Positions 1 to 64,000 of a DNA stretch of 64,000 nt are shown piece by piece. The stretch's first letter is position 1, and each line of letters starts with the position of its first letter. The stretch is from Lacrimispora indolis DSM 755. Lineage in GTDB: Bacteria > Bacillota > Clostridia > Lachnospirales > Lachnospiraceae. Location: the NCBI RefSeq assembly GCF_000526995.1, contig NZ_AZUI01000001.1, positions 5,188,001-5,252,000 on the forward strand, in the 5' to 3' direction. Below the pieces are notes generated by a model, which was not told the DNA's origin, made no database searches, and saw only the letters and a list, made by a program, of their open reading frames with translations. The translations under genes were made by a program, and so were the position numbers.

Positions 1-157
1 ATATCTCTATCATTACATAAGTAATTCAAAATTTCAAGCAGGCGTTTTCCGCGCCAGCAAATCACCTATCCCAAAGCAAAGCGGCGGCTTTGAATCTTTC
101 CGATTGCAAAACCGCCCCATGACTATCCATATCTTATTGTACACAACATATTGCCTG

Positions 158-178
158 CCGGAAGACGGCTTTTATTTA
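158..178 (+). terminator. possible rho-independent terminator
   Basis: A short GCCG/CGGC stem with a five-base loop is followed by TTTTATTT on the plus strand. It would stop plus-strand transcripts entering from the left edge. The stem is only four base pairs, so the call is weak. Positions 1-157 otherwise show no gene or clear structure. Confidence 0.3.
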
Positions 179-1050
179 CCGTCAATTTTGCGGACAGGGA
201 TCCATATCTCACTTTTATAATCCGGCTTACTGGTATCAGGGGTTTCATTCCACAATAGCTCTGGCCCACCGGTCAATTCATATCCTGATGCAGGGAACCA
301 TTCCGAATATATTTTAGCCCATGTATCCTGAATCGCATCCGGAAAAGTACCTGCCGCTTTAAATACCGCCCAATTTGAGGCTGGAACATCCAGGATGTCA
401 TAGCCGTTTGAAACCGCCTTTGAAGTGGCAACACCGATATATTGGTCAAGCTGGGAGCCTTCTGTGGTACGCTCATTAAAATCAGCAGAAACACTGAGAA
501 TTCCTTTAGGCTCCACATCGCATAAACCTTTTAACTCCTCAATAACTTGAGGCGTTAGTTTTTGTACCAATGAGTCCATCTGCGGATTGATCCCTTTAAA
601 CTGCATTGTAATCCTCTTTTTAAATCCAACAATATGAAATTCCTCTTTTTCTATAACACGATAATTCATTTCCATTCCTCCTGTGATTGTTAATTGAAAG
701 GTCATTGGGGGCAGGACTTTAAGTTCAGTATTCTCTTTTTTAGCCTGGGATGGGGGCACTCCATGCATCACCTGAAACGCCTTGCTAAAAGCTTCCGGTG
801 ATTCATAGCCAAGCTGTAACGCCAAATCAATGACTTTTACTGATTCCGTCTGCAGCATCAGCCCAGCTACCGACAGCCGCCTGCGGCGAATATATTCACC
901 TAATGGCATTCCCGCAAGAAAAGAAAACATTCTGCGGAAATGGTATTCCGAGCAGCCGGATATACGTGAAATCTGACCCGGTTCCATATCATGCATCAAG
1001 TTTCTTTCTATATAAGCCATAACATCATTAAATTGAGCCAGCGTATTCAT
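172..1050 (-). CDS. AraC-family regulator with GyrI-like effector domain
   Basis: A cytoplasmic transcription regulator of 292 residues. An AraC-type double helix-turn-helix lies at the N-terminus (about residues 8-106, with the LGYESPEAFSKAFQ signature of the second helix). A GyrI-like small-molecule-binding domain follows (about 128-290, ending in a typical IWIPVRK strand). This order, DNA-binding first and effector domain last, is that of Rob/BltR-like regulators of drug or metabolite responses. The ATG has a good GGAGGA site. It is a lone gene; the 275 bp upstream (1051-1325) hold no other gene, so no target is evident. The ligand cannot be predicted. Confidence 0.85.
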   Translation of the reverse strand: MNTLAQFNDVMAYIERNLMHDMEPGQISRISGCSEYHFRRMFSFLAGMPLGEYIRRRRLSVAGLMLQTESVKVIDLALQLGYESPEAFSKAFQVMHGVPPSQAKKENTELKVLPPMTFQLTITGGMEMNYRVIEKEEFHIVGFKKRITMQFKGINPQMDSLVQKLTPQVIEELKGLCDVEPKGILSVSADFNERTTEGSQLDQYIGVATSKAVSNGYDILDVPASNWAVFKAAGTFPDAIQDTWAKIYSEWFPASGYELTGGPELLWNETPDTSKPDYKSEIWIPVRKIDGK

Positions 1051-1325
1051 TGCCTATTCCTCCTTTCAAAACAATCATACATGAGTTTTTGATTAAATTC
1101 CTGATATTTTTGCTGCGGATAATCACAGATTTTATGTTCAGCAAATGTTCCGTTTTACCAACATCCTTTGACAGAACTCTGCCTGATTTTATGTGCGGTT
1201 AATATCAGAAATCATAGAATTTTACATGCTCTTACCAGAATCTTCTCCTGTTTTAGTTTCATCATACCACAAAGAGGCTCAGAATAAAAAACAATCCTTT
1301 GCAGGGAAATATATTATTACCGGCA

Positions 1326-2291
1326 TCACTCATTGCTCTGTAACCGGTCAACCACCACCGCAATGAGAATAATGACGCCCATGGCAATGGTCTGCCAATA
1401 TGAGGATATGCCCAGCAAGCTCAGCGCATTATTAATGATCCCTATAACAAAGAGGCCAAAGATCGTCTGCACCATGCCGCCCCGTCCTCCGGACATGCTG
1501 GTGCCTCCCATTGCCACAGCGGCAATCGCATTCAACTCATACCCGGCTGCCGCAGTCGCCTGCCCGTTTTGCAGCTTGGAGGCCAGTACAGCGCCTGCCA
1601 GAGCTGCCAGGATTCCGCAGATAATATAAACGGACATTTTGACCTTCCTGACCTGTATGCCGCTGAGCTTTGCAACCTCAGTGTTGCTTCCTACTGCATA
1701 AATGTATCTGCCGTAACACGTTCTGGCAAGTATAAAAATGGCAGTGCCTATTATTAAAAACATAAGTATAACAGACACCGGTACCGGACCAACGGAGCGC
1801 AGCCCCACCCAGCCAAAGGAAGCCGGAAGTCCGAAAATTGGCTTTGCATCTGTAAAAACATATCCAAGCCCCCTTGCGGCATTCATCATCGCCAGGGTGG
1901 CGATAAAAGGCGGAACATTTAAAACGGATACAAATAATCCGTTGATGCTTCCGCAAATTCCTCCTACCGCAACAGACGATGCCACAATCACACACAAGCT
2001 CAGCCCTATCCCAGCATCCGGAAAGAGCTTAATACAGGCTGCCGCAGCAATACCTGCAAGTGCTGCAACGGAGCCGACAGATAGATCAATCCCATCAGAG
2101 AGAATTACAAATGTCATGCCCGTTGCGATCAATGCGTTAATCGCAATTTGAATCAATACATTCTTAAAGTTCCCGATGGTAGCAAACCTGGGAACAAAAA
2201 GCAGGCAAAGTGCAAATAAGAGGATCAGGAAAATCAGCATGGTATTGTCTTTTACAAATGTCAGATATTTATTTGGTTTTTGTGTGTTCAT
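1326..2291 (-). CDS. CUT2 sugar ABC transporter permease (RbsC-like)
   Basis: A membrane permease of 321 residues with about nine hydrophobic helices. It carries the RbsC-family signatures TFVILSDGIDLSVGS (about residues 60-74) and AVAMGGTSMSGGRGG (about 258-272). It should dimerise and import a monosaccharide with the ATPase just upstream, whose stop overlaps this start by four bases (ATGA), implying translational coupling. It is the last gene of the RpiR-controlled operon that begins at 8334. No convincing terminator is visible after it. Substrate is inferred only from the operon: an unphosphorylated pentose or ketohexose. Confidence 0.9.
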   Translation of the reverse strand: MNTQKPNKYLTFVKDNTMLIFLILLFALCLLFVPRFATIGNFKNVLIQIAINALIATGMTFVILSDGIDLSVGSVAALAGIAAAACIKLFPDAGIGLSLCVIVASSVAVGGICGSINGLFVSVLNVPPFIATLAMMNAARGLGYVFTDAKPIFGLPASFGWVGLRSVGPVPVSVILMFLIIGTAIFILARTCYGRYIYAVGSNTEVAKLSGIQVRKVKMSVYIICGILAALAGAVLASKLQNGQATAAAGYELNAIAAVAMGGTSMSGGRGGMVQTIFGLFVIGIINNALSLLGISSYWQTIAMGVIILIAVVVDRLQSNE

Positions 2292-3808
2292 TCTTTTGCC
2301 CTCCCGGAACTTTCTGTGCTGATGCTTGCCAATCCCATAATCCTTTCTTCCGAAGCCTCTTTCGTATCTAAAAATCCGGAAACAGTTCCTTCCCTCATGA
2401 TCATAATCCGGTCTGCGACTCCAAGAATTTCAGGCAGATCAGAAGAGACCATGATAATGCTTCCTCCGGCCTCTACAAACTCTTTCATTAAGTTGTAGAT
2501 TTCAGCTTTTGCATTGACGTCAATTCCTCTGGTAGGCTCATCCATAATCAAAATGCGTGAGCCTGCAAGAAGCCATCTTGCAATTACCACCTTCTGCTGG
2601 TTTCCTCCTGAGAGATTTTTAATCCTGGTCTTAATCCCGGGAGTTTTCGTTCCCATCTTTTTAACATATTCCTCAGATGCCGTCTTTTCCCATGCAAAAT
2701 CAATCAACCCATTTTTTGATCTTCGACGCAGACTAGATAAGGTTGTATTGACGGCAACACTCTTTTCCAGAAGAAGTCCCTGGCCCCTTCTGTCCTCCGG
2801 AACCAGACCAATACCGGAAGCAACCGCATCCTTCACTGTTTTAGGCTGGTATGGCCTGCCATAAACAAGCATGGAACCAGAGTCCGGGGCATCCGCGCCG
2901 AAAACAGTTCTCATTACTTCTGTCCGCCCGGCGCCGATCAATCCCGCAACACCCAGGATTTCTCCCCTTCTCAGCTGAAACGTGACATTGTGAAAAGAAC
3001 CGCTTCGTCCCAGATTGTCTACTGACAACACGATTTCATCCGTCACCGCATTTTCAGACCGGTAATAAAACTGCTTCATTTCTCTGCCAACCATCTTGTT
3101 GATCATTTCTTCTTCTGAAATTTCCGGCAGGGGCAAACTCATCACAACTTTCCCATCCCTTAAAATTGTGATATCATCACCAATCTCACGTATTTCCTGC
3201 AAACGGTGGGATATGTAAATAACCGCAACATTCTCTTCCTTCAAAGACTTTATGACGTTAAACAAAGCCCCCACTTCTTTATCTGATAAAGAGGAAGTAG
3301 GCTCATCCATAATGACCAGTGAGCTGTTTTGGGATACCGCTCTTGCGATTTCAACCATCTGCTTATCCCCATTGGTCAGTTTTTTGATAAATGTCTTTGG
3401 ATTTAAATGCATTCCCAATGCTTCCAGCAATTTACCTGCTTCCCGGTTCATCTGCTGCTTATCAATCAACCCTAAGGGCGTTTTAGGTTCCCTTCCCAGG
3501 AAGATGTTTTCAGCAATGGTCAGATCCGGTATCACACTCAGTTCCTGATGGATCACGCTGATTCCCTTAGCTAAAGATTCTCTGGTGTTCTCAAATCTCT
3601 CTTTATTTCCTCTGACAATCAGATTCCCTTCATCCGACTGATATACACCTGAAATAATCTTAATAATTGTAGATTTTCCTGCACCATTTTCCCCCAGCAG
3701 AACATGAACTCTGCCAGGGGAAAAGCTGATGGAAACATCATCCAATGCTTTTACGCCAGGGAAGGATTTACTAATGTGTTCCAAAGCAACGAAAGCCTGT
3801 TCTTCCAT
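2288..3808 (-). CDS. CUT2 sugar ABC transporter ATPase (RbsA/MglA-like)
   Basis: A tandem ATPase of 506 residues. The first nucleotide-binding domain has Walker A GENGAGKS (about 38-45) and Walker B VIMDEP. The second has a degenerate Walker A (GLIGAGRT, about 292-299), the normal state in RbsA/MglA proteins, and a good signature motif LSGGNQQ. It powers uptake by the neighbouring permease and lipoprotein. The gene lies 33 bp after the binding-protein gene and overlaps the permease start by four bases. Family assignment is firm; the sugar is not known. Confidence 0.9.
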   Translation of the reverse strand: MEEQAFVALEHISKSFPGVKALDDVSISFSPGRVHVLLGENGAGKSTIIKIISGVYQSDEGNLIVRGNKERFENTRESLAKGISVIHQELSVIPDLTIAENIFLGREPKTPLGLIDKQQMNREAGKLLEALGMHLNPKTFIKKLTNGDKQMVEIARAVSQNSSLVIMDEPTSSLSDKEVGALFNVIKSLKEENVAVIYISHRLQEIREIGDDITILRDGKVVMSLPLPEISEEEMINKMVGREMKQFYYRSENAVTDEIVLSVDNLGRSGSFHNVTFQLRRGEILGVAGLIGAGRTEVMRTVFGADAPDSGSMLVYGRPYQPKTVKDAVASGIGLVPEDRRGQGLLLEKSVAVNTTLSSLRRRSKNGLIDFAWEKTASEEYVKKMGTKTPGIKTRIKNLSGGNQQKVVIARWLLAGSRILIMDEPTRGIDVNAKAEIYNLMKEFVEAGGSIIMVSSDLPEILGVADRIMIMREGTVSGFLDTKEASEERIMGLASISTESSGRAKE

Positions 3809-3841
3809 TGCATCTCACTCCTTCCGTTGTAGGTTATATTG

Positions 3842-4843
3842 CTATTTTAAGTTGCTTGCATCAATGACTCTTGGTGGGATAGGAATTAATTTTTCAACAG
3901 ACTCACCGGTTAAATACTTCTTAATACATTCCAGGGTTGTGGTTCCAATGGCCGTGGGGTCCTGGGCAATATCTGCAATCCAGTTTCCTCCGCTTAAAAT
4001 TGCCTCAATGCCTTCCGGATTTCCGTCAAAACCGATCACCTTCACATCACTTTCCACCGCATTGATGGAGGACATGGCACCAACGGCTGCCGGATCGCCT
4101 ACGCAGAATACCACATCAAGATTTTCATGCTTTAACAGCATATTCTGCATAACCTCTGCCGCTTTTCCCTGGTCACCGGAATAGTTCTGCACATCTACAA
4201 CCGATACATCGGGAGCATTTTTGCCAAGCCATTCTGTGAAGCCTTTTTCACGCTGTACGCAGCCTTCAATCTCCGCATATGTAATAACTGCCGCCTGGCC
4301 GGTTTTCTGTTTCAAAATATGTTCCACCGCATATTCTGCCGCCAGTTCTCCGCCTCTGTAGTTGTCGGTTGAAATATGGCTGATTACCTCTCCATCTGAC
4401 GCAACATCCATGGTAAATACCGGTATACCGGCTGCGTCAGCCAGTTCTACCATTGACTTGCTTCCGGCGGAGTTGGTGGGACAAATGACAATGGCATCTA
4501 CCTTTTGTGTAATAAAATCCTGCACCTGATTCAGCTGTTTATTTCCGTCTCCTGCTGCATCCTGGATAACCAGTTGATAGCCCATTTCCTTTGCCTTTTC
4601 ATTCATAGCCGCCTCAATGTTGTTGTAGAAAACATGAGCATTGTTTAACAGACTGACGCCGACCGTAATAGGTTTCCCGTCTTCTGCATTCGCTTCTGCA
4701 GCATCCGTAGCTTCCTTGGTTTCTGCAGCTGTCTGGTTTCCTTCACTAGCAACCTTTGGCGCCTCCTGCCTGACTTTCTGACATCCCGCCAGACTTAAAA
4801 CCACTGCTCCGGCAACTAAGATTCTTTTTAATGCTTTCTTCAT
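3842..4843 (-). CDS. sugar ABC transporter substrate-binding lipoprotein
   Basis: A type I periplasmic-binding protein (RbsB family) of 333 residues from the chosen start. That start (MKKALKRIL) has a GGGAGGTTACGT ribosome site and begins a lipoprotein signal with lipobox LAGC. An upstream in-frame ATG would add 26 residues that overlap dhaL and spoil the signal peptide. An acidic Ala/Glu-rich linker follows the lipid-anchored cysteine. Features such as FYNNIEAAMNEKAKEMGY and DFITQKVDAIVICP are typical of monosaccharide receptors. It delivers sugar to the permease/ATPase pair encoded just downstream. Confidence 0.9.
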   Translation of the reverse strand: MKKALKRILVAGAVVLSLAGCQKVRQEAPKVASEGNQTAAETKEATDAAEANAEDGKPITVGVSLLNNAHVFYNNIEAAMNEKAKEMGYQLVIQDAAGDGNKQLNQVQDFITQKVDAIVICPTNSAGSKSMVELADAAGIPVFTMDVASDGEVISHISTDNYRGGELAAEYAVEHILKQKTGQAAVITYAEIEGCVQREKGFTEWLGKNAPDVSVVDVQNYSGDQGKAAEVMQNMLLKHENLDVVFCVGDPAAVGAMSSINAVESDVKVIGFDGNPEGIEAILSGGNWIADIAQDPTAIGTTTLECIKKYLTGESVEKLIPIPPRVIDASNLK

Positions 4844-4869
4844 GTTACGTAACCTCCCATAAATTTTAT

Positions 4870-5520
4870 TTATATCAAGTGATTTGATATCCAATCCGAC
4901 ATTGCCTGAAAGATCAGCCATACGGATGTAGCACCCGCATCCTGAAGTCCAATGGCCTTGTCCCCGTAATACTTTGCCCTTCCAAATCTGGCTTTTATTT
5001 CTTTTGTATATTCAACACCTTTTTTTGCCGCTTCCGCAGCCATGAAAAATCCCTCATGAATATCCAGTCCCTGGGAAGCTGCGTATTCTAAGGCAGCAAC
5101 GGCCGGCTCCAATGCATCAACCATGGTCTTATCTCCGACCCTGGCCTTCCCTCTCTGCATAATGGCATCTAAGGATATACGGAAGCTTTCCGCAAAATCT
5201 GAAAGTTCATAATAAGGCGAGGGCTTTCGCCTGATAACGCCGCTGATAAACATTGTGCCAAACAAAACCCCTGAGGCGCCGCCCATGGTATCAAGCAAGA
5301 TCCGGCCCAATTCCTGAAAAACGGATTCTACAGATTTCGCTTCCAGTGAGGGAAGCTGTTCCAGGACTGCCTTAAATCCCAGTTCCATTCCCGTGCCATG
5401 ATCTCCATCGCCTATTTTCATATCAATTTCCGTCAAATACGGCTCACTCTTCACAATCCCGTCTGCAGCATACAGGAAAAGCTGCTTCACCTGTTCTGTA
5501 TTTAGCTTCTCCACATTCAT
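4870..5520 (-). CDS. dihydroxyacetone kinase-type ATP domain subunit (DhaL-like)
   Basis: A 216-residue DhaL protein, the nucleotide-binding half of a two-subunit kinase. The metal/ADP loop IGDGDHGTGM (about residues 36-45), GGASGVLFGTMF, GDKTMVDAL and GRAKYYGDKAIGLQDAGATS are all intact, so it should be catalytically competent. Its start overlaps the dhaK-like stop by four bases, so the two are translated as a pair. No DhaM or other PTS phosphodonor gene is nearby, so ATP use is more likely than phosphoenolpyruvate use (inference). The partner's altered active site suggests the substrate is not dihydroxyacetone. Confidence 0.85.
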   Translation of the reverse strand: MNVEKLNTEQVKQLFLYAADGIVKSEPYLTEIDMKIGDGDHGTGMELGFKAVLEQLPSLEAKSVESVFQELGRILLDTMGGASGVLFGTMFISGVIRRKPSPYYELSDFAESFRISLDAIMQRGKARVGDKTMVDALEPAVAALEYAASQGLDIHEGFFMAAEAAKKGVEYTKEIKARFGRAKYYGDKAIGLQDAGATSVWLIFQAMSDWISNHLI

Positions 5521-6515
5521 CTGCTGCCTCCTTGAAACCGGAATAACGGAGATTTACAGGGTCTTTGGTATAATTTTTTCAGCTCATCATCCAGAATCAG
5601 GATTGATACGGAAAAGCCGCCGGTCCCCTGAGGAGAAAAAAGAGTATCAATAAATGAATGGACATTGACAATTCCTTTTGTCTCTGCGATCTCAATCACT
5701 TTCCGGCTTACAATACACAATTCCAGCATGCTGGTGAATCCATAACCATTCACCATAAGCGCAGCTTCGCAGCCTGTAGGCACCTCATATAACAGCTGTT
5801 CCATGAGCGCTTCTGTTATCTTATTTGCTGATGACAGCACCTCTCTTTTTATTCCCGGTTCTCCATTAAATCCCATTCCAAACTCCACATAACCATCCGG
5901 CAATTCACACATTGCCTCTCCTGAGCCTGGCATATATCCCGGTGATGTGGTCACACCAAAGGTTCTTGTGTTTTTGCCTGCTTTCTCAACCACCCGTTTC
6001 ATTTCTTCCAGACAATACCCCTCCTTTGATGCTGCCCCCGCAATTTTGACCACAAAGGAAATACCTGCGATCCCCCTTCGATCCTCCTTTTCTTCCAGGG
6101 GAGCCGAAGAAATATCATCGGATACATAAATGCAATGGGACTTGATTCCTTCTAATTCAGCCAGCTCACGTACCAGTTCAAAATTCAGTACATCTCCGGC
6201 ATGGTTTGCCGCGATAAAGATAACTCCCTTATCATGTGGCACTGACCTTGTCACCTCCAATACGGTACGGGAAGGCGGAGCTGTATAGACATTTCCCAGG
6301 GCGGCCCCGTCAGCAAGGCCATCTCCAACAAATCCAAGAACCCATGGTTCATTCCCTGACCCTCCGGCAATGACCACCGAAACCTTATCTACTTCTCTTT
6401 TATTTTTTATTCCCATAACACCAGGTACTTTACAATACAGGTCCGGATTCAGGGACAGATAACCCTCCAGCATCTCCTCTACAATCCGGTTCTGGCAATT
6501 AATCAGCTTATTCAT
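5517..6515 (-). CDS. DhaK-like kinase substrate subunit lacking both active-site histidines
   Basis: A 332-residue homologue of DhaK, the ketose-binding half of dihydroxyacetone kinase. In E. coli DhaK, His56 and Asp109 act as acid/base and His218 binds the ketone covalently. Here the equivalent motifs read GGSGNEP (Asn55), NHAGDVLNF (Asp108 kept) and MGFNGEPG (Asn218). Both histidines are therefore asparagine while the rest of the fold is well conserved. The gene is coupled to an intact dhaL and follows an aldolase and a PfkB kinase. It probably binds another ketose non-covalently, or is a regulatory paralogue like DhaQ. The product is not a standard glycerone kinase. Confidence 0.85.
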   Translation of the reverse strand: MNKLINCQNRIVEEMLEGYLSLNPDLYCKVPGVMGIKNKREVDKVSVVIAGGSGNEPWVLGFVGDGLADGAALGNVYTAPPSRTVLEVTRSVPHDKGVIFIAANHAGDVLNFELVRELAELEGIKSHCIYVSDDISSAPLEEKEDRRGIAGISFVVKIAGAASKEGYCLEEMKRVVEKAGKNTRTFGVTTSPGYMPGSGEAMCELPDGYVEFGMGFNGEPGIKREVLSSANKITEALMEQLLYEVPTGCEAALMVNGYGFTSMLELCIVSRKVIEIAETKGIVNVHSFIDTLFSPQGTGGFSVSILILDDELKKLYQRPCKSPLFRFQGGSR

Positions 6516-7368
6516 AATTTCCTGCTTTCCTCACACTGCCGCAAACTGAAATTTTACTCATTACATATTGCTTCACAAACTCTCTGCCTCTTTTTCCATA
6601 AGTCTTTGGATCAATTACAGATTGATTTTCATTTAAAACCGCTTTCACCCCTTCACTAAAGGCGATTCGTAAATCCGTCGCATAATTGACCTTACAGATA
6701 CCTTCCCGAATGCACGCCCGCACTGTTTCATCTGCAAGCCCGGAAGTTCCATGAAGTACAAGGGGTATGGACACCTTTTTCTTGATCTCCTTCAGTATAT
6801 CGACCCGGATATTTGGAACCCCTGAGTATACGCCATGTGCGGTTCCAATGGACACCGCAAGATAATCGATCCCTGTCTTTTCTACAAAATAAGCAGCTTC
6901 ATCCGGTGATGTCAGTCCTCCTTTGCCGCCTTCCAAATCATCTTCTTTTCCTCCTACGCGGCCCAGTTCCCCTTCGACTGGTATACAAGACGGATGGCAG
7001 GCATCTGCAACGGACTTTGATAAAGCCGCATTCTCTTCCAGGGGAAAATGGGATCCGTCGATCATAATGGAGGTGTACCCCTCACGAAAGGCCTGCATGG
7101 CCAGCTCAAAGCTGCTTCCATGATCCAGATGAAGGGCAACAGGGACAGAAGCGCGTTCGGCTGCTGCTTTTACATTGGCATAGTACAGGTTTAAGCCCCC
7201 GTATTTTACTGTAGACGGCGTTGTCTGCAAAATCACCGGCGCCTGAAGCTCCTTTGCGGCATCTATGACCGCCATGACCATTTCCATATTTTCCACGTTA
7301 AAGGCGCCAACTGCATATTTCCCTTTCTGGGCATCAAGTAACATTTTTTTAGAAGTAACTAACGGCAT
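6508..7368 (-). CDS. class II ketose-bisphosphate aldolase (GatY/KbaY/Fba-like)
   Basis: A zinc-dependent aldolase of 286 residues that cleaves a ketose 1,6-bisphosphate to dihydroxyacetone phosphate and glyceraldehyde 3-phosphate. Zinc and catalytic residues are visible: HLDHGSSFE (Asp-His pair), VEGELG, TAHGVY and VLHGTSG. The start MPLVTSKKML is preferred over an ATG ten codons upstream because it has a GGAGAG site at correct spacing and matches family N-termini. It sits between the PfkB kinase and the dhaK-like gene. Fructose and tagatose bisphosphate are both possible; context cannot separate them. Confidence 0.85.
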   Translation of the reverse strand: MPLVTSKKMLLDAQKGKYAVGAFNVENMEMVMAVIDAAKELQAPVILQTTPSTVKYGGLNLYYANVKAAAERASVPVALHLDHGSSFELAMQAFREGYTSIMIDGSHFPLEENAALSKSVADACHPSCIPVEGELGRVGGKEDDLEGGKGGLTSPDEAAYFVEKTGIDYLAVSIGTAHGVYSGVPNIRVDILKEIKKKVSIPLVLHGTSGLADETVRACIREGICKVNYATDLRIAFSEGVKAVLNENQSVIDPKTYGKRGREFVKQYVMSKISVCGSVRKAGNYE

Positions 7369-7413
7369 TTTTATCTCTCCTATTCCTGCGACAATCATGT
7401 AACAACTTCATGC

Positions 7414-8334
7414 TCATTCCACTCTTCTGACTGCAATTTCCTTTTCATACTCATCTACCCGGTCCATAGGCCCAAGTCCATTGCTCTCAGCCACGTTTGC
7501 TCCCACAGCGGCAGAACGCTTTAATGCATGTTCCACCTCTTCGGGCTGATCAAGCCATATGCTTAAAAAACCGGCAAGGGACGCATCTCCCGCACAGGCA
7601 GAACTGACCAGCTCCACGTTCTTTGTGCCTGCAAAATATACTGATTTTCCATTATAAAAATAAGACCCCTTGTCCCCCAGTGTTATTAGGATATTTTGCG
7701 CCCCTTTTTCATGGAGATCGTGCAGGGCATCTATCATATCATCTTCATCCCGTATAATGATTCCAAAAATATCTTTTACCTCATCATCATTGGGCTTAAT
7801 TAAATATGGCCTGTAATGCATCAATTCCTTTAAATAATCGGAACTGATATCTAAAATCACCCTCACCCGTCTTTTTCTGCAGATTTCCATTACCTCGTCA
7901 TAAAATTGGTTTCCGATCCCCTTTGGCAGGCTTCCGCTGATTACCAGCGTATCTAAATCAGCAAGTCCTTTCATAATCCGGAGCATATCATCCTGCTTTT
8001 TGTCAGATACATAGGACCCTTCATTCACAAATTTGTACTCCTCTTTCCCATCGTTTAAAAAAATATTTATCCGCGTAATATCTTCCACCCAGACAGGAAA
8101 GGTTTCAATGGATTTCTTCTGAGTCTCCTCAACGATATACTTTCCTGAAAAATCTCCGAAAAAGCCAAGAACTTTTGACTGGATATGAAACCGCTTCAAA
8201 CAATAGCTTACATTCAGGCCCTTTCCATTGGGAGTATAAACAGCACCATACGTCCGGTTTACAACTTTTGCCTGTATCCCATTGGTTGAAATATTCATAT
8301 CAATCGCAGGATTTGTAGTCAAAGTATAGATCAT
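7414..8334 (-). CDS. PfkB-family hexose-phosphate kinase (FruK/LacC-like)
   Basis: A 306-residue PfkB kinase of the 1-phosphofructokinase/tagatose-6-phosphate kinase group, opening with the typical IYTLTTNPAIDMNI. It should add the second phosphate to a ketohexose monophosphate, giving the bisphosphate used by the aldolase downstream. The family's GAGD catalytic motif reads CAGDAS here: the catalytic Asp is kept and the first Gly is Cys. The N-terminal GGKG sugar-binding motif reads NGKG. It is the first gene of the operon, 45 bp before the aldolase, and is preceded by a promoter with an RpiR-type operator. Confidence 0.85.
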   Translation of the reverse strand: MIYTLTTNPAIDMNISTNGIQAKVVNRTYGAVYTPNGKGLNVSYCLKRFHIQSKVLGFFGDFSGKYIVEETQKKSIETFPVWVEDITRINIFLNDGKEEYKFVNEGSYVSDKKQDDMLRIMKGLADLDTLVISGSLPKGIGNQFYDEVMEICRKRRVRVILDISSDYLKELMHYRPYLIKPNDDEVKDIFGIIIRDEDDMIDALHDLHEKGAQNILITLGDKGSYFYNGKSVYFAGTKNVELVSSACAGDASLAGFLSIWLDQPEEVEHALKRSAAVGANVAESNGLGPMDRVDEYEKEIAVRRVE

Positions 8335-8378
8335 CTTTATTGCACCTCACCTTTTTTCAGAACTTCTGCTCATTTGCC

Positions 8379-8412
8379 ATTATATAGGGAAACCACATGA
8401 AAATCTTTTCAG
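8379..8412 (-). promoter_or_regulatory. operon promoter with RpiR-type operator
   Basis: On the minus strand a TATAAT box (8379-8384) lies 13 bases after an inverted repeat TGAAAA...TTTTCA (8398-8412), which occupies the place of the -35 element. The same motif, with the same 13-base spacing to TATAAT, precedes the rpiR gene itself. It most likely drives pfkB and the genes after it under control of the RpiR protein. Confidence 0.65.
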
Positions 8413-8453
8413 AATTTGAAAACCCATTTCCTGTAAAAGCAAGGTTAAGATAT

Positions 8454-8482
8454 AAAAAAAGGGCCGGATTTTTCATCCGCCC
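8454..8482 (-). terminator. rho-independent terminator of rpiR
   Basis: On the minus strand a GGGCGGAT/ATCCGGCCC hairpin with a five-base loop is followed by seven T residues, two bases after the rpiR stop codon. It separates rpiR from the pfkB operon, which therefore needs its own promoter. Confidence 0.85.
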
Positions 8483-8484
8483 TG

Positions 8485-9231
8485 TTATTTCTTGCGATAG
8501 GTTGATATATAATCAATGATAATTCTGCAAATCATATGCAATGCAATTCTTGATGAGACCTCAAATTCCTTAATAGCCTGATGAGAGTGCTTATATCCCA
8601 CAAGAGAATATTGACTGTATAAGAACAGTTTGGACTTCTCATTACAGCAGCAGGTGATCACCCGGTTTCCCCGATGAAAAGCTGTAAAAGCAGAGGATAT
8701 CAGCTCCGGAGTTTCCCCGTTTAAAGACAGGAGAAACAAAACATCATCTGCCTTTAGTTTTGAAGCTTTTACCTGCATGATATTGGGATCATCCGTAAAA
8801 AAGACATCGTAATCAAGAAGCTGAAGTTTTAAAGAAAACTCCTGGCCTACATAAGTTGTGGGACCTCTTGCGAACACCGATATCTGCCGGGCAGAGTCCA
8901 GACATTTTATGATTTCCAAAACATTGGTAAGGGAAATACGTTCATGAACCTTCTGAGCTTCAATAAGAGTCTTATTGAGTATCTCATTCATCTCTTGTAT
9001 TTCCTCGCTCTTTGCATGATTGACCGAACGGTAGCGAAGCTCATTAAATCCGTTCAATCCGCACTTGCGGATTGCTCTGGAAACGGTAGAGGGAGAAGAA
9101 TAAGTCTCAAATGCAATATCTACAATCGACATTTCAGGAAGGGTATCTTCATGGGTGTTGATAAAATTTACGATTTCAAGCTCTGTCTTTGTTAATTTTT
9201 CTACAGTCATTGGATCGAGGGAAATAATCAT
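8485..9231 (-). CDS. MurR/RpiR-family transcriptional regulator
   Basis: A regulator of 248 residues. An N-terminal RpiR helix-turn-helix (about 1-75, with the typical TYSSPSTVSRAIRKCGLNGF recognition region) is followed by a SIS domain (about 105-235) of the kind that binds phosphosugars. It should sense a phosphorylated intermediate made by the adjacent kinases and control the downstream operon. The start has an AGGAGG site. Matching inverted repeats overlap its own promoter and that of pfkB, implying autoregulation. It is monocistronic, with a terminator directly after the stop. Confidence 0.9.
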   Translation of the reverse strand: MIISLDPMTVEKLTKTELEIVNFINTHEDTLPEMSIVDIAFETYSSPSTVSRAIRKCGLNGFNELRYRSVNHAKSEEIQEMNEILNKTLIEAQKVHERISLTNVLEIIKCLDSARQISVFARGPTTYVGQEFSLKLQLLDYDVFFTDDPNIMQVKASKLKADDVLFLLSLNGETPELISSAFTAFHRGNRVITCCCNEKSKLFLYSQYSLVGYKHSHQAIKEFEVSSRIALHMICRIIIDYISTYRKK

Positions 9232-9329
9232 GAAAACACCTCCTGGCTCAGATTTTTGATTACAGCCGCCATTATTTAACCGAATCAGTCTGCGAAGCGG
9301 ATTGGAAACAATGCCTGGCAGCTGTAAAA

Positions 9330-9362
9330 ATTATATCACAAACTGTAATGAAAATCTTTTCA
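9330..9362 (-). promoter_or_regulatory. rpiR promoter with matching operator
   Basis: On the minus strand TATAAT (9330-9335) is preceded, 13 bases upstream, by the inverted repeat TGAAAATCTTTTCA (9349-9362, plus-strand reading). This copies the arrangement at 8379-8412, including an AT-rich extension. The shared geometry indicates one regulator, most simply the RpiR protein encoded immediately downstream. Confidence 0.65.
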
Positions 9363-9390
9363 AAATTTACAAATATGATCACAGCAACAG

Positions 9391-9440
9391 AAAGAGCCGG
9401 GGCACCAGACCGATCCACTCAGTCTGATGCCCCAGCCGGC
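9391..9440 (-). terminator. terminator of the rbs operon
   Basis: A long GC-rich hairpin (arms about 9396-9410 and 9422-9440) lies 12 bp past the rbsB stop codon and is followed on the minus strand by TTTCT. It ends the seven-gene rbs operon just before the rpiR promoter. Confidence 0.8.
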
Positions 9441-9451
9441 ATAAATCCGGA

Positions 9452-10477
9452 TTATTCTTTTGTAACTAATTCATTTACATTATCAGCTGTTACCAGTTCG
9501 TTGTCCAGGATCACATACTTTTCTACTTCTTTTCCCTGAAGATAGTTGTATGCAGAGTTCATAATTGCTTTTCCCAGGAAGAATGGGGGTTCTGCAATGG
9601 TTGCCTCAACTTTTCCTGCTTTAATGGCTTCAATGGTATCATCAATGGCATCACAGCCGATCATGGTGATCTCATCCAGACGGCCTGCGGCTTCAATTGC
9701 TTCCAATGCGCCAAGAAGCATTTCATCATTTGCCGCATATAATCCGTCAATGTGGTCATTGGCCTGAAGGATGTTTTCCATTACGCTCATGCCCTTGGAA
9801 CGGTCAAAATCTGCAACCTGGCATGCAACGATCTTCATGTCCGGATTCTGGCTTATCACTTCGTTAAAGCCCTTGGAACGGCTCTGAGCCACGTTGGTTC
9901 CCATAATACCCTGGATTTCTACGATATTTCCTTTGCCTCCCAGTGTGTCCACCAGATACTGGCCTGCCAGTTTCCCGGATTTAATGGCATCGTAGCCGAT
10001 ATGGGAAACAACTTCTCCGCCGCTGGCTTCACGGTCCATGGTAAGCACCGGGATACCGGCTTCGTTGCAAGCTTCAATGGAAGAAACGATTGCATCTGAA
10101 TCACAGGTATCAATGATGATGCAGTCCGGCTTTTTGGTGATCAGATTTTCGATGTCCTTCATCTGGATCGTAGGATCATCCTGGGCATCTGTGATATAAA
10201 GCTCCACTCCTAATTCGTCTGCGGCTTTTTGTACCCCGTCTTTTACGTCTACAAAGAACGGATTTGTCTGAGTATTCATGGCAAGTCCTACCACGTATTT
10301 CTTGTCCGCCGGCTTAGCCTCTGCATTGGACTGGGCTTCCGCTGTTGTGGTGGCTGCTTCTGTCTGTGTGGTCTCCTGCTTGGTTTCAGGCGCCTTCTCT
10401 CCGCTGCTGCATCCTGCCAGTGATGCCAGAACAAGTCCTGCTGCTGCCATTGCTGCCATGTGTTTTCTTTTCATCAT
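9452..10477 (-). CDS. rbsB: ribose-type ABC substrate-binding lipoprotein
   Basis: A type I periplasmic-binding protein of 341 residues with a lipoprotein signal (lipobox LAGC at about residues 20-23) and a Thr/Glu/Ala-rich linker. The core matches ribose receptors, for example GLAMNTQTNPFFVDVKDG, DAQDDPTIQMKDIENLI and GLYAANDEMLLGALEAIEA. Two adjacent ATG codons can serve as start; they differ by one residue. It is the last gene of the rbs operon, followed by a strong terminator. The presence of deoC in the operon leaves open that the ligand includes 2-deoxyribose. Confidence 0.9.
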   Translation of the reverse strand: MMKRKHMAAMAAAGLVLASLAGCSSGEKAPETKQETTQTEAATTTAEAQSNAEAKPADKKYVVGLAMNTQTNPFFVDVKDGVQKAADELGVELYITDAQDDPTIQMKDIENLITKKPDCIIIDTCDSDAIVSSIEACNEAGIPVLTMDREASGGEVVSHIGYDAIKSGKLAGQYLVDTLGGKGNIVEIQGIMGTNVAQSRSKGFNEVISQNPDMKIVACQVADFDRSKGMSVMENILQANDHIDGLYAANDEMLLGALEAIEAAGRLDEITMIGCDAIDDTIEAIKAGKVEATIAEPPFFLGKAIMNSAYNYLQGKEVEKYVILDNELVTADNVNELVTKE

Positions 10478-10518
10478 AATTTTTTACCTTCCCTTCTTTT
10501 TTACATTAATAGTTTTAT

Positions 10519-11481
10519 TTATTCTGCTTTCGCAGATAAATCCTTGACCTTTTTGTCCACCAGAACTGCAATAAGCACAACTGCGCCTTTTACAATATTG
10601 GTGGCATGTGGATTGACGTTCATAAGCGTAAGAATGTTATCGATTATTCCCATGATCATGGCGCCTACCACCGTAGGCAGTACAAATCCGGTTCCTCCGC
10701 TTAAGCTGGTTCCTCCAAGTATGACCGCTGCAATGGCATCCATCTCGATCCCCTGTCCGCTGGTGGATTGGGCAGACCCCAGTCTGGCTGTTAAAACCAC
10801 TGCCGCAATGCCGCTTAATAAACCGTTGATGATGTAAGCCATCCACTCCGTCTTCTTTACAGAAATTCCGGATAAACGGGCAGCTTCCCTGTTTCCACCA
10901 AATGCATAAATACTGCGCCCAAAGCTGGTTTGTGTCAAAATGTAATGGGCCAGCAGGAAAAGCGCTATAAGGATAATAACAGGCACAGGAACCCCCAGAA
11001 CCGTACCTTTTCCAATAAATTTATAAGAATCTATTTTTACCGGAATAGGAGAACCTTTGGTATAGATCAAAACACAGCCCCGAAGCAGGGTCATCATGCC
11101 CAGAGTGGCAATAAACGGGGGAATGCCGCATTGGGAAATAAAAAATCCATTGACGATCCCGCAGGTAATTCCGATTGCAACTGCTGTAAATACTGCCAGT
11201 AAAGTATTGCCGGTGGAAGCCAGCACACCGGAGGCTACCACTCCTGCAAACCCCAGAATGGAACCAACGGACAGATCGATTCCGCCGGTCAGAATTACAA
11301 AGGTCATGCCGCATCCGATAATACCGGCAACTGTCACCTGCTTAAAAACATTAAATAAGTTGGAAACACTTAAAAAACTTTTTGACAAAAAAGCGGCAAA
11401 GATACAGATGACCAGCAAGATCAAAACCGAACGATATATATTTATTTGGTTGATTAACCGTTTCTTAGTTTCCTGATTCAT
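10519..11481 (-). CDS. rbsC: ribose-type ABC transporter permease
   Basis: A CUT2 permease of 320 residues with multiple membrane helices. It shows the RbsC signatures GMTFVILTGGIDLSVGS and DAIAAVILGGTSLSGG. It forms the channel for the sugar delivered by the lipoprotein downstream. The ATG chosen has GGAGG about 11 bases upstream; a GTG two codons earlier at 11487 is also possible. Its start lies inside the end of the ATPase gene, so the two are translationally coupled. Confidence 0.9.
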   Translation of the reverse strand: MNQETKKRLINQINIYRSVLILLVICIFAAFLSKSFLSVSNLFNVFKQVTVAGIIGCGMTFVILTGGIDLSVGSILGFAGVVASGVLASTGNTLLAVFTAVAIGITCGIVNGFFISQCGIPPFIATLGMMTLLRGCVLIYTKGSPIPVKIDSYKFIGKGTVLGVPVPVIILIALFLLAHYILTQTSFGRSIYAFGGNREAARLSGISVKKTEWMAYIINGLLSGIAAVVLTARLGSAQSTSGQGIEMDAIAAVILGGTSLSGGTGFVLPTVVGAMIMGIIDNILTLMNVNPHATNIVKGAVVLIAVLVDKKVKDLSAKAE

Positions 11482-12976
11482 TTTCACTTACCCCTCCAGA
11501 CGCATGCGCTAATATTTTTTCCTGATTCATTTCCTGTTTGGAGATTTCTAATACCGTCCGTCCTTCCCGCATGACAATGACGCGGTCACTGACTCCGATC
11601 AGCTCCGGTAAATCCGTGGAAATAACCAGGATGCTTTTACCGGCCTCTGTCAGCTTGTTCATAATGGCATAGATCTCTGCCTTCGCCCCCACATCGACTC
11701 CCCGTGTAGGCTCATCTAAAATCAGAATATCAGAATCCGCTAAAAGCACTTTTGCAAACACTATTTTCTGCTGGTTTCCGCCGCTTAACTTTCCGGCAAG
11801 CTGCTGCGTGGAACTGATTTTAATATTCAGCGCCTTAACCTGTTCCTTTACACGTTCCATTTCCAGTCTGTTGTCCAGCCGGAATCCTTTGGTCAGCTTT
11901 TTTAAAGAAGACATGGAAACATTTTCTTTGATGCTTCTTATTAAAACAAGCCCTTCCTGCTTCCTGTCATCTGAGACAAACCCGATTCCTGCTTCCAATG
12001 CTTTTCTTGGAGAGGAACAATCCTTTTTTTCACCGTGTACATAAATTTCTCCGCTTTCCATTGGCATGGCGCCGTAAATCAACTTGGAAAGCTCTATGGT
12101 ACCAGCACCCAAAAGTCCTGTAATCCCTAAGATTTCCCCTTTATGGAGCTTTAAGCTGACGTCATGAACCCCGCGGCTGTTTACTTTTCTTGCTTCAAAT
12201 ACCACTTCCTGAGGTTTATAATCCCTTACCGGGTACAGATTAGATACATTCCGCCCAACCATCATGGATACCACATCTTCATAATCTGTCTCTCCAATGA
12301 ATTTGGTCGCCACAAATTTTCCGTCTCGGAAAACCGTAAGACGGTCAGAAATACGAAAAATTTCATCCATCCGGTGGGAAATGTAAATGATCGCAATTCC
12401 CTTTTTCTTCAGTTCCTCAATCGTCCGGAAGAGAATCTGAATTTCTTCTTCCGCCAGCGCTGCCGTGGGCTCATCCATAATGATGATTTTGGCGCCGATG
12501 GTCAGGCACTTGGCGATCTCCGTCATCTGTGCCTCTGCCACAGATAAATTCCGTACCCTGGCCTTTGCACTGAACTTTAAACCCAGATGATCCAGATTTT
12601 CCTGTGCGTCCCGGTATAGCTTGTTCCAATCCACTTTCCCAAACTGATTCACAGGAAGTCTTCCAAGATACATGTTTTCTGCCACCGATAATTCCGGAAC
12701 CATATTAAATTCCTGATAGATCATGGCGATTCCATGTTTTTCTGCATCCTTGGCGGAATGGAACACCACCTCTTTCCCATCCAGATACATGGCACCGGAA
12801 GTATAAGGCTGTGCCCCCGCGATTATTTTCATCAAGGTGGATTTCCCCGCCCCGTTTTCTCCGCACAGAGCATGAACCTCTCCCTCATAAATCTCTAAAT
12901 GCACCCTGTCAAGTGCCTTGACACCGGGAAACGTCTTTACGATTGATTCCAGTTTTAAAACTAACCTTCCTCCCAT
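11465..12976 (-). CDS. rbsA: ribose-type ABC transporter ATPase
   Basis: A duplicated ATPase of 503 residues energising ribose-type uptake. The first domain has Walker A GENGAGKS, signature LSVAEAQM and Walker B IIMDEP. The second has GLLGAGTI in place of Walker A (degenerate, normal for RbsA), LSGGNQQ and LILDEP. It follows rbsD by 30 bp and overlaps rbsC. The family is certain, and the rbs context supports ribose. Confidence 0.9.
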   Translation of the reverse strand: MGGRLVLKLESIVKTFPGVKALDRVHLEIYEGEVHALCGENGAGKSTLMKIIAGAQPYTSGAMYLDGKEVVFHSAKDAEKHGIAMIYQEFNMVPELSVAENMYLGRLPVNQFGKVDWNKLYRDAQENLDHLGLKFSAKARVRNLSVAEAQMTEIAKCLTIGAKIIIMDEPTAALAEEEIQILFRTIEELKKKGIAIIYISHRMDEIFRISDRLTVFRDGKFVATKFIGETDYEDVVSMMVGRNVSNLYPVRDYKPQEVVFEARKVNSRGVHDVSLKLHKGEILGITGLLGAGTIELSKLIYGAMPMESGEIYVHGEKKDCSSPRKALEAGIGFVSDDRKQEGLVLIRSIKENVSMSSLKKLTKGFRLDNRLEMERVKEQVKALNIKISSTQQLAGKLSGGNQQKIVFAKVLLADSDILILDEPTRGVDVGAKAEIYAIMNKLTEAGKSILVISTDLPELIGVSDRVIVMREGRTVLEISKQEMNQEKILAHASGGVSENESGN

Positions 12977-13006
12977 ATGATTTCACCACTTCCCCTTTGC
13001 TTCTGG

Positions 13007-13405
13007 TCAATATGCGCAGCCTGAGACCAATATGACATTTGTGTATCCTGTAAACTCGCCTGTCAGGATGATCGCCTTGGCCCCTTCCGTGATCGTTTTT
13101 AATTCCTTATGTGGCACATACTCTACCGGTATTTCTTCCGGCAGAAGCGCCAGGGCCTTCTTATGAAGCTCCGGGCTTACGGCAAGTGCCTCTTCTGCAA
13201 ATATGGCCTTTTCCGTTACCATATACTTTTCTATTTCTTCCAATACCTCCAGATAAGAAGGGTTTCCCGGCTTCCAGCCTAAGTCCACCCGTTCCACTCC
13301 CTTGGGAATAGGTAACCCGGCATCACCGATTACCAGCATATCCATATGTCTGAGCTCTGCCATGACCCTTGCTAATTGAGGGTGTAAAATTCCTGTTTTT
13401 AACAT
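13007..13405 (-). CDS. rbsD: D-ribose pyranase
   Basis: RbsD interconverts the pyranose and furanose forms of ribose so that ribokinase can act; it is cytoplasmic and oligomeric. The 132 residues match the family throughout: an N-terminal histidine region (ELRHMDMLVIGDAGLPIP), the middle PSYLEVLEEI and the C-terminal EFTGYTNVILVSG. Length is normal (about 130-140). The start overlaps the end of rbsK by seven bases, so the two are coupled. RbsD argues that ribose itself is handled by this operon, not only deoxyribose. Confidence 0.92.
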   Translation of the reverse strand: MLKTGILHPQLARVMAELRHMDMLVIGDAGLPIPKGVERVDLGWKPGNPSYLEVLEEIEKYMVTEKAIFAEEALAVSPELHKKALALLPEEIPVEYVPHKELKTITEGAKAIILTGEFTGYTNVILVSGCAY

Positions 13406-14343
13406 GACCGTTCCTCCTTCTCATGCTCCCTGATAAATGAGTCAATTTCTTCCCGGTCAGGCATGGCCGGCGTAGTTCCGATTCTTTGTACCGAAATAGC
13501 AGCTAATGCATTGGCAAAGGCTGCAGCCTCCCATAAATCCTTTCCTTCTGCCAGTGCCGCCACCAGGCCGCCGTTAAACGCATCTCCTGCCCCTGTGGTA
13601 TCAATTGCATTGACCCGGTAAGCAGGCAGAAGTCCCCTCTTCTTAAGAGTTGCCAGATAAACTCCTTTTCCGCCCATGGTGATCAGAACATTTTTCACTC
13701 CTTTTTCAAAAAAGAAGTCTGCAGCTCTTCCAGCACTTTCTTCCCCGTCTACCGGTATACCGGTTAATATGCCGGCTTCTACCTCATTCGGCGTGATTAA
13801 ATCCACCTTGCTTAACATGCTGTCGCTGACCGGCTGTACAGGAGCTGTATTTAAAATGATCTTTACGCCTTTCTCATATGCAATATCAATGACTTTTTCC
13901 ACGGAGGAAAGATTGGTTTCCAGCTGGGTCAGCAGAAATTCCGACTGATCCAACAGGTCTGATATAGATTCCACTTCTTCGTCTGTAATCGTGTCACAGG
14001 CCCCCAGAATCACAACAATTTCATTCTGGCTGGTGTTTTCATCCACCATAATCAGGGCACTGCCGGTCTCTGTCTTTCCGGTACGGAATATCCGTCCGGT
14101 ATCCATTCCCAGCTTCATCATGGTACATAATGCCACATCTGCAAATGTATCCTCTCCAAGCTTCGTCACCATGGTCACATCAGCTCCCGCTTTATGGGCA
14201 GCTACCCCCTGGTTGAATCCTTTGCCGCCAGGACCCATTTTAAAAATACTTCCTTTCACGGTTTCTCCCGGAACCGGAAGATGAGGGCATCTCCCCATCA
14301 GGTCCACTACAAAGCTCCCGAAAACTGTTACTTTTTTCCCCAT
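13399..14343 (-). CDS. rbsK: ribokinase (possibly also deoxyribokinase)
   Basis: A PfkB-family sugar kinase of 314 residues. The N-terminal GPGGKGFNQGVAAHKAG motif binds the sugar and DTTGAGDAFNGG carries the catalytic Asp. It phosphorylates ribose at O5 for the pentose phosphate pathway. The next gene upstream is deoC, whose substrate is 2-deoxyribose 5-phosphate, so activity on deoxyribose is a real alternative. The start has a GGAGAGGAGAAGGG site, and the stop overlaps rbsD. Confidence 0.88.
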   Translation of the reverse strand: MGKKVTVFGSFVVDLMGRCPHLPVPGETVKGSIFKMGPGGKGFNQGVAAHKAGADVTMVTKLGEDTFADVALCTMMKLGMDTGRIFRTGKTETGSALIMVDENTSQNEIVVILGACDTITDEEVESISDLLDQSEFLLTQLETNLSSVEKVIDIAYEKGVKIILNTAPVQPVSDSMLSKVDLITPNEVEAGILTGIPVDGEESAGRAADFFFEKGVKNVLITMGGKGVYLATLKKRGLLPAYRVNAIDTTGAGDAFNGGLVAALAEGKDLWEAAAFANALAAISVQRIGTTPAMPDREEIDSFIREHEKEERSC

Positions 14344-14359
14344 GACCCTTCTCCTCTCC

Positions 14360-14995
14360 TTATAACAAGGCTATTCCGTTACCTGCCCCAATCCGGTCTG
14401 CTCCGGCTTTTATCATATCCTGGGCTTCTTCCGGTGTTCGAATCCCTCCGCTTGCCTTTACTTTTGCCCGGTCTCCTACCGTCTGCTTCATAAGTGCCAC
14501 ATCCTCGGTTACCGCACCGCCTGTACTAAAACCAGTGGATGTTTTAACGAAATGAGCCCCGGCTTCTACTGAAATCTCGCAGGCCATTTTGATTTCTTCT
14601 TTCGTTAAAAGGCAGTTCTCTAAAATAACTTTAACAGCCTTGCCCTGGGAAGCCTCCACAACTGCTTTTATATCGTCACGCACCATATTATAATTCTTGT
14701 CCTTCATGGCGCCGATATTCATTACCATATCCACTTCATCTGCCCCAGCCTTCACTGCTTCGGAGGCTTCAAAGGCCTTTGCACTAGTCAGCATCGCTCC
14801 CAAAGGAAAGCCGACCACACAGCAGACAGCTACCCCGCTGCCTTTTAATTCCTGGGCAACAAGAGGCACCTGGCATGTATTCACGCACACGGATGCAAAT
14901 CCATATTCTTTTGCTTCTGTACAATATCTTCTGATCGTTTCTGACGTTGCATCTGCCTTCAGCATCGTGTGATCCACCATTTTTGCAATATTCAT
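14360..14995 (-). CDS. deoC: deoxyribose-phosphate aldolase
   Basis: A class I aldolase of 211 residues cleaving 2-deoxyribose 5-phosphate to acetaldehyde and glyceraldehyde 3-phosphate. The Schiff-base lysine lies in FVKTSTGFSTGGA and the second lysine in VKASGGIRT. An upstream in-frame ATG at 15028 has no ribosome site and falls near the operator; the chosen ATG has GAGGAGAAGA before it. It sits between rbsR and rbsK rather than with purine/pyrimidine phosphorylases, which is unusual and links free deoxyribose to this operon. Confidence 0.93.
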   Translation of the reverse strand: MNIAKMVDHTMLKADATSETIRRYCTEAKEYGFASVCVNTCQVPLVAQELKGSGVAVCCVVGFPLGAMLTSAKAFEASEAVKAGADEVDMVMNIGAMKDKNYNMVRDDIKAVVEASQGKAVKVILENCLLTKEEIKMACEISVEAGAHFVKTSTGFSTGGAVTEDVALMKQTVGDRAKVKASGGIRTPEEAQDMIKAGADRIGAGNGIALL

Positions 14996-15027
14996 TTTCT
15001 TCTCCTCTTTTCTTTCATGATCTATCA

Positions 15028-15063
15028 TCCCCTGAGTATGTAACCGGTTACATACTCAGGGGA
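15028..15063. promoter_or_regulatory. 36-bp perfect palindrome containing an RbsR/cre operator
   Basis: The two 18-base arms are exact inverted complements. The central TATGTAACCGGTTACATA (15037-15054) is identical to the operator upstream of rbsR and also fits the cre consensus TGWAANCGNTNWCA. The flanking TCCCCTGAG/CTCAGGGGA arms are not part of that operator. The site lies between rbsR and deoC without a clear separate promoter. It may act as a roadblock operator, an mRNA-processing hairpin, or both. Confidence 0.85.
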
Positions 15064-15085
15064 AAAATAAACTGCTTACCGCAGC

Positions 15086-16099
15086 CTATTTTATTAACTC
15101 TGACCCGCGAAGCACTACCTGATACGGAACAAAGATTTTTCTTCCGGAGCTTTTACTTTCCTTATGGGACAGCTTGTCAATGAGCATTGCCATTGCGTCA
15201 TGTCCCTGCTTCTTTGCATCACGTTCGATGGTAGATAATCTGTAATCAATTATTTTAAGGGATTCAATCTGGTCAAAGCCCACCATTGATATGTCCCTGC
15301 CCATTTTAAGCTTGTGCTCTGTGAGATACTTAAGCACTCCCAGACTGGTCTGGTTATTGGAAGCAAAAATTGCAGTCGGAGGATCCGGAAGCTCCAGCAA
15401 TTCTTTTGTCCGTTCATATGCCTTGATGATCTTGAAATCTCCGGATACAATATACTCTTCCTTAAGTTCAATCTCATAATCATTTAAGGCAGCTTTATAT
15501 CCTTTTAACCGGTCCTTTCCCGGCATAGAAGTACTGGGACCTGTAATGATTGCAATTTTCCGGTGACCGGCATGGATCAGCGCTTCCACTCCCTTATAAG
15601 CAGCGGCGTCATTCTCTACAAAAACCCCATCTAAGCTGGAATTTTTAATATTACGGTCAACCAACACCACCGGAATTCCTTTATTTTCGAATTGTATCAG
15701 CTTATCCCTGGTCACCATATCCAGTTCCGAAACCGGGGTTATGATCAAACCGGAAAGCCTTTGGCCTTCTGCCACCTGTAAGTACTGATGCTCTCTTTCC
15801 TGCATTTCACCTGTGTCAAACAAAACAATGTTATACTGGTTATTGGCCGCCATCTCTCCCATTCCGCTTATAATGCTGGAAAAAAACTCATTGGCTATAT
15901 CAGGAACAATAACCCCGATACTGGAAGAGTCGCGGATGCTTAAACTTCTTGCTATGGCATTGGGTACGAAATCCGCCTCTTCAATCGCTGCTAAAACTTT
16001 CTGCTTGGTTTCGTCCTTTACGTATCCGGACTGATTTATCACTCTGGACACGGTCGCAGAAGAAACGCCCACTTTTTTGGCAATATCCCGTATATTCAT
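15086..16099 (-). CDS. rbsR: LacI-family ribose operon repressor
   Basis: A 337-residue LacI/GalR repressor. The N-terminal helix-turn-helix (MNIRDIAKKVGVSSATVSRV) is followed by the hinge helix and a type I periplasmic-binding-fold sensor domain. It is the first gene of the rbs operon, with an 18-bp palindromic operator overlapping the transcription start and an identical copy after its stop codon. It should sense ribose or ribose 5-phosphate; co-binding with HPr-Ser-P, as known for Bacillus RbsR, cannot be judged from sequence. Confidence 0.9.
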   Translation of the reverse strand: MNIRDIAKKVGVSSATVSRVINQSGYVKDETKQKVLAAIEEADFVPNAIARSLSIRDSSSIGVIVPDIANEFFSSIISGMGEMAANNQYNIVLFDTGEMQEREHQYLQVAEGQRLSGLIITPVSELDMVTRDKLIQFENKGIPVVLVDRNIKNSSLDGVFVENDAAAYKGVEALIHAGHRKIAIITGPSTSMPGKDRLKGYKAALNDYEIELKEEYIVSGDFKIIKAYERTKELLELPDPPTAIFASNNQTSLGVLKYLTEHKLKMGRDISMVGFDQIESLKIIDYRLSTIERDAKKQGHDAMAMLIDKLSHKESKSSGRKIFVPYQVVLRGSELIK

Positions 16100-16112
16100 G
16101 TCATATCTCCTT

Positions 16113-16162
16113 TATGTAACCGGTTACATATGCATATTAACACATTGTCCGGCGAATGTAAA
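16113..16162 (-). promoter_or_regulatory. rbs operon promoter and operator
   Basis: On the minus strand TTTACA (16157-16162) and TAATAT (16134-16139) are 17 bases apart. The palindrome TATGTAACCGGTTACATA (16113-16130) covers the expected start of transcription and stops just before the AAAGGAGA ribosome site. Binding there would block the promoter. The core also fits a cre site, so CcpA could compete for it. Confidence 0.8.
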
Positions 16163-16275
16163 GCCTTTTTTATCATTTTTTACAATGGTATTGGAAACTT
16201 TTTGATGTAAGGAGAAAATAGTGCTGGATATGAAGGGAATACACAGGGGCCTTTGACGCACTTTCGTGTGATGGC

Positions 16276-16309
16276 AAAAGCCGCCACACCCACAGGTATG
16301 GCGGCTTTT
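16276..16309. terminator. terminator between mgtC-like gene and rbsR promoter
   Basis: A hairpin with an 11-bp stem (AAAAGCCGCCA and its complement) lies two bases after the stop codon of the mgtC-like gene. It ends in TTTT on the minus strand. The A/T ends make it usable in both directions. Confidence 0.85.
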
Positions 16310-16311
16310 CA

Positions 16312-17004
16312 TTAAGACGTATATTTTACAAACTGAAGCTCTTCCATATTTTCTAAATACTTCAGCACTTCCTCCCGGCCTTTATGCTCTGTATTTTTCA
16401 GATTAATAACAGCCTTCTGAAATCCTTTCCTCTTCTTTCCAACCTGCACCTCACCAATTTCCAAACCAAAACCTGCAATTTCCCTGGAAATATCCGCCAT
16501 GTTGGCATCCTCTGACATTTCCACATACAAGCTGAGCCACGCATCATCAAAAATCAGATAATACTCCAATTTTTTAAACTGTGTCATGATCAGAGATACT
16601 GCCAACGTAGCAATGATTCCGGCTATGTAAAATCCGATTCCAATGCTCAGACCGATGCATGCCGCTGTCCAAAGACCTGCCGCCGTGGTTAATCCTTTGA
16701 TTTTTGTCTTTCCAAAAGTAATGATACTTCCGGCTCCAAGGAAACCAATGCCGCTGATTACCTGAGCTCCCAGCCTCGCCGGATCACCACTCTGAAAATG
16801 ATCGTACATGTACTGTCCTGTCATCATAACCACAGCAGCTCCCATACAAACCAGCATATAGGTTCTCATTCCAGCCGGCTGGCGGGATCTTCCCCGCTCA
16901 ATGCCAATCACTCCGCCGCAAATCATAGACATCAGAATGCGCACACTGATTGAAATTGAATTTATCCTTTCCAAATATTCTACAGCTTCAGCTACCGTCC
17001 TCAT
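16312..17004 (-). CDS. MgtC/SapB-family membrane protein
   Basis: A 230-residue inner-membrane protein. The MgtC signature region is present: GGVIGIERGRSRQPAGMRTY, RLGAQVISGIGFLGAGSII and GLTTAAGLWTAACIGL. About four to five helices (about 20-140) are followed by a cytoplasmic ACT-like tail (about 150-228). MgtC relatives modulate ATP synthase, magnesium homeostasis or acid survival; the exact role here is unknown. It appears to be a single-gene unit with its own terminator. Confidence 0.85.
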   Translation of the reverse strand: MRTVAEAVEYLERINSISISVRILMSMICGGVIGIERGRSRQPAGMRTYMLVCMGAAVVMMTGQYMYDHFQSGDPARLGAQVISGIGFLGAGSIITFGKTKIKGLTTAAGLWTAACIGLSIGIGFYIAGIIATLAVSLIMTQFKKLEYYLIFDDAWLSLYVEMSEDANMADISREIAGFGLEIGEVQVGKKRKGFQKAVINLKNTEHKGREEVLKYLENMEELQFVKYTS

Positions 17005-17091
17005 ACTTCCTCCTCTATTACATGTTCTAAACCGGCTCTTTTTAAGTATTGCCCCCCTCCTTCCAATGTTATGACGAAAAGAATCCCAGCT

Positions 17092-18846
17092 TTATTTTAA
17101 TTCTTTTATTGTTTTCCTCTGGATACGTCTCTGTTTGAACCGTCTGATTGCTGCCATTCCATTTCCTTGTCCAAAATATAAAGCGACCGAGGAAAGAATC
17201 ATTAAAACAACCGTATATACAAAACCCATCGCTTTGGCATCAATAGCTGCAGACTCGTCGGAAGCTGCCTTAATAACAATGCCAAGGGGCTGGAATAATG
17301 GATGGTACAGAAATACGGATAGGTCGTAATCTGACAGCATACCATTAAAATTTAAAATAATGACGGACATGATTGCCGGGAAAATGACCGGCAGTATTAC
17401 CTTTACCATGGTATAAAAGGTACTGGCGCCCATACATTTTGCAGCCTCCTCCAGATCATCGTCAATGCTAAAGAATGCCGCCTTTATCATCCGGTAAGAG
17501 AACGGAAGCTTGACTACCGTATAACCCACAAGCATTAGCACCAGGGTACCTACCATAACATAATGAAACAGAATTGCATGACGTTCTCCATATGTTATGG
17601 TCAGGCCAAGTGCAATTAAGGTAGACGGCAGCAGCCACGGAACCAGCATTCCCCATTCAAAGAATACATCATATTTGTGTTTAGCGGCCCGCACGAATCT
17701 GACGCAGATAACAGCAATTACTGCTGCTGCAACCGCTGCCAGCAGGGAATACACGATGCTTACCAGATACGGTTTAACGGCATCTGCACTTGTAAACAGC
17801 TTTTGGTAATTAGCTGCAGTAAACGAAGCCATGGTAATATTACCTGTCTTAATGGTAAGGGAATCGCAGAAGGAATACACAATCACCAAAATAATCGGAA
17901 TGACATATATGACAAACATAACATAGGCAACAGCATGGGCAAGTAACCTGCACACAGGATTGTTGATTTTCTGTTTGCGCAGTTTCGCCTTTGTTTTGGA
18001 TACTGAGATGTAATTGCCGCCTTTTTCAATTTTGCTGAATACTGCCAATAAAAGCATGGTTGCAAGTCCCAGCAGGATTGCCAGGAACGCTGCCACCTCT
18101 CTGGAATAACTGGACTTTGCAAATGTAATGATCATGGGATTAATGGTCTGAAAAGCATCTCCCCCAACAATTAACGGTGCTGACATGGCTCCCAGCCCTG
18201 TAAGGAACGTAAGAATTGTGATGGCAAAAAAGGTGGGTTTTAATACAGGCATGACAATTTTAAAGAAAATTCTGCTGCCGGAAGCCCCCATATTTTTTGC
18301 AGCTTCGATGGTATGATAATCCAGTCCGTGAATGGCATTTTTTAAAAACATCATGTGATTCTGGGTACAGGAGAACGTCATAACAAATACAACTGCCCCA
18401 TATCCTACAAACCAGTTTGGATTCATGCCCGGAACGATCATCAGTAATACTTTTGTCAGCAATCCATTAGCCCCATAAACGTATTTGTAGCCGGATACAA
18501 GGACCACTCCTCCGTAGATCAAAGAACTCATGTAAGCAAGTTTTAATACCTTGGCCCCCTTAATATCCCAGTATTCTGTCAAAAGGACACTTAACGTTCC
18601 CACTATATTCACGGTGACAACAAGAGTAAATGCCAGAATAAAACTGTTTACAAGACTTTTCATGGCTCTGGCTGAGCTAAATACCTTACTGAATACTTCA
18701 GTGGAAAACTGGCCGTTTTTATAAAACATACCGATCATCAGGTTCACGTTAGGATATATGACAAATGCAGCAATCGCCCATATTATAACAATTTTTAAGA
18801 TCAAGGTCTGTATACTGAAAGACTGCTTTCTGATTATATGCTTCAT
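17092..18846 (-). CDS. fused ABC transporter permease (AfuB/FbpB type)
   Basis: A permease of 584 residues made of two consecutive BPD transmembrane domains (about 1-285 and 300-570), as in the AfuB/FbpB/ThiP group. Each half carries an EAA loop contacting the ATPase: IEAAKNMGASGSRIFFKIVMP and LEEAAKCMGASTFYTMVKVILP (quoted in part). It forms the whole channel by itself. It is the last gene of GDPD - binding protein - ATPase - permease. The family transports iron, hexose phosphates, phosphonates or thiamine; the phosphodiesterase partner favours a phosphodiester or sugar phosphate. Confidence 0.85.
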   Translation of the reverse strand: MKHIIRKQSFSIQTLILKIVIIWAIAAFVIYPNVNLMIGMFYKNGQFSTEVFSKVFSSARAMKSLVNSFILAFTLVVTVNIVGTLSVLLTEYWDIKGAKVLKLAYMSSLIYGGVVLVSGYKYVYGANGLLTKVLLMIVPGMNPNWFVGYGAVVFVMTFSCTQNHMMFLKNAIHGLDYHTIEAAKNMGASGSRIFFKIVMPVLKPTFFAITILTFLTGLGAMSAPLIVGGDAFQTINPMIITFAKSSYSREVAAFLAILLGLATMLLLAVFSKIEKGGNYISVSKTKAKLRKQKINNPVCRLLAHAVAYVMFVIYVIPIILVIVYSFCDSLTIKTGNITMASFTAANYQKLFTSADAVKPYLVSIVYSLLAAVAAAVIAVICVRFVRAAKHKYDVFFEWGMLVPWLLPSTLIALGLTITYGERHAILFHYVMVGTLVLMLVGYTVVKLPFSYRMIKAAFFSIDDDLEEAAKCMGASTFYTMVKVILPVIFPAIMSVIILNFNGMLSDYDLSVFLYHPLFQPLGIVIKAASDESAAIDAKAMGFVYTVVLMILSSVALYFGQGNGMAAIRRFKQRRIQRKTIKELK

Positions 18847-18861
18847 ACAAACACCCTCCTT

Positions 18862-19866
18862 TTAAAATTGCATGATGTTTTTCGGCTCAATGTATAAATC
18901 CAATGTCTGACCAGGTTCTAAAAATGGCATTCCGTCATTGATATGGATGACACGAAGCATACAGCCCATAACATCTACAGAGTATTTGGTCATAACTCCG
19001 TTATAATCATAATCTTTTATCATTCCGCTCAGCTTCCCATAGCCTGAGTTTTCTTCTAAGCTGATTCTCTCCAGGCGGATATAGGCACTTTTATTTTCAT
19101 CCAGCCTGCAATTTGTCTGCCTCTTTAGTTCATTGATCACCACTGGATTCAAACGGTTGATTTCACCGATAAAATCACAGACAAATTCGGATTTGGAATG
19201 GTTATAGATATCATATGGTTTACCTACCTGCTCTACGAATCCGTTGTTAAATACGGCGATCCGGTCAGATAAGGTAAGCGCTTCCTCCTGATCATGGGTG
19301 ACATACAACGTGGTAATCCCCAGGTTTTTTTGCAGCTTTTTAAGCTCGCTTCGAAGTCCCACCCTTAATTTTGCATCCAGATTAGAGAGGGGCTCATCAA
19401 GACACAGAATCTTCGGCTCTAAGACAATGGCTCTTGCAAGTGCCACCCTTTGCTGCTGCCCGCCGGATAATTCCGACACATTTCTCACCAGATGTTCGTC
19501 CTTTACCTCAATTACTTTCGCGACCTCTTTTACCTTCCGATCAATCTCTGCCGCTGAAAGCTTCTTGACCTTCAAACCAAATGCCAGGTTCTCATATACC
19601 GTCATAGTGGGAAACAGGGCATAGCTCTGGAACACCATGCCGATTTTCCTCTCCTCCACCGGTGTATGAGTAACCTCCTTCCCATCAATCACGATCTGAC
19701 CGGCACTTGGCTCGATAAACCCCACCAAAGACCTTAAGGTAGTCGTCTTGCCGCACCCTGAGGGGCCAAGAAATGTAAAAAACTCCCCATCCTGGATTGT
19801 TAAATTCAAATCTTTAATTGCCGTAAAATCCCCGTATTTTATTTCTATATTTTTAAATTCAATCAT
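18862..19866 (-). CDS. ABC transporter ATPase (AfuC/PotA type)
   Basis: A 334-residue importer ATPase. Walker A GPSGCGKTT (about 34-42), signature LSGGQQQRVALARA, Walker B ILCLDEPLSNLD and switch histidine YVTHDQEEALTLSD are intact. A C-terminal TOBE-like domain follows (about 240-334). It follows the binding-protein gene after an attenuator hairpin and precedes the fused permease by 15 bp. It should be fully active; substrate specificity lies with its partners. Confidence 0.88.
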   Translation of the reverse strand: MIEFKNIEIKYGDFTAIKDLNLTIQDGEFFTFLGPSGCGKTTTLRSLVGFIEPSAGQIVIDGKEVTHTPVEERKIGMVFQSYALFPTMTVYENLAFGLKVKKLSAAEIDRKVKEVAKVIEVKDEHLVRNVSELSGGQQQRVALARAIVLEPKILCLDEPLSNLDAKLRVGLRSELKKLQKNLGITTLYVTHDQEEALTLSDRIAVFNNGFVEQVGKPYDIYNHSKSEFVCDFIGEINRLNPVVINELKRQTNCRLDENKSAYIRLERISLEENSGYGKLSGMIKDYDYNGVMTKYSVDVMGCMLRVIHINDGMPFLEPGQTLDLYIEPKNIMQF

Positions 19867-19881
19867 CCTGTTTCTCCTTGC

Positions 19882-19920
19882 AAAAAGGCGGTATCATTTA
19901 TTCTCATAAACCATACCGCC
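19882..19920 (-). terminator. intercistronic attenuator hairpin
   Basis: On the minus strand an inverted repeat (GGCGGTAT...ATACCGCC, with an inner TTTAT/ATAAA pairing) followed by TTTTTG lies between the binding-protein gene and its ATPase. Such hairpins usually let most transcripts stop after the binding protein, giving excess receptor over transporter. Confidence 0.75.
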
Positions 19921-19929
19921 CTCCATCAC

Positions 19930-21006
19930 CTACTGTAAGAATTCAAGTTCACATTTCTCGACCCACTGGTCAATGTTCTCAGCTACAAAGCCCCAATCCA
20001 TATCCTGGGGATGAACCAGATCAATAAATTCTTTAATATCTGCCGGAGCCTCCTCCAGTGCCTTTGGCTGGCACGGAATGGTACCAAACTGCTTCATCCA
20101 GGCTGTTTGTGTCTCTGCAGAACCAAACCAGTCTGCAAAATCAACCGTAAGGTCTTTCTTCCGGGAGCCTTTGATCATCGCAATCTGCTCTGTGACATAC
20201 GGAACACCCGCTTCCGGGACCATGATCTGGAATTTGTAATTTCTCTCTGTCTGATTCTGGAGCACACCGCTGCCCCATATCTCTGTAATCGGGATAGAAC
20301 CAGAAATTACATTTCCAACGTAATCTTCGCCCTGCTGCTCCATATGTCCATTCTGAATCCAGTTCTTTACAAACTCCCAGCCTTTATCAGAAATGCCATA
20401 TTCCCCACTGTCATCTCTGAAACGAATCAGCAAACTGGCCAGAATTGTCTTACCCGTGCCGCCGCCAAAATTTAAGATATTGTACTTATCCTTCCACTCC
20501 GGATTCACCAGGTCTGTATAATCTTTTGGCGGATTTTGTAAATCAGCACTCATGATATTCACCAATGGCTGAATGACGATCGGATAGTAATATCCGTCTT
20601 TATCTCCCAGGGACATATCCACATCTCCAACCCAGGAAGGTTCCCATTGATCAAGCACATTCTCCTTTTTCAGTTTCTCATATTCAATGGAATTCAATCC
20701 AAATACCATGTCTGCCTGGGGATTATTCTTTTCTGCAATAATTCTGTTAGCTAAATCACCGCCCTGAATCTGCACAACTTCGATGTTATAGCCTGCCGCA
20801 GCAGCCTGTTCCTTTAACCACGCATCCCTGCCATTTGAACCTGAGTTGGTATAGACGATCAGCTTCTGGCTTTTATCCACCTCACCGCTTGTTGTCTGAG
20901 CAGTCCCATCGGCCGTTGTTTCTTTGCCGCCTGACCCGCAGGCAGCCAGCGACAATGCCATAGCTGCAGATAATCCAAGTACTGCAAACTTCTTTAAATT
21001 TTTCAT
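19930..21006 (-). CDS. ABC substrate-binding lipoprotein (AfuA/FbpA type)
   Basis: A type II periplasmic-binding protein of 358 residues with a lipoprotein signal (lipobox LAAC about residues 20-23) and a short Gly/Thr-rich linker. The core (KLIVYTNSGSNGRDAWLKE, then GFGGGTGKT-like and VPEAGVPYVTEQIAMIKG regions) matches the AfuA/iron(III)/2-aminoethylphosphonate class. The adjacent GDPD gene favours glycerophosphodiesters or sugar phosphates; AfuA is a known sugar-phosphate receptor. Iron binding is less likely since no paired C-terminal tyrosines are obvious. Confidence 0.85.
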   Translation of the reverse strand: MKNLKKFAVLGLSAAMALSLAACGSGGKETTADGTAQTTSGEVDKSQKLIVYTNSGSNGRDAWLKEQAAAAGYNIEVVQIQGGDLANRIIAEKNNPQADMVFGLNSIEYEKLKKENVLDQWEPSWVGDVDMSLGDKDGYYYPIVIQPLVNIMSADLQNPPKDYTDLVNPEWKDKYNILNFGGGTGKTILASLLIRFRDDSGEYGISDKGWEFVKNWIQNGHMEQQGEDYVGNVISGSIPITEIWGSGVLQNQTERNYKFQIMVPEAGVPYVTEQIAMIKGSRKKDLTVDFADWFGSAETQTAWMKQFGTIPCQPKALEEAPADIKEFIDLVHPQDMDWGFVAENIDQWVEKCELEFLQ

Positions 21007-21016
21007 GACTTTTCTC

Positions 21017-21856
21017 CTATTTTTCCTTAAATTTATTTAATATGTATCCTTTTAACAACGCCGGCCAATCAGTCTGGATAATTTCAAATCCCAGATCCAT
21101 TAACTTTCCCCATGTTTCCTCATAACCGATCTTAATGGCATTATTATCATCCAAAAGCCCTGAAAGAATCGTATCATCATCCAGTGTAATGGCATTCACC
21201 CATGGTGCAATTCCTGCCTCCTTTAATTGCCCCATAAACTCCGGATTTAAAAATTCACTTTCTAAATCTGTAAAAATCAATTCCGCTGCTGCAACATTGA
21301 TATTATATTTCTTTAAAATATCCCATTCTTCCGGATGTTTCATGATGGGCATATACATGATCTCTGTGCCGCTTTCCTCAAGTTCCCTCAGGAGATCTTC
21401 CTCCACTCCTGATTTTAAAAGGATTTGATCCTTCATATCCATTCGATCCAGAAGTGCTATGATTTCCTTCCAGTAAAACCATGATCTGTCAATATTGATC
21501 AGACATTTCCCCCGGAAACATTCCAGAACCTCTTCCAGATACTCCAGCTTCTGCCTGCATACATGCCTAACGGAATTCAAAGTATAAAGCTGATCCACCT
21601 CCTTTGAAGTCATCGTTCTGATATCCCGGTCAACCCCAAGTTCCAACGGTTCTTCCCCATTATGAAACGCATAAAACACTCCGTCAGATGTCATGGAAAC
21701 ATCCACCTCGATCATATCTGCTCCATGAAGCAATGCATTCTTATATGACATGCATGTATTCTGGACCACATTTCCCCCGCAGGTTCCACGATGCGCCGCA
21801 ATTAAAATCTTATTTCTCCCGATAAGATTTTTAATTGGTTGATTCTTTGTGTACAT
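21017..21856 (-). CDS. glycerophosphodiester phosphodiesterase family protein
   Basis: A GDPD of 279 residues with a TIM-barrel fold that hydrolyses glycerophosphodiesters to glycerol 3-phosphate and an alcohol. Key residues are visible: the opening AAHRGTCGGN, the metal-binding IEVDVSMTSDG and the catalytic FHN. No signal peptide is present, so it acts in the cytoplasm on an imported substrate. It is the first gene of the importer operon, directly after a strong promoter overlapped by a LacI-type operator. Confidence 0.88.
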   Translation of the reverse strand: MYTKNQPIKNLIGRNKILIAAHRGTCGGNVVQNTCMSYKNALLHGADMIEVDVSMTSDGVFYAFHNGEEPLELGVDRDIRTMTSKEVDQLYTLNSVRHVCRQKLEYLEEVLECFRGKCLINIDRSWFYWKEIIALLDRMDMKDQILLKSGVEEDLLRELEESGTEIMYMPIMKHPEEWDILKKYNINVAAAELIFTDLESEFLNPEFMGQLKEAGIAPWVNAITLDDDTILSGLLDDNNAIKIGYEETWGKLMDLGFEIIQTDWPALLKGYILNKFKEK

Positions 21857-21885
21857 GATCCTTACCTCCTTGGTTCTTTATCTAT

Positions 21886-21916
21886 TTTATACACCATTAA
21901 TTGGAACGTGTCAATA
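21886..21916 (-). promoter_or_regulatory. strong GDPD-operon promoter with overlapping operator
   Basis: On the minus strand a consensus TTGACA (21909-21914) and TATAAA (21886-21891) are separated by exactly 17 bases. The plus-strand sequence AATTGGAACGTGTCAATA (21899-21916) covers the -35 box and matches the sites at 22027-22042 and 24402-24414. This is the expected repressor site of the LacI-SBP protein encoded just upstream. Confidence 0.8.
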
Positions 21917-22026
21917 TCATTTTCTGATTTAATTGTTTATTTTACATGATTTTATCAAGAATTTTACATTTTTTTGTGCACATTATGATGTGCCACTCGC
22001 ATTTTCACATGTTTTTTCTTCATTTT

Positions 22027-22042
22027 TATTGACACGTTCAAT
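22027..22042. promoter_or_regulatory. distal operator for the LacI-SBP regulator
   Basis: The sequence TATTGACACGTTCAAT is the reverse complement of the operator at the GDPD promoter, apart from one extra G there. The centres are about 127 bp apart in opposite orientation. The region between is very AT-rich and could bend, so DNA looping is plausible. Confidence 0.6.
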
Positions 22043-22078
22043 TATTATTCACAACTTTCTTCTCCAATTAACACAACA

Positions 22079-22142
22079 AAAAGGTGCTGCAGCAGAGTTT
22101 AACCGGCAATCGGTTACTGAAACTCCTGCTGCAACACCTTTT
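22079..22142 (-). terminator. terminator of the LacI-SBP regulator gene
   Basis: A long inverted repeat (arms 22079-22100 and 22120-22142) built around GGTGTTGCAGCAG and its near-complement is followed on the minus strand by TTTTTGTT. It lies 12 bp after the regulator's stop codon and isolates it from the GDPD operon. Confidence 0.88.
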
Positions 22143-22154
22143 CTGAATTTTATA

Positions 22155-24386
22155 TTATTTAAGAACGTTTGGTACAGGGTTAAAAGTTTTGCTGCATTCT
22201 GCCTGTGCTTTTTCCAGGGCAATATCTGCTTCCTCAATGCCCGAAGCAATAGAACGGACCGCTTTTCCCAGAATATCTTCAAACAGGAATTCATTAAAAA
22301 CATGGTTTTTGTCGTGATGGGATATTCTCCAGCCAGGTTCAAAGGATTTCTCCATATCCTCCAGCCAGGGATAAAGCTCCAGTATGTCCATATTCCTGCT
22401 GATTTCATGATTACATACATAACCGCCAAGATAGGTAATGGTTTCGGCAATGTCTTTTCGGTACAGCCACTTTAAGAACATCATGCACTCTTCATACTTA
22501 TTACTGAATTTAGAAACACCGACAGAACCGCCTCCTGACAGAGGCTGTCCGCCAGGGACCGTCCCATAGGCAATTCTTCCCACTACCTTGGAATCCAAAT
22601 TGTGAATCATCTCAGAAGCATAATTGGAAAATACAATGTGCATGGCAGTGCTTCCTTCTGAAAATTGCCGCGTTGGTTCCTGCCACCACTGGTAAATGTC
22701 ATTGCTGGTATAGCGGCAGGTGTCCAGGTAATTTAATATCGCCTGCTTCATTTCAGGAATCATGATATTCACATGCCCGTCTGCATCAAAGATATCCTTC
22801 TTAAATTCCCTAAACCTTGGCAGGAAATCACAGGCAGCAAGAAACGTCCGACCATAAGTAGCTGACGCTCCATATCTGGTTCTGGAAGCCGGATTTTCCT
22901 TTTTCGTAAAAAATCTTGCCACTTCATTATACTCTTTAAAGGTCTTGGGAATCTCCAGACGCCTTTTATACGTTTCAAAAAACTCCCGTTTAATCAGCTC
23001 ATCCTCAAACAAATCTTTCCGGTAAAACAACATCTGCACACAGGCGTCCAGCGGAAACGCATACCGAATACCATTTACTATGGAATAATTATCAGATAAT
23101 GTAGGCAAAATCTGCTCTCTCAGCCATCTTACCACCGGTCTGGCATCATCCAAAGGACGGTATATCTTATCTCCCAATTCTGTCATCCACGCCATATCAA
23201 TCCGAATCAAATCGTAAGGATTGCTCTGACTGCATGCACGGGACATCTTATAATGTTCATCATAAGAAACCTCTATCATATTTACTTTAATTCCAGTTTC
23301 CTTGGTAAAGGAAGGAAGAAGCATCTTAATGGCTTTACTGGTGGGATTCTGGATAGTCAGAAAACAGAGGGAACTGTCCTTACTGCAAAAAGGAGCCTCC
23401 TGATAAAACCCGTCATTTTCCACAAGAACCTGTTCCATCCGGCTCTTCCCTTGCTCCTTTGCCTTTTCAGGCTGACTTAATTCCCGTTCTTCTTCGCTGA
23501 TTCCAACAATTCGTTTCGCAATAATCCTTCCCAGCAGCTTATAATTCAACTCATATTTGCACACTTCAGGATCAATGCCAATGCTTTTACTTGTGAGAGC
23601 ATAAATAACCGGCATCTTTTTATCCGGATTATATTGGTGGGCTGCCTTTACATAATCCGCATCTTCCCGGCTCATTGCAATGACCGCATCAAATTCCTCC
23701 TGGGAGTTTAAAATGTCAAACGCCTTATTAAACCATTTGCTGTCATCACTTGGAAATATTTTATAATAGCAGTTGTTATCCTCAAATACATCCACCGCTC
23801 CGTTTATAAAACTCTTGCTGTTGGAATAAATACTGTTTTCACAGAATAATGCCACATTTCTATGACCGTCTGCAATGCACCTCATGGCAATATCTTGTCC
23901 TGCCTTATCAAATGCAAACGAAACGTAAACAGCACCTTCCGGCATTCCCTTTACCTTCCGTTCCACAAAGAAAAAATTTGCTTCTGACGTATACAGCCCC
24001 CGGTTCTTTAACAGGGAACTGACCACCACCACAGCCATGGGATTTAAAGAAAGAGCCTTTTTTACTGCCCGTTCCTCACCGCATTCCAGATTATTGGTAC
24101 AAATTAATTCTATGCTGAAATCATGATCCCGTAAATACTGTTCTAAACCAAAATATAAGTCATTATAGCACTTCAAAGTGATTTTAGGTACAATGATGCA
24201 GACTCTGCGCGCCATACCGGCACGCAGCTGCTGTGCCTGGACGTTCATCTTATACCCCATCTCATTGGCTATCCGTTCCACTAATTGAATTTTTTCAGCA
24301 CTAACGTTTCCTCTCTTGTTCAGCACATTGGAAACGGTGCCATGGGAGACACCGGCTTTTGCAGCTATATCCTTGATCGTAGGCAT
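22155..24386 (-). CDS. LacI repressor fused to an ABC solute-binding-protein domain
   Basis: A 743-residue regulator, twice the usual LacI length. Residues 1-56 are a LacI helix-turn-helix and hinge (TIKDIAAKAGVSHGTVSNV). Residues about 60-320 are the normal type I sensor domain. Residues about 340-740 resemble a family 1 extracellular solute-binding protein (TKETGIKVNMIEVSYDEHY, GIRYAFPLDACVQMLFYRKD, QWWQEPTRQFSEGSTAMH, GSVGVSKFSNKYEECMMFLKWL), with no signal peptide, so it is a cytoplasmic sensor. It probably represses the adjacent GDPD-ABC operon and itself. Which of the two sensor domains binds the inducer is unknown. Confidence 0.88.
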   Translation of the reverse strand: MPTIKDIAAKAGVSHGTVSNVLNKRGNVSAEKIQLVERIANEMGYKMNVQAQQLRAGMARRVCIIVPKITLKCYNDLYFGLEQYLRDHDFSIELICTNNLECGEERAVKKALSLNPMAVVVVSSLLKNRGLYTSEANFFFVERKVKGMPEGAVYVSFAFDKAGQDIAMRCIADGHRNVALFCENSIYSNSKSFINGAVDVFEDNNCYYKIFPSDDSKWFNKAFDILNSQEEFDAVIAMSREDADYVKAAHQYNPDKKMPVIYALTSKSIGIDPEVCKYELNYKLLGRIIAKRIVGISEEERELSQPEKAKEQGKSRMEQVLVENDGFYQEAPFCSKDSSLCFLTIQNPTSKAIKMLLPSFTKETGIKVNMIEVSYDEHYKMSRACSQSNPYDLIRIDMAWMTELGDKIYRPLDDARPVVRWLREQILPTLSDNYSIVNGIRYAFPLDACVQMLFYRKDLFEDELIKREFFETYKRRLEIPKTFKEYNEVARFFTKKENPASRTRYGASATYGRTFLAACDFLPRFREFKKDIFDADGHVNIMIPEMKQAILNYLDTCRYTSNDIYQWWQEPTRQFSEGSTAMHIVFSNYASEMIHNLDSKVVGRIAYGTVPGGQPLSGGGSVGVSKFSNKYEECMMFLKWLYRKDIAETITYLGGYVCNHEISRNMDILELYPWLEDMEKSFEPGWRISHHDKNHVFNEFLFEDILGKAVRSIASGIEEADIALEKAQAECSKTFNPVPNVLK

Positions 24387-24401
24387 TGACTTATCCTCAC
24401 T

Positions 24402-24435
24402 TTGATTCGTTCAAATTTATATTTGTTTTATTATA
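24402..24435 (-). promoter_or_regulatory. regulator promoter with autoregulatory operator
   Basis: A minus-strand TATAAT (24430-24435) is followed, within the leader, by TTTGAACGAATCAAA (TTGATTCGTTCAA at 24402-24414 on the plus strand). With the two sites near 21907 and 22034 it gives the consensus TTGAACGNNTCAA. Its position just after the expected transcript start suggests autorepression. The -35 box is weak. Confidence 0.6.
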
Positions 24436-24468
24436 GCATGAACACATAGAGTTTTCTATCTATTTGTT

Positions 24469-26214
24469 CTATAAATATTTTACCTCGATTTGAGAAGAAT
24501 CAAGGATATTATCTGCCTCGACTTTTTCAGTCGTTTTCCCTTCTATCCTAAGTGGCTGCTGCACATCCACAAAACACAAATCCGACATAACAACCTGACC
24601 CGCATCACAAAGCTCAATCCCCTGGCGGCAAGCTTCGAACCTGCAACCTGAAATGATGATATTGCGGTTGTACGGACCGGAAAAGCCTTGGGATTTCACA
24701 GCAATTCCGCCCATGCCGTAAGAGCCATACCGGGGCTTGAACCCGCAGTTGATAAAGCTGCAATCCTGGATCGTTATATTCTCTCCGTGCCCGCCTTCGC
24801 AGTGTGTGCTGAATTCAGCACCGATCAAAATCCCGGCATTCATAAGGTTTTCATAGCGGCAGCCCCGAATAGTTACATTTCTGCATCGAAGCAGATGGCC
24901 CGCACCGGCAATATTTTTAAACACGCTGTCCCTGCACTCATAGGAATCAGGTTCCCAGCACAGTGCATGCACCAGGGAACCTGCCGCCGCAGAATCAGGC
25001 AGATCCTCCTTTACCACCAGACGATATCTTGTTATCTGGTTGACCGTCCCCGCTACAGCGGCACCGGCAGTCTTTTCCTCCGGCTGTACGCTGCGCTCCT
25101 TAAAACCGCCGGCAAACTCCCAGCTTTCAAGCTGGAACTCAGACATGGAGATGCCGTCATAGATCCCTATGGCAGAAGGCAAACGCAGCGGAACAGGTGC
25201 ATATTTGCAGGTACAGATGAGTTCTCGCCTGCCAATCCGCCTTTCCACAATAAGAAAATTACTGTGCACGTTCTGACCGTCCATCCGTACGCCTTCCACA
25301 TGACACCGGTCCAGCAATATCGCTCCGCCGCAGCGGTAGATCTTCCAGCCATCCCTGGGTCCGGTAAAAAACTGGTCGCCGGCCGGTTTTATAACCAGAC
25401 GCCTGGCCGTTATATTCCGGCAGTTCTCCGTCAGAATGGCAAACCCGTTTGTATTGTAAATACGCATATTGGACAGGCTCAAACCGTCGCAGCCGCCGAA
25501 AAAAAGCTGGAAATCCGTGCGCCCTGACTGATGCCAGGATAATCCCTCCCCAACCTTTACCTTTCCCGCGATCTTTGCGTCCGGAAGGCACATGGTTCTT
25601 TCCCCTGTTTTGATAAACCGACGGTCATAACCAAATCCATAGGTAAGACTCTCCCCCATCAGACGGCATTCCTTCCTATTCCCCCGGTCATTGCCCCCGG
25701 TATCAAAACGGTTCATACAGTATGGGACCATTCCATCCTCACAGGGCAGATCCGGGAAAACCTCCACCTCCACCTCATCTTTTGAGACCCGCTTCACCAC
25801 ACCGGCACTGGCCGTTTCCGGAATTCTGGTCACGGCAATGTTCTCAAGCTTCAGGCTGCTGCAGCTTTCTGCCCATAAAATAGCCGGCATCAGTATCTGG
25901 GGATCCTGCTCATGCAGTCCTGCCAAAACAGTTGCCGGTTCTCCAGCCTTTGTGCATGTTCCTCTGATTGTCAGCCCCTGAATTCCTGAAAGAAAAAGAA
26001 AACAGTCTTTCTCCCGGATGTCTCCGCAGCCATCGTCATGGGCAATGGAATTGGTCTCAATCGTCTCATACTCGTCGAGTATATAAGTTCCCCTTCCCAG
26101 GCAGACACATAAGCAGCCTGTTTTCACAGCACATCTGACAGCCTCTCTTAACCCCCGGACGGCATGCCGCTTATCCGCAATAAAGTCATCCGCCCGGACA
26201 CAATCCTGTTTCAT
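24469..26214 (-). CDS. right-handed parallel beta-helix protein
   Basis: A 581-residue protein whose middle and C-terminal parts consist of beta-helix turns (repeated patterns such as ENCRNITARRLVIKPA, CRNVTIRGCRYENLMNAGI, GENITIQDCSFINCGF, RNIIISGCRFEACRQGI). This fold occurs in pectate lyases, GH28, fructotransferases and epimerases. No signal peptide is seen, so it should be cytoplasmic, unlike most beta-helix polysaccharide enzymes. Its start overlaps the SGNH hydrolase stop by four bases, and it is the last gene of the ycj-like locus. No catalytic set can be named and no terminator is clear after it. Confidence 0.8.
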   Translation of the reverse strand: MKQDCVRADDFIADKRHAVRGLREAVRCAVKTGCLCVCLGRGTYILDEYETIETNSIAHDDGCGDIREKDCFLFLSGIQGLTIRGTCTKAGEPATVLAGLHEQDPQILMPAILWAESCSSLKLENIAVTRIPETASAGVVKRVSKDEVEVEVFPDLPCEDGMVPYCMNRFDTGGNDRGNRKECRLMGESLTYGFGYDRRFIKTGERTMCLPDAKIAGKVKVGEGLSWHQSGRTDFQLFFGGCDGLSLSNMRIYNTNGFAILTENCRNITARRLVIKPAGDQFFTGPRDGWKIYRCGGAILLDRCHVEGVRMDGQNVHSNFLIVERRIGRRELICTCKYAPVPLRLPSAIGIYDGISMSEFQLESWEFAGGFKERSVQPEEKTAGAAVAGTVNQITRYRLVVKEDLPDSAAAGSLVHALCWEPDSYECRDSVFKNIAGAGHLLRCRNVTIRGCRYENLMNAGILIGAEFSTHCEGGHGENITIQDCSFINCGFKPRYGSYGMGGIAVKSQGFSGPYNRNIIISGCRFEACRQGIELCDAGQVVMSDLCFVDVQQPLRIEGKTTEKVEADNILDSSQIEVKYL

Positions 26215-26816
26215 AACAGAATCCTCCTGATCTCATTGCTCATTACCGCCGCTATTCTCACATATCCCTCGTGATTGGGGTGAACCCGGTCCTCCAGATA
26301 CAACTCCGCGTTATTGCGGTGAATTCCGCAAAGCCGGCGCATATCTATCAGTAAAAATCCCAGTTTTTTGCTGGAACGCTCCAGCTCCTCATAATAGTCC
26401 AGCATCATGTATCCTTTTTTATTGGGAAGATCATACGCCTCCCCTTCCTGCGTCACACCGTCCGGCCGCTGAAAACGGTATATGGGGGTTACCCAGGCCA
26501 GCAGAGCCGCCGGTGCTGCGGCTCGCAGCTTATCAGATGCAATCCGGACAGCTGCAGAAAATTCCTCCAGGGAACTCCCCCAATACCAGTCATTGCTTCC
26601 ATGCCAGACCAAAAACAGTTCTGCGTCTTTTGGAATCGGATGTTGTTCCAGGACTTCCAGCATGTTCCCTGGTGTGGCTTTTGTCAAACCGCTGGAACCA
26701 ACCGAAAAATTGCAGATCTCTGCCACACAGAGAGCTTCCTTAATCAACGCCTCATAGCCGCCCTGGCCGTGGTTAACCGTTGAAATACTGTCGCCGTATA
26801 TTACCAGCTTTTTCAT
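26211..26816 (-). CDS. SGNH/GDSL-family hydrolase
   Basis: A 201-residue esterase-like protein with the four SGNH blocks: YGDSIS (Ser10 nucleophile), FSVGSSG (Gly), HGSNDWYWG (Asn) and the DRVHPNHEGY region with the DxxH catalytic pair near the C-terminus. It lacks a signal peptide, so it probably removes acyl groups from an imported sugar derivative in the cytoplasm. It is translationally coupled to the beta-helix gene and follows the GH63-like gene after 160 bp. The acyl substrate is unknown. Confidence 0.85.
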   Translation of the reverse strand: MKKLVIYGDSISTVNHGQGGYEALIKEALCVAEICNFSVGSSGLTKATPGNMLEVLEQHPIPKDAELFLVWHGSNDWYWGSSLEEFSAAVRIASDKLRAAAPAALLAWVTPIYRFQRPDGVTQEGEAYDLPNKKGYMMLDYYEELERSSKKLGFLLIDMRRLCGIHRNNAELYLEDRVHPNHEGYVRIAAVMSNEIRRILL

Positions 26817-26976
26817 TATACATCTCCTTTTCTCCGGTCCGTGCCCGGCAGCCGGCCAGGAACTTCAGCAGCACCTCTTTGTATAGGTTTTGCCGGACAC
26901 ATGGTTTTCCCTCTGCCTAAGGGTGTTTACTTCCCGTCAAGCGGATATTCGCAATCCGCGCCCCTGCTTGATTCGG

Positions 26977-28626
26977 TTAAAATGTCAGCTTCATATCTCC
27001 CTGCACGGAGATGGAATGCTGTGCCCCCTGGTAAATTAAGTTCAGTTTAAAGCAGTCCTCCGTGTGAATGGTCACATCAAGAGACCCTCCCATGTCCTTT
27101 GCCTCAAAGTCCGCCGTCTTTCCTGCAAACCAGTACTTCTTACAGCCCAGCATACCGCCCTTAATAAGATTCCCTGAAATCTCCCAGCGGACCGTCGGCT
27201 CGCCTTCTTTGCGCTCCAGTGACAGACCCACGGCATACTGGATCAGGCAGAGAATCGGACCCAGACCAGACCAGCCGACAAACTCATTTTTGTCAGAATC
27301 ACCGCTGGAAATCTCATCAGCCGGATAATTTTCCCAGATCGTTCCTGTCTGCTCATATACCTTGGAAATAACATCCAGGTGATTGACGGCAATATCTCTG
27401 GCCAGTTTATGAAAACCATGATTCTCCAGGCCGCGGAGCACCAGGGCGTTGGTCGGCGCCCATACGGAACCTCGCCAATAGCCGCCCCGTGGGTCATATC
27501 CCTCTTCATCGGCAGCCAGCACCGGAATCCGGTGGGGGCGGTTAAATGCTTCTTTATCCTCCAGCCATTCAATCAGGCGTTTCCCCTGCTTCTCATCGGC
27601 AACACCTGACACCAAGGGAAAAAATCCGGCGATCGTCTTGATTCTGGTCTGGCGCTCACCAAAGGTAATGTCATAATAAAAGCCCTCATGCTCATTCCAC
27701 ATATAACGGTTGATTTTTTCAATCAGGATGGCTTTGTCTCTGACAAGTTCTTCGCGCCGTTTCTCATAATCCGGCACATCATAGCCGTATTTTACCAGCT
27801 CATCCATTATGTCAGTCAGGTTGCCGGCAAACATCACCATCTCCGAGCTGGTATCCACTGCCAGGCCCAGATGCTTATTCCTCGTTGAATTGTCCATGCT
27901 GGCCCAATCGGTCACGTACAGACCATTTTGATGGCGGAGATGGTATTTCAGTGCTTCATAATAACGGTACAGTGGTTCCAGCACCATGCGGAGACGTTTC
28001 ACGTCTTTGGTATGGCAATAGCTCTCCCATTCCGCAAAAGCCAGCAGCGGATGATTTAAATTATCCAGAGTCAGATAAGGCTTCTTTTCGATAATACGCC
28101 CCATATTCGGTTTATACATATCCTCATAGGCCAGCGTCCCCAGTTCTTTGAGCATACGAAAACCATAATGGTTGTGAAAATAAGAGTACAGCGGGCTGTC
28201 GAAGGCATTGACCCACAGCAGAAAATCCTTGCCGGTATCCCGTACCATCTCCCTGGGGATCTCTCCGTCATCAAACTGCTTGCAATAAAAATTGTCCAGG
28301 GAACAGATTCCCGGCACAAAAGGGTGGAGCAGATTGCAGAACAGTGTCATGAAGACGGTGTCCCATAAAAAAATATCATTATTAAAAGCCGCATCCACAA
28401 AATTGCTCACAAAACCACTGCCCTCAGCAGGCTGATGAATATTGGTATACAGGATACGAACCGCATAATGATAGCAATCCACCCACTCCTGATGATTCGT
28501 TACAATTGGTGCCGGAAGTAAGTCTTTTACTTCGTCGTATTTCAGATAGGGAACTCCGTCATATTCTTTTTTCTCAAAATACATTCCCCTGTCAAGAGAA
28601 TCTAAAAAACTGTAATCTCTGTCCAT
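26977..28626 (-). CDS. GH63/MGH1-like glycoside hydrolase
   Basis: A 549-residue (alpha/alpha)6-barrel glycosidase. The family pattern is clear: FNNDIFLWDTVFMTLF (about residues 63-78, with the substrate-binding WDT), TDWASMDNS, and GGYWRGSVWAPTNALVLRGL. No signal peptide is present, so it acts in the cytoplasm. Mycobacterial glucosylglycerate hydrolase belongs to this family, and a glucosylglycerate phosphorylase-like gene lies directly upstream. The start MDRDYSFL has a TAAGGAGA site; an earlier ATG overlaps the upstream gene. Other alpha-glucosides remain possible substrates. Confidence 0.82.
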   Translation of the reverse strand: MDRDYSFLDSLDRGMYFEKKEYDGVPYLKYDEVKDLLPAPIVTNHQEWVDCYHYAVRILYTNIHQPAEGSGFVSNFVDAAFNNDIFLWDTVFMTLFCNLLHPFVPGICSLDNFYCKQFDDGEIPREMVRDTGKDFLLWVNAFDSPLYSYFHNHYGFRMLKELGTLAYEDMYKPNMGRIIEKKPYLTLDNLNHPLLAFAEWESYCHTKDVKRLRMVLEPLYRYYEALKYHLRHQNGLYVTDWASMDNSTRNKHLGLAVDTSSEMVMFAGNLTDIMDELVKYGYDVPDYEKRREELVRDKAILIEKINRYMWNEHEGFYYDITFGERQTRIKTIAGFFPLVSGVADEKQGKRLIEWLEDKEAFNRPHRIPVLAADEEGYDPRGGYWRGSVWAPTNALVLRGLENHGFHKLARDIAVNHLDVISKVYEQTGTIWENYPADEISSGDSDKNEFVGWSGLGPILCLIQYAVGLSLERKEGEPTVRWEISGNLIKGGMLGCKKYWFAGKTADFEAKDMGGSLDVTIHTEDCFKLNLIYQGAQHSISVQGDMKLTF

Positions 28627-28652
28627 AACTGCACTCTCCTTATTTATGCCGT

Positions 28653-30320
28653 TCAGCCGTTTATTTTGAACCACAGATATTCATATGGTTCCAATGAAAC
28701 ATTCTGTTTCATGATTTTACCGGAAAGCAGATCGGTTCCGTCCAGTCCGGTTTTTACTTCCACCTGATCCCCGGATACGTTGACAATCGCCAATATCTGG
28801 TTCCCCGCTGCTCCTCTCACCACGGCAAAGACCTTGTCATGCAGCCGGCGGACCTGCTGTAAATTGTTCGGCGCAAAGGCCTCCTCCTGTTTTCTTACAG
28901 CCAGCATCTTCCGGTAACCGGAAAGCACTCTGCTTCTTATGGAATCCGGGTGGGAAAGTTCTTCCCTCAGCCGGTCTGCATCCAGCTTTTCACGATTGAT
29001 ACGCCGTTTGATGCCCGACTCCTGATAATCTTTATAACAGTTCCTGGAACCTAAAAGACTGTGGTAATAGATCGCCGGCATCCCCATCAAAGACAGCAGG
29101 ATGCACTGGGAGCCCAGGAATTTCCGGACCATCAGAACGGGATCCGTCTCATTTCCGGCAACCGCATCTAAGTAATTGATATTCAATTCATAGGGGACCT
29201 GGCTTCCGTCGGACAGCGATCGGTATCCCACTTCACCTCCCCGGGCCAGCACCTGCTCAACCATGAACCGGCGTTCTCTCTCACTGAGGATATCCTCCAC
29301 CGGCCGCATCCCGATGCCGTCATGGGAGGCCAGGAAATTAAAGTATGTCGTTGCTTCGGTAGTCGGTTCCAGACCGGCCGCCCAGTCCGACAGATAGACG
29401 GCTGTTCCGCTTAAGTAAGAATAGAGCGTCAGAGGCGGCAGCGGAAACTGATAGACCAGACCGGCTTCATCGTAGCCGTTGCCAAAATAACTGATGTTTT
29501 CTCTATGTGGTACATTCGTCTCCGTAATGATAGTACAGCCGCTGACACAAGCCTCCAGCACGCACCTCATGAGTTTTATCAGCTCATGGGTCTGGGGCAG
29601 ATGCATACAGGTTGTCCCCAGCTCCTTCCACGCAAATCCGATGGCATCGAAGCGGATAAACCTGGCTCCCTTTGCCGCATAAAGCAGGAGAATGTCCAGA
29701 ACTTCCAACACCACCTCAGGATCCTTATAATTCAAATCCAGCTGATCCTCGCTGAAGGTGGTCCAGAGATATCTTTTGCCCGAACCGGTCTCGAATTCTG
29801 TCAGGAGCGGCAGTGCCCGCGGCCGGATGACCGAGCTGTAATCCCCTGCCGGATCCGCCTCAATAAAGAAATTTCTGTATTTAGGGTTACCCGCCGCATA
29901 TTCTTTAAAATACTTACTGGACTTTGACACATGATTGATGACCGCGTCGTACATCATGTCATAGGATTCACGAAGCTTTTCGATATGAGACCAGTCTCCC
30001 AGTTCCCGGTTGATCTCCCTGAAATCCACAACAGAAAAGCCGTCATCTGAAGTATAGGGAAACATCGGCAGTAAATGAACTGCAGAAACCGTACGGGCAA
30101 GCTCTTCCTTCAGAAATGCCCGCAGAGTGGCCAGAGGTGCTTCCCCCTTCCGCTTAATCCCGTCGCCGTATGTAATCAACATGATATCGCCTTTGTCTAC
30201 CCAGGGATATGACTCCTTGATCTTCGGTTTCCAGGTTTCTATCAATCCATGGATCCGTTCTGCCAGTTCCTCGTGGCAATCCGGATATAAATGTTGTAAA
30301 TGTTCTTTTATGCTGTCCAT
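28653..30320 (-). CDS. ycjM: GH13_18 glycoside phosphorylase (YcjM-like, likely glucosylglycerate phosphorylase)
   Basis: A 555-residue GH13 enzyme of the sucrose-phosphorylase subfamily. The catalytic triad is visible: Asp225 in FIRFDAIGF, Glu267 in IITETNVPH and Asp334 in ASHDGIGMRP. WKELGTTCMHLPQTHELIKLM (shortened here) is typical of the YcjM/glucosylglycerate phosphorylase branch rather than of sucrose phosphorylase. The reaction would be phosphorolysis of 2-O-alpha-glucosylglycerate to alpha-glucose 1-phosphate and D-glycerate. It is cytoplasmic and sits next to the transporter ATPase. Substrate assignment depends on subfamily and context. Confidence 0.8.
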   Translation of the reverse strand: MDSIKEHLQHLYPDCHEELAERIHGLIETWKPKIKESYPWVDKGDIMLITYGDGIKRKGEAPLATLRAFLKEELARTVSAVHLLPMFPYTSDDGFSVVDFREINRELGDWSHIEKLRESYDMMYDAVINHVSKSSKYFKEYAAGNPKYRNFFIEADPAGDYSSVIRPRALPLLTEFETGSGKRYLWTTFSEDQLDLNYKDPEVVLEVLDILLLYAAKGARFIRFDAIGFAWKELGTTCMHLPQTHELIKLMRCVLEACVSGCTIITETNVPHRENISYFGNGYDEAGLVYQFPLPPLTLYSYLSGTAVYLSDWAAGLEPTTEATTYFNFLASHDGIGMRPVEDILSERERRFMVEQVLARGGEVGYRSLSDGSQVPYELNINYLDAVAGNETDPVLMVRKFLGSQCILLSLMGMPAIYYHSLLGSRNCYKDYQESGIKRRINREKLDADRLREELSHPDSIRSRVLSGYRKMLAVRKQEEAFAPNNLQQVRRLHDKVFAVVRGAAGNQILAIVNVSGDQVEVKTGLDGTDLLSGKIMKQNVSLEPYEYLWFKING

Positions 30321-30339
30321 ATTTTATCTCCAAATCTAA

Positions 30340-31443
30340 TTATCTGATGCGCAGTGTTGTCTGACAGTCAAAGAACATGACCCGTTCTTCTTTCACCTGC
30401 AGCGCCACCTTTGTCTTAGGTGCCATCTCCATATAGGCCGTGGTATGAATTTTCACTTCATTGCCGCCTATCTTTGTAATCAAAATGGCATGGGATCCCT
30501 GCGGCTCCACAAAATCTATCGTGGCATCACACATATATCCCGGTGTTTTTTCCAGTGAAAACGATAAATCGATATATTCCGGCCTGACACCCATATGAAC
30601 TTCTTTTCCGGCGTAGGGTAAAAGCGCCTGTACAAGAGCGTCCGGCACCTGATAGCAGATATGTTCATTTGCCGCCACCAGCCCGTCTTCTGCTTTCTGT
30701 ATCTTTGTCTTAAAAAAGTTGGTCGGCGGGGTTCCGATAAACTCTGCCACGAATTTTGTGGCACTGTTTTGATAAACCTCCATCGGGGTTCCGATCTGCT
30801 CGATGTTACCTTTGTACATAACCACAATCCGGTCAGCAAGGCTCATCGCCTCAGACTGATCGTGGGTCACGAAAATACTGGTGGAGTTCTGCTGGAGGTG
30901 AATGTTTTTCAGCTCTGTTCTCATGGATACCCGGAGCTTTGCGTCCAGGTTAGAGAGAGGTTCATCCATCAGGAAAATCTTCGGCTTCACAACAATCGCC
31001 CTGGATACGGCCACCCGCTGTCTCTGTCCGCCGGACATCTGTGCCGGATAGCGATCCAGTAAGCCCTCAATATCGGTTGCCCTGGCCGCCGTGGTCACCC
31101 GCTCTTTGATTTCCTCTTTCGGCACCTTCTGAAGCTTTAAGGGATAGGCAATATTGTCAAACACTGTCATATGGGGCCAGATGGCGTAGCTCTGGAAAAT
31201 CATTGAAACGCCCCGGTCCTTCGGCTTCTTTCCAACAATGCTCTCCCCATCAATCAGTATTTCGCCGCCGCTGATATCTTCAAGCCCTGAGATCATCCGG
31301 ATTGTAGTGGTCTTGCCGCAGCCTGACGGGCCCAGAAAGACAATAAACTCGCCCTTCTCGATCAGCAAATTCATGTTGTTGACAATCAGAGGACCATCTT
31401 TTGTATATCTCTTCTGTAAATTTTTAATCTCCAAATAGCTCAT
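30340..31443 (-). CDS. ycjV: CUT1 sugar ABC transporter ATPase (MsmK/UgpC/YcjV-like)
   Basis: A 367-residue ATPase with Walker A GPSGCGKTT, signature MSGGQRQRVAVSRA, Walker B IFLMDEPLSNLD, switch VTHDQSEAMSLAD and a C-terminal TOBE/MalK-like regulatory domain (about 235-367). The start MSYLEIKNLQ has a TAGGAGGA site; an upstream ATG would add 11 residues. It powers the two permeases encoded just upstream. A dedicated ATPase is present, unlike many Firmicute sugar loci that share one MsmK. Confidence 0.9.
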   Translation of the reverse strand: MSYLEIKNLQKRYTKDGPLIVNNMNLLIEKGEFIVFLGPSGCGKTTTIRMISGLEDISGGEILIDGESIVGKKPKDRGVSMIFQSYAIWPHMTVFDNIAYPLKLQKVPKEEIKERVTTAARATDIEGLLDRYPAQMSGGQRQRVAVSRAIVVKPKIFLMDEPLSNLDAKLRVSMRTELKNIHLQQNSTSIFVTHDQSEAMSLADRIVVMYKGNIEQIGTPMEVYQNSATKFVAEFIGTPPTNFFKTKIQKAEDGLVAANEHICYQVPDALVQALLPYAGKEVHMGVRPEYIDLSFSLEKTPGYMCDATIDFVEPQGSHAILITKIGGNEVKIHTTAYMEMAPKTKVALQVKEERVMFFDCQTTLRIR

Positions 31444-31454
31444 ATAGCTTCCTC

Positions 31455-32495
31455 CTATAATTCGACTCCGCCCCACATCTGTCCGATGTATCTTCTGATA
31501 ATAAAGGTAAATACCAGTGCAGGAAGAATCAGCACGATACTTCCAGCTGCCGCATACTGGATGCCGCTTGACGTTGTGCCGATTGCCTTGTAGACAACCA
31601 GGGACAGCGTCTGATTTTTATTGGTCAGAATCAATGCCGAGATGGTATCATTCCAGGCAGTCAAAAATGAATACATGGAACTGGCAGCCAGTGCCGGAAA
31701 TGCCAGGGGCAGGGTGATCCTGACAAAGGTCTGTACACTGCCCGCCCCAAAGATCATCGACGCCTCCTCCAGCTCTTTGCTGATGCCGATAAAAATGCTG
31801 TTGGTAATCCAGGCCGTCAGTGCAATATTGGGAACCGAATACAACAGCGCCAGGCCGATCCTCGTATCAAAGAGCCCGAATCTGATCAGCAGCATGGCCA
31901 TTGGGATGCTGATCCCAACCACCGGAAACATTCTCACAATGAGGAGTGAAACATTGATCTGCTCCTTGAATTTAAACTGGAACCGGGCCATGGCAAACCC
32001 TGCCAGGCTTCCGACTCCAAGGGAAATCAGAATCGTATAAAGGGAAACTATCATGCTGTTTTTAAGCGCTGAAGCAGCATTGGGCACAATGCTGAAAAAG
32101 GTTTTAAAATTGTAAAACAAATCTTTTTTATAGGTAAATTCCATGGGCCCATCCGTCAGGGTCTGACTGAAATCCTCCATAAGCTGCTCGCCGGGAACAG
32201 TCACCGCGTACTGTCTGGTGAAATGAGACTCCAGCTTGGACGGTCTTTTCGTGGTGATAATCGATTCATAACCTTCCCCACTGTCATAGAAGATCTCAAA
32301 CTCTTCTTTCGGGTTTGCCTCCACTTTGACTGTGACCTTAAACTTCGGAAGCAGCCCTTTGGGAAACTCCGTCATTTCCGCAGCGTTGGAGAATGCAACC
32401 GTTGTGAAAGCCAGAAGCGGAATTGCCACCAGCAGAAACATGGTTGCCAAGATGATTGCCATAACGGTTTTCTGTACAATATTCAGTTTATCCAT
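31455..32495 (-). CDS. ycjP: CUT1 ABC transporter permease with enlarged extracellular loop (YcjP/MalG-like)
   Basis: A 346-residue permease of the MalG type. The EAA loop (LEEASMIFGAGSVQTFVRIT, about residues 236-255) is normal. Between the first helix (about 12-34) and the next (about 140-165) lies a polar stretch of about 100 residues that is far longer than in typical 280-residue MalG proteins. A smaller insert is known in MalF, not MalG. The stop of the preceding permease and this ATG share one base (TAATG). The insert may help receptor docking. Confidence 0.88.
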   Translation of the reverse strand: MDKLNIVQKTVMAIILATMFLLVAIPLLAFTTVAFSNAAEMTEFPKGLLPKFKVTVKVEANPKEEFEIFYDSGEGYESIITTKRPSKLESHFTRQYAVTVPGEQLMEDFSQTLTDGPMEFTYKKDLFYNFKTFFSIVPNAASALKNSMIVSLYTILISLGVGSLAGFAMARFQFKFKEQINVSLLIVRMFPVVGISIPMAMLLIRFGLFDTRIGLALLYSVPNIALTAWITNSIFIGISKELEEASMIFGAGSVQTFVRITLPLAFPALAASSMYSFLTAWNDTISALILTNKNQTLSLVVYKAIGTTSSGIQYAAAGSIVLILPALVFTFIIRRYIGQMWGGVEL

Positions 32496-33403
32496 TATTT
32501 CGCCGCCTCCTTCTTTCCGCCCCTGGAAACCTTAAGATAGACCACGGTTGCACACAGGACGATAATGGTTGTCAGGAAGGACAGGGTAAAGGCAAGCTTT
32601 TGGCTTGTGCTGACCCCAGGTACCGCCTCCACATAAAAAGCAACACGCTCCACCAAAAACGGCACTTTGCTGTAACCCAGAACCATCACAGCAATAGCCC
32701 AGACCTGGATAGCTGCAATCAGCCTCATAATAATGGATGTTGTGATCGAAGGTTTTAAAATCGGGATAACAATATCCTTAAAAATCTGCCATTTGTTGGC
32801 GCCGAACAGATAGGCTGCCTCTTTCAGCTCCCGCTGCATTCCCTGCAGGCCGGCAATCAGGATGATCATGACGGACGGTGTAACTGTCCAGGTATCGATG
32901 AGAATGATTAAAAAAACTGCGGACAGTCCTTCTGCACCCATAAATACAATCGGCTTCTCTATCAGATGCAGCCCCATTAAAACCGTGTTGATCCAGCCGT
33001 CCCTCACAAGTCCGGTCTTCCAGAGAATCGCCACCGCCGTAGGTGTGATGGCCATTGGAATCATGGAAACGAACATCAGGATCTTGGCACCTTTAAACTT
33101 TCTCGACAGCAGCACTGCCAGAAGAAGGGCCAGAAAATATTGAAGGATCACGGATACCGCTGCAAATGCGGCAGTGTTAAAAATTGCAGCGCTGATCAAA
33201 TCAGACTCTGCCATCAGCTTAAAATTGCCCAGAAGTGTAAAGTTGCCGTCAAAATCGGTAAACACTTCTTTTATACCGGAAAGTACCGGCAGCAGCCAGA
33301 ATACTGCATAAAAAAGGAAGGCCGGCAACAGGAGAAAGTAGGGAATACTTTTTTTGCTGAGCATGGGTTTTTCCAAAATCTGTTTGCTGACATTTTCGTT
33401 CAA
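32495..33403 (-). CDS. ycjO: CUT1 ABC transporter permease (YcjO/MalF-like)
   Basis: A 302-residue permease with about six helices and the EAA loop LKEAAYLFGANKWQIFKDIV. It pairs with the MalG-like subunit. The start appears to be a TTG codon at 33401-33403, because GGGGGA lies five bases upstream; the first ATG lies 14 codons further in and lacks a ribosome site. It follows the binding-protein gene after a 160-bp gap that holds two hairpins, which probably lower its expression relative to the receptor. Confidence 0.88.
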   Translation of the reverse strand: MNENVSKQILEKPMLSKKSIPYFLLLPAFLFYAVFWLLPVLSGIKEVFTDFDGNFTLLGNFKLMAESDLISAAIFNTAAFAAVSVILQYFLALLLAVLLSRKFKGAKILMFVSMIPMAITPTAVAILWKTGLVRDGWINTVLMGLHLIEKPIVFMGAEGLSAVFLIILIDTWTVTPSVMIILIAGLQGMQRELKEAAYLFGANKWQIFKDIVIPILKPSITTSIIMRLIAAIQVWAIAVMVLGYSKVPFLVERVAFYVEAVPGVSTSQKLAFTLSFLTTIIVLCATVVYLKVSRGGKKEAAK

Positions 33404-33468
33404 ATAAATCCCCCGTTTCTATATATAAGTCTGCAGTGCAAAGTACGTCTCCCGCGGAGCGTCTTAAA

Positions 33469-33549
33469 TTTACAGAAAGCAATTCCGGTAAATTTAAAGC
33501 CTGGAAGTATGCAGCGGCGCCTGGTCCGCATTGCATCCTTCCAGGCTTT
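33469..33549 (-). terminator. intercistronic hairpins after the binding-protein gene
   Basis: On the minus strand a strong hairpin (arms near 33496-33512 and 33532-33549, AAAGCCTGGAAG and complement) is followed by a second AT-rich one (AAATTTAC...GTAAATTT, 33469-33498). There is no long T-run, so they more likely attenuate or stabilise mRNA than terminate fully. Confidence 0.6.
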
Positions 33550-33564
33550 TACACGATTAGTTCA

Positions 33565-34911
33565 TCAGTTCTTTAATGCCTCCATCTTGCTCTGAACATC
33601 TGCAAGGAAATCCTCCCCGGGAACTGCCTTGTTCTTTAAAACGCTGTTAAACACATCTCCATAAAGCAGCTTCACTGCGTTCCAATCGGAATACTCAGAT
33701 GCCGGCACACCGGTAACAATCGTTGTTTTCAACATTTCGATACCAGCTCTCATGACAACGTCATCTGAGCCCAGAATATCACCCACCTCTTCAATTGGGC
33801 TTAAAGAACCGCCGTAGTTGGAACAGAAATCATAGTTTACTTCCGGATCAGCGATATAGTTGATAAACTTCTCAGCCAGTTCCTGGTTCGGAGCCCCCTG
33901 GGCAATCCCATAGCACCATGCACCGGAAGTCGAGCCTGCGCCCTTGCTGCCTTTGGGAGCCGCACCAATTACGTAGTTGTTGGGAGCCGCATTGTAGCTT
34001 GCGCCCACCGGAGCCATATGAGCAAATGTCAGCCATACGTCGCCGCTGTTCAACGGGTCAGTGGGAGCCGTATACTGATCCTGCTCCGCATAGAAGCCGT
34101 TACCTGCAGCGATTGATGCAATGATGCCGAGAGCGTCCTTAAAACCATCAGATGTGAATTCCGGGAATCCGCCGCCATAAGCCAGGCTCATGCCGCCCAT
34201 GGGGTAAAGCAGCTGGGAACCGGTTAAGTTGGCCGGCATCATGGTTTTGCCTTCCCCTTCGCCTGCCGCGATTGCCACTGCCCATTCAGCATACTGTTCC
34301 CAGGTAATACCGGAAACAACATCTTCCTCGGTCAGTCCTTCCGGTAAATAATCCAGGGCCTTTTTGTTTGCGCAGGTAACGTATACGTCAAAACTCATGG
34401 GGACAAAGTAACGTATTCCATCCTTATTTGTAGAATTATCAAACATCTGTGTATAAGTAGAGCCGGTGCTGTTGACCAGATCCGTGATATTCTGCATCCA
34501 GCCGCCGTTGACATAGGGTGCCATATTGGCTGTGTCCGCATAAATAATATCAGTGATGTAGTTCTTTCCTTCCTGCTCCGATTGAACCTTCTTGATCGCA
34601 TCGGCCTGTGCTACAAAATCAACTTCTACTTTACAATTATTTTCTTCCTCAAATTTTTTAAAGAATGAATCCATCAGATACTGTTTTTCATGGATTTCCG
34701 GTGTGCCGCTGTATGTAACCTTTAAAACATCCCCGCCTGAGGCCTTTTCCCCACCGGCACTGGTACTTTCCCCTGCCGGAGCCACAGTCTCTTCAGCCTT
34801 TGTTTCAACAGCTTTCGTCTCAGCCGGTTTTGATGAACACCCCGCCGCACCTGCTGCGGTCACCATCAAAAGCCCCAGTACTGTCAGTTTCTTTGATAAA
34901 CTTTTTTTCAT
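33565..34911 (-). CDS. ycjN: CUT1 sugar ABC substrate-binding lipoprotein (YcjN-like)
   Basis: A 448-residue family 1 solute-binding protein. A lipoprotein signal (lipobox AAGC, about residues 22-25) leads into a Glu/Thr/Ala-rich linker. Oligosaccharide-receptor features follow (KFEEENNCKVEVDFVAQADAIKK region, DIIYADTANMAPYVNGGWM, PMSFDVYVTCANKKALDYLP). The ATG has an AAGGAGAGGG site. It is the receptor for the glycoside imported by this locus. Its natural upstream promoter region has been separated from the rest of the cluster by the IS110-family insertion. Confidence 0.9.
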   Translation of the reverse strand: MKKSLSKKLTVLGLLMVTAAGAAGCSSKPAETKAVETKAEETVAPAGESTSAGGEKASGGDVLKVTYSGTPEIHEKQYLMDSFFKKFEEENNCKVEVDFVAQADAIKKVQSEQEGKNYITDIIYADTANMAPYVNGGWMQNITDLVNSTGSTYTQMFDNSTNKDGIRYFVPMSFDVYVTCANKKALDYLPEGLTEEDVVSGITWEQYAEWAVAIAAGEGEGKTMMPANLTGSQLLYPMGGMSLAYGGGFPEFTSDGFKDALGIIASIAAGNGFYAEQDQYTAPTDPLNSGDVWLTFAHMAPVGASYNAAPNNYVIGAAPKGSKGAGSTSGAWCYGIAQGAPNQELAEKFINYIADPEVNYDFCSNYGGSLSPIEEVGDILGSDDVVMRAGIEMLKTTIVTGVPASEYSDWNAVKLLYGDVFNSVLKNKAVPGEDFLADVQSKMEALKN

Positions 34912-34937
34912 GATTCCCTCTCCTTGTATTATATAGT

Positions 34938-35160
34938 CATAGCTTTTCTTTACCTTTTCTTAGGTATGAGCTATGCTGTTTTAGATACTGTGGATTAGTT
35001 CATTTCTCCTACCACTTGATGGTTTAGTAAAGGCTCTAACCACAGTCTCTTTGTTCACTTGTTAATCAGTTAGATACCGCATGACGGTTTATTTAGAACA
35101 AGGTTACAATCGCAGAGAGCCACCGTGGTCTAAAACAGTATCAAATTCATTTAATAGGAG
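34938..35160 (+). ncRNA. candidate IS110 bridge (seek) RNA region
   Basis: The non-coding leader of the transposase contains nested inverted repeats: CATAGCT/AGCTATG (34938-34944 and 34969-34975, with TACC/GGTA inside) and CTGTGGATTAG/CTAACCACAG (34988-34998 and 35036-35045). IS110-group elements are known to encode a structured guide RNA upstream of the transposase. The exact ends and binding loops cannot be assigned without other copies. Confidence 0.35.
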
Positions 35161-35167
35161 TTTCGCT

Positions 35168-36343
35168 ATGATATACGCAGGGATTGATGTTTCCAAGGAT
35201 AAGCATGATTGTTTTATCACCAACTCAGATGGGAAGATTCTCTTTAAATCCTTTACCATTCCCAACAACCGGGAAGGTTTTGAGGTCCTCTATCAGAAGA
35301 TCACTTCCACTACAGATGATTTAACCAATGTAAAAGTAGGCCTTGAAGCCACTGGACACTACAGTTATAACATCTTGGGCTTTCTTCTTGATAAAGGTCT
35401 GACCACCTTTGTTATCAATCCGTTACATACCAGTCTTTTCAGAAAAAGTCTAAGCCTTAGAAAGACGAAAACGGATAAAGTTGATTCCCATACGATTGCT
35501 ACAATGCTTATGTCTGATGTGAACTTAAAGTCCTACTCAGACATATCTTACCACAACGAGGAATTAAAGTCACTAACCCGTTACCGTTTTGATAAAGTCA
35601 GGGAGCGCGCCAAGCTTAAAACTTCTGTTTCCCGTCTGGTTACGATTCTTTTTCCTGAACTGGAAAAGCTGGTTCCCACTCTTCATATGCCTTCCATTTC
35701 CGCTTTACTAAGCGAATTCCCCGGTGCTTTTCAGATTGCTTCTGCTCATCTTACCAGACTGACCAATCTGCTTTACGAAACCTCTAAGGGTCGTTACGGC
35801 AGAGACAACGCCATCCTGTTCAGGGAAACAGCCAGAGCCTCTATCGGTTCGAATATGCCTGTAAAATCTCTGGAACTGAAACACACCCTAAAGCTGATAG
35901 GTGAATTAGATGCCGAAATTGATGAAATCGAACAGGAAATAAAACGTATCATGGATGAACTCCATTCCCCTATTCTTACGATTCCTGGAATCAGTTACCG
36001 GATGGGCGCCATGATTCTAGCTGAAATCGGTGATTTTTCCCGTTTTGACTCTCCTGATAAGATTCTTGCCTATGCTGGATTATCTCCCTCTACCTACCAA
36101 TCCGGACAGTTGGAATCTTCTCATTCACATATGGAAAAGCGTGGTTCCAGGTATCTGCGCTACGCACTTTTTAATGCTGCTAAATTTGTCTGTAAGTGGG
36201 ATCCGGTATTTGCCGCCTATCTTGCAAAAAAGAGGGCGGAGGGTAAGCATTATAACGTTGCTGTTTCTCATGCTGCGAAGAAGCTGGTCAGAGTCATTTA
36301 TCGGTTAGAAAAATCGGGACAGGCATACAACAAAGTCTCTTAA
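35168..36343 (+). CDS. IS110-family transposase
   Basis: A 391-residue recombinase. The N-terminal DEDD RuvC-like domain begins IYAGIDVSKDKHDCFI and continues with VGLEATGHYSYNI and KTKTDKVDSHTIA. The C-terminal Tnp2/transposase_20 domain carries LTIPGISYRMGAMILAEIGD and the serine-containing YAGLSPSTYQSGQ motif. The chosen ATG has an AATAGGAG site; an upstream start would add 29 unrelated residues. The reading frame is intact, so the element may be active. A small GAGCA/TGCTC hairpin at 36370-36389 may end its transcript. Confidence 0.93.
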   Translation: MIYAGIDVSKDKHDCFITNSDGKILFKSFTIPNNREGFEVLYQKITSTTDDLTNVKVGLEATGHYSYNILGFLLDKGLTTFVINPLHTSLFRKSLSLRKTKTDKVDSHTIATMLMSDVNLKSYSDISYHNEELKSLTRYRFDKVRERAKLKTSVSRLVTILFPELEKLVPTLHMPSISALLSEFPGAFQIASAHLTRLTNLLYETSKGRYGRDNAILFRETARASIGSNMPVKSLELKHTLKLIGELDAEIDEIEQEIKRIMDELHSPILTIPGISYRMGAMILAEIGDFSRFDSPDKILAYAGLSPSTYQSGQLESSHSHMEKRGSRYLRYALFNAAKFVCKWDPVFAAYLAKKRAEGKHYNVAVSHAAKKLVRVIYRLEKSGQAYNKVS

Positions 36344-36483
36344 CTTTTCTGTTTAATAATTTTCTTTTTGAGCACCTGTAAAGATGCTCTGTTTGTCATG
36401 CGGTTTTCAAGGTACTGATTTACTTGAAATGCATTTCTGCAATTCATTCATAAACTTTCTTTTTTAGACTTGACTTTTAATAG

Positions 36484-36519
36484 TTAGTCTTTACTTATAT
36501 GTTTATAGTATTTTATCAT
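36484..36519 (-). other. possible gene start cut off by the IS element
   Basis: On the minus strand an excellent ribosome site (GGAGGAGG) precedes an ATG that opens only 11 codons (MIKYYKHISKD) before a stop, at the right edge of the IS110 region. It may be the 5' remnant of a gene interrupted by the insertion. Chance is also possible. No other gene lies in 36344-36599. Confidence 0.25.
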
Positions 36520-36599
36520 TAAGCCTCCTCCGCTACAATGTGGACGAGACCAAACTCCCACTTTATCATTGTTCATTTGCACAGCCCGCAACACGGCTT

Positions 36600-37670
36600 T
36601 CATCGGCTGCTCATCTTGATGGTGGCGATGTAAAGCAGAATCAGCTCCTTTGCCCGCCTGGGGTTTTTGTTTAACAGCTCTTCGATTTTGGCCAGCCGGT
36701 AATTGAGGGTATTGCGGTGGATGTGGAGCTTTTCGCATATCTGAGAATAATTGTCATTATGTTCCACATAAGCTGATATGGTCTCCCTCAGCACCCCATC
36801 CACATCCTGCGCTTCCAGCAAATGAATGATTTCATCCAGTTCCCTGGTCATCTCGATGTTATTTAAGAGGCATTCCAATGCCACCTCATGGTAACACAGA
36901 ATCCGTTTCCTGATCTTCAGCGCACTGGCAATGTGAAACGTCTGCATCACGGAACTGGTAGCCCTGCTTGCAACGATGTTGGATTCCCCGATATAACAGT
37001 GCTCTAAGTCACCGCTGACCTCCATAATCTTTTCCAGCCTTGCCTTAAGCCGTTCTCCTGATTGAAAGAGGAGCAGCACCTCGTCCATGCCCTGACGGAC
37101 AATATATTCATCCGTACTCAGACGGTTCTTTATGATGTCGATGATGCTGTAACGGATGTGGCCGCTGGTTATGATCACCGCGGTCCTGGGAATCTTCAGA
37201 TTAATCCCTAAGTAGGCGGCCTGATCATAAAAAGCATCGTTATATTCTTCCTGTCCCAGGCCAATCCACTCGTAAAGAAAATCCTTCAGACGGTTTTCCT
37301 TGATCGCCGTCATATCACTTAACAGCCGGTTTTCTATCATCAAAACCGCAATTGAAAGGCAGATCTGGCCGATTGGCATCACTTCCTCCACCTCTCCGTT
37401 AATAGCAATCACGCCAAGAATACTGTTGTTATAGATGATCGGCAGACTGATACCCTTTTGCTCCGTGGAAGTTGTCTCATACACCACGTAAGACTCCTTC
37501 CGCTTTAAGGCCGTCAAAGACCCCTGATGAAGGGTTCCAAGCTTTCTTTTGTCGCCGCTTGCCAGGATCACCCCGTTTGTATCCATTATGTTGATGTTGC
37601 AGGGAATGATCTTCATGATCCCATCTGCAATTTTTTGCGCATTTTCTGTATTTAAGTAATTCTGGTACAT
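36600..37670 (-). CDS. CdaR-family sugar-diacid/glycerate regulator
   Basis: A 356-residue transcription regulator. An N-terminal sugar-diacid recognition domain (about 1-135; LNTENAQKIADGIMKIIPCN and the GVIAINGEVEEVMPIGQ region) precedes a linker domain and a C-terminal PucR-type helix-turn-helix (NYSQICEKLHIHRNTLNYRL, about residues 300-325). E. coli CdaR responds to glycerate, glucarate and galactarate. D-glycerate is the product expected from the glucosylglycerate enzymes encoded downstream, so glycerate sensing fits this locus. The chosen ATG has a GGGAG site; the stop is directly before the IS110 region. Confidence 0.85.
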   Translation of the reverse strand: MYQNYLNTENAQKIADGIMKIIPCNINIMDTNGVILASGDKRKLGTLHQGSLTALKRKESYVVYETTSTEQKGISLPIIYNNSILGVIAINGEVEEVMPIGQICLSIAVLMIENRLLSDMTAIKENRLKDFLYEWIGLGQEEYNDAFYDQAAYLGINLKIPRTAVIITSGHIRYSIIDIIKNRLSTDEYIVRQGMDEVLLLFQSGERLKARLEKIMEVSGDLEHCYIGESNIVASRATSSVMQTFHIASALKIRKRILCYHEVALECLLNNIEMTRELDEIIHLLEAQDVDGVLRETISAYVEHNDNYSQICEKLHIHRNTLNYRLAKIEELLNKNPRRAKELILLYIATIKMSSR

Positions 37671-37706
37671 ATGATCTCCCACTTTCCAGGACTTCAAAAG
37701 AATGAT

Positions 37707-37850
37707 TTATATTCTGTTTCCAGAAGCAGACCCGTATGTTCCAGGATCAACGGAAAACCGCTCTGCCGCAGTCAGAAATACTTCCGGATCAGGCTTTGCC
37801 CTGGTTATGGAAAGCCCGTCCACAATCACATCAAACAGATTTTCAATTCT
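37707..37850 (-). pseudogene. remnant of beta-phosphoglucomutase (YcjU-like)
   Basis: Directly after the ycjS-like stop codon, a frame of about 47 codons reads ENLFDVIVDG, then AKPDPEVFLTAAERF and SVDP before a stop. This is the conserved cap-to-core segment of beta-phosphoglucomutases (HAD family). No start, ribosome site, N-terminal DxD nucleophile motif or C-terminal half is present. In E. coli the ycjU phosphoglucomutase gene follows ycjT here, so this looks like the scar of a deletion that removed ycjT and most of ycjU. Confidence 0.8.
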
Positions 37851-38910
37851 ATATTAGATCAACGTTTCCAGCCCCATATACAACCGGTTTTCCGGTCTCT
37901 GCCGAACGATACAGACCGGCAATCAGTTTCTGAACATAGACGGCCTGATCCGGTGTCACCAGACTAACAGCCTCCTCCCGGCAGCATTCCACGAAATGCC
38001 TGACGCAGTCATAATGCCAGTCCCGCAGCTCATCAAAGGGGTATGTCCGGTTTTCCTGCCATCCGTCTTCTTCCCCGTACAGCTCCGCAGGAAATACACT
38101 GAGGCCCTTTTTATCACCATACAGACAGAGCGTTCGTTTCTCCTTTTCCCCAATATTAACTGCATAAGAGGTTCTGATATTTAAGGAACTGCCGTCGGCA
38201 AATTTAATGAAACCAAATAATCCGTCCTCCACACCGAACCGCTCTTTGTCCCAATTTCCCAGGAAGCCCGTCCCTCCCCTTTTGCCGATCCTGTCGGAAG
38301 CCGTGGCGCAGACATAGTCAATAAGCGGATAGTTCATGAGATAAACCGCCAGATCCAGAATATGCACTCCAATGTCAATCAACGGCCCGCCGCCCTGAAG
38401 CTCTTTATCAGTAAAATTCCCCCAGCCCGGGATCCCCCTCCGGCGCATCCAGGTTACGTCCCCGGCATAAATGGCACCCAGCTCCCCGTTTTCGATCTGT
38501 TTCTTCAGAAATGCAATCCGTTCGGCATAACGAAAGTGGAATCCAAAGGTCAGAACTTTTCCCCATCGCTTTGCCGTATCCCTCATCTGTTCAGCCTCCT
38601 TTACCGTTATTGCCGGCGGCTTTTCACAGAGAACATGACAGCCATGCTCCAAGGCAGTACAGGTCATATCACAGTGAAATTTATTGGGCACGCAGATGCT
38701 GACCGCATCCGGCTCTGCTTCCTTAAGCATGAGGAAAACATCGCTGTACCATCGGGGAATTCCAAAGTCCTTTGCCGTATCCTCGGCAGCTTTCCCATTG
38801 ATATCACAGACAGCATCAACCGCCACTCCGTCCATGTCCTGATAATATTTGATATGAGAAGTCCGGGCAACCTGCCCGGCTCCGATTATTGCCACCCTTA
38901 AATTGTTCAT
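37849..38910 (-). CDS. ycjS: Gfo/Idh/MocA-family dehydrogenase (YcjS-like)
   Basis: A 353-residue NAD-dependent oxidoreductase. The Rossmann motif AIIGAGQVARTSH (about residues 7-19), the catalytic-lysine motif CEKPPAI and the histidine-containing DIGVHILDLAVYL are present. E. coli YcjS oxidises D-glucosides at C3 to 3-keto-glucosides and works with YcjR and YcjQ. The same three genes lie here in order with minimal spacing, which supports that role. The stop codon directly abuts the phosphoglucomutase remnant. Confidence 0.85.
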   Translation of the reverse strand: MNNLRVAIIGAGQVARTSHIKYYQDMDGVAVDAVCDINGKAAEDTAKDFGIPRWYSDVFLMLKEAEPDAVSICVPNKFHCDMTCTALEHGCHVLCEKPPAITVKEAEQMRDTAKRWGKVLTFGFHFRYAERIAFLKKQIENGELGAIYAGDVTWMRRRGIPGWGNFTDKELQGGGPLIDIGVHILDLAVYLMNYPLIDYVCATASDRIGKRGGTGFLGNWDKERFGVEDGLFGFIKFADGSSLNIRTSYAVNIGEKEKRTLCLYGDKKGLSVFPAELYGEEDGWQENRTYPFDELRDWHYDCVRHFVECCREEAVSLVTPDQAVYVQKLIAGLYRSAETGKPVVYGAGNVDLI

Positions 38911-38925
38911 GAGTCCCTCCTGTTT

Positions 38926-39717
38926 CTATATGAACTGTTTCATATAAGCGATGGAATTCTCATAAGCCTTAAGCGGATCTTCGCCCCGTATTCTCCCCTC
39001 ATTGACAACCGCACCCTCATAACCCATTCGCTTTAATGTCTCCATGTGCCGTTTAAAATCAATGCTGCCGCTGCCCGGCTGATATCTGTGATTTTCGGCA
39101 ATATGAACATGGCCGATGTAATCTTTATATTTCTCCAGCGTTTCAGAGATATCGTCCTCCTCAATCGCCATATGATAAAAGTCTGCCGTAACTTTTACCA
39201 TTTTAAATTTTCCCTCATCAATGATGGAAACCGCGTCTTCTGTGGTATTGAGCATATGATCCTGATAACGGTTCAGCGGCTCCAGGCAGATGTTTATTCC
39301 ATATGTATCAGCCGTCTCGTCAAGCTGCCTCAAAGAATCCAGAATTGCTTTCCGGTCTCCTTCTTTGCTTCTTGGGGAAACCATTGGCGGAAGGCGGTAT
39401 GTAAACATTCCCCAGGCAGCCGGCACTACAACTCCGGTTCCTCCCACTTCCTTTAAATTGCGGATAATCACCTTTAAATCATCGATGCCGTTCAGTCTTC
39501 TCTCTTCAATAAAATCACCGATCCAGCCGCGGTAACCGCCGCATGCGCTGGATACCGGAAGTCCCGAGACATCAATGGCGCGTTTTATTTCCTCAGCCTG
39601 TTCCATGAGGACTTTTCCATCCACCTCAAAGCACTCAAATCCAATGGCCTTCATAAACTTGAATTTCTCTGTCAGATCCTTCGGAAAAAAATCCCGCTCC
39701 TGTGTTCCCAGCAACAT
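38926..39717 (-). CDS. ycjR: sugar isomerase/epimerase, TIM barrel (YcjR-like)
   Basis: A 263-residue xylose-isomerase-like TIM barrel with metal-ligand segments CLEPLNRYQDH (Glu), VTADFYHM (Asp), GHVHIAENHR (His) and a C-terminal VNEGRIRGED (Glu). E. coli YcjR epimerises 3-keto-gulosides and 3-keto-glucosides at C4. It overlaps the ycjQ stop by one base (TGATG), with GGAGGTGA as ribosome site, so the genes are coupled. The assignment follows from both family and trio context. Confidence 0.83.
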   Translation of the reverse strand: MLLGTQERDFFPKDLTEKFKFMKAIGFECFEVDGKVLMEQAEEIKRAIDVSGLPVSSACGGYRGWIGDFIEERRLNGIDDLKVIIRNLKEVGGTGVVVPAAWGMFTYRLPPMVSPRSKEGDRKAILDSLRQLDETADTYGINICLEPLNRYQDHMLNTTEDAVSIIDEGKFKMVKVTADFYHMAIEEDDISETLEKYKDYIGHVHIAENHRYQPGSGSIDFKRHMETLKRMGYEGAVVNEGRIRGEDPLKAYENSIAYMKQFI

Positions 39718-40781
39718 CACGCCTCACCTCCGAATACAACGCCCATTTTGATGCTCTTTTCCGGTTCCCGATCCATATAGGTACAAATGCCTTCCGCACA
39801 ATTCTCAAACTTCACAATGGGATCAATGATTTCAGAACAGTCCAGATAACTGCTCATGAGCATATCCCATACTACATCCTCGATCCGCTTCCGGTTCCAC
39901 CTGGGATAATCCGGGTTCGGTTCACTGCAGGCTCTGGAAAAAATGACTTTTCCATAATTATAATGAGCCTCCTGTCCCAGCCACAAACCGGCTGGAAATG
40001 GTTTTGCAAACGCTACATAGGCGATCGTTCCTCCATAAGCCAGGCCCTTCAGCGCAGACTGCAGCGCCTGCACGCTTCCGCTTGTCTCCAAAATCCCATC
40101 CGCTCCCAGCTTTCCGGTGGAGCGCTTAATTTCATAGCCTACGTCACATGCCATCGGGTCAAGGCAGACATCGGCTCCATAGCGCGCTGCAATTTCCCGT
40201 CTCTTTTCAATGGGATCAACAGCAATGACCACGGCCGCCCCCAGCTTTTTCGCCAGCTGAACCGCGATCTGGCCAATAGCTCCAAGGCCAATCACCACTA
40301 CATTATCACCGGGGCGGATATTGGCATCCCGGATCCCACCCAGGGCAAACTGTGCCGGATCGTAACAGACTGCGTTTTTTTCCGAGGCATCCCTTCTCAT
40401 TTTTCTCAGCTTATAATTATTTACTCCATTGACAATCTCGGTCTCCCGGATCGGACCATAGGAACATACCCGGTCTCCTGCTGCATAATCCGTCACATCT
40501 GCTCCGGTCTCAATGATGGTTCCCACAAACATGTTGCCAATGGGAAGATCTCCGAATTCGATGCCCCGCGGTTCCTCCTTCTCCCGCTGGGTAAAAATAT
40601 TCCAGTCACTGTCAAACTTTCCGTCGATAAAAGGGGTGGTTCCTCTGAAATCGGCCAGCTCCGTCCCGTGCTTCGGAGCTGCAAATTCAACCTTGACTCT
40701 CACCTCATTGCTTTCAATGGGCCGATCCTCATAGTCCTTTAATTCGGCCACTCTGGGTGCTGTTGCAACTAACTTTTTCAT
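39717..40781 (-). CDS. ycjQ: zinc-dependent alcohol dehydrogenase family protein (YcjQ-like)
   Basis: A 354-residue medium-chain dehydrogenase. The Rossmann motif VVIGLGAIGQIAVQLAKKLG is clear, with the N-terminal catalytic-domain segments PKHGTEL and GNMFVGTIIETG. The usual four-cysteine structural zinc lobe is not evident. E. coli YcjQ is an NAD-dependent D-guloside dehydrogenase completing the guloside-glucoside interconversion with YcjR and YcjS. The start MKKLVATAPR has CCGGAGGAA upstream; the longer frame overlaps the repressor gene. Confidence 0.83.
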   Translation of the reverse strand: MKKLVATAPRVAELKDYEDRPIESNEVRVKVEFAAPKHGTELADFRGTTPFIDGKFDSDWNIFTQREKEEPRGIEFGDLPIGNMFVGTIIETGADVTDYAAGDRVCSYGPIRETEIVNGVNNYKLRKMRRDASEKNAVCYDPAQFALGGIRDANIRPGDNVVVIGLGAIGQIAVQLAKKLGAAVVIAVDPIEKRREIAARYGADVCLDPMACDVGYEIKRSTGKLGADGILETSGSVQALQSALKGLAYGGTIAYVAFAKPFPAGLWLGQEAHYNYGKVIFSRACSEPNPDYPRWNRKRIEDVVWDMLMSSYLDCSEIIDPIVKFENCAEGICTYMDREPEKSIKMGVVFGGEA

Positions 40782-40818
40782 GATTTCCTCCGGCTGATTT
40801 ATTATCCCTGCATTTGCC

Positions 40819-41829
40819 TCATCGGGTGGACTCCCGTTCAATAATCGTGGATGGCAGAAACATCTGTGTCTTTTTTAGTTCTTCATTGTTCTGATCTTTT
40901 TGGAGAAGCAGCTGAAGCAGGCTGATGCATTCTTTTGCCAGCCTTTCAAAGTCCTGGCCTAAAGATGACAGGGCCGGGTAAGCCTCCTCGTTGATGGACA
41001 AGTTATCGGCTGACAGCACCCCCAAATCCTCAGGTATCTTTTTTCCGCTTTCGAATGCCGCCCTATAAATTCCCAGGAAGCGGTTGTCACCGTTTGTGAA
41101 GATACAGTCCGTCTTCCCGTCAGCTAACAGCTCCTTTGTCTTTTCATAAGCGCTTCTGGCATCTTTCACACCGTAGATCACTTGTCCATCCGGTACTGCC
41201 TTTAAAAAGCCGTTTACACGCAGCTCTGTGGAATAGAAGTTCTCGTCATTGGTCAGATAGCAGATGTTCTGAAAGCCCTTTTCCCTCAAATATTTGCCGC
41301 CAGACAGTCCCACATCAAAATTATCCAGACTGACAGCTGGAATATCCTTCTCCTTGGGCTGTCCCAGCACCACATAGGGAGTAGCTGTACGCTTTAAATA
41401 TTCGATCCGCTGATCCTTTATCATGTATTCCAAAAGAATGGCTCCATCAGCAATCCCGCTGGATAGAAGGTAAAATCCATCTGTCTCGTCCTCCCGGAAT
41501 CCATAGCAATCTGACGGCGATACAATTACCTTCAGACCAATCTTACTGGAGTAGCGAAAGATATGTTTCAGCATCTCGCTTCTCCACAGATTCATATATG
41601 CATCATTGTGCTTATCCAGAAACACGATAATGATGTTGGTTCTGTTCTGCTTTAAGCCCTTTGCCAAAAGGTTCACCTGAAACCCGCACTGCTCCATGGA
41701 ACGTCTGACTGCCTCTCTCGTTTTGGGGCTTACCTGTTCCGGGTGATTGAGCACTCTCGATACCGTCTTTAGGGACACACCGCAGTGCTCGGCTATCTGT
41801 ATCATATTTGCTTTCTGAATAACCTCCAC
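40819..41829 (-). CDS. ycjW: LacI-family regulator of the ycj-like cluster
   Basis: A 336-residue LacI/GalR regulator. A helix-turn-helix (IQIAEHCGVSLKTVSRVLNH) and hinge lead into a sugar-sensing domain. It occupies the position of E. coli ycjW at the head of the cluster, 37 bp before ycjQ, and probably shares its transcript. The listed start is a GTG next to GGAAGGAAG; an ATG eight codons later (41805) is the alternative. A strong promoter precedes it. No clear palindromic operator was found beside that promoter. Confidence 0.85.
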   Translation of the reverse strand: MEVIQKANMIQIAEHCGVSLKTVSRVLNHPEQVSPKTREAVRRSMEQCGFQVNLLAKGLKQNRTNIIIVFLDKHNDAYMNLWRSEMLKHIFRYSSKIGLKVIVSPSDCYGFREDETDGFYLLSSGIADGAILLEYMIKDQRIEYLKRTATPYVVLGQPKEKDIPAVSLDNFDVGLSGGKYLREKGFQNICYLTNDENFYSTELRVNGFLKAVPDGQVIYGVKDARSAYEKTKELLADGKTDCIFTNGDNRFLGIYRAAFESGKKIPEDLGVLSADNLSINEEAYPALSSLGQDFERLAKECISLLQLLLQKDQNNEELKKTQMFLPSTIIERESTR

Positions 41830-41862
41830 CTTCCTTCCGTTCTCCTTTTGTCCTACGTTGTC

Positions 41863-41891
41863 ATTTTAGACCAGCAGTATTTCTTTGTCAA
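41863..41891 (-). promoter_or_regulatory. promoter of the ycj-like cluster
   Basis: On the minus strand TTGACA (41886-41891) and TAAAAT (41863-41868) are separated by exactly 17 bases, about 25 bases before the GGAAGGAAG of the LacI-type gene. Confidence 0.75.
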
Positions 41892-42118
41892 TTCATACGG
41901 ACTATGTTTATGCATTTATTGGAAATATCCCTGGGTAATTGTTCTTTTACACAATGACTCATGCAACAAGTGCATACTGAATGATTTGATTATTTATTTT
42001 TATGAGATTATCCTTGGAAGTGTTTTATTGATTCTGACTGTTTATCAGATTTTCAGACTTAGATGCAAGATGATGAGAACCGATTCTTTTCGCCTTTTGA
42101 CCAAAAGGCAATCAATGC

Positions 42119-42154
42119 AAAAAACAAGACTTCCCTTATTATAGGAAAGCCTTG
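42119..42154 (-). terminator. terminator of yceD-rpmF
   Basis: On the minus strand a CAAGGCTTTCC/GGGAAGTCTTG hairpin with two G-T pairs is followed by six T residues, about 40 bp after the rpmF stop codon. Confidence 0.85.
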
Positions 42155-42193
42155 ATTTTATCAGCCTTTACAGCTTATTCTTTTTCAAATAGA

Positions 42194-42373
42194 TTACTCA
42201 ACAGAAATGATTTCTTTCTTGTTGTAAGAACCGCAAGCCTTGCATACTCTGTGAGGCATCATAAGTGCACCGCACTTACTGCACTTCACTAAGTTTGGAG
42301 CGCTCATTTTCCAGTTTGCTCTGCGTTTGTCTCTTCTTCCTTTAGAAGATTTGTTCTTTGGACAAATAGACAT
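42194..42373 (-). CDS. rpmF: 50S ribosomal protein L32
   Basis: A 59-residue ribosomal protein. The sequence begins MSICPKNKSSKGRRDKRRAN, has the conserved WKMSAPNLVKC, and carries two CxxC zinc motifs (CSKCG and CKACG). It ends NKKEIISVE. The gene follows the yceD-like gene by two bases, the standard arrangement, and ends before a strong terminator. The ribosome site lies at the end of the upstream gene. Confidence 0.97.
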   Translation of the reverse strand: MSICPKNKSSKGRRDKRRANWKMSAPNLVKCSKCGALMMPHRVCKACGSYNKKEIISVE

Positions 42374-42375
42374 GG

Positions 42376-42903
42376 TTACACCTCCTTAAACTGTTTAAAA
42401 ATATCCTGGATGACTGCCATTCTAGGGTCTGTAGGCCTAATATCGCAGTCACAAGTCTCATGATTGAGATTTGTTCCACATCTATTACAAATCCCCTTAC
42501 AGTCTTCACTGCAGAGAACCTTCATAGGCAGGTTCAGTATGAGTTCATCACAAACCAACTGGTCTACATCCAGATTATAACCGTTAACATATGGTTGTTC
42601 TTCAAAATCTTCTACTATCCCCGTATCCGTTTCACTTAAATCAAGAGCACGGATCACATCAAAATCTAAGTCAACACGCACCGGCTCTAAGCAGCGGTCG
42701 CATGGAATAAGCAAAGCGAGTTTCGCCTTTCCTTCCACTTCCAGCCTCTTGTCCCCCAGATTCATAATCCGCAGCAGCACAGGTTCTGCATCCACCACTT
42801 CATAATCGCCATTGGGCCCATGATAGACCTTCATTTCAAGTTCGGGTGTATAAGTTTTCTCTTTCCCTTCCAGGGTAAACAACTCAGTTAAATTAATAAG
42901 CAT
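42376..42903 (-). CDS. yceD: YceD family (DUF177) protein
   Basis: A 175-residue protein of the DUF177 family, linked to 23S rRNA accumulation in other bacteria. The C-terminal half contains the family's cysteine pairs LCSEDCKGICNRCGTNLN, which may bind zinc. It is co-transcribed with rpmF in most bacteria, as here (two-base gap). A near-consensus promoter lies just upstream. Confidence 0.9.
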   Translation of the reverse strand: MLINLTELFTLEGKEKTYTPELEMKVYHGPNGDYEVVDAEPVLLRIMNLGDKRLEVEGKAKLALLIPCDRCLEPVRVDLDFDVIRALDLSETDTGIVEDFEEQPYVNGYNLDVDQLVCDELILNLPMKVLCSEDCKGICNRCGTNLNHETCDCDIRPTDPRMAVIQDIFKQFKEV

Positions 42904-42930
42904 ACTAGTCTCCTAATACGCACCTATGTT

Positions 42931-42959
42931 ATTATACATATGGGTGCAACATTTGTCAA
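42931..42959 (-). promoter_or_regulatory. yceD-rpmF promoter
   Basis: On the minus strand a perfect TTGACA (42954-42959) and perfect TATAAT (42931-42936) are 17 bases apart, close upstream of the yceD start, as expected for a highly expressed ribosomal-protein transcript. Confidence 0.88.
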
Positions 42960-43050
42960 CAAATATTTCCATATTTGAATACGAATGAATCAAGGGGATT
43001 TTCTTTCGACCTTTATCCCATATACAACATCATGTACCGTTTCACCCGAA

Positions 43051-44244
43051 TTATACCAGAGCCTTTGTCTCTCTTGCAATGGCCAGTTCTTCATTGGTAG
43101 GAATGACACATACCTTTACCTTTGAATCCGGTGTGGAAATCATGACACGTTTTCCTCTTGCCTTATTGATCTCCGGATCAATGGTAATGCCAAGGTAACC
43201 TAAATATTCGCAAACCGCACCTCTGATCGGCTTATCGTTTTCACCGACACCTGCAGTAAATACAATGGCATCAACACCGTTCATGGCTGCCACATAAGCA
43301 CCGATGTATTTTGCTACGCGGTAAATAAATGCCTGAATAGCAACATCAGCCAGATGGTTGCCTTCTCCCTGAGCCTTCTGCACATCGCGGAAATCACTGG
43401 AAATGCCTCCGGACATGCCGAGAATACCGGATTTCTTATTTAAGATATCCAATACTTCATTAACACTCTTGCCTTCCTTATTGCAGATAAACTGTACAAC
43501 AGCAGGATCAATATCACCGCTTCTGGTTCCCATGATAAGGCCCTCTAAAGGAGTCAGTCCCATGCTGGTGTCCACACACTTGCCGCCGATGGAGGCTGAA
43601 ATGCTGGCTCCGTTTCCTAAATGGCAAACAACTACCTTGCCCTTCTCAGGATCTAAACCGCAATAGCTTAACGCTTCATTGGATACAAATTTATGGCTTG
43701 TACCATGGAAGCCGTAACGGCGAATGCTGTATTTCTCATAGTATTCATGAGGAATTGCATACATGGAGGCTTTTTCAGGCATACCCATACCAAAAGAAGT
43801 ATCAAATACCGCTACATTGGGAACTCCAGGTACTGCTTCCTCACATGCCTCAATTCCTACCAGGTTTGCAGGATTATGCAAAGGTCCTAAATCAAAGCAG
43901 TCACGGATAACTTTTTTCACATCTTCATTTACTACGATGGAATCGCTGTAAATCGTGCCGGCATGGAGAACCCTGTGTCCTACTGCAGAAATTTCACTGG
44001 TATCCTTGATTACACCGTATTCCGGATCAACCAATGCATCCATAACCAGCTTGATAGCAACGGTATGGTTCGGCATCTCTTTCTCTACTTCCATTTCCTC
44101 TTTTCCTTCTGCCTTGTGAGACAGCTTGGAACCGTTAATGCCGATTCTCTCGCATAAGCCTTTTGCCAGAACTCCCTCGTTCTCCATATCAATCAGCTGA
44201 TACTTTAAGGAAGAACTTCCGCAGTTAATAACTAAAATTTTCAT
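43051..44244 (-). CDS. ackA: acetate kinase
   Basis: A 397-residue kinase converting acetyl phosphate and ADP to acetate and ATP, the last step of energy-yielding acetogenesis or fermentation. The N-terminal VINCGSSSLKYQL, the catalytic-arginine region VGHRVLHAG, RRYGFHGTSHKFV, and the nucleotide site HLGNGAS and FTAGVGEN are all intact. It lies 20 bp after pduL, forming a phosphotransacylase-kinase operon. Confidence 0.97.
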   Translation of the reverse strand: MKILVINCGSSSLKYQLIDMENEGVLAKGLCERIGINGSKLSHKAEGKEEMEVEKEMPNHTVAIKLVMDALVDPEYGVIKDTSEISAVGHRVLHAGTIYSDSIVVNEDVKKVIRDCFDLGPLHNPANLVGIEACEEAVPGVPNVAVFDTSFGMGMPEKASMYAIPHEYYEKYSIRRYGFHGTSHKFVSNEALSYCGLDPEKGKVVVCHLGNGASISASIGGKCVDTSMGLTPLEGLIMGTRSGDIDPAVVQFICNKEGKSVNEVLDILNKKSGILGMSGGISSDFRDVQKAQGEGNHLADVAIQAFIYRVAKYIGAYVAAMNGVDAIVFTAGVGENDKPIRGAVCEYLGYLGITIDPEINKARGKRVMISTPDSKVKVCVIPTNEELAIARETKALV

Positions 44245-44264
44245 ATTCCTTTGATTCTCCTTTA

Positions 44265-44834
44265 TTATTTAATAATTTCACCGTACTGTTCTCTGCCGCA
44301 GCCTGCTGCGTTAGATTCATCTGTATCAATGTGCATAGCCAAAGCATAATTTTCATTTACACGCACAACCACATCTCCGAAAATCAGGCTTCTTCCGTTC
44401 GTGTCAACCTTTACAGAAACGATTTCACCATCTTTCACACCAAGCTGTTCTGCTTCTGCGGGGGTTGCATGAATATGACGCTTTGCAACGATTACACCCT
44501 CTGTTATTTCAATTTCACCGGCAGGTCCAATAATCTTGCATGCACCGCTGCCTGCAACGTCACCGGATTCTCTCAAAGGTGCGGCAATTCCAATGGAACG
44601 GGCATCGGTCATAGAAAGCTCTATCTGAGTCGCCTTTCTAACCGGTCCTAAAATGGAAATTCCTTTAAACTCACTCTTGGAACCTACAACGGTTACTCTC
44701 TCTTCACATGCATACTGACCCGGCTGGGATAAATATTTTTTCTTTGTTAACTCATAGCCCTGTCCAAATAAAATCTCAAGATGTTCCTGAGATAAATGTA
44801 CATGACGAGCTGATGTTTCAACGATAAAATTCAT
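44265..44834 (-). CDS. pduL: phosphate propanoyltransferase / phosphotransacetylase, PduL type
   Basis: A 189-residue PduL acyltransferase exchanging CoA for phosphate on acetyl- or propionyl-CoA. Zinc-binding histidines are in SARHVHLSQEHL and AKRHIHATP. It precedes ackA and lacks an encapsulation-type N-terminal extension, and no microcompartment genes are nearby. It therefore probably serves as the main cytosolic phosphotransacetylase in place of Pta. The start MNFIVETSARH is preferred; an upstream ATG has no ribosome site and lies in a hairpin. Confidence 0.92.
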   Translation of the reverse strand: MNFIVETSARHVHLSQEHLEILFGQGYELTKKKYLSQPGQYACEERVTVVGSKSEFKGISILGPVRKATQIELSMTDARSIGIAAPLRESGDVAGSGACKIIGPAGEIEITEGVIVAKRHIHATPAEAEQLGVKDGEIVSVKVDTNGRSLIFGDVVVRVNENYALAMHIDTDESNAAGCGREQYGEIIK

Positions 44835-44858
44835 ACCTATCTGATCTCCTGTTCTTGT

Positions 44859-44916
44859 AATCAATGTTTTTCATTGATTCTCACTCTATTCTATGTGTAT
44901 TCGTTAAAATTTTCAA
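44859..44916 (-). promoter_or_regulatory. pduL-ackA promoter and 5'-leader hairpin
   Basis: On the minus strand TTGAAA (44911-44916) and TAGAAT (44888-44893) have a 17-base spacer. In the leader an inverted repeat AATCAATG/CATTGATT with a five-base loop (44859-44879) lies near the transcript start. It may be an operator or stabilise the 5' end. Confidence 0.65.
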
Positions 44917-44934
44917 GTCTTGTGCTAAAATAAT

Positions 44935-44963
44935 TTGCATTTTTTGCGGAACAATAGCATAAT
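44935..44963 (+). promoter_or_regulatory. tmcAL promoter
   Basis: TTGCAT (44935-44940) and CATAAT (44958-44963) are 17 bases apart, about 30 bases before the AAAGGAC ribosome site of tmcAL. It is back to back with the divergent pduL promoter. Confidence 0.6.
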
Positions 44964-44994
44964 AGAGTATAAAAAAAGAAAAAGGACATTTCTT

Positions 44995-46257
44995 ATGGTG
45001 AAAAATAAACATTCTCTTGCCGTTGGCATTATCGCCGAATACAACCCCTTCCACAATGGACATGCCTACCATATCAGGAAGGCTAAGGAAATGACACAGG
45101 CAGACTATTGCATCGTAGTCATGAGCGGAGATTTTGTCCAAAGAGGAGCGCCTGCCATCTATGATAAATATACCAGGACAGCCATGGCATTGTCCTGCGG
45201 AGCCGACCTTGTGATCGAGATACCCTCTGTTTTTGCCTCCAGCAGCGCAGAAGACTTTGCCGCCTGCGCAGTCGCTCTCCTTAACAATCTGGGAGTGACG
45301 GGTGCCTTCTGTTTTGGAAGCGAATGCGGAGATGTGGAAAAACTTTCCGGTATTGCTTCTATTTTAGCCACCGAACCCCCTGTTTATACGAAGGAGCTGC
45401 GCAGGGAGCTGAAAAAGGGGGCCACCTTTCCGGAAGCCAGGAATCAGGCTTTGATTTCCTGCGGAATACTAAAAGAGGAGGAGGCCTCCATCCTGACTTC
45501 CCCAAACAACATCCTTGGGATCGAATATTGCAAGGCCCTTTACCGGCAAAAAAGCCCGATGACTCCTGTCACCCTTTCCAGAAAAGGCAGCGGCTATCAC
45601 GATACCAGCCTGGCCTCAGAGCATTACAGTTCTGCCACCGGGATCCGGAAAGCCCTTCATGAAAACCCGGATATCCTGGAGCAGGCCGATTCCTCTCAGA
45701 TACAGGTGCCTGATGCCGTAAAGCAGATGATGTCTCAGGGCTTCCCTGTGTTTCCTGATGATTTCAGCGCCCTGTTAAATACCTCCTTGCTGAAATTGGA
45801 TTATGAAGGGATTCCCTTTCAGAAATATGCCGATGTTTCGGAGGAATTGGCGTCAAGGCTTTTAAAGCAGCTTACAGATTTCCTTCCCTTTGAAGAACGG
45901 ATCAACCAGTTAAAAACAAGACAGTATACTTACACCCGGATCAGCCGGGCCCTTCTCCATATCGCTTTGGGGATCACTTCCCATCAGGTCGTTTTGGGCC
46001 GGAACGCCGGCTATGCTCCATATGCCCGTGTTTTAGGCTTTAAAAAGACATCCGCCCCCCTTATGGGAGAAATAAAAAAGAGAGGGAGCATCCCTCTCAT
46101 AACAAAAACCGCCGATGCCAGGCTCATCCTTTCCGGCGTTGCCTGGTCCATGCTCCGGCAGGATTTTTACTGCTCCCACATTTATCAGACCATTGTGCAG
46201 GACAAATATCCCATAAAAATGAAAAACGAGTTCACCCATTCCGTCGTCATTCTATGA
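44995..46257 (+). CDS. tmcAL: tRNA(Met) cytidine acetate ligase TmcAL
   Basis: A 420-residue enzyme that uses acetate and ATP to acetylate the wobble cytidine of elongator tRNA-Met. The nucleotidyl-transferase motif GIIAEYNPFHNGHAYHI (about residues 12-28) and the SGDFVQRGAPAIYDKYTRT region are diagnostic of the YlbM/TmcAL family. The start MVKNKHSL has an AAAGGA site; an upstream in-frame ATG overlaps the promoter. It is divergent from pduL-ackA, so acetate-making and acetate-using genes share one intergenic region. Its end overlaps the convergent NUDIX gene by six bases. Confidence 0.93.
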   Translation: MVKNKHSLAVGIIAEYNPFHNGHAYHIRKAKEMTQADYCIVVMSGDFVQRGAPAIYDKYTRTAMALSCGADLVIEIPSVFASSSAEDFAACAVALLNNLGVTGAFCFGSECGDVEKLSGIASILATEPPVYTKELRRELKKGATFPEARNQALISCGILKEEEASILTSPNNILGIEYCKALYRQKSPMTPVTLSRKGSGYHDTSLASEHYSSATGIRKALHENPDILEQADSSQIQVPDAVKQMMSQGFPVFPDDFSALLNTSLLKLDYEGIPFQKYADVSEELASRLLKQLTDFLPFEERINQLKTRQYTYTRISRALLHIALGITSHQVVLGRNAGYAPYARVLGFKKTSAPLMGEIKKRGSIPLITKTADARLILSGVAWSMLRQDFYCSHIYQTIVQDKYPIKMKNEFTHSVVIL

Positions 46258-46758
46258 CAGCGGCTGAAGGAATTCCTGGATCCTGTCTTTATATAGAAGA
46301 AACCGGGATTTTGGAACCACGATCCCCTGTTTCCACATTTCAAGGAGCTGCTCAAATGTAACAAATTTTGCATCCACCACTTCTTCCTTCTGAATGGTTA
46401 TATCTTTTATGGTGACCTTTTGCCTGGTAATATAGGTATCTACAAAACGCTCTTTCTGACGGATGGTATGGATCAGAAAGAGCTGATCTTTTTCCGCCCG
46501 TATTCCAACTTCTTCTGAAAGCTCCCGAAGGGCTCCCTCCACACTTGTTTCCCCCGTAAGAGCAGAGCCTCCGGTGCATTCCCACATAAGGCCATAGGGC
46601 TTATCCGGATGCCTCTTTGTCAGCAAAATTTCCTGATCTTCATTTACCAGCCAGACATCTGCTACAAGATGGTATTCCCCCTGGGCCAGCGGTACACCCC
46701 TGACATGGGTTTTTCCGGTGGCCACTCTGTTTTCATCGTAAACATCCCAAAGCTCCAT
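46252..46758 (-). CDS. NUDIX hydrolase
   Basis: A 168-residue NUDIX protein. The NUDIX box is complete (GSALTGETSVEGAL followed by RELSEEVGI, about residues 66-88). It begins MELWDVYDENRVATGKT, as in IPP-isomerase/YfcD-like NUDIX proteins. It hydrolyses a nucleotide diphosphate-linked substrate that cannot be named. It converges with tmcAL. Confidence 0.88.
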   Translation of the reverse strand: MELWDVYDENRVATGKTHVRGVPLAQGEYHLVADVWLVNEDQEILLTKRHPDKPYGLMWECTGGSALTGETSVEGALRELSEEVGIRAEKDQLFLIHTIRQKERFVDTYITRQKVTIKDITIQKEEVVDAKFVTFEQLLEMWKQGIVVPKSRFLLYKDRIQEFLQPLS

Positions 46759-46795
46759 AAGCCATTCCTCCCGACCTAAGAATCATCTGATGCAG

Positions 46796-47140
46796 TTAAA
46801 AGTTTCCGCCGTTCCAACCCCAGTGATCCACTTCCTCATACTTCACATAAATTTTATCCTGTGCAATGGAAAGCACGTCCTTGTGGATCTTGCAGATCTC
46901 AGCAGTCAGGCGGTCATAATCCTGCTCTGATGCATGACCGAAAATCTTCACTTCCACAAAAGCCATCTTTGTATCATTCTTACCCTTAAAGTAAAGAGAA
47001 CAGTTATCTTCAAAACCAACCATGAGCCAGCTTTCCGACTTGCCGGGAATGAGGCTGATGGCCTGTCCAAGCCTGGCCTTTAAGGCTGTTTTTTCTTCTT
47101 CTGATAATGTAACATTTACTTTGGAATTAATAAAAGGCAT
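46796..47140 (-). CDS. macrophage migration inhibitory factor-like tautomerase
   Basis: A 114-residue tautomerase-superfamily protein resembling MIF. It begins MPFINSKVNV, leaving the catalytic Pro at position 2 after Met removal, and ends WGWNGGNF, close to the MIF C-terminus. The length equals that of MIF. Bacterial homologues are phenylpyruvate/D-dopachrome tautomerases of uncertain role, and a few affect host signalling. The downstream neighbour is NUDIX; no clear operon function. Confidence 0.88.
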   Translation of the reverse strand: MPFINSKVNVTLSEEEKTALKARLGQAISLIPGKSESWLMVGFEDNCSLYFKGKNDTKMAFVEVKIFGHASEQDYDRLTAEICKIHKDVLSIAQDKIYVKYEEVDHWGWNGGNF

Positions 47141-47185
47141 TGATAGCTCCTCCTTAAAGTATTTTTTATATCATACCACATATCA

Positions 47186-48379
47186 TCAGAAATTACCATC
47201 TGCTTTCCATTTTGTATCATCTTCCAGCAACAGGTTTGCAAGAGTCAGTTTTCCATGAAGAAATTCCAGGATCTCCCCTATCTCCTTTCGGTTGTCCTTC
47301 TTTCCGCCCTGCTTTACTGCGCGGATCAGAATATTCTTGGGAGTGTGCTCCATATCGATAAATTCCAGGATCTGAGTGCGGTATCCCCGGCTTTCCAGAA
47401 TTTCCGCTCTGAGGGCATCGGTATAAAGCGCTGCCATCCGTTCCCGGATGAGGCCATATTGAAATACAGGAGCCATAAGCTCTTGATCCATGGTCTTATT
47501 CAGTTCATGCTGACAGCAGGGAACCGACAAAATGACAGAAGCTCCCCACTTAACTGCCTTTGCAAGGGCATAATCCGTAGCGGTATCGCAGGCATGAAGT
47601 GTTACAACCATGTCCACATGATCCACTCCTTCATAGGAGGCAATATCCCCATGATAAAATTTCAGCTTATCATACCCATACCGTTCTCCTAAACGGTTGC
47701 AGTCATCAATGACCGTCTGTTTTAAATCCAGCCCAATGACGCGGATAGAATACCCTTTTAACTCATGAAGATAGTAATACATGGCAAAAGTCAGATAAGA
47801 TTTCCCGCATCCAAAATCAATGATCACATTCTCCCTGTTCTTATCAAGCCTTGGAAGAATATCCTCAATAAATTCCAAAAACCGGTTGATCTGCCGGAAC
47901 TTATCATACCGGGAGGCAATGATCTTCCCTTCCTCCGTCATGACGCCTAAATCCACCAGAAACGGAACGGTTGTCCCTTCTTTTAAAATATAGGTCTTCT
48001 GTCTGTTATGCTGAAGAACTGGGGAAGGCGCTGCAATCTTCTGCTGCCGCTTCACCTTGATGCTGAGATTCCCTTTTTTACTCACCAAAACTCTTACCTG
48101 GCCCTTCCCGGAATCCAGTTCCATCTGGCGCAGCTTCCCATCCAGCAAGTCCGCTATATAGGACATGCATTCCTCTGCAGAATAATTCTTATGGAAGGCC
48201 TGGTTCCCAACCAGCTCCTCCGCCTGAAAGATCAGGCTTCCTTTTAGCAAAAGCGGGCGTACCTTTACCTTGGAAACGCCCTGCTTATCCGCCGGATTGC
48301 TGACTACGATCCGAAGCAGATTTTCATCCAGAAATTCCCTTCCGATCTGAATTAGATTTTCTCTTTCCTTTTCTTCCAT
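47186..48379 (-). CDS. class I SAM-dependent methyltransferase (PF13679-like)
   Basis: A 397-residue protein. The C-terminal Rossmann methyltransferase domain (about 180-370) has the SAM motif IIDFGCGKSYLTFAMYYYL and the family signature LSVPCCQHELN. The N-terminal 150 residues form a separate, probably substrate-recognition, domain. It resembles Trm13/METTL25-type enzymes; tRNA or another RNA is the most likely target, but this is inference. The start MEEKERENL avoids the intercistronic repeat lying directly upstream. Confidence 0.8.
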   Translation of the reverse strand: MEEKERENLIQIGREFLDENLLRIVVSNPADKQGVSKVKVRPLLLKGSLIFQAEELVGNQAFHKNYSAEECMSYIADLLDGKLRQMELDSGKGQVRVLVSKKGNLSIKVKRQQKIAAPSPVLQHNRQKTYILKEGTTVPFLVDLGVMTEEGKIIASRYDKFRQINRFLEFIEDILPRLDKNRENVIIDFGCGKSYLTFAMYYYLHELKGYSIRVIGLDLKQTVIDDCNRLGERYGYDKLKFYHGDIASYEGVDHVDMVVTLHACDTATDYALAKAVKWGASVILSVPCCQHELNKTMDQELMAPVFQYGLIRERMAALYTDALRAEILESRGYRTQILEFIDMEHTPKNILIRAVKQGGKKDNRKEIGEILEFLHGKLTLANLLLEDDTKWKADGNF

Positions 48380-48400
48380 GAAATCTGGCAATTCCTTTCC

Positions 48401-48503
48401 TCTTTCCTGTCCATGATCTTTGGACATACAGGTATACCCGCAGGGTGTTTCCTCTTACTTGCCCATGCCCATTGGACATACAGGTATACCCGCAGGGTGT
48501 TTC
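48401..48503 (-). repeat. two tandem copies of a structured intercistronic repeat
   Basis: Two units of about 52 bp (48401-48452 and 48453-48503) fill the gap between the histidine-phosphatase stop and the methyltransferase start. Read on the minus strand each has ACCC-TGC-GGGT, then TGTCCA paired with TGGACA or TGGGCA, then AGGAAAGAG or AAGTAAGAG. The second hairpin shows a pairing change between copies that keeps base pairing. Related units occur at 51697-51747 and 55036-55240. Confidence 0.9.
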
Positions 48504-49143
48504 AGTTTTCTGTCTCCACCCAGCTTGCCCGCAAAAGCTGGGGATATGGTTCCAGATGTGCAAAATCATTAAATCGTTCCACTGTAAAACGCCCTGTTTT
48601 TTCATTCCAGTGTATTTCCGTGATGCTGCAGTTTTCAAGAGAGTTTCCAAGGAGACGGTAATATTTCGGATCCATATGAAGCAGTGCCGTGATCACGATG
48701 CGGATCAGGCCCCCGTGAGTCACCACCGCCACATTCTGGAAGCCGCTTGCGGTGATTTCCTCAAAAACAGGCATTGCCCGCCTTATGACCTCCCCTGCGC
48801 ACTCACCGCCGGGATAGGGCAAATCCAGTTCCATCTGCTCCTGTTCTTTCTTAAACTCCTTAAACCTTGCCTCAATCTCCTCATCCGCCAGGCCTTCCAT
48901 TTCCCCGAAGGAAATTTCTCTAAGCTCCTGTCTTATGATGTGCTCTGCATTCCAGTAACGGTTTGCCTCTTTTGCGGTTTCCACCGCCCGGATCAAATGG
49001 CTGGAATACACCGCTTCAATGGTTTTGGCGGCAAGCCGTTTTCCCATCAGAGCCGACTGGCGGAGTCCTTCTTCCGATAAATTCACATCAATATTACAGA
49101 GCCTGCTGTTTTGCCGTCCATGGCGAATCAAATAAATGTTCAT
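48502..49143 (-). CDS. histidine phosphatase family protein (phosphoglycerate mutase-like)
   Basis: A 213-residue phosphatase of the branch-2/CobC-like type. The phosphohistidine motif LIRHGRQ (about residues 5-11), the second arginine in SSHLIRAVETA and the second histidine in VVTHGGLIR are present. The start MNIYLIRHG with a GGAAGGATTGGGAG site is chosen over an upstream ATG that would add 56 unrelated residues. Substrate unknown. The stop overlaps the first base of the intercistronic repeat. Confidence 0.9.
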   Translation of the reverse strand: MNIYLIRHGRQNSRLCNIDVNLSEEGLRQSALMGKRLAAKTIEAVYSSHLIRAVETAKEANRYWNAEHIIRQELREISFGEMEGLADEEIEARFKEFKKEQEQMELDLPYPGGECAGEVIRRAMPVFEEITASGFQNVAVVTHGGLIRIVITALLHMDPKYYRLLGNSLENCSITEIHWNEKTGRFTVERFNDFAHLEPYPQLLRASWVETEN

Positions 49144-49168
49144 CTCCCAATCCTTCCTCTGCTGCCTT

Positions 49169-50533
49169 TTAATTTTTAAAGCTGTGGATCGGGGCCGGAA
49201 TCCGTCCGCCTCTGGTAATGAATTTTTCACAGGAATACCGGCTGACCGGCATAACAGGAGCATATCCCAAAAGTCCGCCGAATTCCACCGTATCACCCAC
49301 AGACTTTCCAATGACAGGGATAATCCGGACGGCAGTGGTCTTCTGATTTACCATACCGATAGCAGATTCATCTGCAATAATGCCCGCAATGGTGGTAGCA
49401 GGCGTATCCCCGGGAATTGCGATCATGTCAAGGCCTACGGAACAAACGCAGGTCATTGCCTCCAGCTTCTCTATGTTCAGTGCTCCCATTGCCACCGCAT
49501 CAATCATTCCCTGATCTTCGCTGACAGGAATAAACGCGCCGCTTAAACCGCCTACATAGGAGGAGGCCATAACGCCGCCTTTTTTTACCTGGTCATTTAA
49601 CATGGCAAGAGCCGCCGTGGTGCCCGGCGCGCCAACCCGTTCCAGTCCGATCTCTTCCAGGATCTCAGCCACGCTGTCGCCAACGGCAGGCGTCGGTGCA
49701 AGGGATAAGTCAATGATTCCAAAGGGAACATTCAGCCTTCGGGAAGCCTCCTGGGCTACAAGCTGTCCCACCCGGGTTATCTTAAAGGCGGTTTTCTTAA
49801 TGGTTTCACACAGAACCCCAAAATCCTTTCCTCTGGCCGCTTCAATGGCCGTCTTAACAACCCCCGGGCCGCTGACTCCCACATTAATGATTGTCTCAGC
49901 TTCCGTTACCCCGTGGAACGCTCCTGCCATAAAGGGATTATCATCCGGTGCATTGCAAAATACCACCAGCTTGGCACAGCCAAGGGAATCCTTATCCTTG
50001 GTAGCCTTTGCCGTTTCCACCACAATCTCTCCCATAAGGGCCACTGCATCCATGTTAATGCCTGTTTTTGTGGAGCCAACATTGACGGAGCTGCATACCC
50101 GGTCCGTGCAGGCAAGGGCTTCCGGTATGGAGAGGATCAGATTTTTATCCGCAGCAGTCATTCCCTTGCTTACCAAAGAGGAGTATCCGCCGATAAAATT
50201 CACATCCACCTCTTTGGCCGCACGGTCAAGAGTCTGTGCAATGGTCACGAAATCTTCCGGACTTTTGCAGGCAGCTCCGCCGACTATGGCAATGGGGGTC
50301 ACGGAAATTCTTTTATTTACAATGGGGATACCAAAATCCTTTTCAATCTCCCTGCCTACTTCCACAAGGTTTTTTGCAGCAGTCGTGATCTTGTTATAAA
50401 TCTTTTCATTCATTGCCTTCAAATCACCGTCGCAGCAGTCAAGGAGGCTGATGCCCATGGTAATGGTACGCACATCAAGCATTTCCTGTTCAATCATCTT
50501 ATTGGTCTCATTTACTTCAAACATATTTAGCAT
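49169..50533 (-). CDS. PFL family protein (UPF0210/DUF711)
   Basis: A 454-residue protein of the widespread UPF0210 family, distantly related to glycyl-radical PFL folds but with no proven activity. The conserved start [15 protein letters not shown] and segments such as [17 protein letters not shown] and [16 protein letters not shown] are visible. It is followed 39 bp upstream by the ACT-domain gene, the invariant partner of this family, suggesting amino-acid-type allosteric control. Length is normal. Confidence 0.88.
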
Positions 50534-50572
50534 ATCAAGAACCCATCCTTTTCTTAAGCCTTTACCTTATCA

Positions 50573-50845
50573 TTAGATACGGTGCATACTGGTAAAAATT
50601 TCCTCTCGCTGGCATTTTACCTTTACGCCGATTTCATCGCCAATCTGTTCCAGTTCATCGGCCAGCTCCCCGAAAGGCTTTGCTGCGTCATTGATATCCA
50701 CGATCATCATCATATTAAAGAAGCCCTGGACAATAGTCTGGGAAATATCCAATATGTTCACCCTGTTGCCTGCCAGATAAGTACAGATCTTTGCAATGAT
50801 CCCAACGGTGTCTTTTCCAACTACTGTAATAATCGTTTTGTTCAT
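50573..50845 (-). CDS. ACT domain protein (UPF0237)
   Basis: A 90-residue single ACT domain (MNKTIITVVGKDTVGIIAKI, then VNILDISQTIVQGFFNMMMIVD). These small proteins resemble the regulatory part of the glycine-cleavage repressor GcvR and accompany UPF0210 genes. It probably binds a small ligand and controls its partner. The second ATG is chosen because AGGAG lies at the right distance. Confidence 0.9.
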   Translation of the reverse strand: MNKTIITVVGKDTVGIIAKICTYLAGNRVNILDISQTIVQGFFNMMMIVDINDAAKPFGELADELEQIGDEIGVKVKCQREEIFTSMHRI

Positions 50846-50891
50846 AATACTTCTCCTCTTCAATTAGTTTATAAGCCCACAGTTCAGCTCG

Positions 50892-51689
50892 CTATATTGT
50901 AATAATTTCCGACATCTGGTCCCTTTTTGCAACCGCTATGGAAAAATCCGATGCCTTAAATGGATTATCACCTTCTGTAATCTCAAGCCTTACGGTCTCA
51001 TAAGCAAGTTCCTCATAATTGTTCTCCTTGCTTAAGTGGCCCAGCAAAATCTTCTTTAAGTTATCATGGAGAATACAGCACAAGAGCCGCCCTGCATTCT
51101 CATTGGAAAGGTGTCCGTGATCTCCCAGGATCCGGCGCTTTAAATAATAGGGATAAGGGCCTGCCTGGAGCATATTTACATCGTGGTTGGACTCTAAAAG
51201 CACTGCATCAAGTCCCTGAAGATGTTCAATGATGTACTGGTCGTAATGTCCCATATCCGTGGCCACAGCAACAGACTTGCGCCCGTGCTGGATCCGGTAA
51301 GCTACCGGGTTTGACGCGTCGTGATCAATGGAGAACGGCTTTACTTCCAGATCCCCCACACAAAAATCCACGTCAGGCCTGATGGCGCAAAATAGTTCCC
51401 TGGGATATTCCCCCAGATACTTCTGCTTTGATATCTCTTCCAGGGTCTCCTTTGTTCCGTAAATGGGGACTCCATACTTCCTGGCCAGAACTCCCAGCCC
51501 CTTCGTATGGTCGGAATGTTCATGGGTAATGACGATTCCGGTCAGCTCATTACCCTTTATTCCAATCTCATTCAATCCCTGTTCGATCCGTTTGTTGCTG
51601 ATCCCGGCATCCACCAGGACATGTGTAGTATCGGAGCCCACATAAATGCAGTTTCCGCTGCTTCCGCTTGCAATACTTACCAATCTCAT
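50892..51689 (-). CDS. MBL-fold metallo-hydrolase (YycJ/WalJ-like)
   Basis: A 265-residue metallo-beta-lactamase-fold protein. The start MRLVSIASGSSGNCIYVGSD is highly conserved in the YycJ/WalJ family, and the metal motif THEHSDHTKGLG is intact (HxHxDH). Such proteins are linked to DNA-repair or cell-wall/replication coordination and have 5'-exonuclease activity in some cases. A longer frame would translate the repeat upstream, so it is rejected. It follows coaE in the same direction. Confidence 0.9.
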   Translation of the reverse strand: MRLVSIASGSSGNCIYVGSDTTHVLVDAGISNKRIEQGLNEIGIKGNELTGIVITHEHSDHTKGLGVLARKYGVPIYGTKETLEEISKQKYLGEYPRELFCAIRPDVDFCVGDLEVKPFSIDHDASNPVAYRIQHGRKSVAVATDMGHYDQYIIEHLQGLDAVLLESNHDVNMLQAGPYPYYLKRRILGDHGHLSNENAGRLLCCILHDNLKKILLGHLSKENNYEELAYETVRLEITEGDNPFKASDFSIAVAKRDQMSEIITI

Positions 51690-51696
51690 GATTTCC

Positions 51697-51747
51697 TCTT
51701 TCCTGTCCACGCTTTTTAAACATAAAGGCATACCCCTGGGTATTTCC
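51697..51747 (-). repeat. single copy of the structured intercistronic repeat
   Basis: One 51-bp unit directly precedes the MBL-hydrolase start and carries its ribosome site AGGAAAGAGG. The second hairpin here is TGTTTA paired with TGGACA, which keeps all six pairs by using G-T wobbles, evidence that the RNA fold is under selection. It lies between coaE and the MBL gene. Confidence 0.85.
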
Positions 51748-51785
51748 TTTCGCAGCACATCTGCTGAGCCATAAGCAGGGATTTT

Positions 51786-52367
51786 CTATCCCCTGTTTTT
51801 CAATATTTCAGCCAGCTGGCTTCTCACCTCTTCCATGGAACCGTCATTTTCAATCACCCGCGTACAACGGCTTAAAAACTCTGATTCAGAGGCCTGGCTT
51901 GCTATGATACGTTCCGAATGCTCTCTTGTATAACCCCTGCTTTCCGCCAAACGGCGGATCCGGTTCTCCTTTGAAGTTCGGACATACCACATTTCTTCCC
52001 AGCTGTCATCCATTTCTTCATTCATAATTGCAAATTCTACCACAATAAGCCCTGCTTGGGAAGCAGAAATTTTATCACTTATGGTTTTCCATACCATAGG
52101 GTGAATGATTCCATCTACAATTTTCCTTGCGCTGTCATCCTGAAAAATGCGTGCAGCCAGGGCTTTGCGGTCAATGGCTCCCTCCTGATTTAGGAAGCCC
52201 TTTCCCAGGGCTTCCGTCAGCGCCAGATAGCCTTCCATTCCCGGCTCCATCAGCTGGCGGGCCACTTCATCCGCCTTGATTACTTCCGCACCGTATTCTT
52301 CCTTTAAAATAGAAAGAACCATGCTTTTTCCGGCTCCAACACCTCCGGTCAGTCCAATCACTCTCAT
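51786..52367 (-). CDS. coaE: dephospho-CoA kinase
   Basis: A 193-residue kinase for the last step of coenzyme A synthesis. The P-loop GLTGGVGAGKS (about residues 5-15), the DEVAR motif and the lid region SKENRIRRLAESRGYTREH are all typical. Length is normal. It lies after polA, separated by a hairpin terminator, as in many Firmicutes. Confidence 0.95.
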   Translation of the reverse strand: MRVIGLTGGVGAGKSMVLSILKEEYGAEVIKADEVARQLMEPGMEGYLALTEALGKGFLNQEGAIDRKALAARIFQDDSARKIVDGIIHPMVWKTISDKISASQAGLIVVEFAIMNEEMDDSWEEMWYVRTSKENRIRRLAESRGYTREHSERIIASQASESEFLSRCTRVIENDGSMEEVRSQLAEILKNRG

Positions 52368-52450
52368 CCTGTCACCAACCCTTTATCCCTATGAATGCAT
52401 TGGGCCAGCCCGATATGCCTGGATGTCCATCCGGCGGCTGCCCATGAGGT

Positions 52451-52481
52451 AAAATCCCTTGCAGGCTGCTGCAAGGATTTT
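52451..52481 (-). terminator. terminator after polA
   Basis: An inverted repeat AAAATCCTTGCAG/CTGCAAGGGATTTT with a four-base loop begins at the polA stop codon. The T-run lies inside the stem end (ATTTTACC), so it is likely but not strong. Confidence 0.6.
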
Positions 52482-55029
52482 ACTTTGCATCGAACCAGGA
52501 ATCTCCTACATTAGCCTCCACCTCAAGGGATACCGCAAGGTCCGCTGCATGCTTCATCTCTTCCACCAGAAGCTCCTTTACCTGGTCCACTTCATCCCGG
52601 TACGCTTCAATGAGAAGTTCATCGTGAACCTGAAGAACGATTCTGGACCGCAATCCCTGTTTTTTCAAGGCATTGTCCACCCGGATCATGGCGATCTTGA
52701 TAATATCTGCTGCAGTGCCCTGGATGGGAGAATTCATGGCTACCCGTTCTCCAAAAGAACGCTGCATAAAGTTGGTGGATTTCAGCTCGGGAACCGGGCG
52801 GCGTCTGCCGAACATGCTGGAAGCATAGCCCTGTTCCCTGGCCTCAGCCACCAGACCGTCTAAAAATGACTTTACTCCCGGATAAGTCTCAAAATACTTG
52901 TTAATGTATTCTGAAGCCTCTTTTCTGGTGATGCTTAAGCCTTCACTTAAACCAAAGGAGCTGATTCCATATACAATGCCAAAGTTCACGGCCTTTGCAT
53001 TCCTTCTCTGAAGAGGAGTCACCTCATGAAGGGGGACATGGAACACCTGGGAAGCCGTGATAGCATGGATATCCTCTGCCTGCCGGTATGCACCGATAAG
53101 ACGCTGGTCTCCTGACATATGGGCCAGTACTCTCAGCTCAATCTGAGAATAATCCGCATCAACAAACACACAGCCCTCCTGAGGCACGAAAACCTTCCTG
53201 ATCTCCCTTCCCAGCTCCACGCGGACGGGAATATTCTGCAGGTTGGGTTCCGTGCTGCTGATCCTTCCGGTGGCTGTAATCGTCTGGTTAAAGGTCCCAT
53301 GAATCCGCTCATCAGGCCCTATATAGGCTGCCAGCCCATCCGCATAGGTGGAATTTAGTTTTGTCAGCTGCCTGTAATCCAGGATCAGATTGACAGCGGG
53401 CCAGTCAGGGGCCAGCTTTTCCAATACATCCGCAGCCGTTGAATAACCGGTTTTTGTCCTCTTTCCTCCCGGAATTTTCATATGATCAAAGAGTACCTCT
53501 CCAAGCTGCTTGGGGGAATTGATGTTAAAGGTTTCTCCTGTTTCCCCATATATCTTCTGTTCCAGCTCCGCAATACGGACCTTTAAACGATCCCCATATT
53601 CCTTAAGGCGTTCCCTTTCCACCCGGATCCCAGCTTCTTCCATACGAAACAGGCTGTAGATCAAAGGCATTTCAATTTCATAAAACAGCTTATCCATGCC
53701 CGACTTTTTCAATTCCTCATGAAGCAGGCTCTGGCTCCTTAGTGCAACATAGGACATATAACAGATACAGGAAACGGCTTTTTCCCTGTTTTCCTCCAAG
53801 GCATGTTTAAAGGAGCTTTTTCCTATAAGCTCCGTTCTGGAAGGAATGGAAAGGTCCAGATAATCTGCCGCCAGATCGTTGTATTCATAAGAATCCTTTA
53901 ATGGGTCCAGCAAATATCCGGCAATACTGGCATCAAACACCGGGCTTTCCGGCGTAAGCCTTAAGAAGGACAGCTGGCTCTTTAAATGAAGGACAGCTGT
54001 CAAGCCTGCCCTTTTACATATCTCCGCCCCTTTCTCCGCCAGATATTCCGGCTTGAGAAGCCCCTGAGGAATGAAGCAGTAACATTCTGTTTCACTGAGG
54101 CAAAGAGACAGGGCTGATACGGTCTTGTCCTCGACCACCAGCTGGATGCCAGGCCGGCAGCCCTCCACGCATTTTAAGAATATTTCTTCAGCCTCTGAAA
54201 GATCCGTAACCGCATGAAAGCCTGATTCCAGGGTGGGTTCCTCTTCTCCCGGAAAAACGGCGGGAACAAAATCCATGTCTATGATCTTCTGGATCTCCGC
54301 CTGCTCCAGAGTTTTTGTGTAATCCAGACGGATATCGCAATCCTTTCGCAGGGTAACAAGTTCTTCCTTCTTCCTTACCTCTTCCTGACTTCCGGCAAGG
54401 GCTTCCCTGATCCTGTGAGACTCTATTTTTTCCATCTCATTATAAATATTTTCAATGCTGTGATATTCTCTTATCAGCTGACAGGCAGTCTTTTCTCCAA
54501 TTCCCCCTGTTCCGGCCAACGCAAAAACACCTTTTAAATCCTCCGGTTCAAGGCCGAACTCCTCCCGGACAGTCTCCATGGAATAGGGCTTAAATTCCAG
54601 GCCCTCTTCCCCCACAGCCGGAAGCTTAAGTGTCACATGCTCTTCCACTGCCTGTAAGAGCATCCGATCTCCGGACAGGAGGGTGACTTCTCCATCTTCT
54701 GCCTTGCATCTTTTTGCCAGTGACGCCAGAATATCGGAAGAAGTATAACCTTCCTTATTAAGAACAGGAAGCCCCAGGGAAAGAAGAGCCTCCTTTAAAA
54801 GCTCTTCCTGTTTTAAAAGCTCTTCATTCACCCCGGTGTTTTTATGAATCTTTTTACCTCTGCTGTCTGCTCCGGAATCAAAGGCAGCGGCCAGAAAGTC
54901 CGCTTCTCCCCCTTCCACCAGATTCATTACAAGGCTTTGAACCCCCTTCGCTCCATTGGAAGGAAGTCCATAAAAAGCGTTCTGTATCATGCTGCTTCCG
55001 TCAATCAATATAACTTTTTTTCTATCCAT
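52480..55029 (-). CDS. polA: DNA polymerase I with degenerate 5'-nuclease and 3'-exonuclease domains
   Basis: An 849-residue family A polymerase. Polymerase motifs A (DADYSQIELR, 624-633), B (RRNAKAVNFGIVYG, 675-688) and C (VHDELL, 801-806) are intact. The N-terminal 5'-nuclease domain is shortened and lacks key carboxylates: the usual GYEADD reads GYTSSD (94-99), SGDRD reads SGDRM (119-123), and the GDxSDNIPGVPGIG loop is reduced to GTGGIG (173-178). The 3'-exonuclease DxE motif is also absent. The start MDRKKVILIDG is chosen; an upstream frame of 62 codons translates the leader repeats. It may lack flap processing. Confidence 0.9.
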   Translation of the reverse strand: MDRKKVILIDGSSMIQNAFYGLPSNGAKGVQSLVMNLVEGGEADFLAAAFDSGADSRGKKIHKNTGVNEELLKQEELLKEALLSLGLPVLNKEGYTSSDILASLAKRCKAEDGEVTLLSGDRMLLQAVEEHVTLKLPAVGEEGLEFKPYSMETVREEFGLEPEDLKGVFALAGTGGIGEKTACQLIREYHSIENIYNEMEKIESHRIREALAGSQEEVRKKEELVTLRKDCDIRLDYTKTLEQAEIQKIIDMDFVPAVFPGEEEPTLESGFHAVTDLSEAEEIFLKCVEGCRPGIQLVVEDKTVSALSLCLSETECYCFIPQGLLKPEYLAEKGAEICKRAGLTAVLHLKSQLSFLRLTPESPVFDASIAGYLLDPLKDSYEYNDLAADYLDLSIPSRTELIGKSSFKHALEENREKAVSCICYMSYVALRSQSLLHEELKKSGMDKLFYEIEMPLIYSLFRMEEAGIRVERERLKEYGDRLKVRIAELEQKIYGETGETFNINSPKQLGEVLFDHMKIPGGKRTKTGYSTAADVLEKLAPDWPAVNLILDYRQLTKLNSTYADGLAAYIGPDERIHGTFNQTITATGRISSTEPNLQNIPVRVELGREIRKVFVPQEGCVFVDADYSQIELRVLAHMSGDQRLIGAYRQAEDIHAITASQVFHVPLHEVTPLQRRNAKAVNFGIVYGISSFGLSEGLSITRKEASEYINKYFETYPGVKSFLDGLVAEAREQGYASSMFGRRRPVPELKSTNFMQRSFGERVAMNSPIQGTAADIIKIAMIRVDNALKKQGLRSRIVLQVHDELLIEAYRDEVDQVKELLVEEMKHAADLAVSLEVEANVGDSWFDAK

Positions 55030-55035
55030 GTTTCC

Positions 55036-55240
55036 TCTTTCCTGCCCATGTTCTCTGGGCATAAAGGTATACCCGCAGGGTGTTTCCTCTTTCCTGCCCA
55101 TGTTCTCTGGGCATAAAGGTATACCCATTGGGTCTTTCCTCTTTTCTGCCTCGCTTTTTGGGCATAAAGATATACCCCAGGATGTTTCCTGCTTCCTGCC
55201 CTCACTTTCAGGCATACAGGCACTTACCGGGTACTCTTCC
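55036..55240 (-). repeat. four tandem copies of the structured intercistronic repeat
   Basis: Units at 55036-55087, 55088-55139, 55140-55189 and 55190-55240 (52, 52, 50 and 51 bp) fill the gap between the zinc-finger gene and polA. Identity falls with distance from polA. Each unit on the minus strand holds an ACCC...GGGT hairpin, a TGCCCA...TGGGCA hairpin and AGGAAAGAGG, which in the last unit is the polA ribosome site. Confidence 0.92.
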
Positions 55241-55242
55241 CA

Positions 55243-55590
55243 TCATAGTAAGCCCCACTGCATCCAAATCCGGCACTGCAGAAGGACCGTAAAGATCAGC
55301 GCCATTATACTTACTGTAGACACCGCATATTTGGCAATTTTAATACACCGTATGACCTGAAGCCTTTGCCTGGACTGTTCTATGGCGGCTTCCAGCGCCC
55401 CTTTTATATTATAGTTCCCCGTTTCGGAGTCCAGCTGCCTGATTCCTACGTCCACAGTAAAATATATTTCCAATTCCTCACGGCAATCCGGACAGGATTC
55501 CATATGTTTCAGAAATTCCCCCAGCTCTTCGTCCGTCAGTTCATCCTTGATGTATGGCATGACCAGACGTTCTGTTTCCTTACATGTCAT
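55243..55590 (-). CDS. zinc-finger (zf-HC2) membrane protein, anti-sigma-like
   Basis: A 115-residue protein. The N-terminal zf-HC2 motif HMESCPDC (about residues 29-36, preceded by an upstream Cys near residue 3) is typical of anti-sigma factors. A single membrane helix (about 89-107) lies near the C-terminus. The short outside tail gives little sensing capacity. No ECF sigma gene is adjacent, so its partner is unknown. It has a strong TAAGGAGGTG ribosome site and precedes polA. Confidence 0.78.
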   Translation of the reverse strand: MTCKETERLVMPYIKDELTDEELGEFLKHMESCPDCREELEIYFTVDVGIRQLDSETGNYNIKGALEAAIEQSRQRLQVIRCIKIAKYAVSTVSIMALIFTVLLQCRIWMQWGLL

Positions 55591-55675
55591 GGCCCAGACA
55601 CCTCCTTAAACACATCTTCTGTCTATCATACAATATATTCTGCCTATTTTCAATTTAATAATCGCAAAAAAACAC

Positions 55676-55704
55676 TTGCCAAATGGAAAATCCTATGATA
55701 AAAT
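55676..55704 (+). promoter_or_regulatory. tRNA-Leu promoter
   Basis: TTGCCA (55676-55681) and TAAAAT (55699-55704) are 17 bases apart, 20 bp before the tRNA gene. Confidence 0.75.
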
Positions 55705-55723
55705 AATGAACGTTGTAAGCAGC

Positions 55724-55806
55724 GCCGGCATGTCGGAATGGCAGACGAGGCGGACTCAAAATCCGTTGATGGCAACATCGTGTGGGTTCAAGTCCCACTG
55801 CCGGCA
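55724..55806 (+). tRNA. tRNA-Leu (anticodon CAA)
   Basis: An 83-nt class II tRNA. The acceptor arms GCCGGCA and TGCCGGC pair fully; the anticodon stem GCGGA/TCCGT encloses loop CTCAAAA, giving anticodon CAA for TTG codons. A long variable arm (TGATGGCAACATCG) and T-loop GGTTCAAGTCC confirm leucine type. The discriminator is A and CCA is not encoded. Confidence 0.96.
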
Positions 55807-55826
55807 CTACACCCTTGGCAGGGAGC

Positions 55827-55872
55827 AAGGCCTTGGAAATTTGAATCGTTTCAGATTTCCAAGGCCTTTTCT
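55827..55872 (+). terminator. terminator after tRNA-Leu
   Basis: A 14-bp stem (AAGGCCTTGGAAAT, 55827-55840, with its complement 55855-55868) is followed by TTTTCTCT, 21 bp after the tRNA gene. Confidence 0.9.
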
Positions 55873-55996
55873 CTGCTCTTCGTCATCCTTTTCCAATAAT
55901 TTCCTATAATTTTCTTAATTCGAGGGAAATCCCGGCACAACTGCAATATTTGTGATATACTGTAAAAAATCACTGAAAATGAAGGGAGGCCATTCT

Positions 55997-56833
55997 ATGA
56001 AACGAAACTCATTCATTCCAGCCCTTTTCATCGGCTGCGCCCTGATCTTAAGCGGATGCGGAAACAAGAATTATATGAAAACAGACCAATCAGCTACCGC
56101 TGCTGCTAAAGAATCCATGTCCTCCGGCACAAATGCACCGGAACCTGAAAAGACCGGAACCTCTGACAATAAAGCACCGGAAAGCGAAGCAAACAAGGAT
56201 ACTTCTGCTGGCTCCATCACTTCTGGCCTTCATACCTATGAGGAAGGAAAAGCTTCCATACAATATCCGGCTGTCTCCGGATTAGAGGATGAGGCGAAGA
56301 AAGAAAAGATCAACAATCTGTTAAAAAACAATGCCCTGGAAATACTAAAAGCATACCCGGTCAATCCGGAAAAGGACAGCCTTTCCATTACAGCTGAGGT
56401 AATTTCTGTGGACAGGAAACGGATCACCGTGGTATATACCGGGCTGTTTTATGGAGAAGGAGCGGCTTATCCGGTAAATCTGTTTTTTACAAACACAGTG
56501 GATATGAACCAGGCAAAGAATATAAGGCTCACGGATTATGCGGACCCCAAGGGGCTGGCTGAATACATCCGCTCAGAGGACTGCCAGTTTTTTGATGCCT
56601 CCCCTGAGCTAAAGGAAGCTTTATTCCCTTTACTTGGTGAAACCAGTCTGGAAGCATATGTGAAAATGTTCCAAAATGCAGATTTTTCCACAAAAGCAGC
56701 TTCTTCAGACAACACTCCTGTTTTCCCGGAATCCTTTAGCTATGAGGATCACGGCACCATTATCGTTTCCATCCCCGTACCTCACAGTTTAGGAGATTTT
56801 GCGCTTATTAAATATACTCCTGAGACAAAATAG
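55997..56833 (+). CDS. lipoprotein with DUF3298-like domain
   Basis: A 278-residue secreted lipoprotein. The signal peptide ends in lipobox LSGC (about residues 17-20). A low-complexity Glu/Ala/Ser/Thr linker (about 25-80) precedes a folded domain (about 85-278) with motifs like VVYTGLFYGEGAAYPVNLFFTNTVDM and LTDYADP that resemble DUF3298/RsiV-type domains found beside peptidoglycan deacetylases. The start MKRNSFIPA has AGGGAGG upstream. It stands alone; function unknown. Confidence 0.75.
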   Translation: MKRNSFIPALFIGCALILSGCGNKNYMKTDQSATAAAKESMSSGTNAPEPEKTGTSDNKAPESEANKDTSAGSITSGLHTYEEGKASIQYPAVSGLEDEAKKEKINNLLKNNALEILKAYPVNPEKDSLSITAEVISVDRKRITVVYTGLFYGEGAAYPVNLFFTNTVDMNQAKNIRLTDYADPKGLAEYIRSEDCQFFDASPELKEALFPLLGETSLEAYVKMFQNADFSTKAASSDNTPVFPESFSYEDHGTIIVSIPVPHSLGDFALIKYTPETK

Positions 56834-56903
56834 GAAAAATAGTTGCCATTTTCCCCTTTCTTTGATAAAATAGGACGGAAATAAAAAGAAATGGGGTAGA
56901 AAA

Positions 56904-57440
56904 ATGAGTAACAATGCAAAACTGACCACCCGGTATTATCTGCTCAGTATCCAGCATCTGTCCGCCATATTCGGCGCCACCGTACTGGTCCCCTTACTGA
57001 CAGTTCAATCCATCGCCGGCATTATCCTTTGCAGGCGTCGGCATCTTAATATTCCACTGCTGTACTAAATTTAAGGTTCCTGTATTTCCTGGTTCCTCCT
57101 TCGATTTTCTGGCCCCTGTCACCGCAATTATCCGGCCGGAAGGAACCGTGATCCCAGGAAACGTACTTTAGCACAGAGTGGAATTTATTTTGCCCAGGGC
57201 TATTTTATGCCGGTTCCCATTCTCATGGGAATTACGGCAAATTGCTTGTTATCCATCATGTCAGGAACTGCAAATGTATTCCATATGGATTATTCTGCCA
57301 TTGCTTTCCCGTCATGAATCAATATCCCATTTTTTTGCCAAGGCTTCAAATGGATCACTAAGTTTTCCAGCTAAGAGGATTTCATGTTGAAGCAGGCTCC
57401 ATCACACTAAACATTTCAGGTCTGTTCCCTCAGCCGTGAC
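56904..57440 (+). pseudogene. decayed uracil permease (uraA-like)
   Basis: An ATG at 56904 opens a frame with the nucleobase-permease N-terminus (YYLLSIQHLSAIFGATVLVPLLT) that ends after about 50 codons. The next UraA segment, GVGILIFHCCTKFKVPVFPGSSF and DFLAPVTAII, continues in another frame from about 57030. Beyond that only scattered hydrophobic pieces and several stops remain. The gene has a frameshift and large internal deletions. It lies directly before upp, where uracil permease genes often sit. Confidence 0.82.
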
Positions 57441-57513
57441 CGGTGTCCACATAAGCCTCACATTGCCGGAACCCCTGATACAGCAAGAGATGAAAGAAAG
57501 GATTAAAATTACT

Positions 57514-58155
57514 ATGGACTTTTCAATGGACAACGTAACCATTTTTACCCACCCACTCATTCAGCACAAGATCTCTATTTTAAGAGATAAGAAAACAGGC
57601 ACCAACGAGTTCCGCGCCCTCATTGAGGAAATTGCAATGCTGATGGGATTTGAAGCTTTAAGAGATCTCCCCTTACAGGATGTGGAGGTGGAAACTCCCA
57701 TTGAGACCTGCATGACTCCCATGATCTCCGGTAAAAAAATGGCTGTGGTACCCATCCTTCGTGCAGGGCTGGGTATGGTAAACGGCATCCTGGCTTTGGT
57801 TCCTTCCGCAAAAGTAGGCCACATCGGTCTTTACCGGGATGAAGTCACCCACGAGCCTCATGAATATTACTGCAAGCTGCCAAGTCCTATTGAGCTGAGA
57901 ACCATTGTTGTGACCGATCCCATGCTGGCCACCGGCGGTTCCGCAGTTGCTGCCGTGGATTTCATCAAACAGCATGGCGGAAAGCACATTAAGTTCATGG
58001 CCATTATTGCCGCTCCTGAAGGCTTAAAAAGACTTAGGGAAGCACATCCGGACATTCAGATCTACATCGGACATCTGGACCGCCAGTTAAATGAAAACGC
58101 CTATATCTGTCCTGGACTGGGTGATGCAGGTGACAGGATTTTCGGTACAAAATAG
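57514..58155 (+). CDS. upp: uracil phosphoribosyltransferase
   Basis: A 213-residue transferase making UMP from uracil and PRPP. The PRPP loop [16 protein letters not shown] (about residues 132-147), the N-terminal [22 protein letters not shown] and the uracil-binding C-terminus [16 protein letters not shown] are intact. The ATG chosen has AAAGGA about 11 bases before it; a second ATG four codons later matches many homologues. The frame also runs upstream into the permease remnant, which is not coding. Confidence 0.95.
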
Positions 58156-58200
58156 CAGACTGCAAAGGGGCTGTCAGAAAACACCCTTTGAACCTGCATA

Positions 58201-58251
58201 AAAAGCGCGCTTTGATCCGGCTTATACAGCCGATTCAAAACGCGCTTTCAT
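58201..58251. terminator. bidirectional terminator between upp and the NSS transporter
   Basis: A hairpin with one mismatch in a stem of about 14 bp (AAAAGCGCGCTTTGA and TTCAAAACGCGCTTT) sits between two convergent genes. A- and T-rich ends allow termination in both directions. Confidence 0.8.
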
Positions 58252-58258
58252 TTATATC

Positions 58259-59587
58259 TTATCCGATTCCTTTATATATAATGCTAAGTGCAAACACCAG
58301 TGCCGCAAGAAAAACATAAATATATTTTGCAGTAAAAAGATAAGCCGGCCCTAAAGGCTTCTTTCGGCCTCTGTTTAATTCTTCCGTGATCCTGCCGTCC
58401 TTTAAAACCCAGTAAATTATTATAGCGCATAAAACAGCGCCAAAGGGAACCACGTATATAGTAATCAGATCCATAAAGAATCCCATATACGGCTCATATT
58501 CTATGAAAAGTCCCGGAATAAATACAGCAGCTCCTACCAAAAAGATAGCTTTTCTTCGAGAAAAGTGCAAATGTGTCTGAACAGCCTCCGAGCATACCTC
58601 AAGCATGTTCACCAGGGAAGTCACTCCTGCAAACAGCACAGAAAGGAAAAACAGCACTGCCACCCATCTTCCTGCAGGAATCATGGAAAAGACCTTAGGT
58701 ACTGTGATGAACATAAGAGGCGGACCGCTGGCCGGGTCCATCTGGAAGGCAAAGACTGCCGGAATGATGGCAAAACCAGCCAAAAGCGCGGCGATTGTAT
58801 CTAAAAACGCAGTGGTAATGGCTGCCTTGGGAATGTCTTCCTTCTTATCTAAATAGCTTCCGTAAATGACCATCCCGGAACCCGTAATGGATAAGGAAAA
58901 GAATGCCTGGCCCATGGCCATCACCCAGGTTTCCGGTTTCAGCAAGTATTCCCATCTGGGAACCAAAAGATATTCATAGCCTGCCAAAGCTCCCGGAAGA
59001 AAAAAGACCCGTACCGCAATGATGGCAAACAGGATAAAAAAGGACGGCATCATGATTGCATTTACTTTTTCAATGCCCTTTAAAACGCCTCCTGCCAGCA
59101 CTGCCACAGTAATGGCCACCACAAGAAAATGCCAGGGTACACTGCCGAATTTTCCCGTCATGCCTGAAAAGTATTCCGTTGTATCCGAGTTCATCATTAC
59201 GCCGGTCAGGGAACCGAACAGATATTTCAGGACCCAGCCTACAATGATGGCATAGCCTATGGCAATGCCAAAAGAGCCGATCAAAGGAATTGCTCCAAGA
59301 AAGGCTCCTCCCTTCTTCCCCCTGGTCTTCATGGCATAGTCATAAGATCCAATGGGGCCTGTCCCGGTCAGCCTTCCAAAGGCAAACTCACCGGAAAGCC
59401 CGACCATGCCAAATAAAAAAACAAAGCCAAAATACACCAGTAAAAAAGCGGCTCCCCCATATTGACCCAGGCGGTAGGGAAACATCCAGATGTTTCCCAT
59501 ACCTACCGCAGAGCCGACAGAGGCAAGAATAAACCCGATCCGTGAACCAAAGGTTCCGTTCTTTGCCGCAGTGTGTTGTTTATCCAT
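58259..59587 (-). CDS. neurotransmitter:sodium symporter (NSS) family transporter
   Basis: A 442-residue sodium-coupled amino-acid transporter of the LeuT/MhsT fold, with about 11-12 helices. The first unwound helix motif SVGSAVGMGNIWMFPYR (about residues 20-36) holds the sodium and substrate site, and GQAFFSLSITGSGMVIYGSY matches helix 6. The length and 11-helix type resemble the bacterial tyrosine/hydrophobic amino-acid carriers. It lies 11 bp after the beta-helix transferase-like gene. Confidence 0.9.
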   Translation of the reverse strand: MDKQHTAAKNGTFGSRIGFILASVGSAVGMGNIWMFPYRLGQYGGAAFLLVYFGFVFLFGMVGLSGEFAFGRLTGTGPIGSYDYAMKTRGKKGGAFLGAIPLIGSFGIAIGYAIIVGWVLKYLFGSLTGVMMNSDTTEYFSGMTGKFGSVPWHFLVVAITVAVLAGGVLKGIEKVNAIMMPSFFILFAIIAVRVFFLPGALAGYEYLLVPRWEYLLKPETWVMAMGQAFFSLSITGSGMVIYGSYLDKKEDIPKAAITTAFLDTIAALLAGFAIIPAVFAFQMDPASGPPLMFITVPKVFSMIPAGRWVAVLFFLSVLFAGVTSLVNMLEVCSEAVQTHLHFSRRKAIFLVGAAVFIPGLFIEYEPYMGFFMDLITIYVVPFGAVLCAIIIYWVLKDGRITEELNRGRKKPLGPAYLFTAKYIYVFLAALVFALSIIYKGIG

Positions 59588-59598
59588 TGTACTGTTCC

Positions 59599-60282
59599 TT
59601 ATTCCTCAATCAAATTTTTCTCAATGATTTCTCCCTGGTTCTTATAGATGGAGTTAGCTTCTACACAGCCTCTGACACAGGAAAGAGGATAAATATTGGA
59701 TTTCGGTCCGATCACTGTTCCGGGATTTAAAACTGCTCCGCAGCCTACTTCAGCGAAATCGCCTATGATGGCTCCGAATTTCTTAAGTCCTGTCTCAATA
59801 TCACCGTCTTCTGCATGGACAGTAACCAGAGACTTGTCGGATTTTACGTTGGAAGCCAGAGAAGAAGCGCCCATATGAGACTTATAGCCTAAGATGGAAT
59901 CTCCTACATAGTTATAATGAGGAACCTGCACGCCGTCAAAAAGAATGGAATTCTTAATTTCAGAAGAGTTTCCAATTACAGCAAACTCTCCAATGATGGC
60001 ATTGCCTCTGATAAATGCACAATGGCGGATCTGTGCTCCCTTGCAGATGATCACATTCTCACCCATACAGGCTGTTGGCGGAAGATTGATGGATTTATGG
60101 ATCCATACCGCTTTTCCCACATGAACAAACTCATCCTTTGGAAGACGCTCTCCCAGGGAAACAATAAATTCGCTGATTTTCGGAAGGATCTCCCATGGGT
60201 AAGTGGTCTGTTCAAATAATAATTTGGCTATGGTATGGCTGGTATCAAATAAGTCCTGGTTTGTCATATCTTCTTTTTTCAT
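59599..60282 (-). CDS. left-handed beta-helix (hexapeptide repeat) protein
   Basis: A 227-residue protein with hexapeptide repeats from about residue 60 onward (NVIICKGAQIRHCAFIRGNAIIGEF in part, VIGNSSEIKNSILFD, IIGDFAEVGCGAVLNPGTVIGPKSNIYPL in part). It resembles the acyltransferase half of GlmU and nucleotide-sugar transferases but has no pyrophosphorylase domain. It could be an acyltransferase acting on a sugar nucleotide. It lies 11 bp after topB and 11 bp before the NSS gene, so they form one operon; the link is unexplained. Confidence 0.82.
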   Translation of the reverse strand: MKKEDMTNQDLFDTSHTIAKLLFEQTTYPWEILPKISEFIVSLGERLPKDEFVHVGKAVWIHKSINLPPTACMGENVIICKGAQIRHCAFIRGNAIIGEFAVIGNSSEIKNSILFDGVQVPHYNYVGDSILGYKSHMGASSLASNVKSDKSLVTVHAEDGDIETGLKKFGAIIGDFAEVGCGAVLNPGTVIGPKSNIYPLSCVRGCVEANSIYKNQGEIIEKNLIEE

Positions 60283-60293
60283 TTTATAATCTC

Positions 60294-62423
60294 CTATTTT
60301 TGTTTTTTATAATTAGCTGCCGCAGCGTCAAATATGCTATGCAGGTCATAATGATTGTTGAGCCTTAAAACTCCTGCAGTCCGCCCGGCAACAAAGTTCT
60401 CCAGTTTCACCATATATTCTTCAGGGGTTATGGTCCCCTCGGCCACATAATTCAGCCCTTTTTCCCAGCTTGCCGTCAATTCCGGATTAAGGAGCTGCCT
60501 GATAGAAGCATTAACCACATCAAAGATCATTTCTCCCAAAAGTGTGGGAACGATCACCTGGGTCTTAGTGTTTAGGGAAAGATATTTAATATGAAACAGT
60601 TTTTTTAATATTTCAGCCCTGGTGGCACTGGTCCCGATCCCGCTTCCCTTTATCTGGGCGCGGAGCTCTTCATGCTCTATAAGCTGTCCGGCATTTTCCA
60701 TTGCTAAGATCATGGAACCGGAGGTATAGCGTTTGGGAGGGGAGGTTTCTCCTTCTTTGATGATCAATTTCTTAAGGGGAAGCTTCATTCCCTTTTTTAA
60801 ACTTCCAAGCATGGCGACGAATGCCGGATTATCCATCTGATTCTGAGAAGATTCCGGATTATTCTCTTCCTGGCTTCCGTCCTCAGGGGGGGCTTCTCCA
60901 CTTCCTTCCTCCTGCTGTTTCTTTTTCCCCCAAGATACCTCTGCAATTTTTAAATAGCCCGCTTCCAGCATGACACGGAAATTGGCATAAAAATGTTCCT
61001 TACACGGTTCCTGAAGAGACGGGGCGGAATTTAAAGCAGGGTACGCTGCATCCGCCACTAGTTCCAGAGCATATTTCTGATAAACAGCCGGCGGATAAAA
61101 AACGCTTAAGAATCTTCTTGCTATGACTTCATAAACCTTGGTTCCCAAAGGAGATGCCCCTTTTAATGCAGCAATACCTTGTCCGGTAGGTATGATGGCA
61201 TAGTGGTCCGTTATCTGCTTATCATTGACATACCTGGTTTTTTCAATGGTCCGGTAGGAACCCTTTTCCATGACCTCTGCTGCCGCTTCTGCCAATGGCT
61301 CAAAGCCCTTAAGTCCGCCGATGTTCTTATGGATCTCTTTCGCGACCGCTGTGGATAAAACTCTGGCATCAGTTCTTGGATAGGTGACCAGCTTCTTTTC
61401 ATAAAGTTCCTGAACCAGCTTTAAGGTTTCATCAGGGCTGATCTTAAACATCCTGGAACAATCATTCTGAAGCTCCGCCAGATTGTAAAGCAGGGGCGGA
61501 TTCTTTGTTTCCTTTTTCTTTTCTATGGAAGCAACGGTCCCTTCCATGGGTTCCATGAGGGACAGGGCATTTATCAGCTCTTCCGCATATTTTCGTTCCT
61601 TAAAGCCGTTTTCCTTATAAAGGAACGGGGATTCAAAATACTTAGATCCGGGGGCACTTCTCCATTCCCCGTCAAAATCCATTCCCGACAGCTCGGGCCG
61701 GTCCGGATCTTCCCTTAAAAAGGTTCCGATCACCCGGTAAAACGGGGTTTTTACAAACTCCCTGATCTCCCGCTCTCTCCGAACAACCATCCCCATGACA
61801 CAGGTCATGACGCGGCCAACGGATATTACCGTATTTTTTCCGCTCTTTAAGTAATTGGAAATGTTCTGTCCATACCTTAGTGTAAGCAATCGGGAAAAAT
61901 TAATTCCCATGAGATAATCTTCTTTTGCCCTTAAATAGGCAGATGCTGAAAGATTATCGTATTCGGATTCATCCTTTGCCTCCCTGATGCCTCTTAAAAT
62001 TTCTTCCTCTGTCTGGGAATCAATCCACACACGCTTCTGCTTCTTGTCCTTGACTCCTGCCATCTGTGCTACCAGACGGTATATGTACTCTCCTTCCCGT
62101 CCGGAGTCCGTGCACACATATATCGTATCCACATCAGGACGGTTCAGCAGACTGCTCACAATCTTATATTGCTTTTCAGCGCTTGGGATCACCTCATACT
62201 TGAATTCCCTTGGAAGAAATGGGAGGGTGGAAAGGCTCCACCGCTTGTACTTGGGATCATAACTTTCCGGATAGCTCATCGTTACCAGATGCCCCACGCA
62301 CCAGGTTATGATCACCTGGTCCGATTCCATGTATCCATCCCTGCGCCTTCCGTTAGCCTTTAAAGCATTGGCAAACTCCTGGGCCACACTTGGTTTTTCT
62401 GCAATGTATAACGATTTTGACAT
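60294..62423 (-). CDS. topB: DNA topoisomerase III
   Basis: A 709-residue type IA topoisomerase. The TOPRIM domain has Glu9 in IAEKPSVAQ and the acidic TDSGREGE motif (105-112). The active-site tyrosine is Tyr348 in LVTYPRTDARV. Toprim, gate and hinge regions are in order, and no zinc-finger tail is present, usual for Firmicute TopB of this length. It relaxes and decatenates DNA intermediates. Such topB genes are chromosomal or on mobile elements; neighbours here suggest chromosomal. Confidence 0.93.
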   Translation of the reverse strand: MSKSLYIAEKPSVAQEFANALKANGRRRDGYMESDQVIITWCVGHLVTMSYPESYDPKYKRWSLSTLPFLPREFKYEVIPSAEKQYKIVSSLLNRPDVDTIYVCTDSGREGEYIYRLVAQMAGVKDKKQKRVWIDSQTEEEILRGIREAKDESEYDNLSASAYLRAKEDYLMGINFSRLLTLRYGQNISNYLKSGKNTVISVGRVMTCVMGMVVRREREIREFVKTPFYRVIGTFLREDPDRPELSGMDFDGEWRSAPGSKYFESPFLYKENGFKERKYAEELINALSLMEPMEGTVASIEKKKETKNPPLLYNLAELQNDCSRMFKISPDETLKLVQELYEKKLVTYPRTDARVLSTAVAKEIHKNIGGLKGFEPLAEAAAEVMEKGSYRTIEKTRYVNDKQITDHYAIIPTGQGIAALKGASPLGTKVYEVIARRFLSVFYPPAVYQKYALELVADAAYPALNSAPSLQEPCKEHFYANFRVMLEAGYLKIAEVSWGKKKQQEEGSGEAPPEDGSQEENNPESSQNQMDNPAFVAMLGSLKKGMKLPLKKLIIKEGETSPPKRYTSGSMILAMENAGQLIEHEELRAQIKGSGIGTSATRAEILKKLFHIKYLSLNTKTQVIVPTLLGEMIFDVVNASIRQLLNPELTASWEKGLNYVAEGTITPEEYMVKLENFVAGRTAGVLRLNNHYDLHSIFDAAAANYKKQK

Positions 62424-62500
62424 ATCTCTCCCTACCGCCTTATGATAGTAACCGTTCTATTATACCACTAAAATTCACGAATAGCAATTCTTTCCGGCAA

Positions 62501-63391
62501 CTATGATATTGCCGTCCCTTTCTTTTTATACTCAGACAGGATAACAGAAGCAAACATCAGCACACATCCTGCTCCCAGTTTTAACGTCACAGGATCCCCA
62601 AGAAAGATCACGGAAAACATCAATCCGAATACGGATTCAAAGGATAATATGATCGAAGAAGTATTAGGACTTAAATGCTTTTGCCCCATATTCTGCATGA
62701 GAAAGCAAAGCATTGTGCTGAATATCCCCAGGTACAGCAGACCGGTCATCATAGACGGGCCGATCACGCGAAAATCAAAGGAGCCTTCCAACGGCAAAGC
62801 GATTGCCCAGCTTAGTATTGCTGCCACGATCATCTGGATCACTGTCAAAACAATCGGGTCATGATCTTCTGTATAACGGTCAATGAAAACAATGTGAAAT
62901 GCAAAGAAAAAGCCGCATACCAAAGTCATCACATCTCCTATATTCACGGAAAGGTCTCCTTCCAGGGATAAAAATGCAAGGCCGAATACTGCGATCACCG
63001 CAGCTGCCACATTGTTTGCCGTAGGCCTCTTTTTATTGTAAAACCAATGAAAAAAGGGCACCAGGATCACATACAATGTGGTGATGAAAGCATTTTTACT
63101 GGCAGTGGTATATTTAAGACCATAGGTCTGAAACAAATAACTGATAAACAAAAATATTCCCAAAAGCCCGCCGCACATCACATCGGTCTTACGGATCTTT
63201 CTCACCCGTTTCCAGAATACAGCCACCAGAGCAGCGGAAGCGATGGTAAAGCGCAGAGCCAGCAGATAGGCGGGAGTGATCACTTCCACCGAATTCTTCA
63301 TCACGACAAAGGCACTGCCCCATATAATCGTTGTTATAATCAGACCCAAAACAGACAATGCCTTGATCCCTTTTCCGTCCAGTTTGTTCAT
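62501..63391 (-). CDS. EamA/DMT-family transporter
   Basis: A 296-residue membrane protein with ten predicted helices in two EamA repeats (about 12-145 and 155-290). The first repeat has the typical TTIIWGSAFVVMKNSV and the second SFESVFGLMFSVIFLGD. Members export amino acids or other metabolites; the substrate is unknown. It follows galM on the same strand. Confidence 0.88.
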   Translation of the reverse strand: MNKLDGKGIKALSVLGLIITTIIWGSAFVVMKNSVEVITPAYLLALRFTIASAALVAVFWKRVRKIRKTDVMCGGLLGIFLFISYLFQTYGLKYTTASKNAFITTLYVILVPFFHWFYNKKRPTANNVAAAVIAVFGLAFLSLEGDLSVNIGDVMTLVCGFFFAFHIVFIDRYTEDHDPIVLTVIQMIVAAILSWAIALPLEGSFDFRVIGPSMMTGLLYLGIFSTMLCFLMQNMGQKHLSPNTSSIILSFESVFGLMFSVIFLGDPVTLKLGAGCVLMFASVILSEYKKKGTAIS

Positions 63392-63461
63392 ATGTACACC
63401 TGATGTCCTTTCACATAAGAGCAGGGGCGCAGCACCCTGCGTCCCTGGATTATCTTTTTGT

Positions 63462-64000
63462 TTATTCTATATTGGAAAATTTGTAAACAGTGACTGTCTT
63501 ATATTCCTCTCCGGCCTTTAAAACCGGGGACTGGAATTCCGGTTTGTTCACAGAATCCGGATAATACTGGGTTTCAAAGCAATAACAGCAGCGCTTTCCA
63601 TAAACGACTCCGCCCTTGCCGGCCATTCCATCTGCCAGGAAGTTAGCCGTGTAAAACTGTATTCCAGGAAGGTCTGTATATACCTCCATCCGAATGCCTG
63701 TCTGATCGGATTCCGCTGCGGCACATAGGGAAATCTCTCCATCCGGGTGGTTTAAGGCCCAGTTATGGTCATAGCCTTTGCCAAAAATAAGCGCCTCATA
63801 TTCTTCGTTAATATCCTGCCCAATGGGCTTCATAACCGTAAAGTCCATGGGAGTACCCTTAACAGGAGTCAGTTCTCCGGTGGGAATGGAACCCTCATCG
63901 GTCCTGGTAAAGGCATCCCCATCGATCCAGACGCGCTGCTTCATGACATTTGAGCCATCCTGTCCATCCAGGTTGAAATAGCTGTGATTGGTGAAGTTTG
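63462..64000 (-). CDS. galM: aldose 1-epimerase, C-terminal part (runs off the window)
   Basis: The last about 178 residues of a galactose mutarotase. The frame continues past the right edge of the window (TNHSYFNLDGQDGSN, containing the catalytic histidine motif, is read near 63950-64000). LPGIQFYTANFL and CFETQYYPDSVN (with the catalytic Glu) identify the family. The start is outside the window. A GC-rich hairpin at about 63423-63446 may end the transcript. Confidence 0.92.
   Translation of the reverse strand, partial: NFTNHSYFNLDGQDGSNVMKQRVWIDGDAFTRTDEGSIPTGELTPVKGTPMDFTVMKPIGQDINEEYEALIFGKGYDHNWALNHPDGEISLCAAAESDQTGIRMEVYTDLPGIQFYTANFLADGMAGKGGVVYGKRCCYCFETQYYPDSVNKPEFQSPVLKAGEEYKTVTVYKFSNIE

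What the first reader, a model, noticed from the sequence alone, without database searches (positions are those of the whole stretch)
24469..41829. Firmicute ycj-like cluster with GH63 hydrolase and CdaR regulator: likely glucosylglycerate / 3-keto-glycoside utilisation
Equivalents of E. coli YcjM, N, O, P, Q, R, S, V and W are present on one strand. Known chemistry: YcjM phosphorolyses glucosylglycerate; YcjS-R-Q interconvert glucosides and gulosides through 3-keto forms. A GH63-like enzyme (the family of mycobacterial glucosylglycerate hydrolase) and a regulator family that senses glycerate are added here. The combined set would use glucosylglycerate both phosphorolytically and hydrolytically.
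Basis: partly seen in the sequence, partly recalled or inferred. Interest (0 to 1): 0.8.

Follow-up and report, generated by a model that had tools for sequence, protein, structure and literature searches.

The report
Glucosylglycerate scavenging gene cluster
A soil and gut bacterium carries a compact set of genes that appears to import sugar-decorated forms of the natural osmolyte glucosylglycerate, strip off the decorations and split the core into usable sugar phosphate and glycerate.

Summary
An IS110 element in the middle went unmentioned. The GH13 protein carries both published signatures of glucosylglycerate phosphorylase. Of 72 GH63-anchored loci, 28 have such a phosphorylase and 17 of those also a glycerate kinase, so glucosylglycerate as core substrate is well supported. 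GH63 as a parallel glucosylglycerate hydrolase is weaker: catalytic and sugar-site residues are kept, but residues that grip glycerate in known hydrolases appear replaced. I prefer a sequential reading: GH63, a GDSL esterase and a GH110-like protein (the unnamed beta-helix gene) remove outer groups from decorated glucosylglycerates, then the phosphorylase splits the core. The outer sugar is open. GT4 or GH38 genes in 5 of 9 GH63-less phosphorylase loci, and ManA-like plus ROK genes in 9 GH63 loci, hint at mannose; GH65 (YcjT-like) genes at several loci hint at glucose. No activity was tested. New variant of a known kind.

The parts
40819..41829 (-). LacI-family regulator (YcjW-like), first gene of the QRS unit; promoter-like site 41891-41863 just upstream
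   Evidence: Pfam LacI + Peripla_BP; 28% to YcjW; 11/12 sigma-70 match (consensus only)
39717..40841 (-). YcjQ homologue, zinc-type glycoside 3-dehydrogenase
   Evidence: 66% over 350 aa to E. coli YcjQ
38926..39720 (-). YcjR homologue, 3-keto-glycoside 4-epimerase (xylose isomerase-like barrel)
   Evidence: 57% to YcjR; E, D, H, E positions of the metal-site type are identical in the alignment (site recalled); next paralogue in the genome 31%
37849..38910 (-). YcjS homologue, Gfo/Idh/MocA glycoside 3-dehydrogenase
   Evidence: 44% to YcjS
36600..37697 (-). CdaR-type regulator (Diacid_rec + HTH_30)
   Evidence: PF05651 120 bits, PF13556 68 bits
34919..36503 (+). IS110 element (transposase 35081-36343, +) inserted between CdaR and the binding-protein gene, ending next to that gene's Shine-Dalgarno; not part of the pathway; boundaries approximate
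   Evidence: NF033542 213 bits; 4 copies in the genome; junctions; absent from the Hungatella locus
33565..34911 (-). ABC importer solute-binding lipoprotein
   Evidence: PF13416/PF01547; no YcjN hit
32495..33403 (-). ABC importer permease 1
   Evidence: PF00528; 26% to YcjO
31455..32495 (-). ABC importer permease 2, longer than YcjP
   Evidence: PF00528 starts at residue 162; cluster median 346 aa
30340..31476 (-). ABC importer ATPase (MalK/UgpC type)
   Evidence: PF00005, PF17912; 47% to YcjV
28653..30320 (-). GH13_18 glucosylglycerate phosphorylase
   Evidence: 43% to YcjM; TETN at residue 266 and Glu in loop A (PYELN); criteria in PMC7178133
26977..28674 (-). GH63-like cytosolic glycosidase; probable remover of an outer sugar from X-glucosylglycerate; start may be Met at 28626 (residue numbers in this report count from there)
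26211..26816 (-). GDSL/SGNH hydrolase, probable de-acylase
   Evidence: PF13472; invariant GDS, GxND and DxxHP blocks over 12 sequences
24469..26214 (-). GH110-like right-handed beta-helix protein, overlaps the GDSL gene by 4 bases

Best explanation
A cytosolic scavenging pathway for decorated 2-O-alpha-glucosylglycerates. The ABC importer brings the glycoside in (inferred). GH63, the GDSL esterase and the GH110-like protein remove outer sugar or acyl groups; the sugar taken off by GH63 is probably mannose (as in mannosylglucosylglycerate) or alpha-1,2-linked glucose (inferred). [quoted passage not shown] Glycerate kinases elsewhere in the genome take D-glycerate on (genes shown, link inferred). 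YcjQRS homologues oxidise, epimerise and reduce glycosides at C3/C4, so that epimeric cores can enter the same route (chemistry carried over from E. coli). CdaR and the LacI regulator would sense glycerate and the imported glycoside (inferred).
For: GGaP signatures: TETN plus loop-A Glu, in 28 of 28 GH13 proteins beside GH63. Of 72 loci examined (71 plus the window), an ABC permease pair is in 33, GGaP in 28, glycerate kinase in 20 (17 with GGaP), CdaR in 14 (14 with GGaP). Youngiibacter (L057) has LacI, importer, GGaP, GH63, ManA-like, ROK, GDSL, GH110-like, Q, R and S in one run on one strand. L058 and L064 have CdaR, importer, glycerate kinase, GH63, GDSL, GH110-like, GGaP, Q, R and S. Hungatella hathewayi keeps the window's gene order without the IS, with GH65, beta-phosphoglucomutase and GH38 genes added and no GH110-like gene. 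GH63: catalytic D245/E432 and sugar-site W88, D89, Y383, W384 in 41 of 41 aligned; positions of Tyr36 and Trp40 of the mycobacterial hydrolase are N82 (38 of 41) and F86 (39 of 41); the stretch after the catalytic Asp is much shorter. Decapping theme: GT4 related to mannosylglucosylglycerate synthase in 4 and GH38 in 1 of 9 GH63-less GGaP loci; a ManA-like isomerase (1qwr, E 1.3e-15) together with a ROK kinase in 9 of the 72 loci; GH65 in 4 of the 28 and, one of them cut by the stretch end, 4 of the 9; GH36 in 3 loci, GH4 alpha-galactosidase in L128.
Against: No substrate was shown for any enzyme. GT4 and GH63 co-occur in 13 loci (12 with GGaP), so they are not simple substitutes. ManA-like and ROK genes are in a minority of loci and absent from the window cluster; GH65 genes point to glucose as readily as GT4 and GH38 point to mannose. 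The GH110-like protein has Met where GH110 has its general acid, and lyases and epimerases score near the lower GH110 rows, so it may not be a hydrolase. 39 of the 72 loci lack the ABC permease pair, and of those only L068 (a short contig) has GGaP, so GH63 relatives have other uses. The N82/F86 correspondence rests on motif register, not on a superposition.
Confidence: 0.58

Rival explanations
1. One reading: GH63 hydrolyses glucosylglycerate directly to glucose and glycerate, in parallel with the phosphorylase.
Confidence: 0.2
2. GH63 is an alpha-1,2-glucosidase (kojibiose type) that takes the place of the YcjT-like GH65 enzyme, hydrolysing kojibiose or kojibiosyl-glycerate; mannose is not involved.
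For: GH65 genes 38-50% identical to YcjT lie at GGaP loci L043, L056, L067, L071, L082, L134, L135, L137, and a fragment in L128. The window locus lacks GH65 where Hungatella has it. GH63 processing glucosidases cut alpha-1,2 glucose (recalled).
Against: GH63 and GH65 occur together in L043, L056, L067, L071 and L082, so they are not clean substitutes; this genome keeps a GH65 at 687 kb; ManA-like genes have no role with glucose.
Confidence: 0.25
3. The cluster serves other alpha-glucosides; the GH13 enzyme is a phosphorylase for a different hydroxy-acid or sugar glucoside, and glycerate is not central.
For: 43% identical to YcjM, not closer; NCBIfam offers only sucrose phosphorylase, below cut-off; a ligand screen of E. 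coli YcjN found none (PMC11543891, passages).
Against: Both GGaP signatures present; glycerate kinase in 17 of 28 and CdaR in 14 of 28 phosphorylase loci.
Confidence: 0.12
4. Two unrelated operons (LacI-QRS and CdaR-importer-GH13-GH63) are neighbours by chance, now also separated by an IS element.
For: The IS110 sits between CdaR and the importer; Q, R and S are in only 6, 7 and 6 of 72 GH63-anchored loci.
Against: Same order in Hungatella; Q, R, S in one run with GGaP in L057, L058, L059, L064; all three near GGaP in L128, L135, L137, where no GH63 was seen; one cluster in E. coli.
Confidence: 0.08

Closest known systems
E. coli ycjMNOPQRSTUV-W cluster
   Same: GGaP, Q, R, S, ATPase and LacI regulator homologues; ABC importer. 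The Hungatella version also has YcjT- and YcjU-like genes in place
   Different: No YcjT or YcjU at the window locus (a GH65 match resembling both is at 687 kb); importer only distantly related; adds CdaR, GH63, GDSL and GH110-like genes
GH13_18 glucosylglycerate phosphorylase (EC 2.4.1.352; M. silvanus, S. thermophila, E. coli)
   Same: TETN motif and loop-A Glu; 43% identity to YcjM
   Different: Nothing tested that differs
GH63 mannosylglycerate / glucosylglycerate hydrolases (T. thermophilus MgH, M. hassiacum GgH)
   Different: Asn and Phe at the Tyr36/Trp40 positions, shorter stretch after the catalytic Asp, about 20% identity, beta-strand region after residue 468 outside the MgH alignment
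GH110 alpha-1,3-galactosidases (PdGH110B)
   Different: General-acid Asp344 position is Met in 8 of 8; no signal peptide seen by eye
Mannosylglycerate utilisation mngAB
   Same: MngA/MngB-like genes stand beside a GGaP in L130; MngB-like GH38 in the Hungatella version of this locus
   Different: Neither is in the window

Membership tests
[quoted passage not shown]
   TETN at residue 266; rule from PMC7178133
Glucosylglycerate phosphorylase (GH13_18) | Glu in loop A where most other clades have Gln | tested here: met
   PYELN, aligned to PYEIN in YcjM
Glucosylglycerate phosphorylase (GH13_18) | Phosphorolysis of glucosylglycerate, not sucrose | not testable with these tools
   needs enzyme assay
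GH63 glucosylglycerate hydrolase (NF047898) | Score above curated cut-off 550 | tested here: not met
   28.7 bits
GH63 glucosylglycerate hydrolase (NF047898) | Catalytic Asp182 and Glu419 | tested here: met
   D245 and E432 align with the related proteins A3, 41 of 41
GH63 glucosylglycerate hydrolase (NF047898) | Glycerate-contact Tyr36 and Trp40 | tested here: not met
   N82 and F86 by motif register; not confirmed by superposition
GH63 glucosylglycerate hydrolase (NF047898) | Cap with Arg216 and Tyr222 | tested here: inconclusive
   stretch after the catalytic Asp is shorter; no superposition possible
ycj 3-keto-glycoside set | Homologues of Q, R and S adjacent | tested here: met
ycj 3-keto-glycoside set | YcjT kojibiose phosphorylase and YcjU mutase in the cluster | tested here: not met
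   no tblastn match in the window; GH65 match at 687 kb; both present at the Hungatella locus
GH110 | Whole-length GH110 fold | tested here: met
GH110 | General acid Asp344 with Asp321 and Asp345 | tested here: not met
   M311, D288, D312
CdaR family | Diacid_rec and HTH_30 domains | tested here: met
CdaR family | Response to glycerate | not testable with these tools
   needs induction assay

The most novel reading that the evidence does not exclude
A modular class of bacterial loci built around glucosylglycerate phosphorylase degrades a largely unrecognised family of sugar- and acyl-decorated glucosylglycerates. Interchangeable decapping enzymes (GH63, GH38, GH65, a GT4 that may act as a mannosylglucosylglycerate phosphorylase, GH36, GH4, sulfatase, GDSL plus an acid-less GH110-like protein) expose the core. 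The GH63 clade found here would be a new hydrolase specificity for an outer sugar on glucosylglycerate.
Probability: 0.35. Interest if true: 0.7.

Novelty: new variant of a known kind. Interest (0 to 1): 0.5.

Why it matters
A review notes that plenty of organisms not believed to accumulate glucosylglycerate carry a putative phosphorylase for it, with the purpose unsettled (PMC7178133, passages read). These loci suggest an answer: the enzyme is the last step in scavenging larger glycosyl-glycerates made by other organisms. They offer named, testable enzymes, including a GH63 clade with an unassigned substrate and a GH110-like protein without its acid.

Tried and rejected
GH63 as a standard glucosylglycerate hydrolase: disfavoured on family score and site residues. 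In a sample of 299 Bacillota genomes none had a match over the NF047898 cut-off; of 14 control genomes only Thermus composti rang, also below the cut-off. GH13 as sucrose phosphorylase: rejected on motifs and score (210.5 against 334.4). Rfam over 20000-44000 found nothing at gathering thresholds. Terminator-like sites do not exceed shuffles (18 against 18.5, sd 4.6), so transcription units were not drawn from them. L136 and L138 were fetched as GH13 loci but lack [TS]ETN and were dropped from the GGaP counts. L132 (same length and order as L068), L043 (contig length and locus of L054) and L045 (contig length of L084) were treated as duplicates in counting. L100 and L116 encode GH63 relatives by tblastn, but my clustering put no ORF of theirs with the others. 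Alignment A2 used 41 of the 72 GH63 sequences; the rest were left out by choice, L115 because of an internal stop. Literature on mannosylglucosylglycerate: one search listed 3 papers (listing only); I saw no paper on its breakdown in the lists (one search shows 12 of 65). The primary papers on GGaP, YcjT and YcjR (PMC5601347, PMC5953851, PMC7509853) are not held, so their content comes from other papers' passages and recall. The structure of mannosylglucosylglycerate and the roles of MngA and MngB are recalled.

An error found on checking: the family first labelled 'LacI/SBP fusion' in my scripts (cluster 22, and label LacISBP22) had not been scanned. It is GH65, YcjT-like. The window's own LacI/SBP fusion gene (22155-24386) has no such relative in the loci held: the one tblastn hit is 23% over its binding-protein part in L113. 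I therefore no longer count that gene as part of the system, added the GH65 rival and lowered the main odds from 0.60 to 0.58.
Full report
What is there. On the minus strand from 41829 down to 24469 lie a LacI regulator, YcjQ, YcjR and YcjS homologues, a CdaR-type regulator, a solute-binding protein, two permeases, an ATPase, a GH13_18 enzyme, a GH63-like enzyme, a GDSL hydrolase and a beta-helix protein. Identities to E. coli K-12 are 66% (Q), 57% (R), 44% (S), 43% (M), 47% (V), 28% (W), 26% (O) and 31% (P); the binding protein has no significant YcjN match. The genome is one contig of 6,383,701 bases, the size printed for Clostridium indolis DSM 755 (PMC4149025, passages read); the identification rests on size alone. 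The cluster is patchy: among 24 sampled genomes of the same genus, three have only weak partial GH63 matches (best E 5e-12) and the rest none.

The IS element. An IS110 transposase on the plus strand separates CdaR from the binding-protein gene. The element has four copies in the genome, reported at 100% identity. At all four sites the end nearest the transposase start abuts AAGGAG with an ATG a few bases beyond, so it seems to insert at Shine-Dalgarno sequences. At the H. hathewayi locus the same gene order has no insertion. The region upstream of the importer genes is therefore displaced in this strain, and expression may differ from relatives.

The phosphorylase. A review gives two tell-tale features of glucosylglycerate phosphorylase: (T/S)ETN and a Glu in loop A (PMC7178133, passages read). 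Both are present, and in 28 of 28 GH13 proteins found beside GH63. A tree of 40 GH13 rows groups the window enzyme with those of two Hungatella species (96/89) and then of G301 (100/99).

Who travels with GH63. A scan of genome contigs with a three-sequence GH63 alignment gave 71 loci; with the window that makes 72. Of these, 33 have the permease pair and 28 the phosphorylase. Counts in all 72, with those also holding the phosphorylase in brackets: glycerate kinase 20 (17), CdaR 14 (14), GDSL of two types 14 (13) and 11 (9), GH110-like 8 (7), Q 6 (6), R 7 (7), S 6 (5), ManA-like 12 (7), ROK 13 (9), GT4 13 (12), GH38 3 (2), GH36 3 (1), GH65 4 (4; printed there under a wrong label). The GH110-like gene is next to a GDSL gene in 8 of 8. 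Flanks were at most 10 kb and many contigs end early, so these are lower bounds: the Q, R, S, GH65 and beta-phosphoglucomutase genes of H. hathewayi lie beyond the flank in L054 but are seen in L043 (L043 is taken for H. hathewayi because contig length and locus agree with L054). Families were assigned by scans of representatives.

Loci picked by the phosphorylase alone. Searches of 299 family genomes (6 with a match at 1e-60) and 398 phylum genomes (8 with a match at 1e-80), both including the own genome, gave further loci. Nine carry TETN and show no GH63 in the stretch held (L127-L131, L133-L135, L137). Of the nine, GT4 is in four, GH38 in one, Q in four, R in three, S in four, GH65 in four (one cut by the end of the stretch), glycerate kinase in one and ManA-like in none. 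The GT4 proteins score 425-451 bits against NF041101, mannosylglucosylglycerate synthase (three of the four tested; cut-off 640). The GH38 of L130 scores 766 bits against mannosylglycerate hydrolase (cut-off 1138) and its PTS neighbour 454 bits against the mannosylglycerate transporter (cut-off 763). All are below equivalog cut-offs, so these are relatives, not assignments. Other neighbours are a sulfatase (L137, and L045, which has GH63), ADP-ribosylglycohydrolase-like proteins (L134, L135), a GH4 (L128), and a GH31 beside a non-TETN GH13 (L138).

Most likely working. Import; removal of outer groups by GDSL, GH110-like and GH63; phosphorolysis of the glucosylglycerate core; glycerate to the kinases at 539 kb and 4178 kb, which lie with glucarate-type and GntP-type genes (names by eye, not scanned). 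ManA-like plus ROK genes in nine GH63 loci favour mannose as the GH63 product; GH65 genes favour glucose; GT4 and GH63 occur together in 13 loci, so the division of labour is unsettled.

Novelty. Each component family is known. The combination, the GH63 clade's probable role upstream of the phosphorylase and the GH110-like partner were not seen described in the search lists (listings, some capped; passages read only in the papers cited).

Noticed in passing
window 34919-36503: IS110 element in 4 genome copies; in 4 of 4 the left end abuts AAGGAG followed by an ATG, and relatives at 75% and 79% identity in G083 and G036 also end at GAGGAG: apparent targeting of Shine-Dalgarno sequences, unless AGGAG is the element's own end (the empty Hungatella site, which has AAAGGAG, argues against that).
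   Followed up: partly
window 22155-24386: Regulator with LacI HTH fused to an ABC-type solute-binding-protein domain, next to the cluster; no full-length relative in the loci held.
   Followed up: partly
L001 (genome 687 kb): The genome's only GH65 match lies in a 993-aa open frame and the locus also matches YcjU (37% to YcjT over 758 aa, 35% to YcjU over 214): probable phosphorylase-mutase fusion.
   Followed up: partly
window 31455-32495: YcjP-type permease is 346 aa against 280 in E. coli, with extra sequence before the BPD_transp_1 domain.
   Followed up: no
L127:10899-12248, L129:7539-8882, L131:10759-12102: GT4 proteins related to mannosylglucosylglycerate synthase beside glucosylglycerate phosphorylase (with an importer in L127 and L131); possible mannosylglucosylglycerate phosphorylases.
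   Followed up: partly
L130:2896-7650: MngA-like PTS and MngB-like GH38 beside a glucosylglycerate phosphorylase.
   Followed up: partly
L134:12381-13733, L135:4914-6296: ADP-ribosylglycohydrolase-like proteins between the importer permease and YcjQ at phosphorylase loci.
   Followed up: no
window 17092-21856: Separate ABC importer (584-aa permease, ATPase, binding protein) beside a protein that looks by eye like a glycerophosphodiester phosphodiesterase.
   Followed up: no
   Followed up: yes
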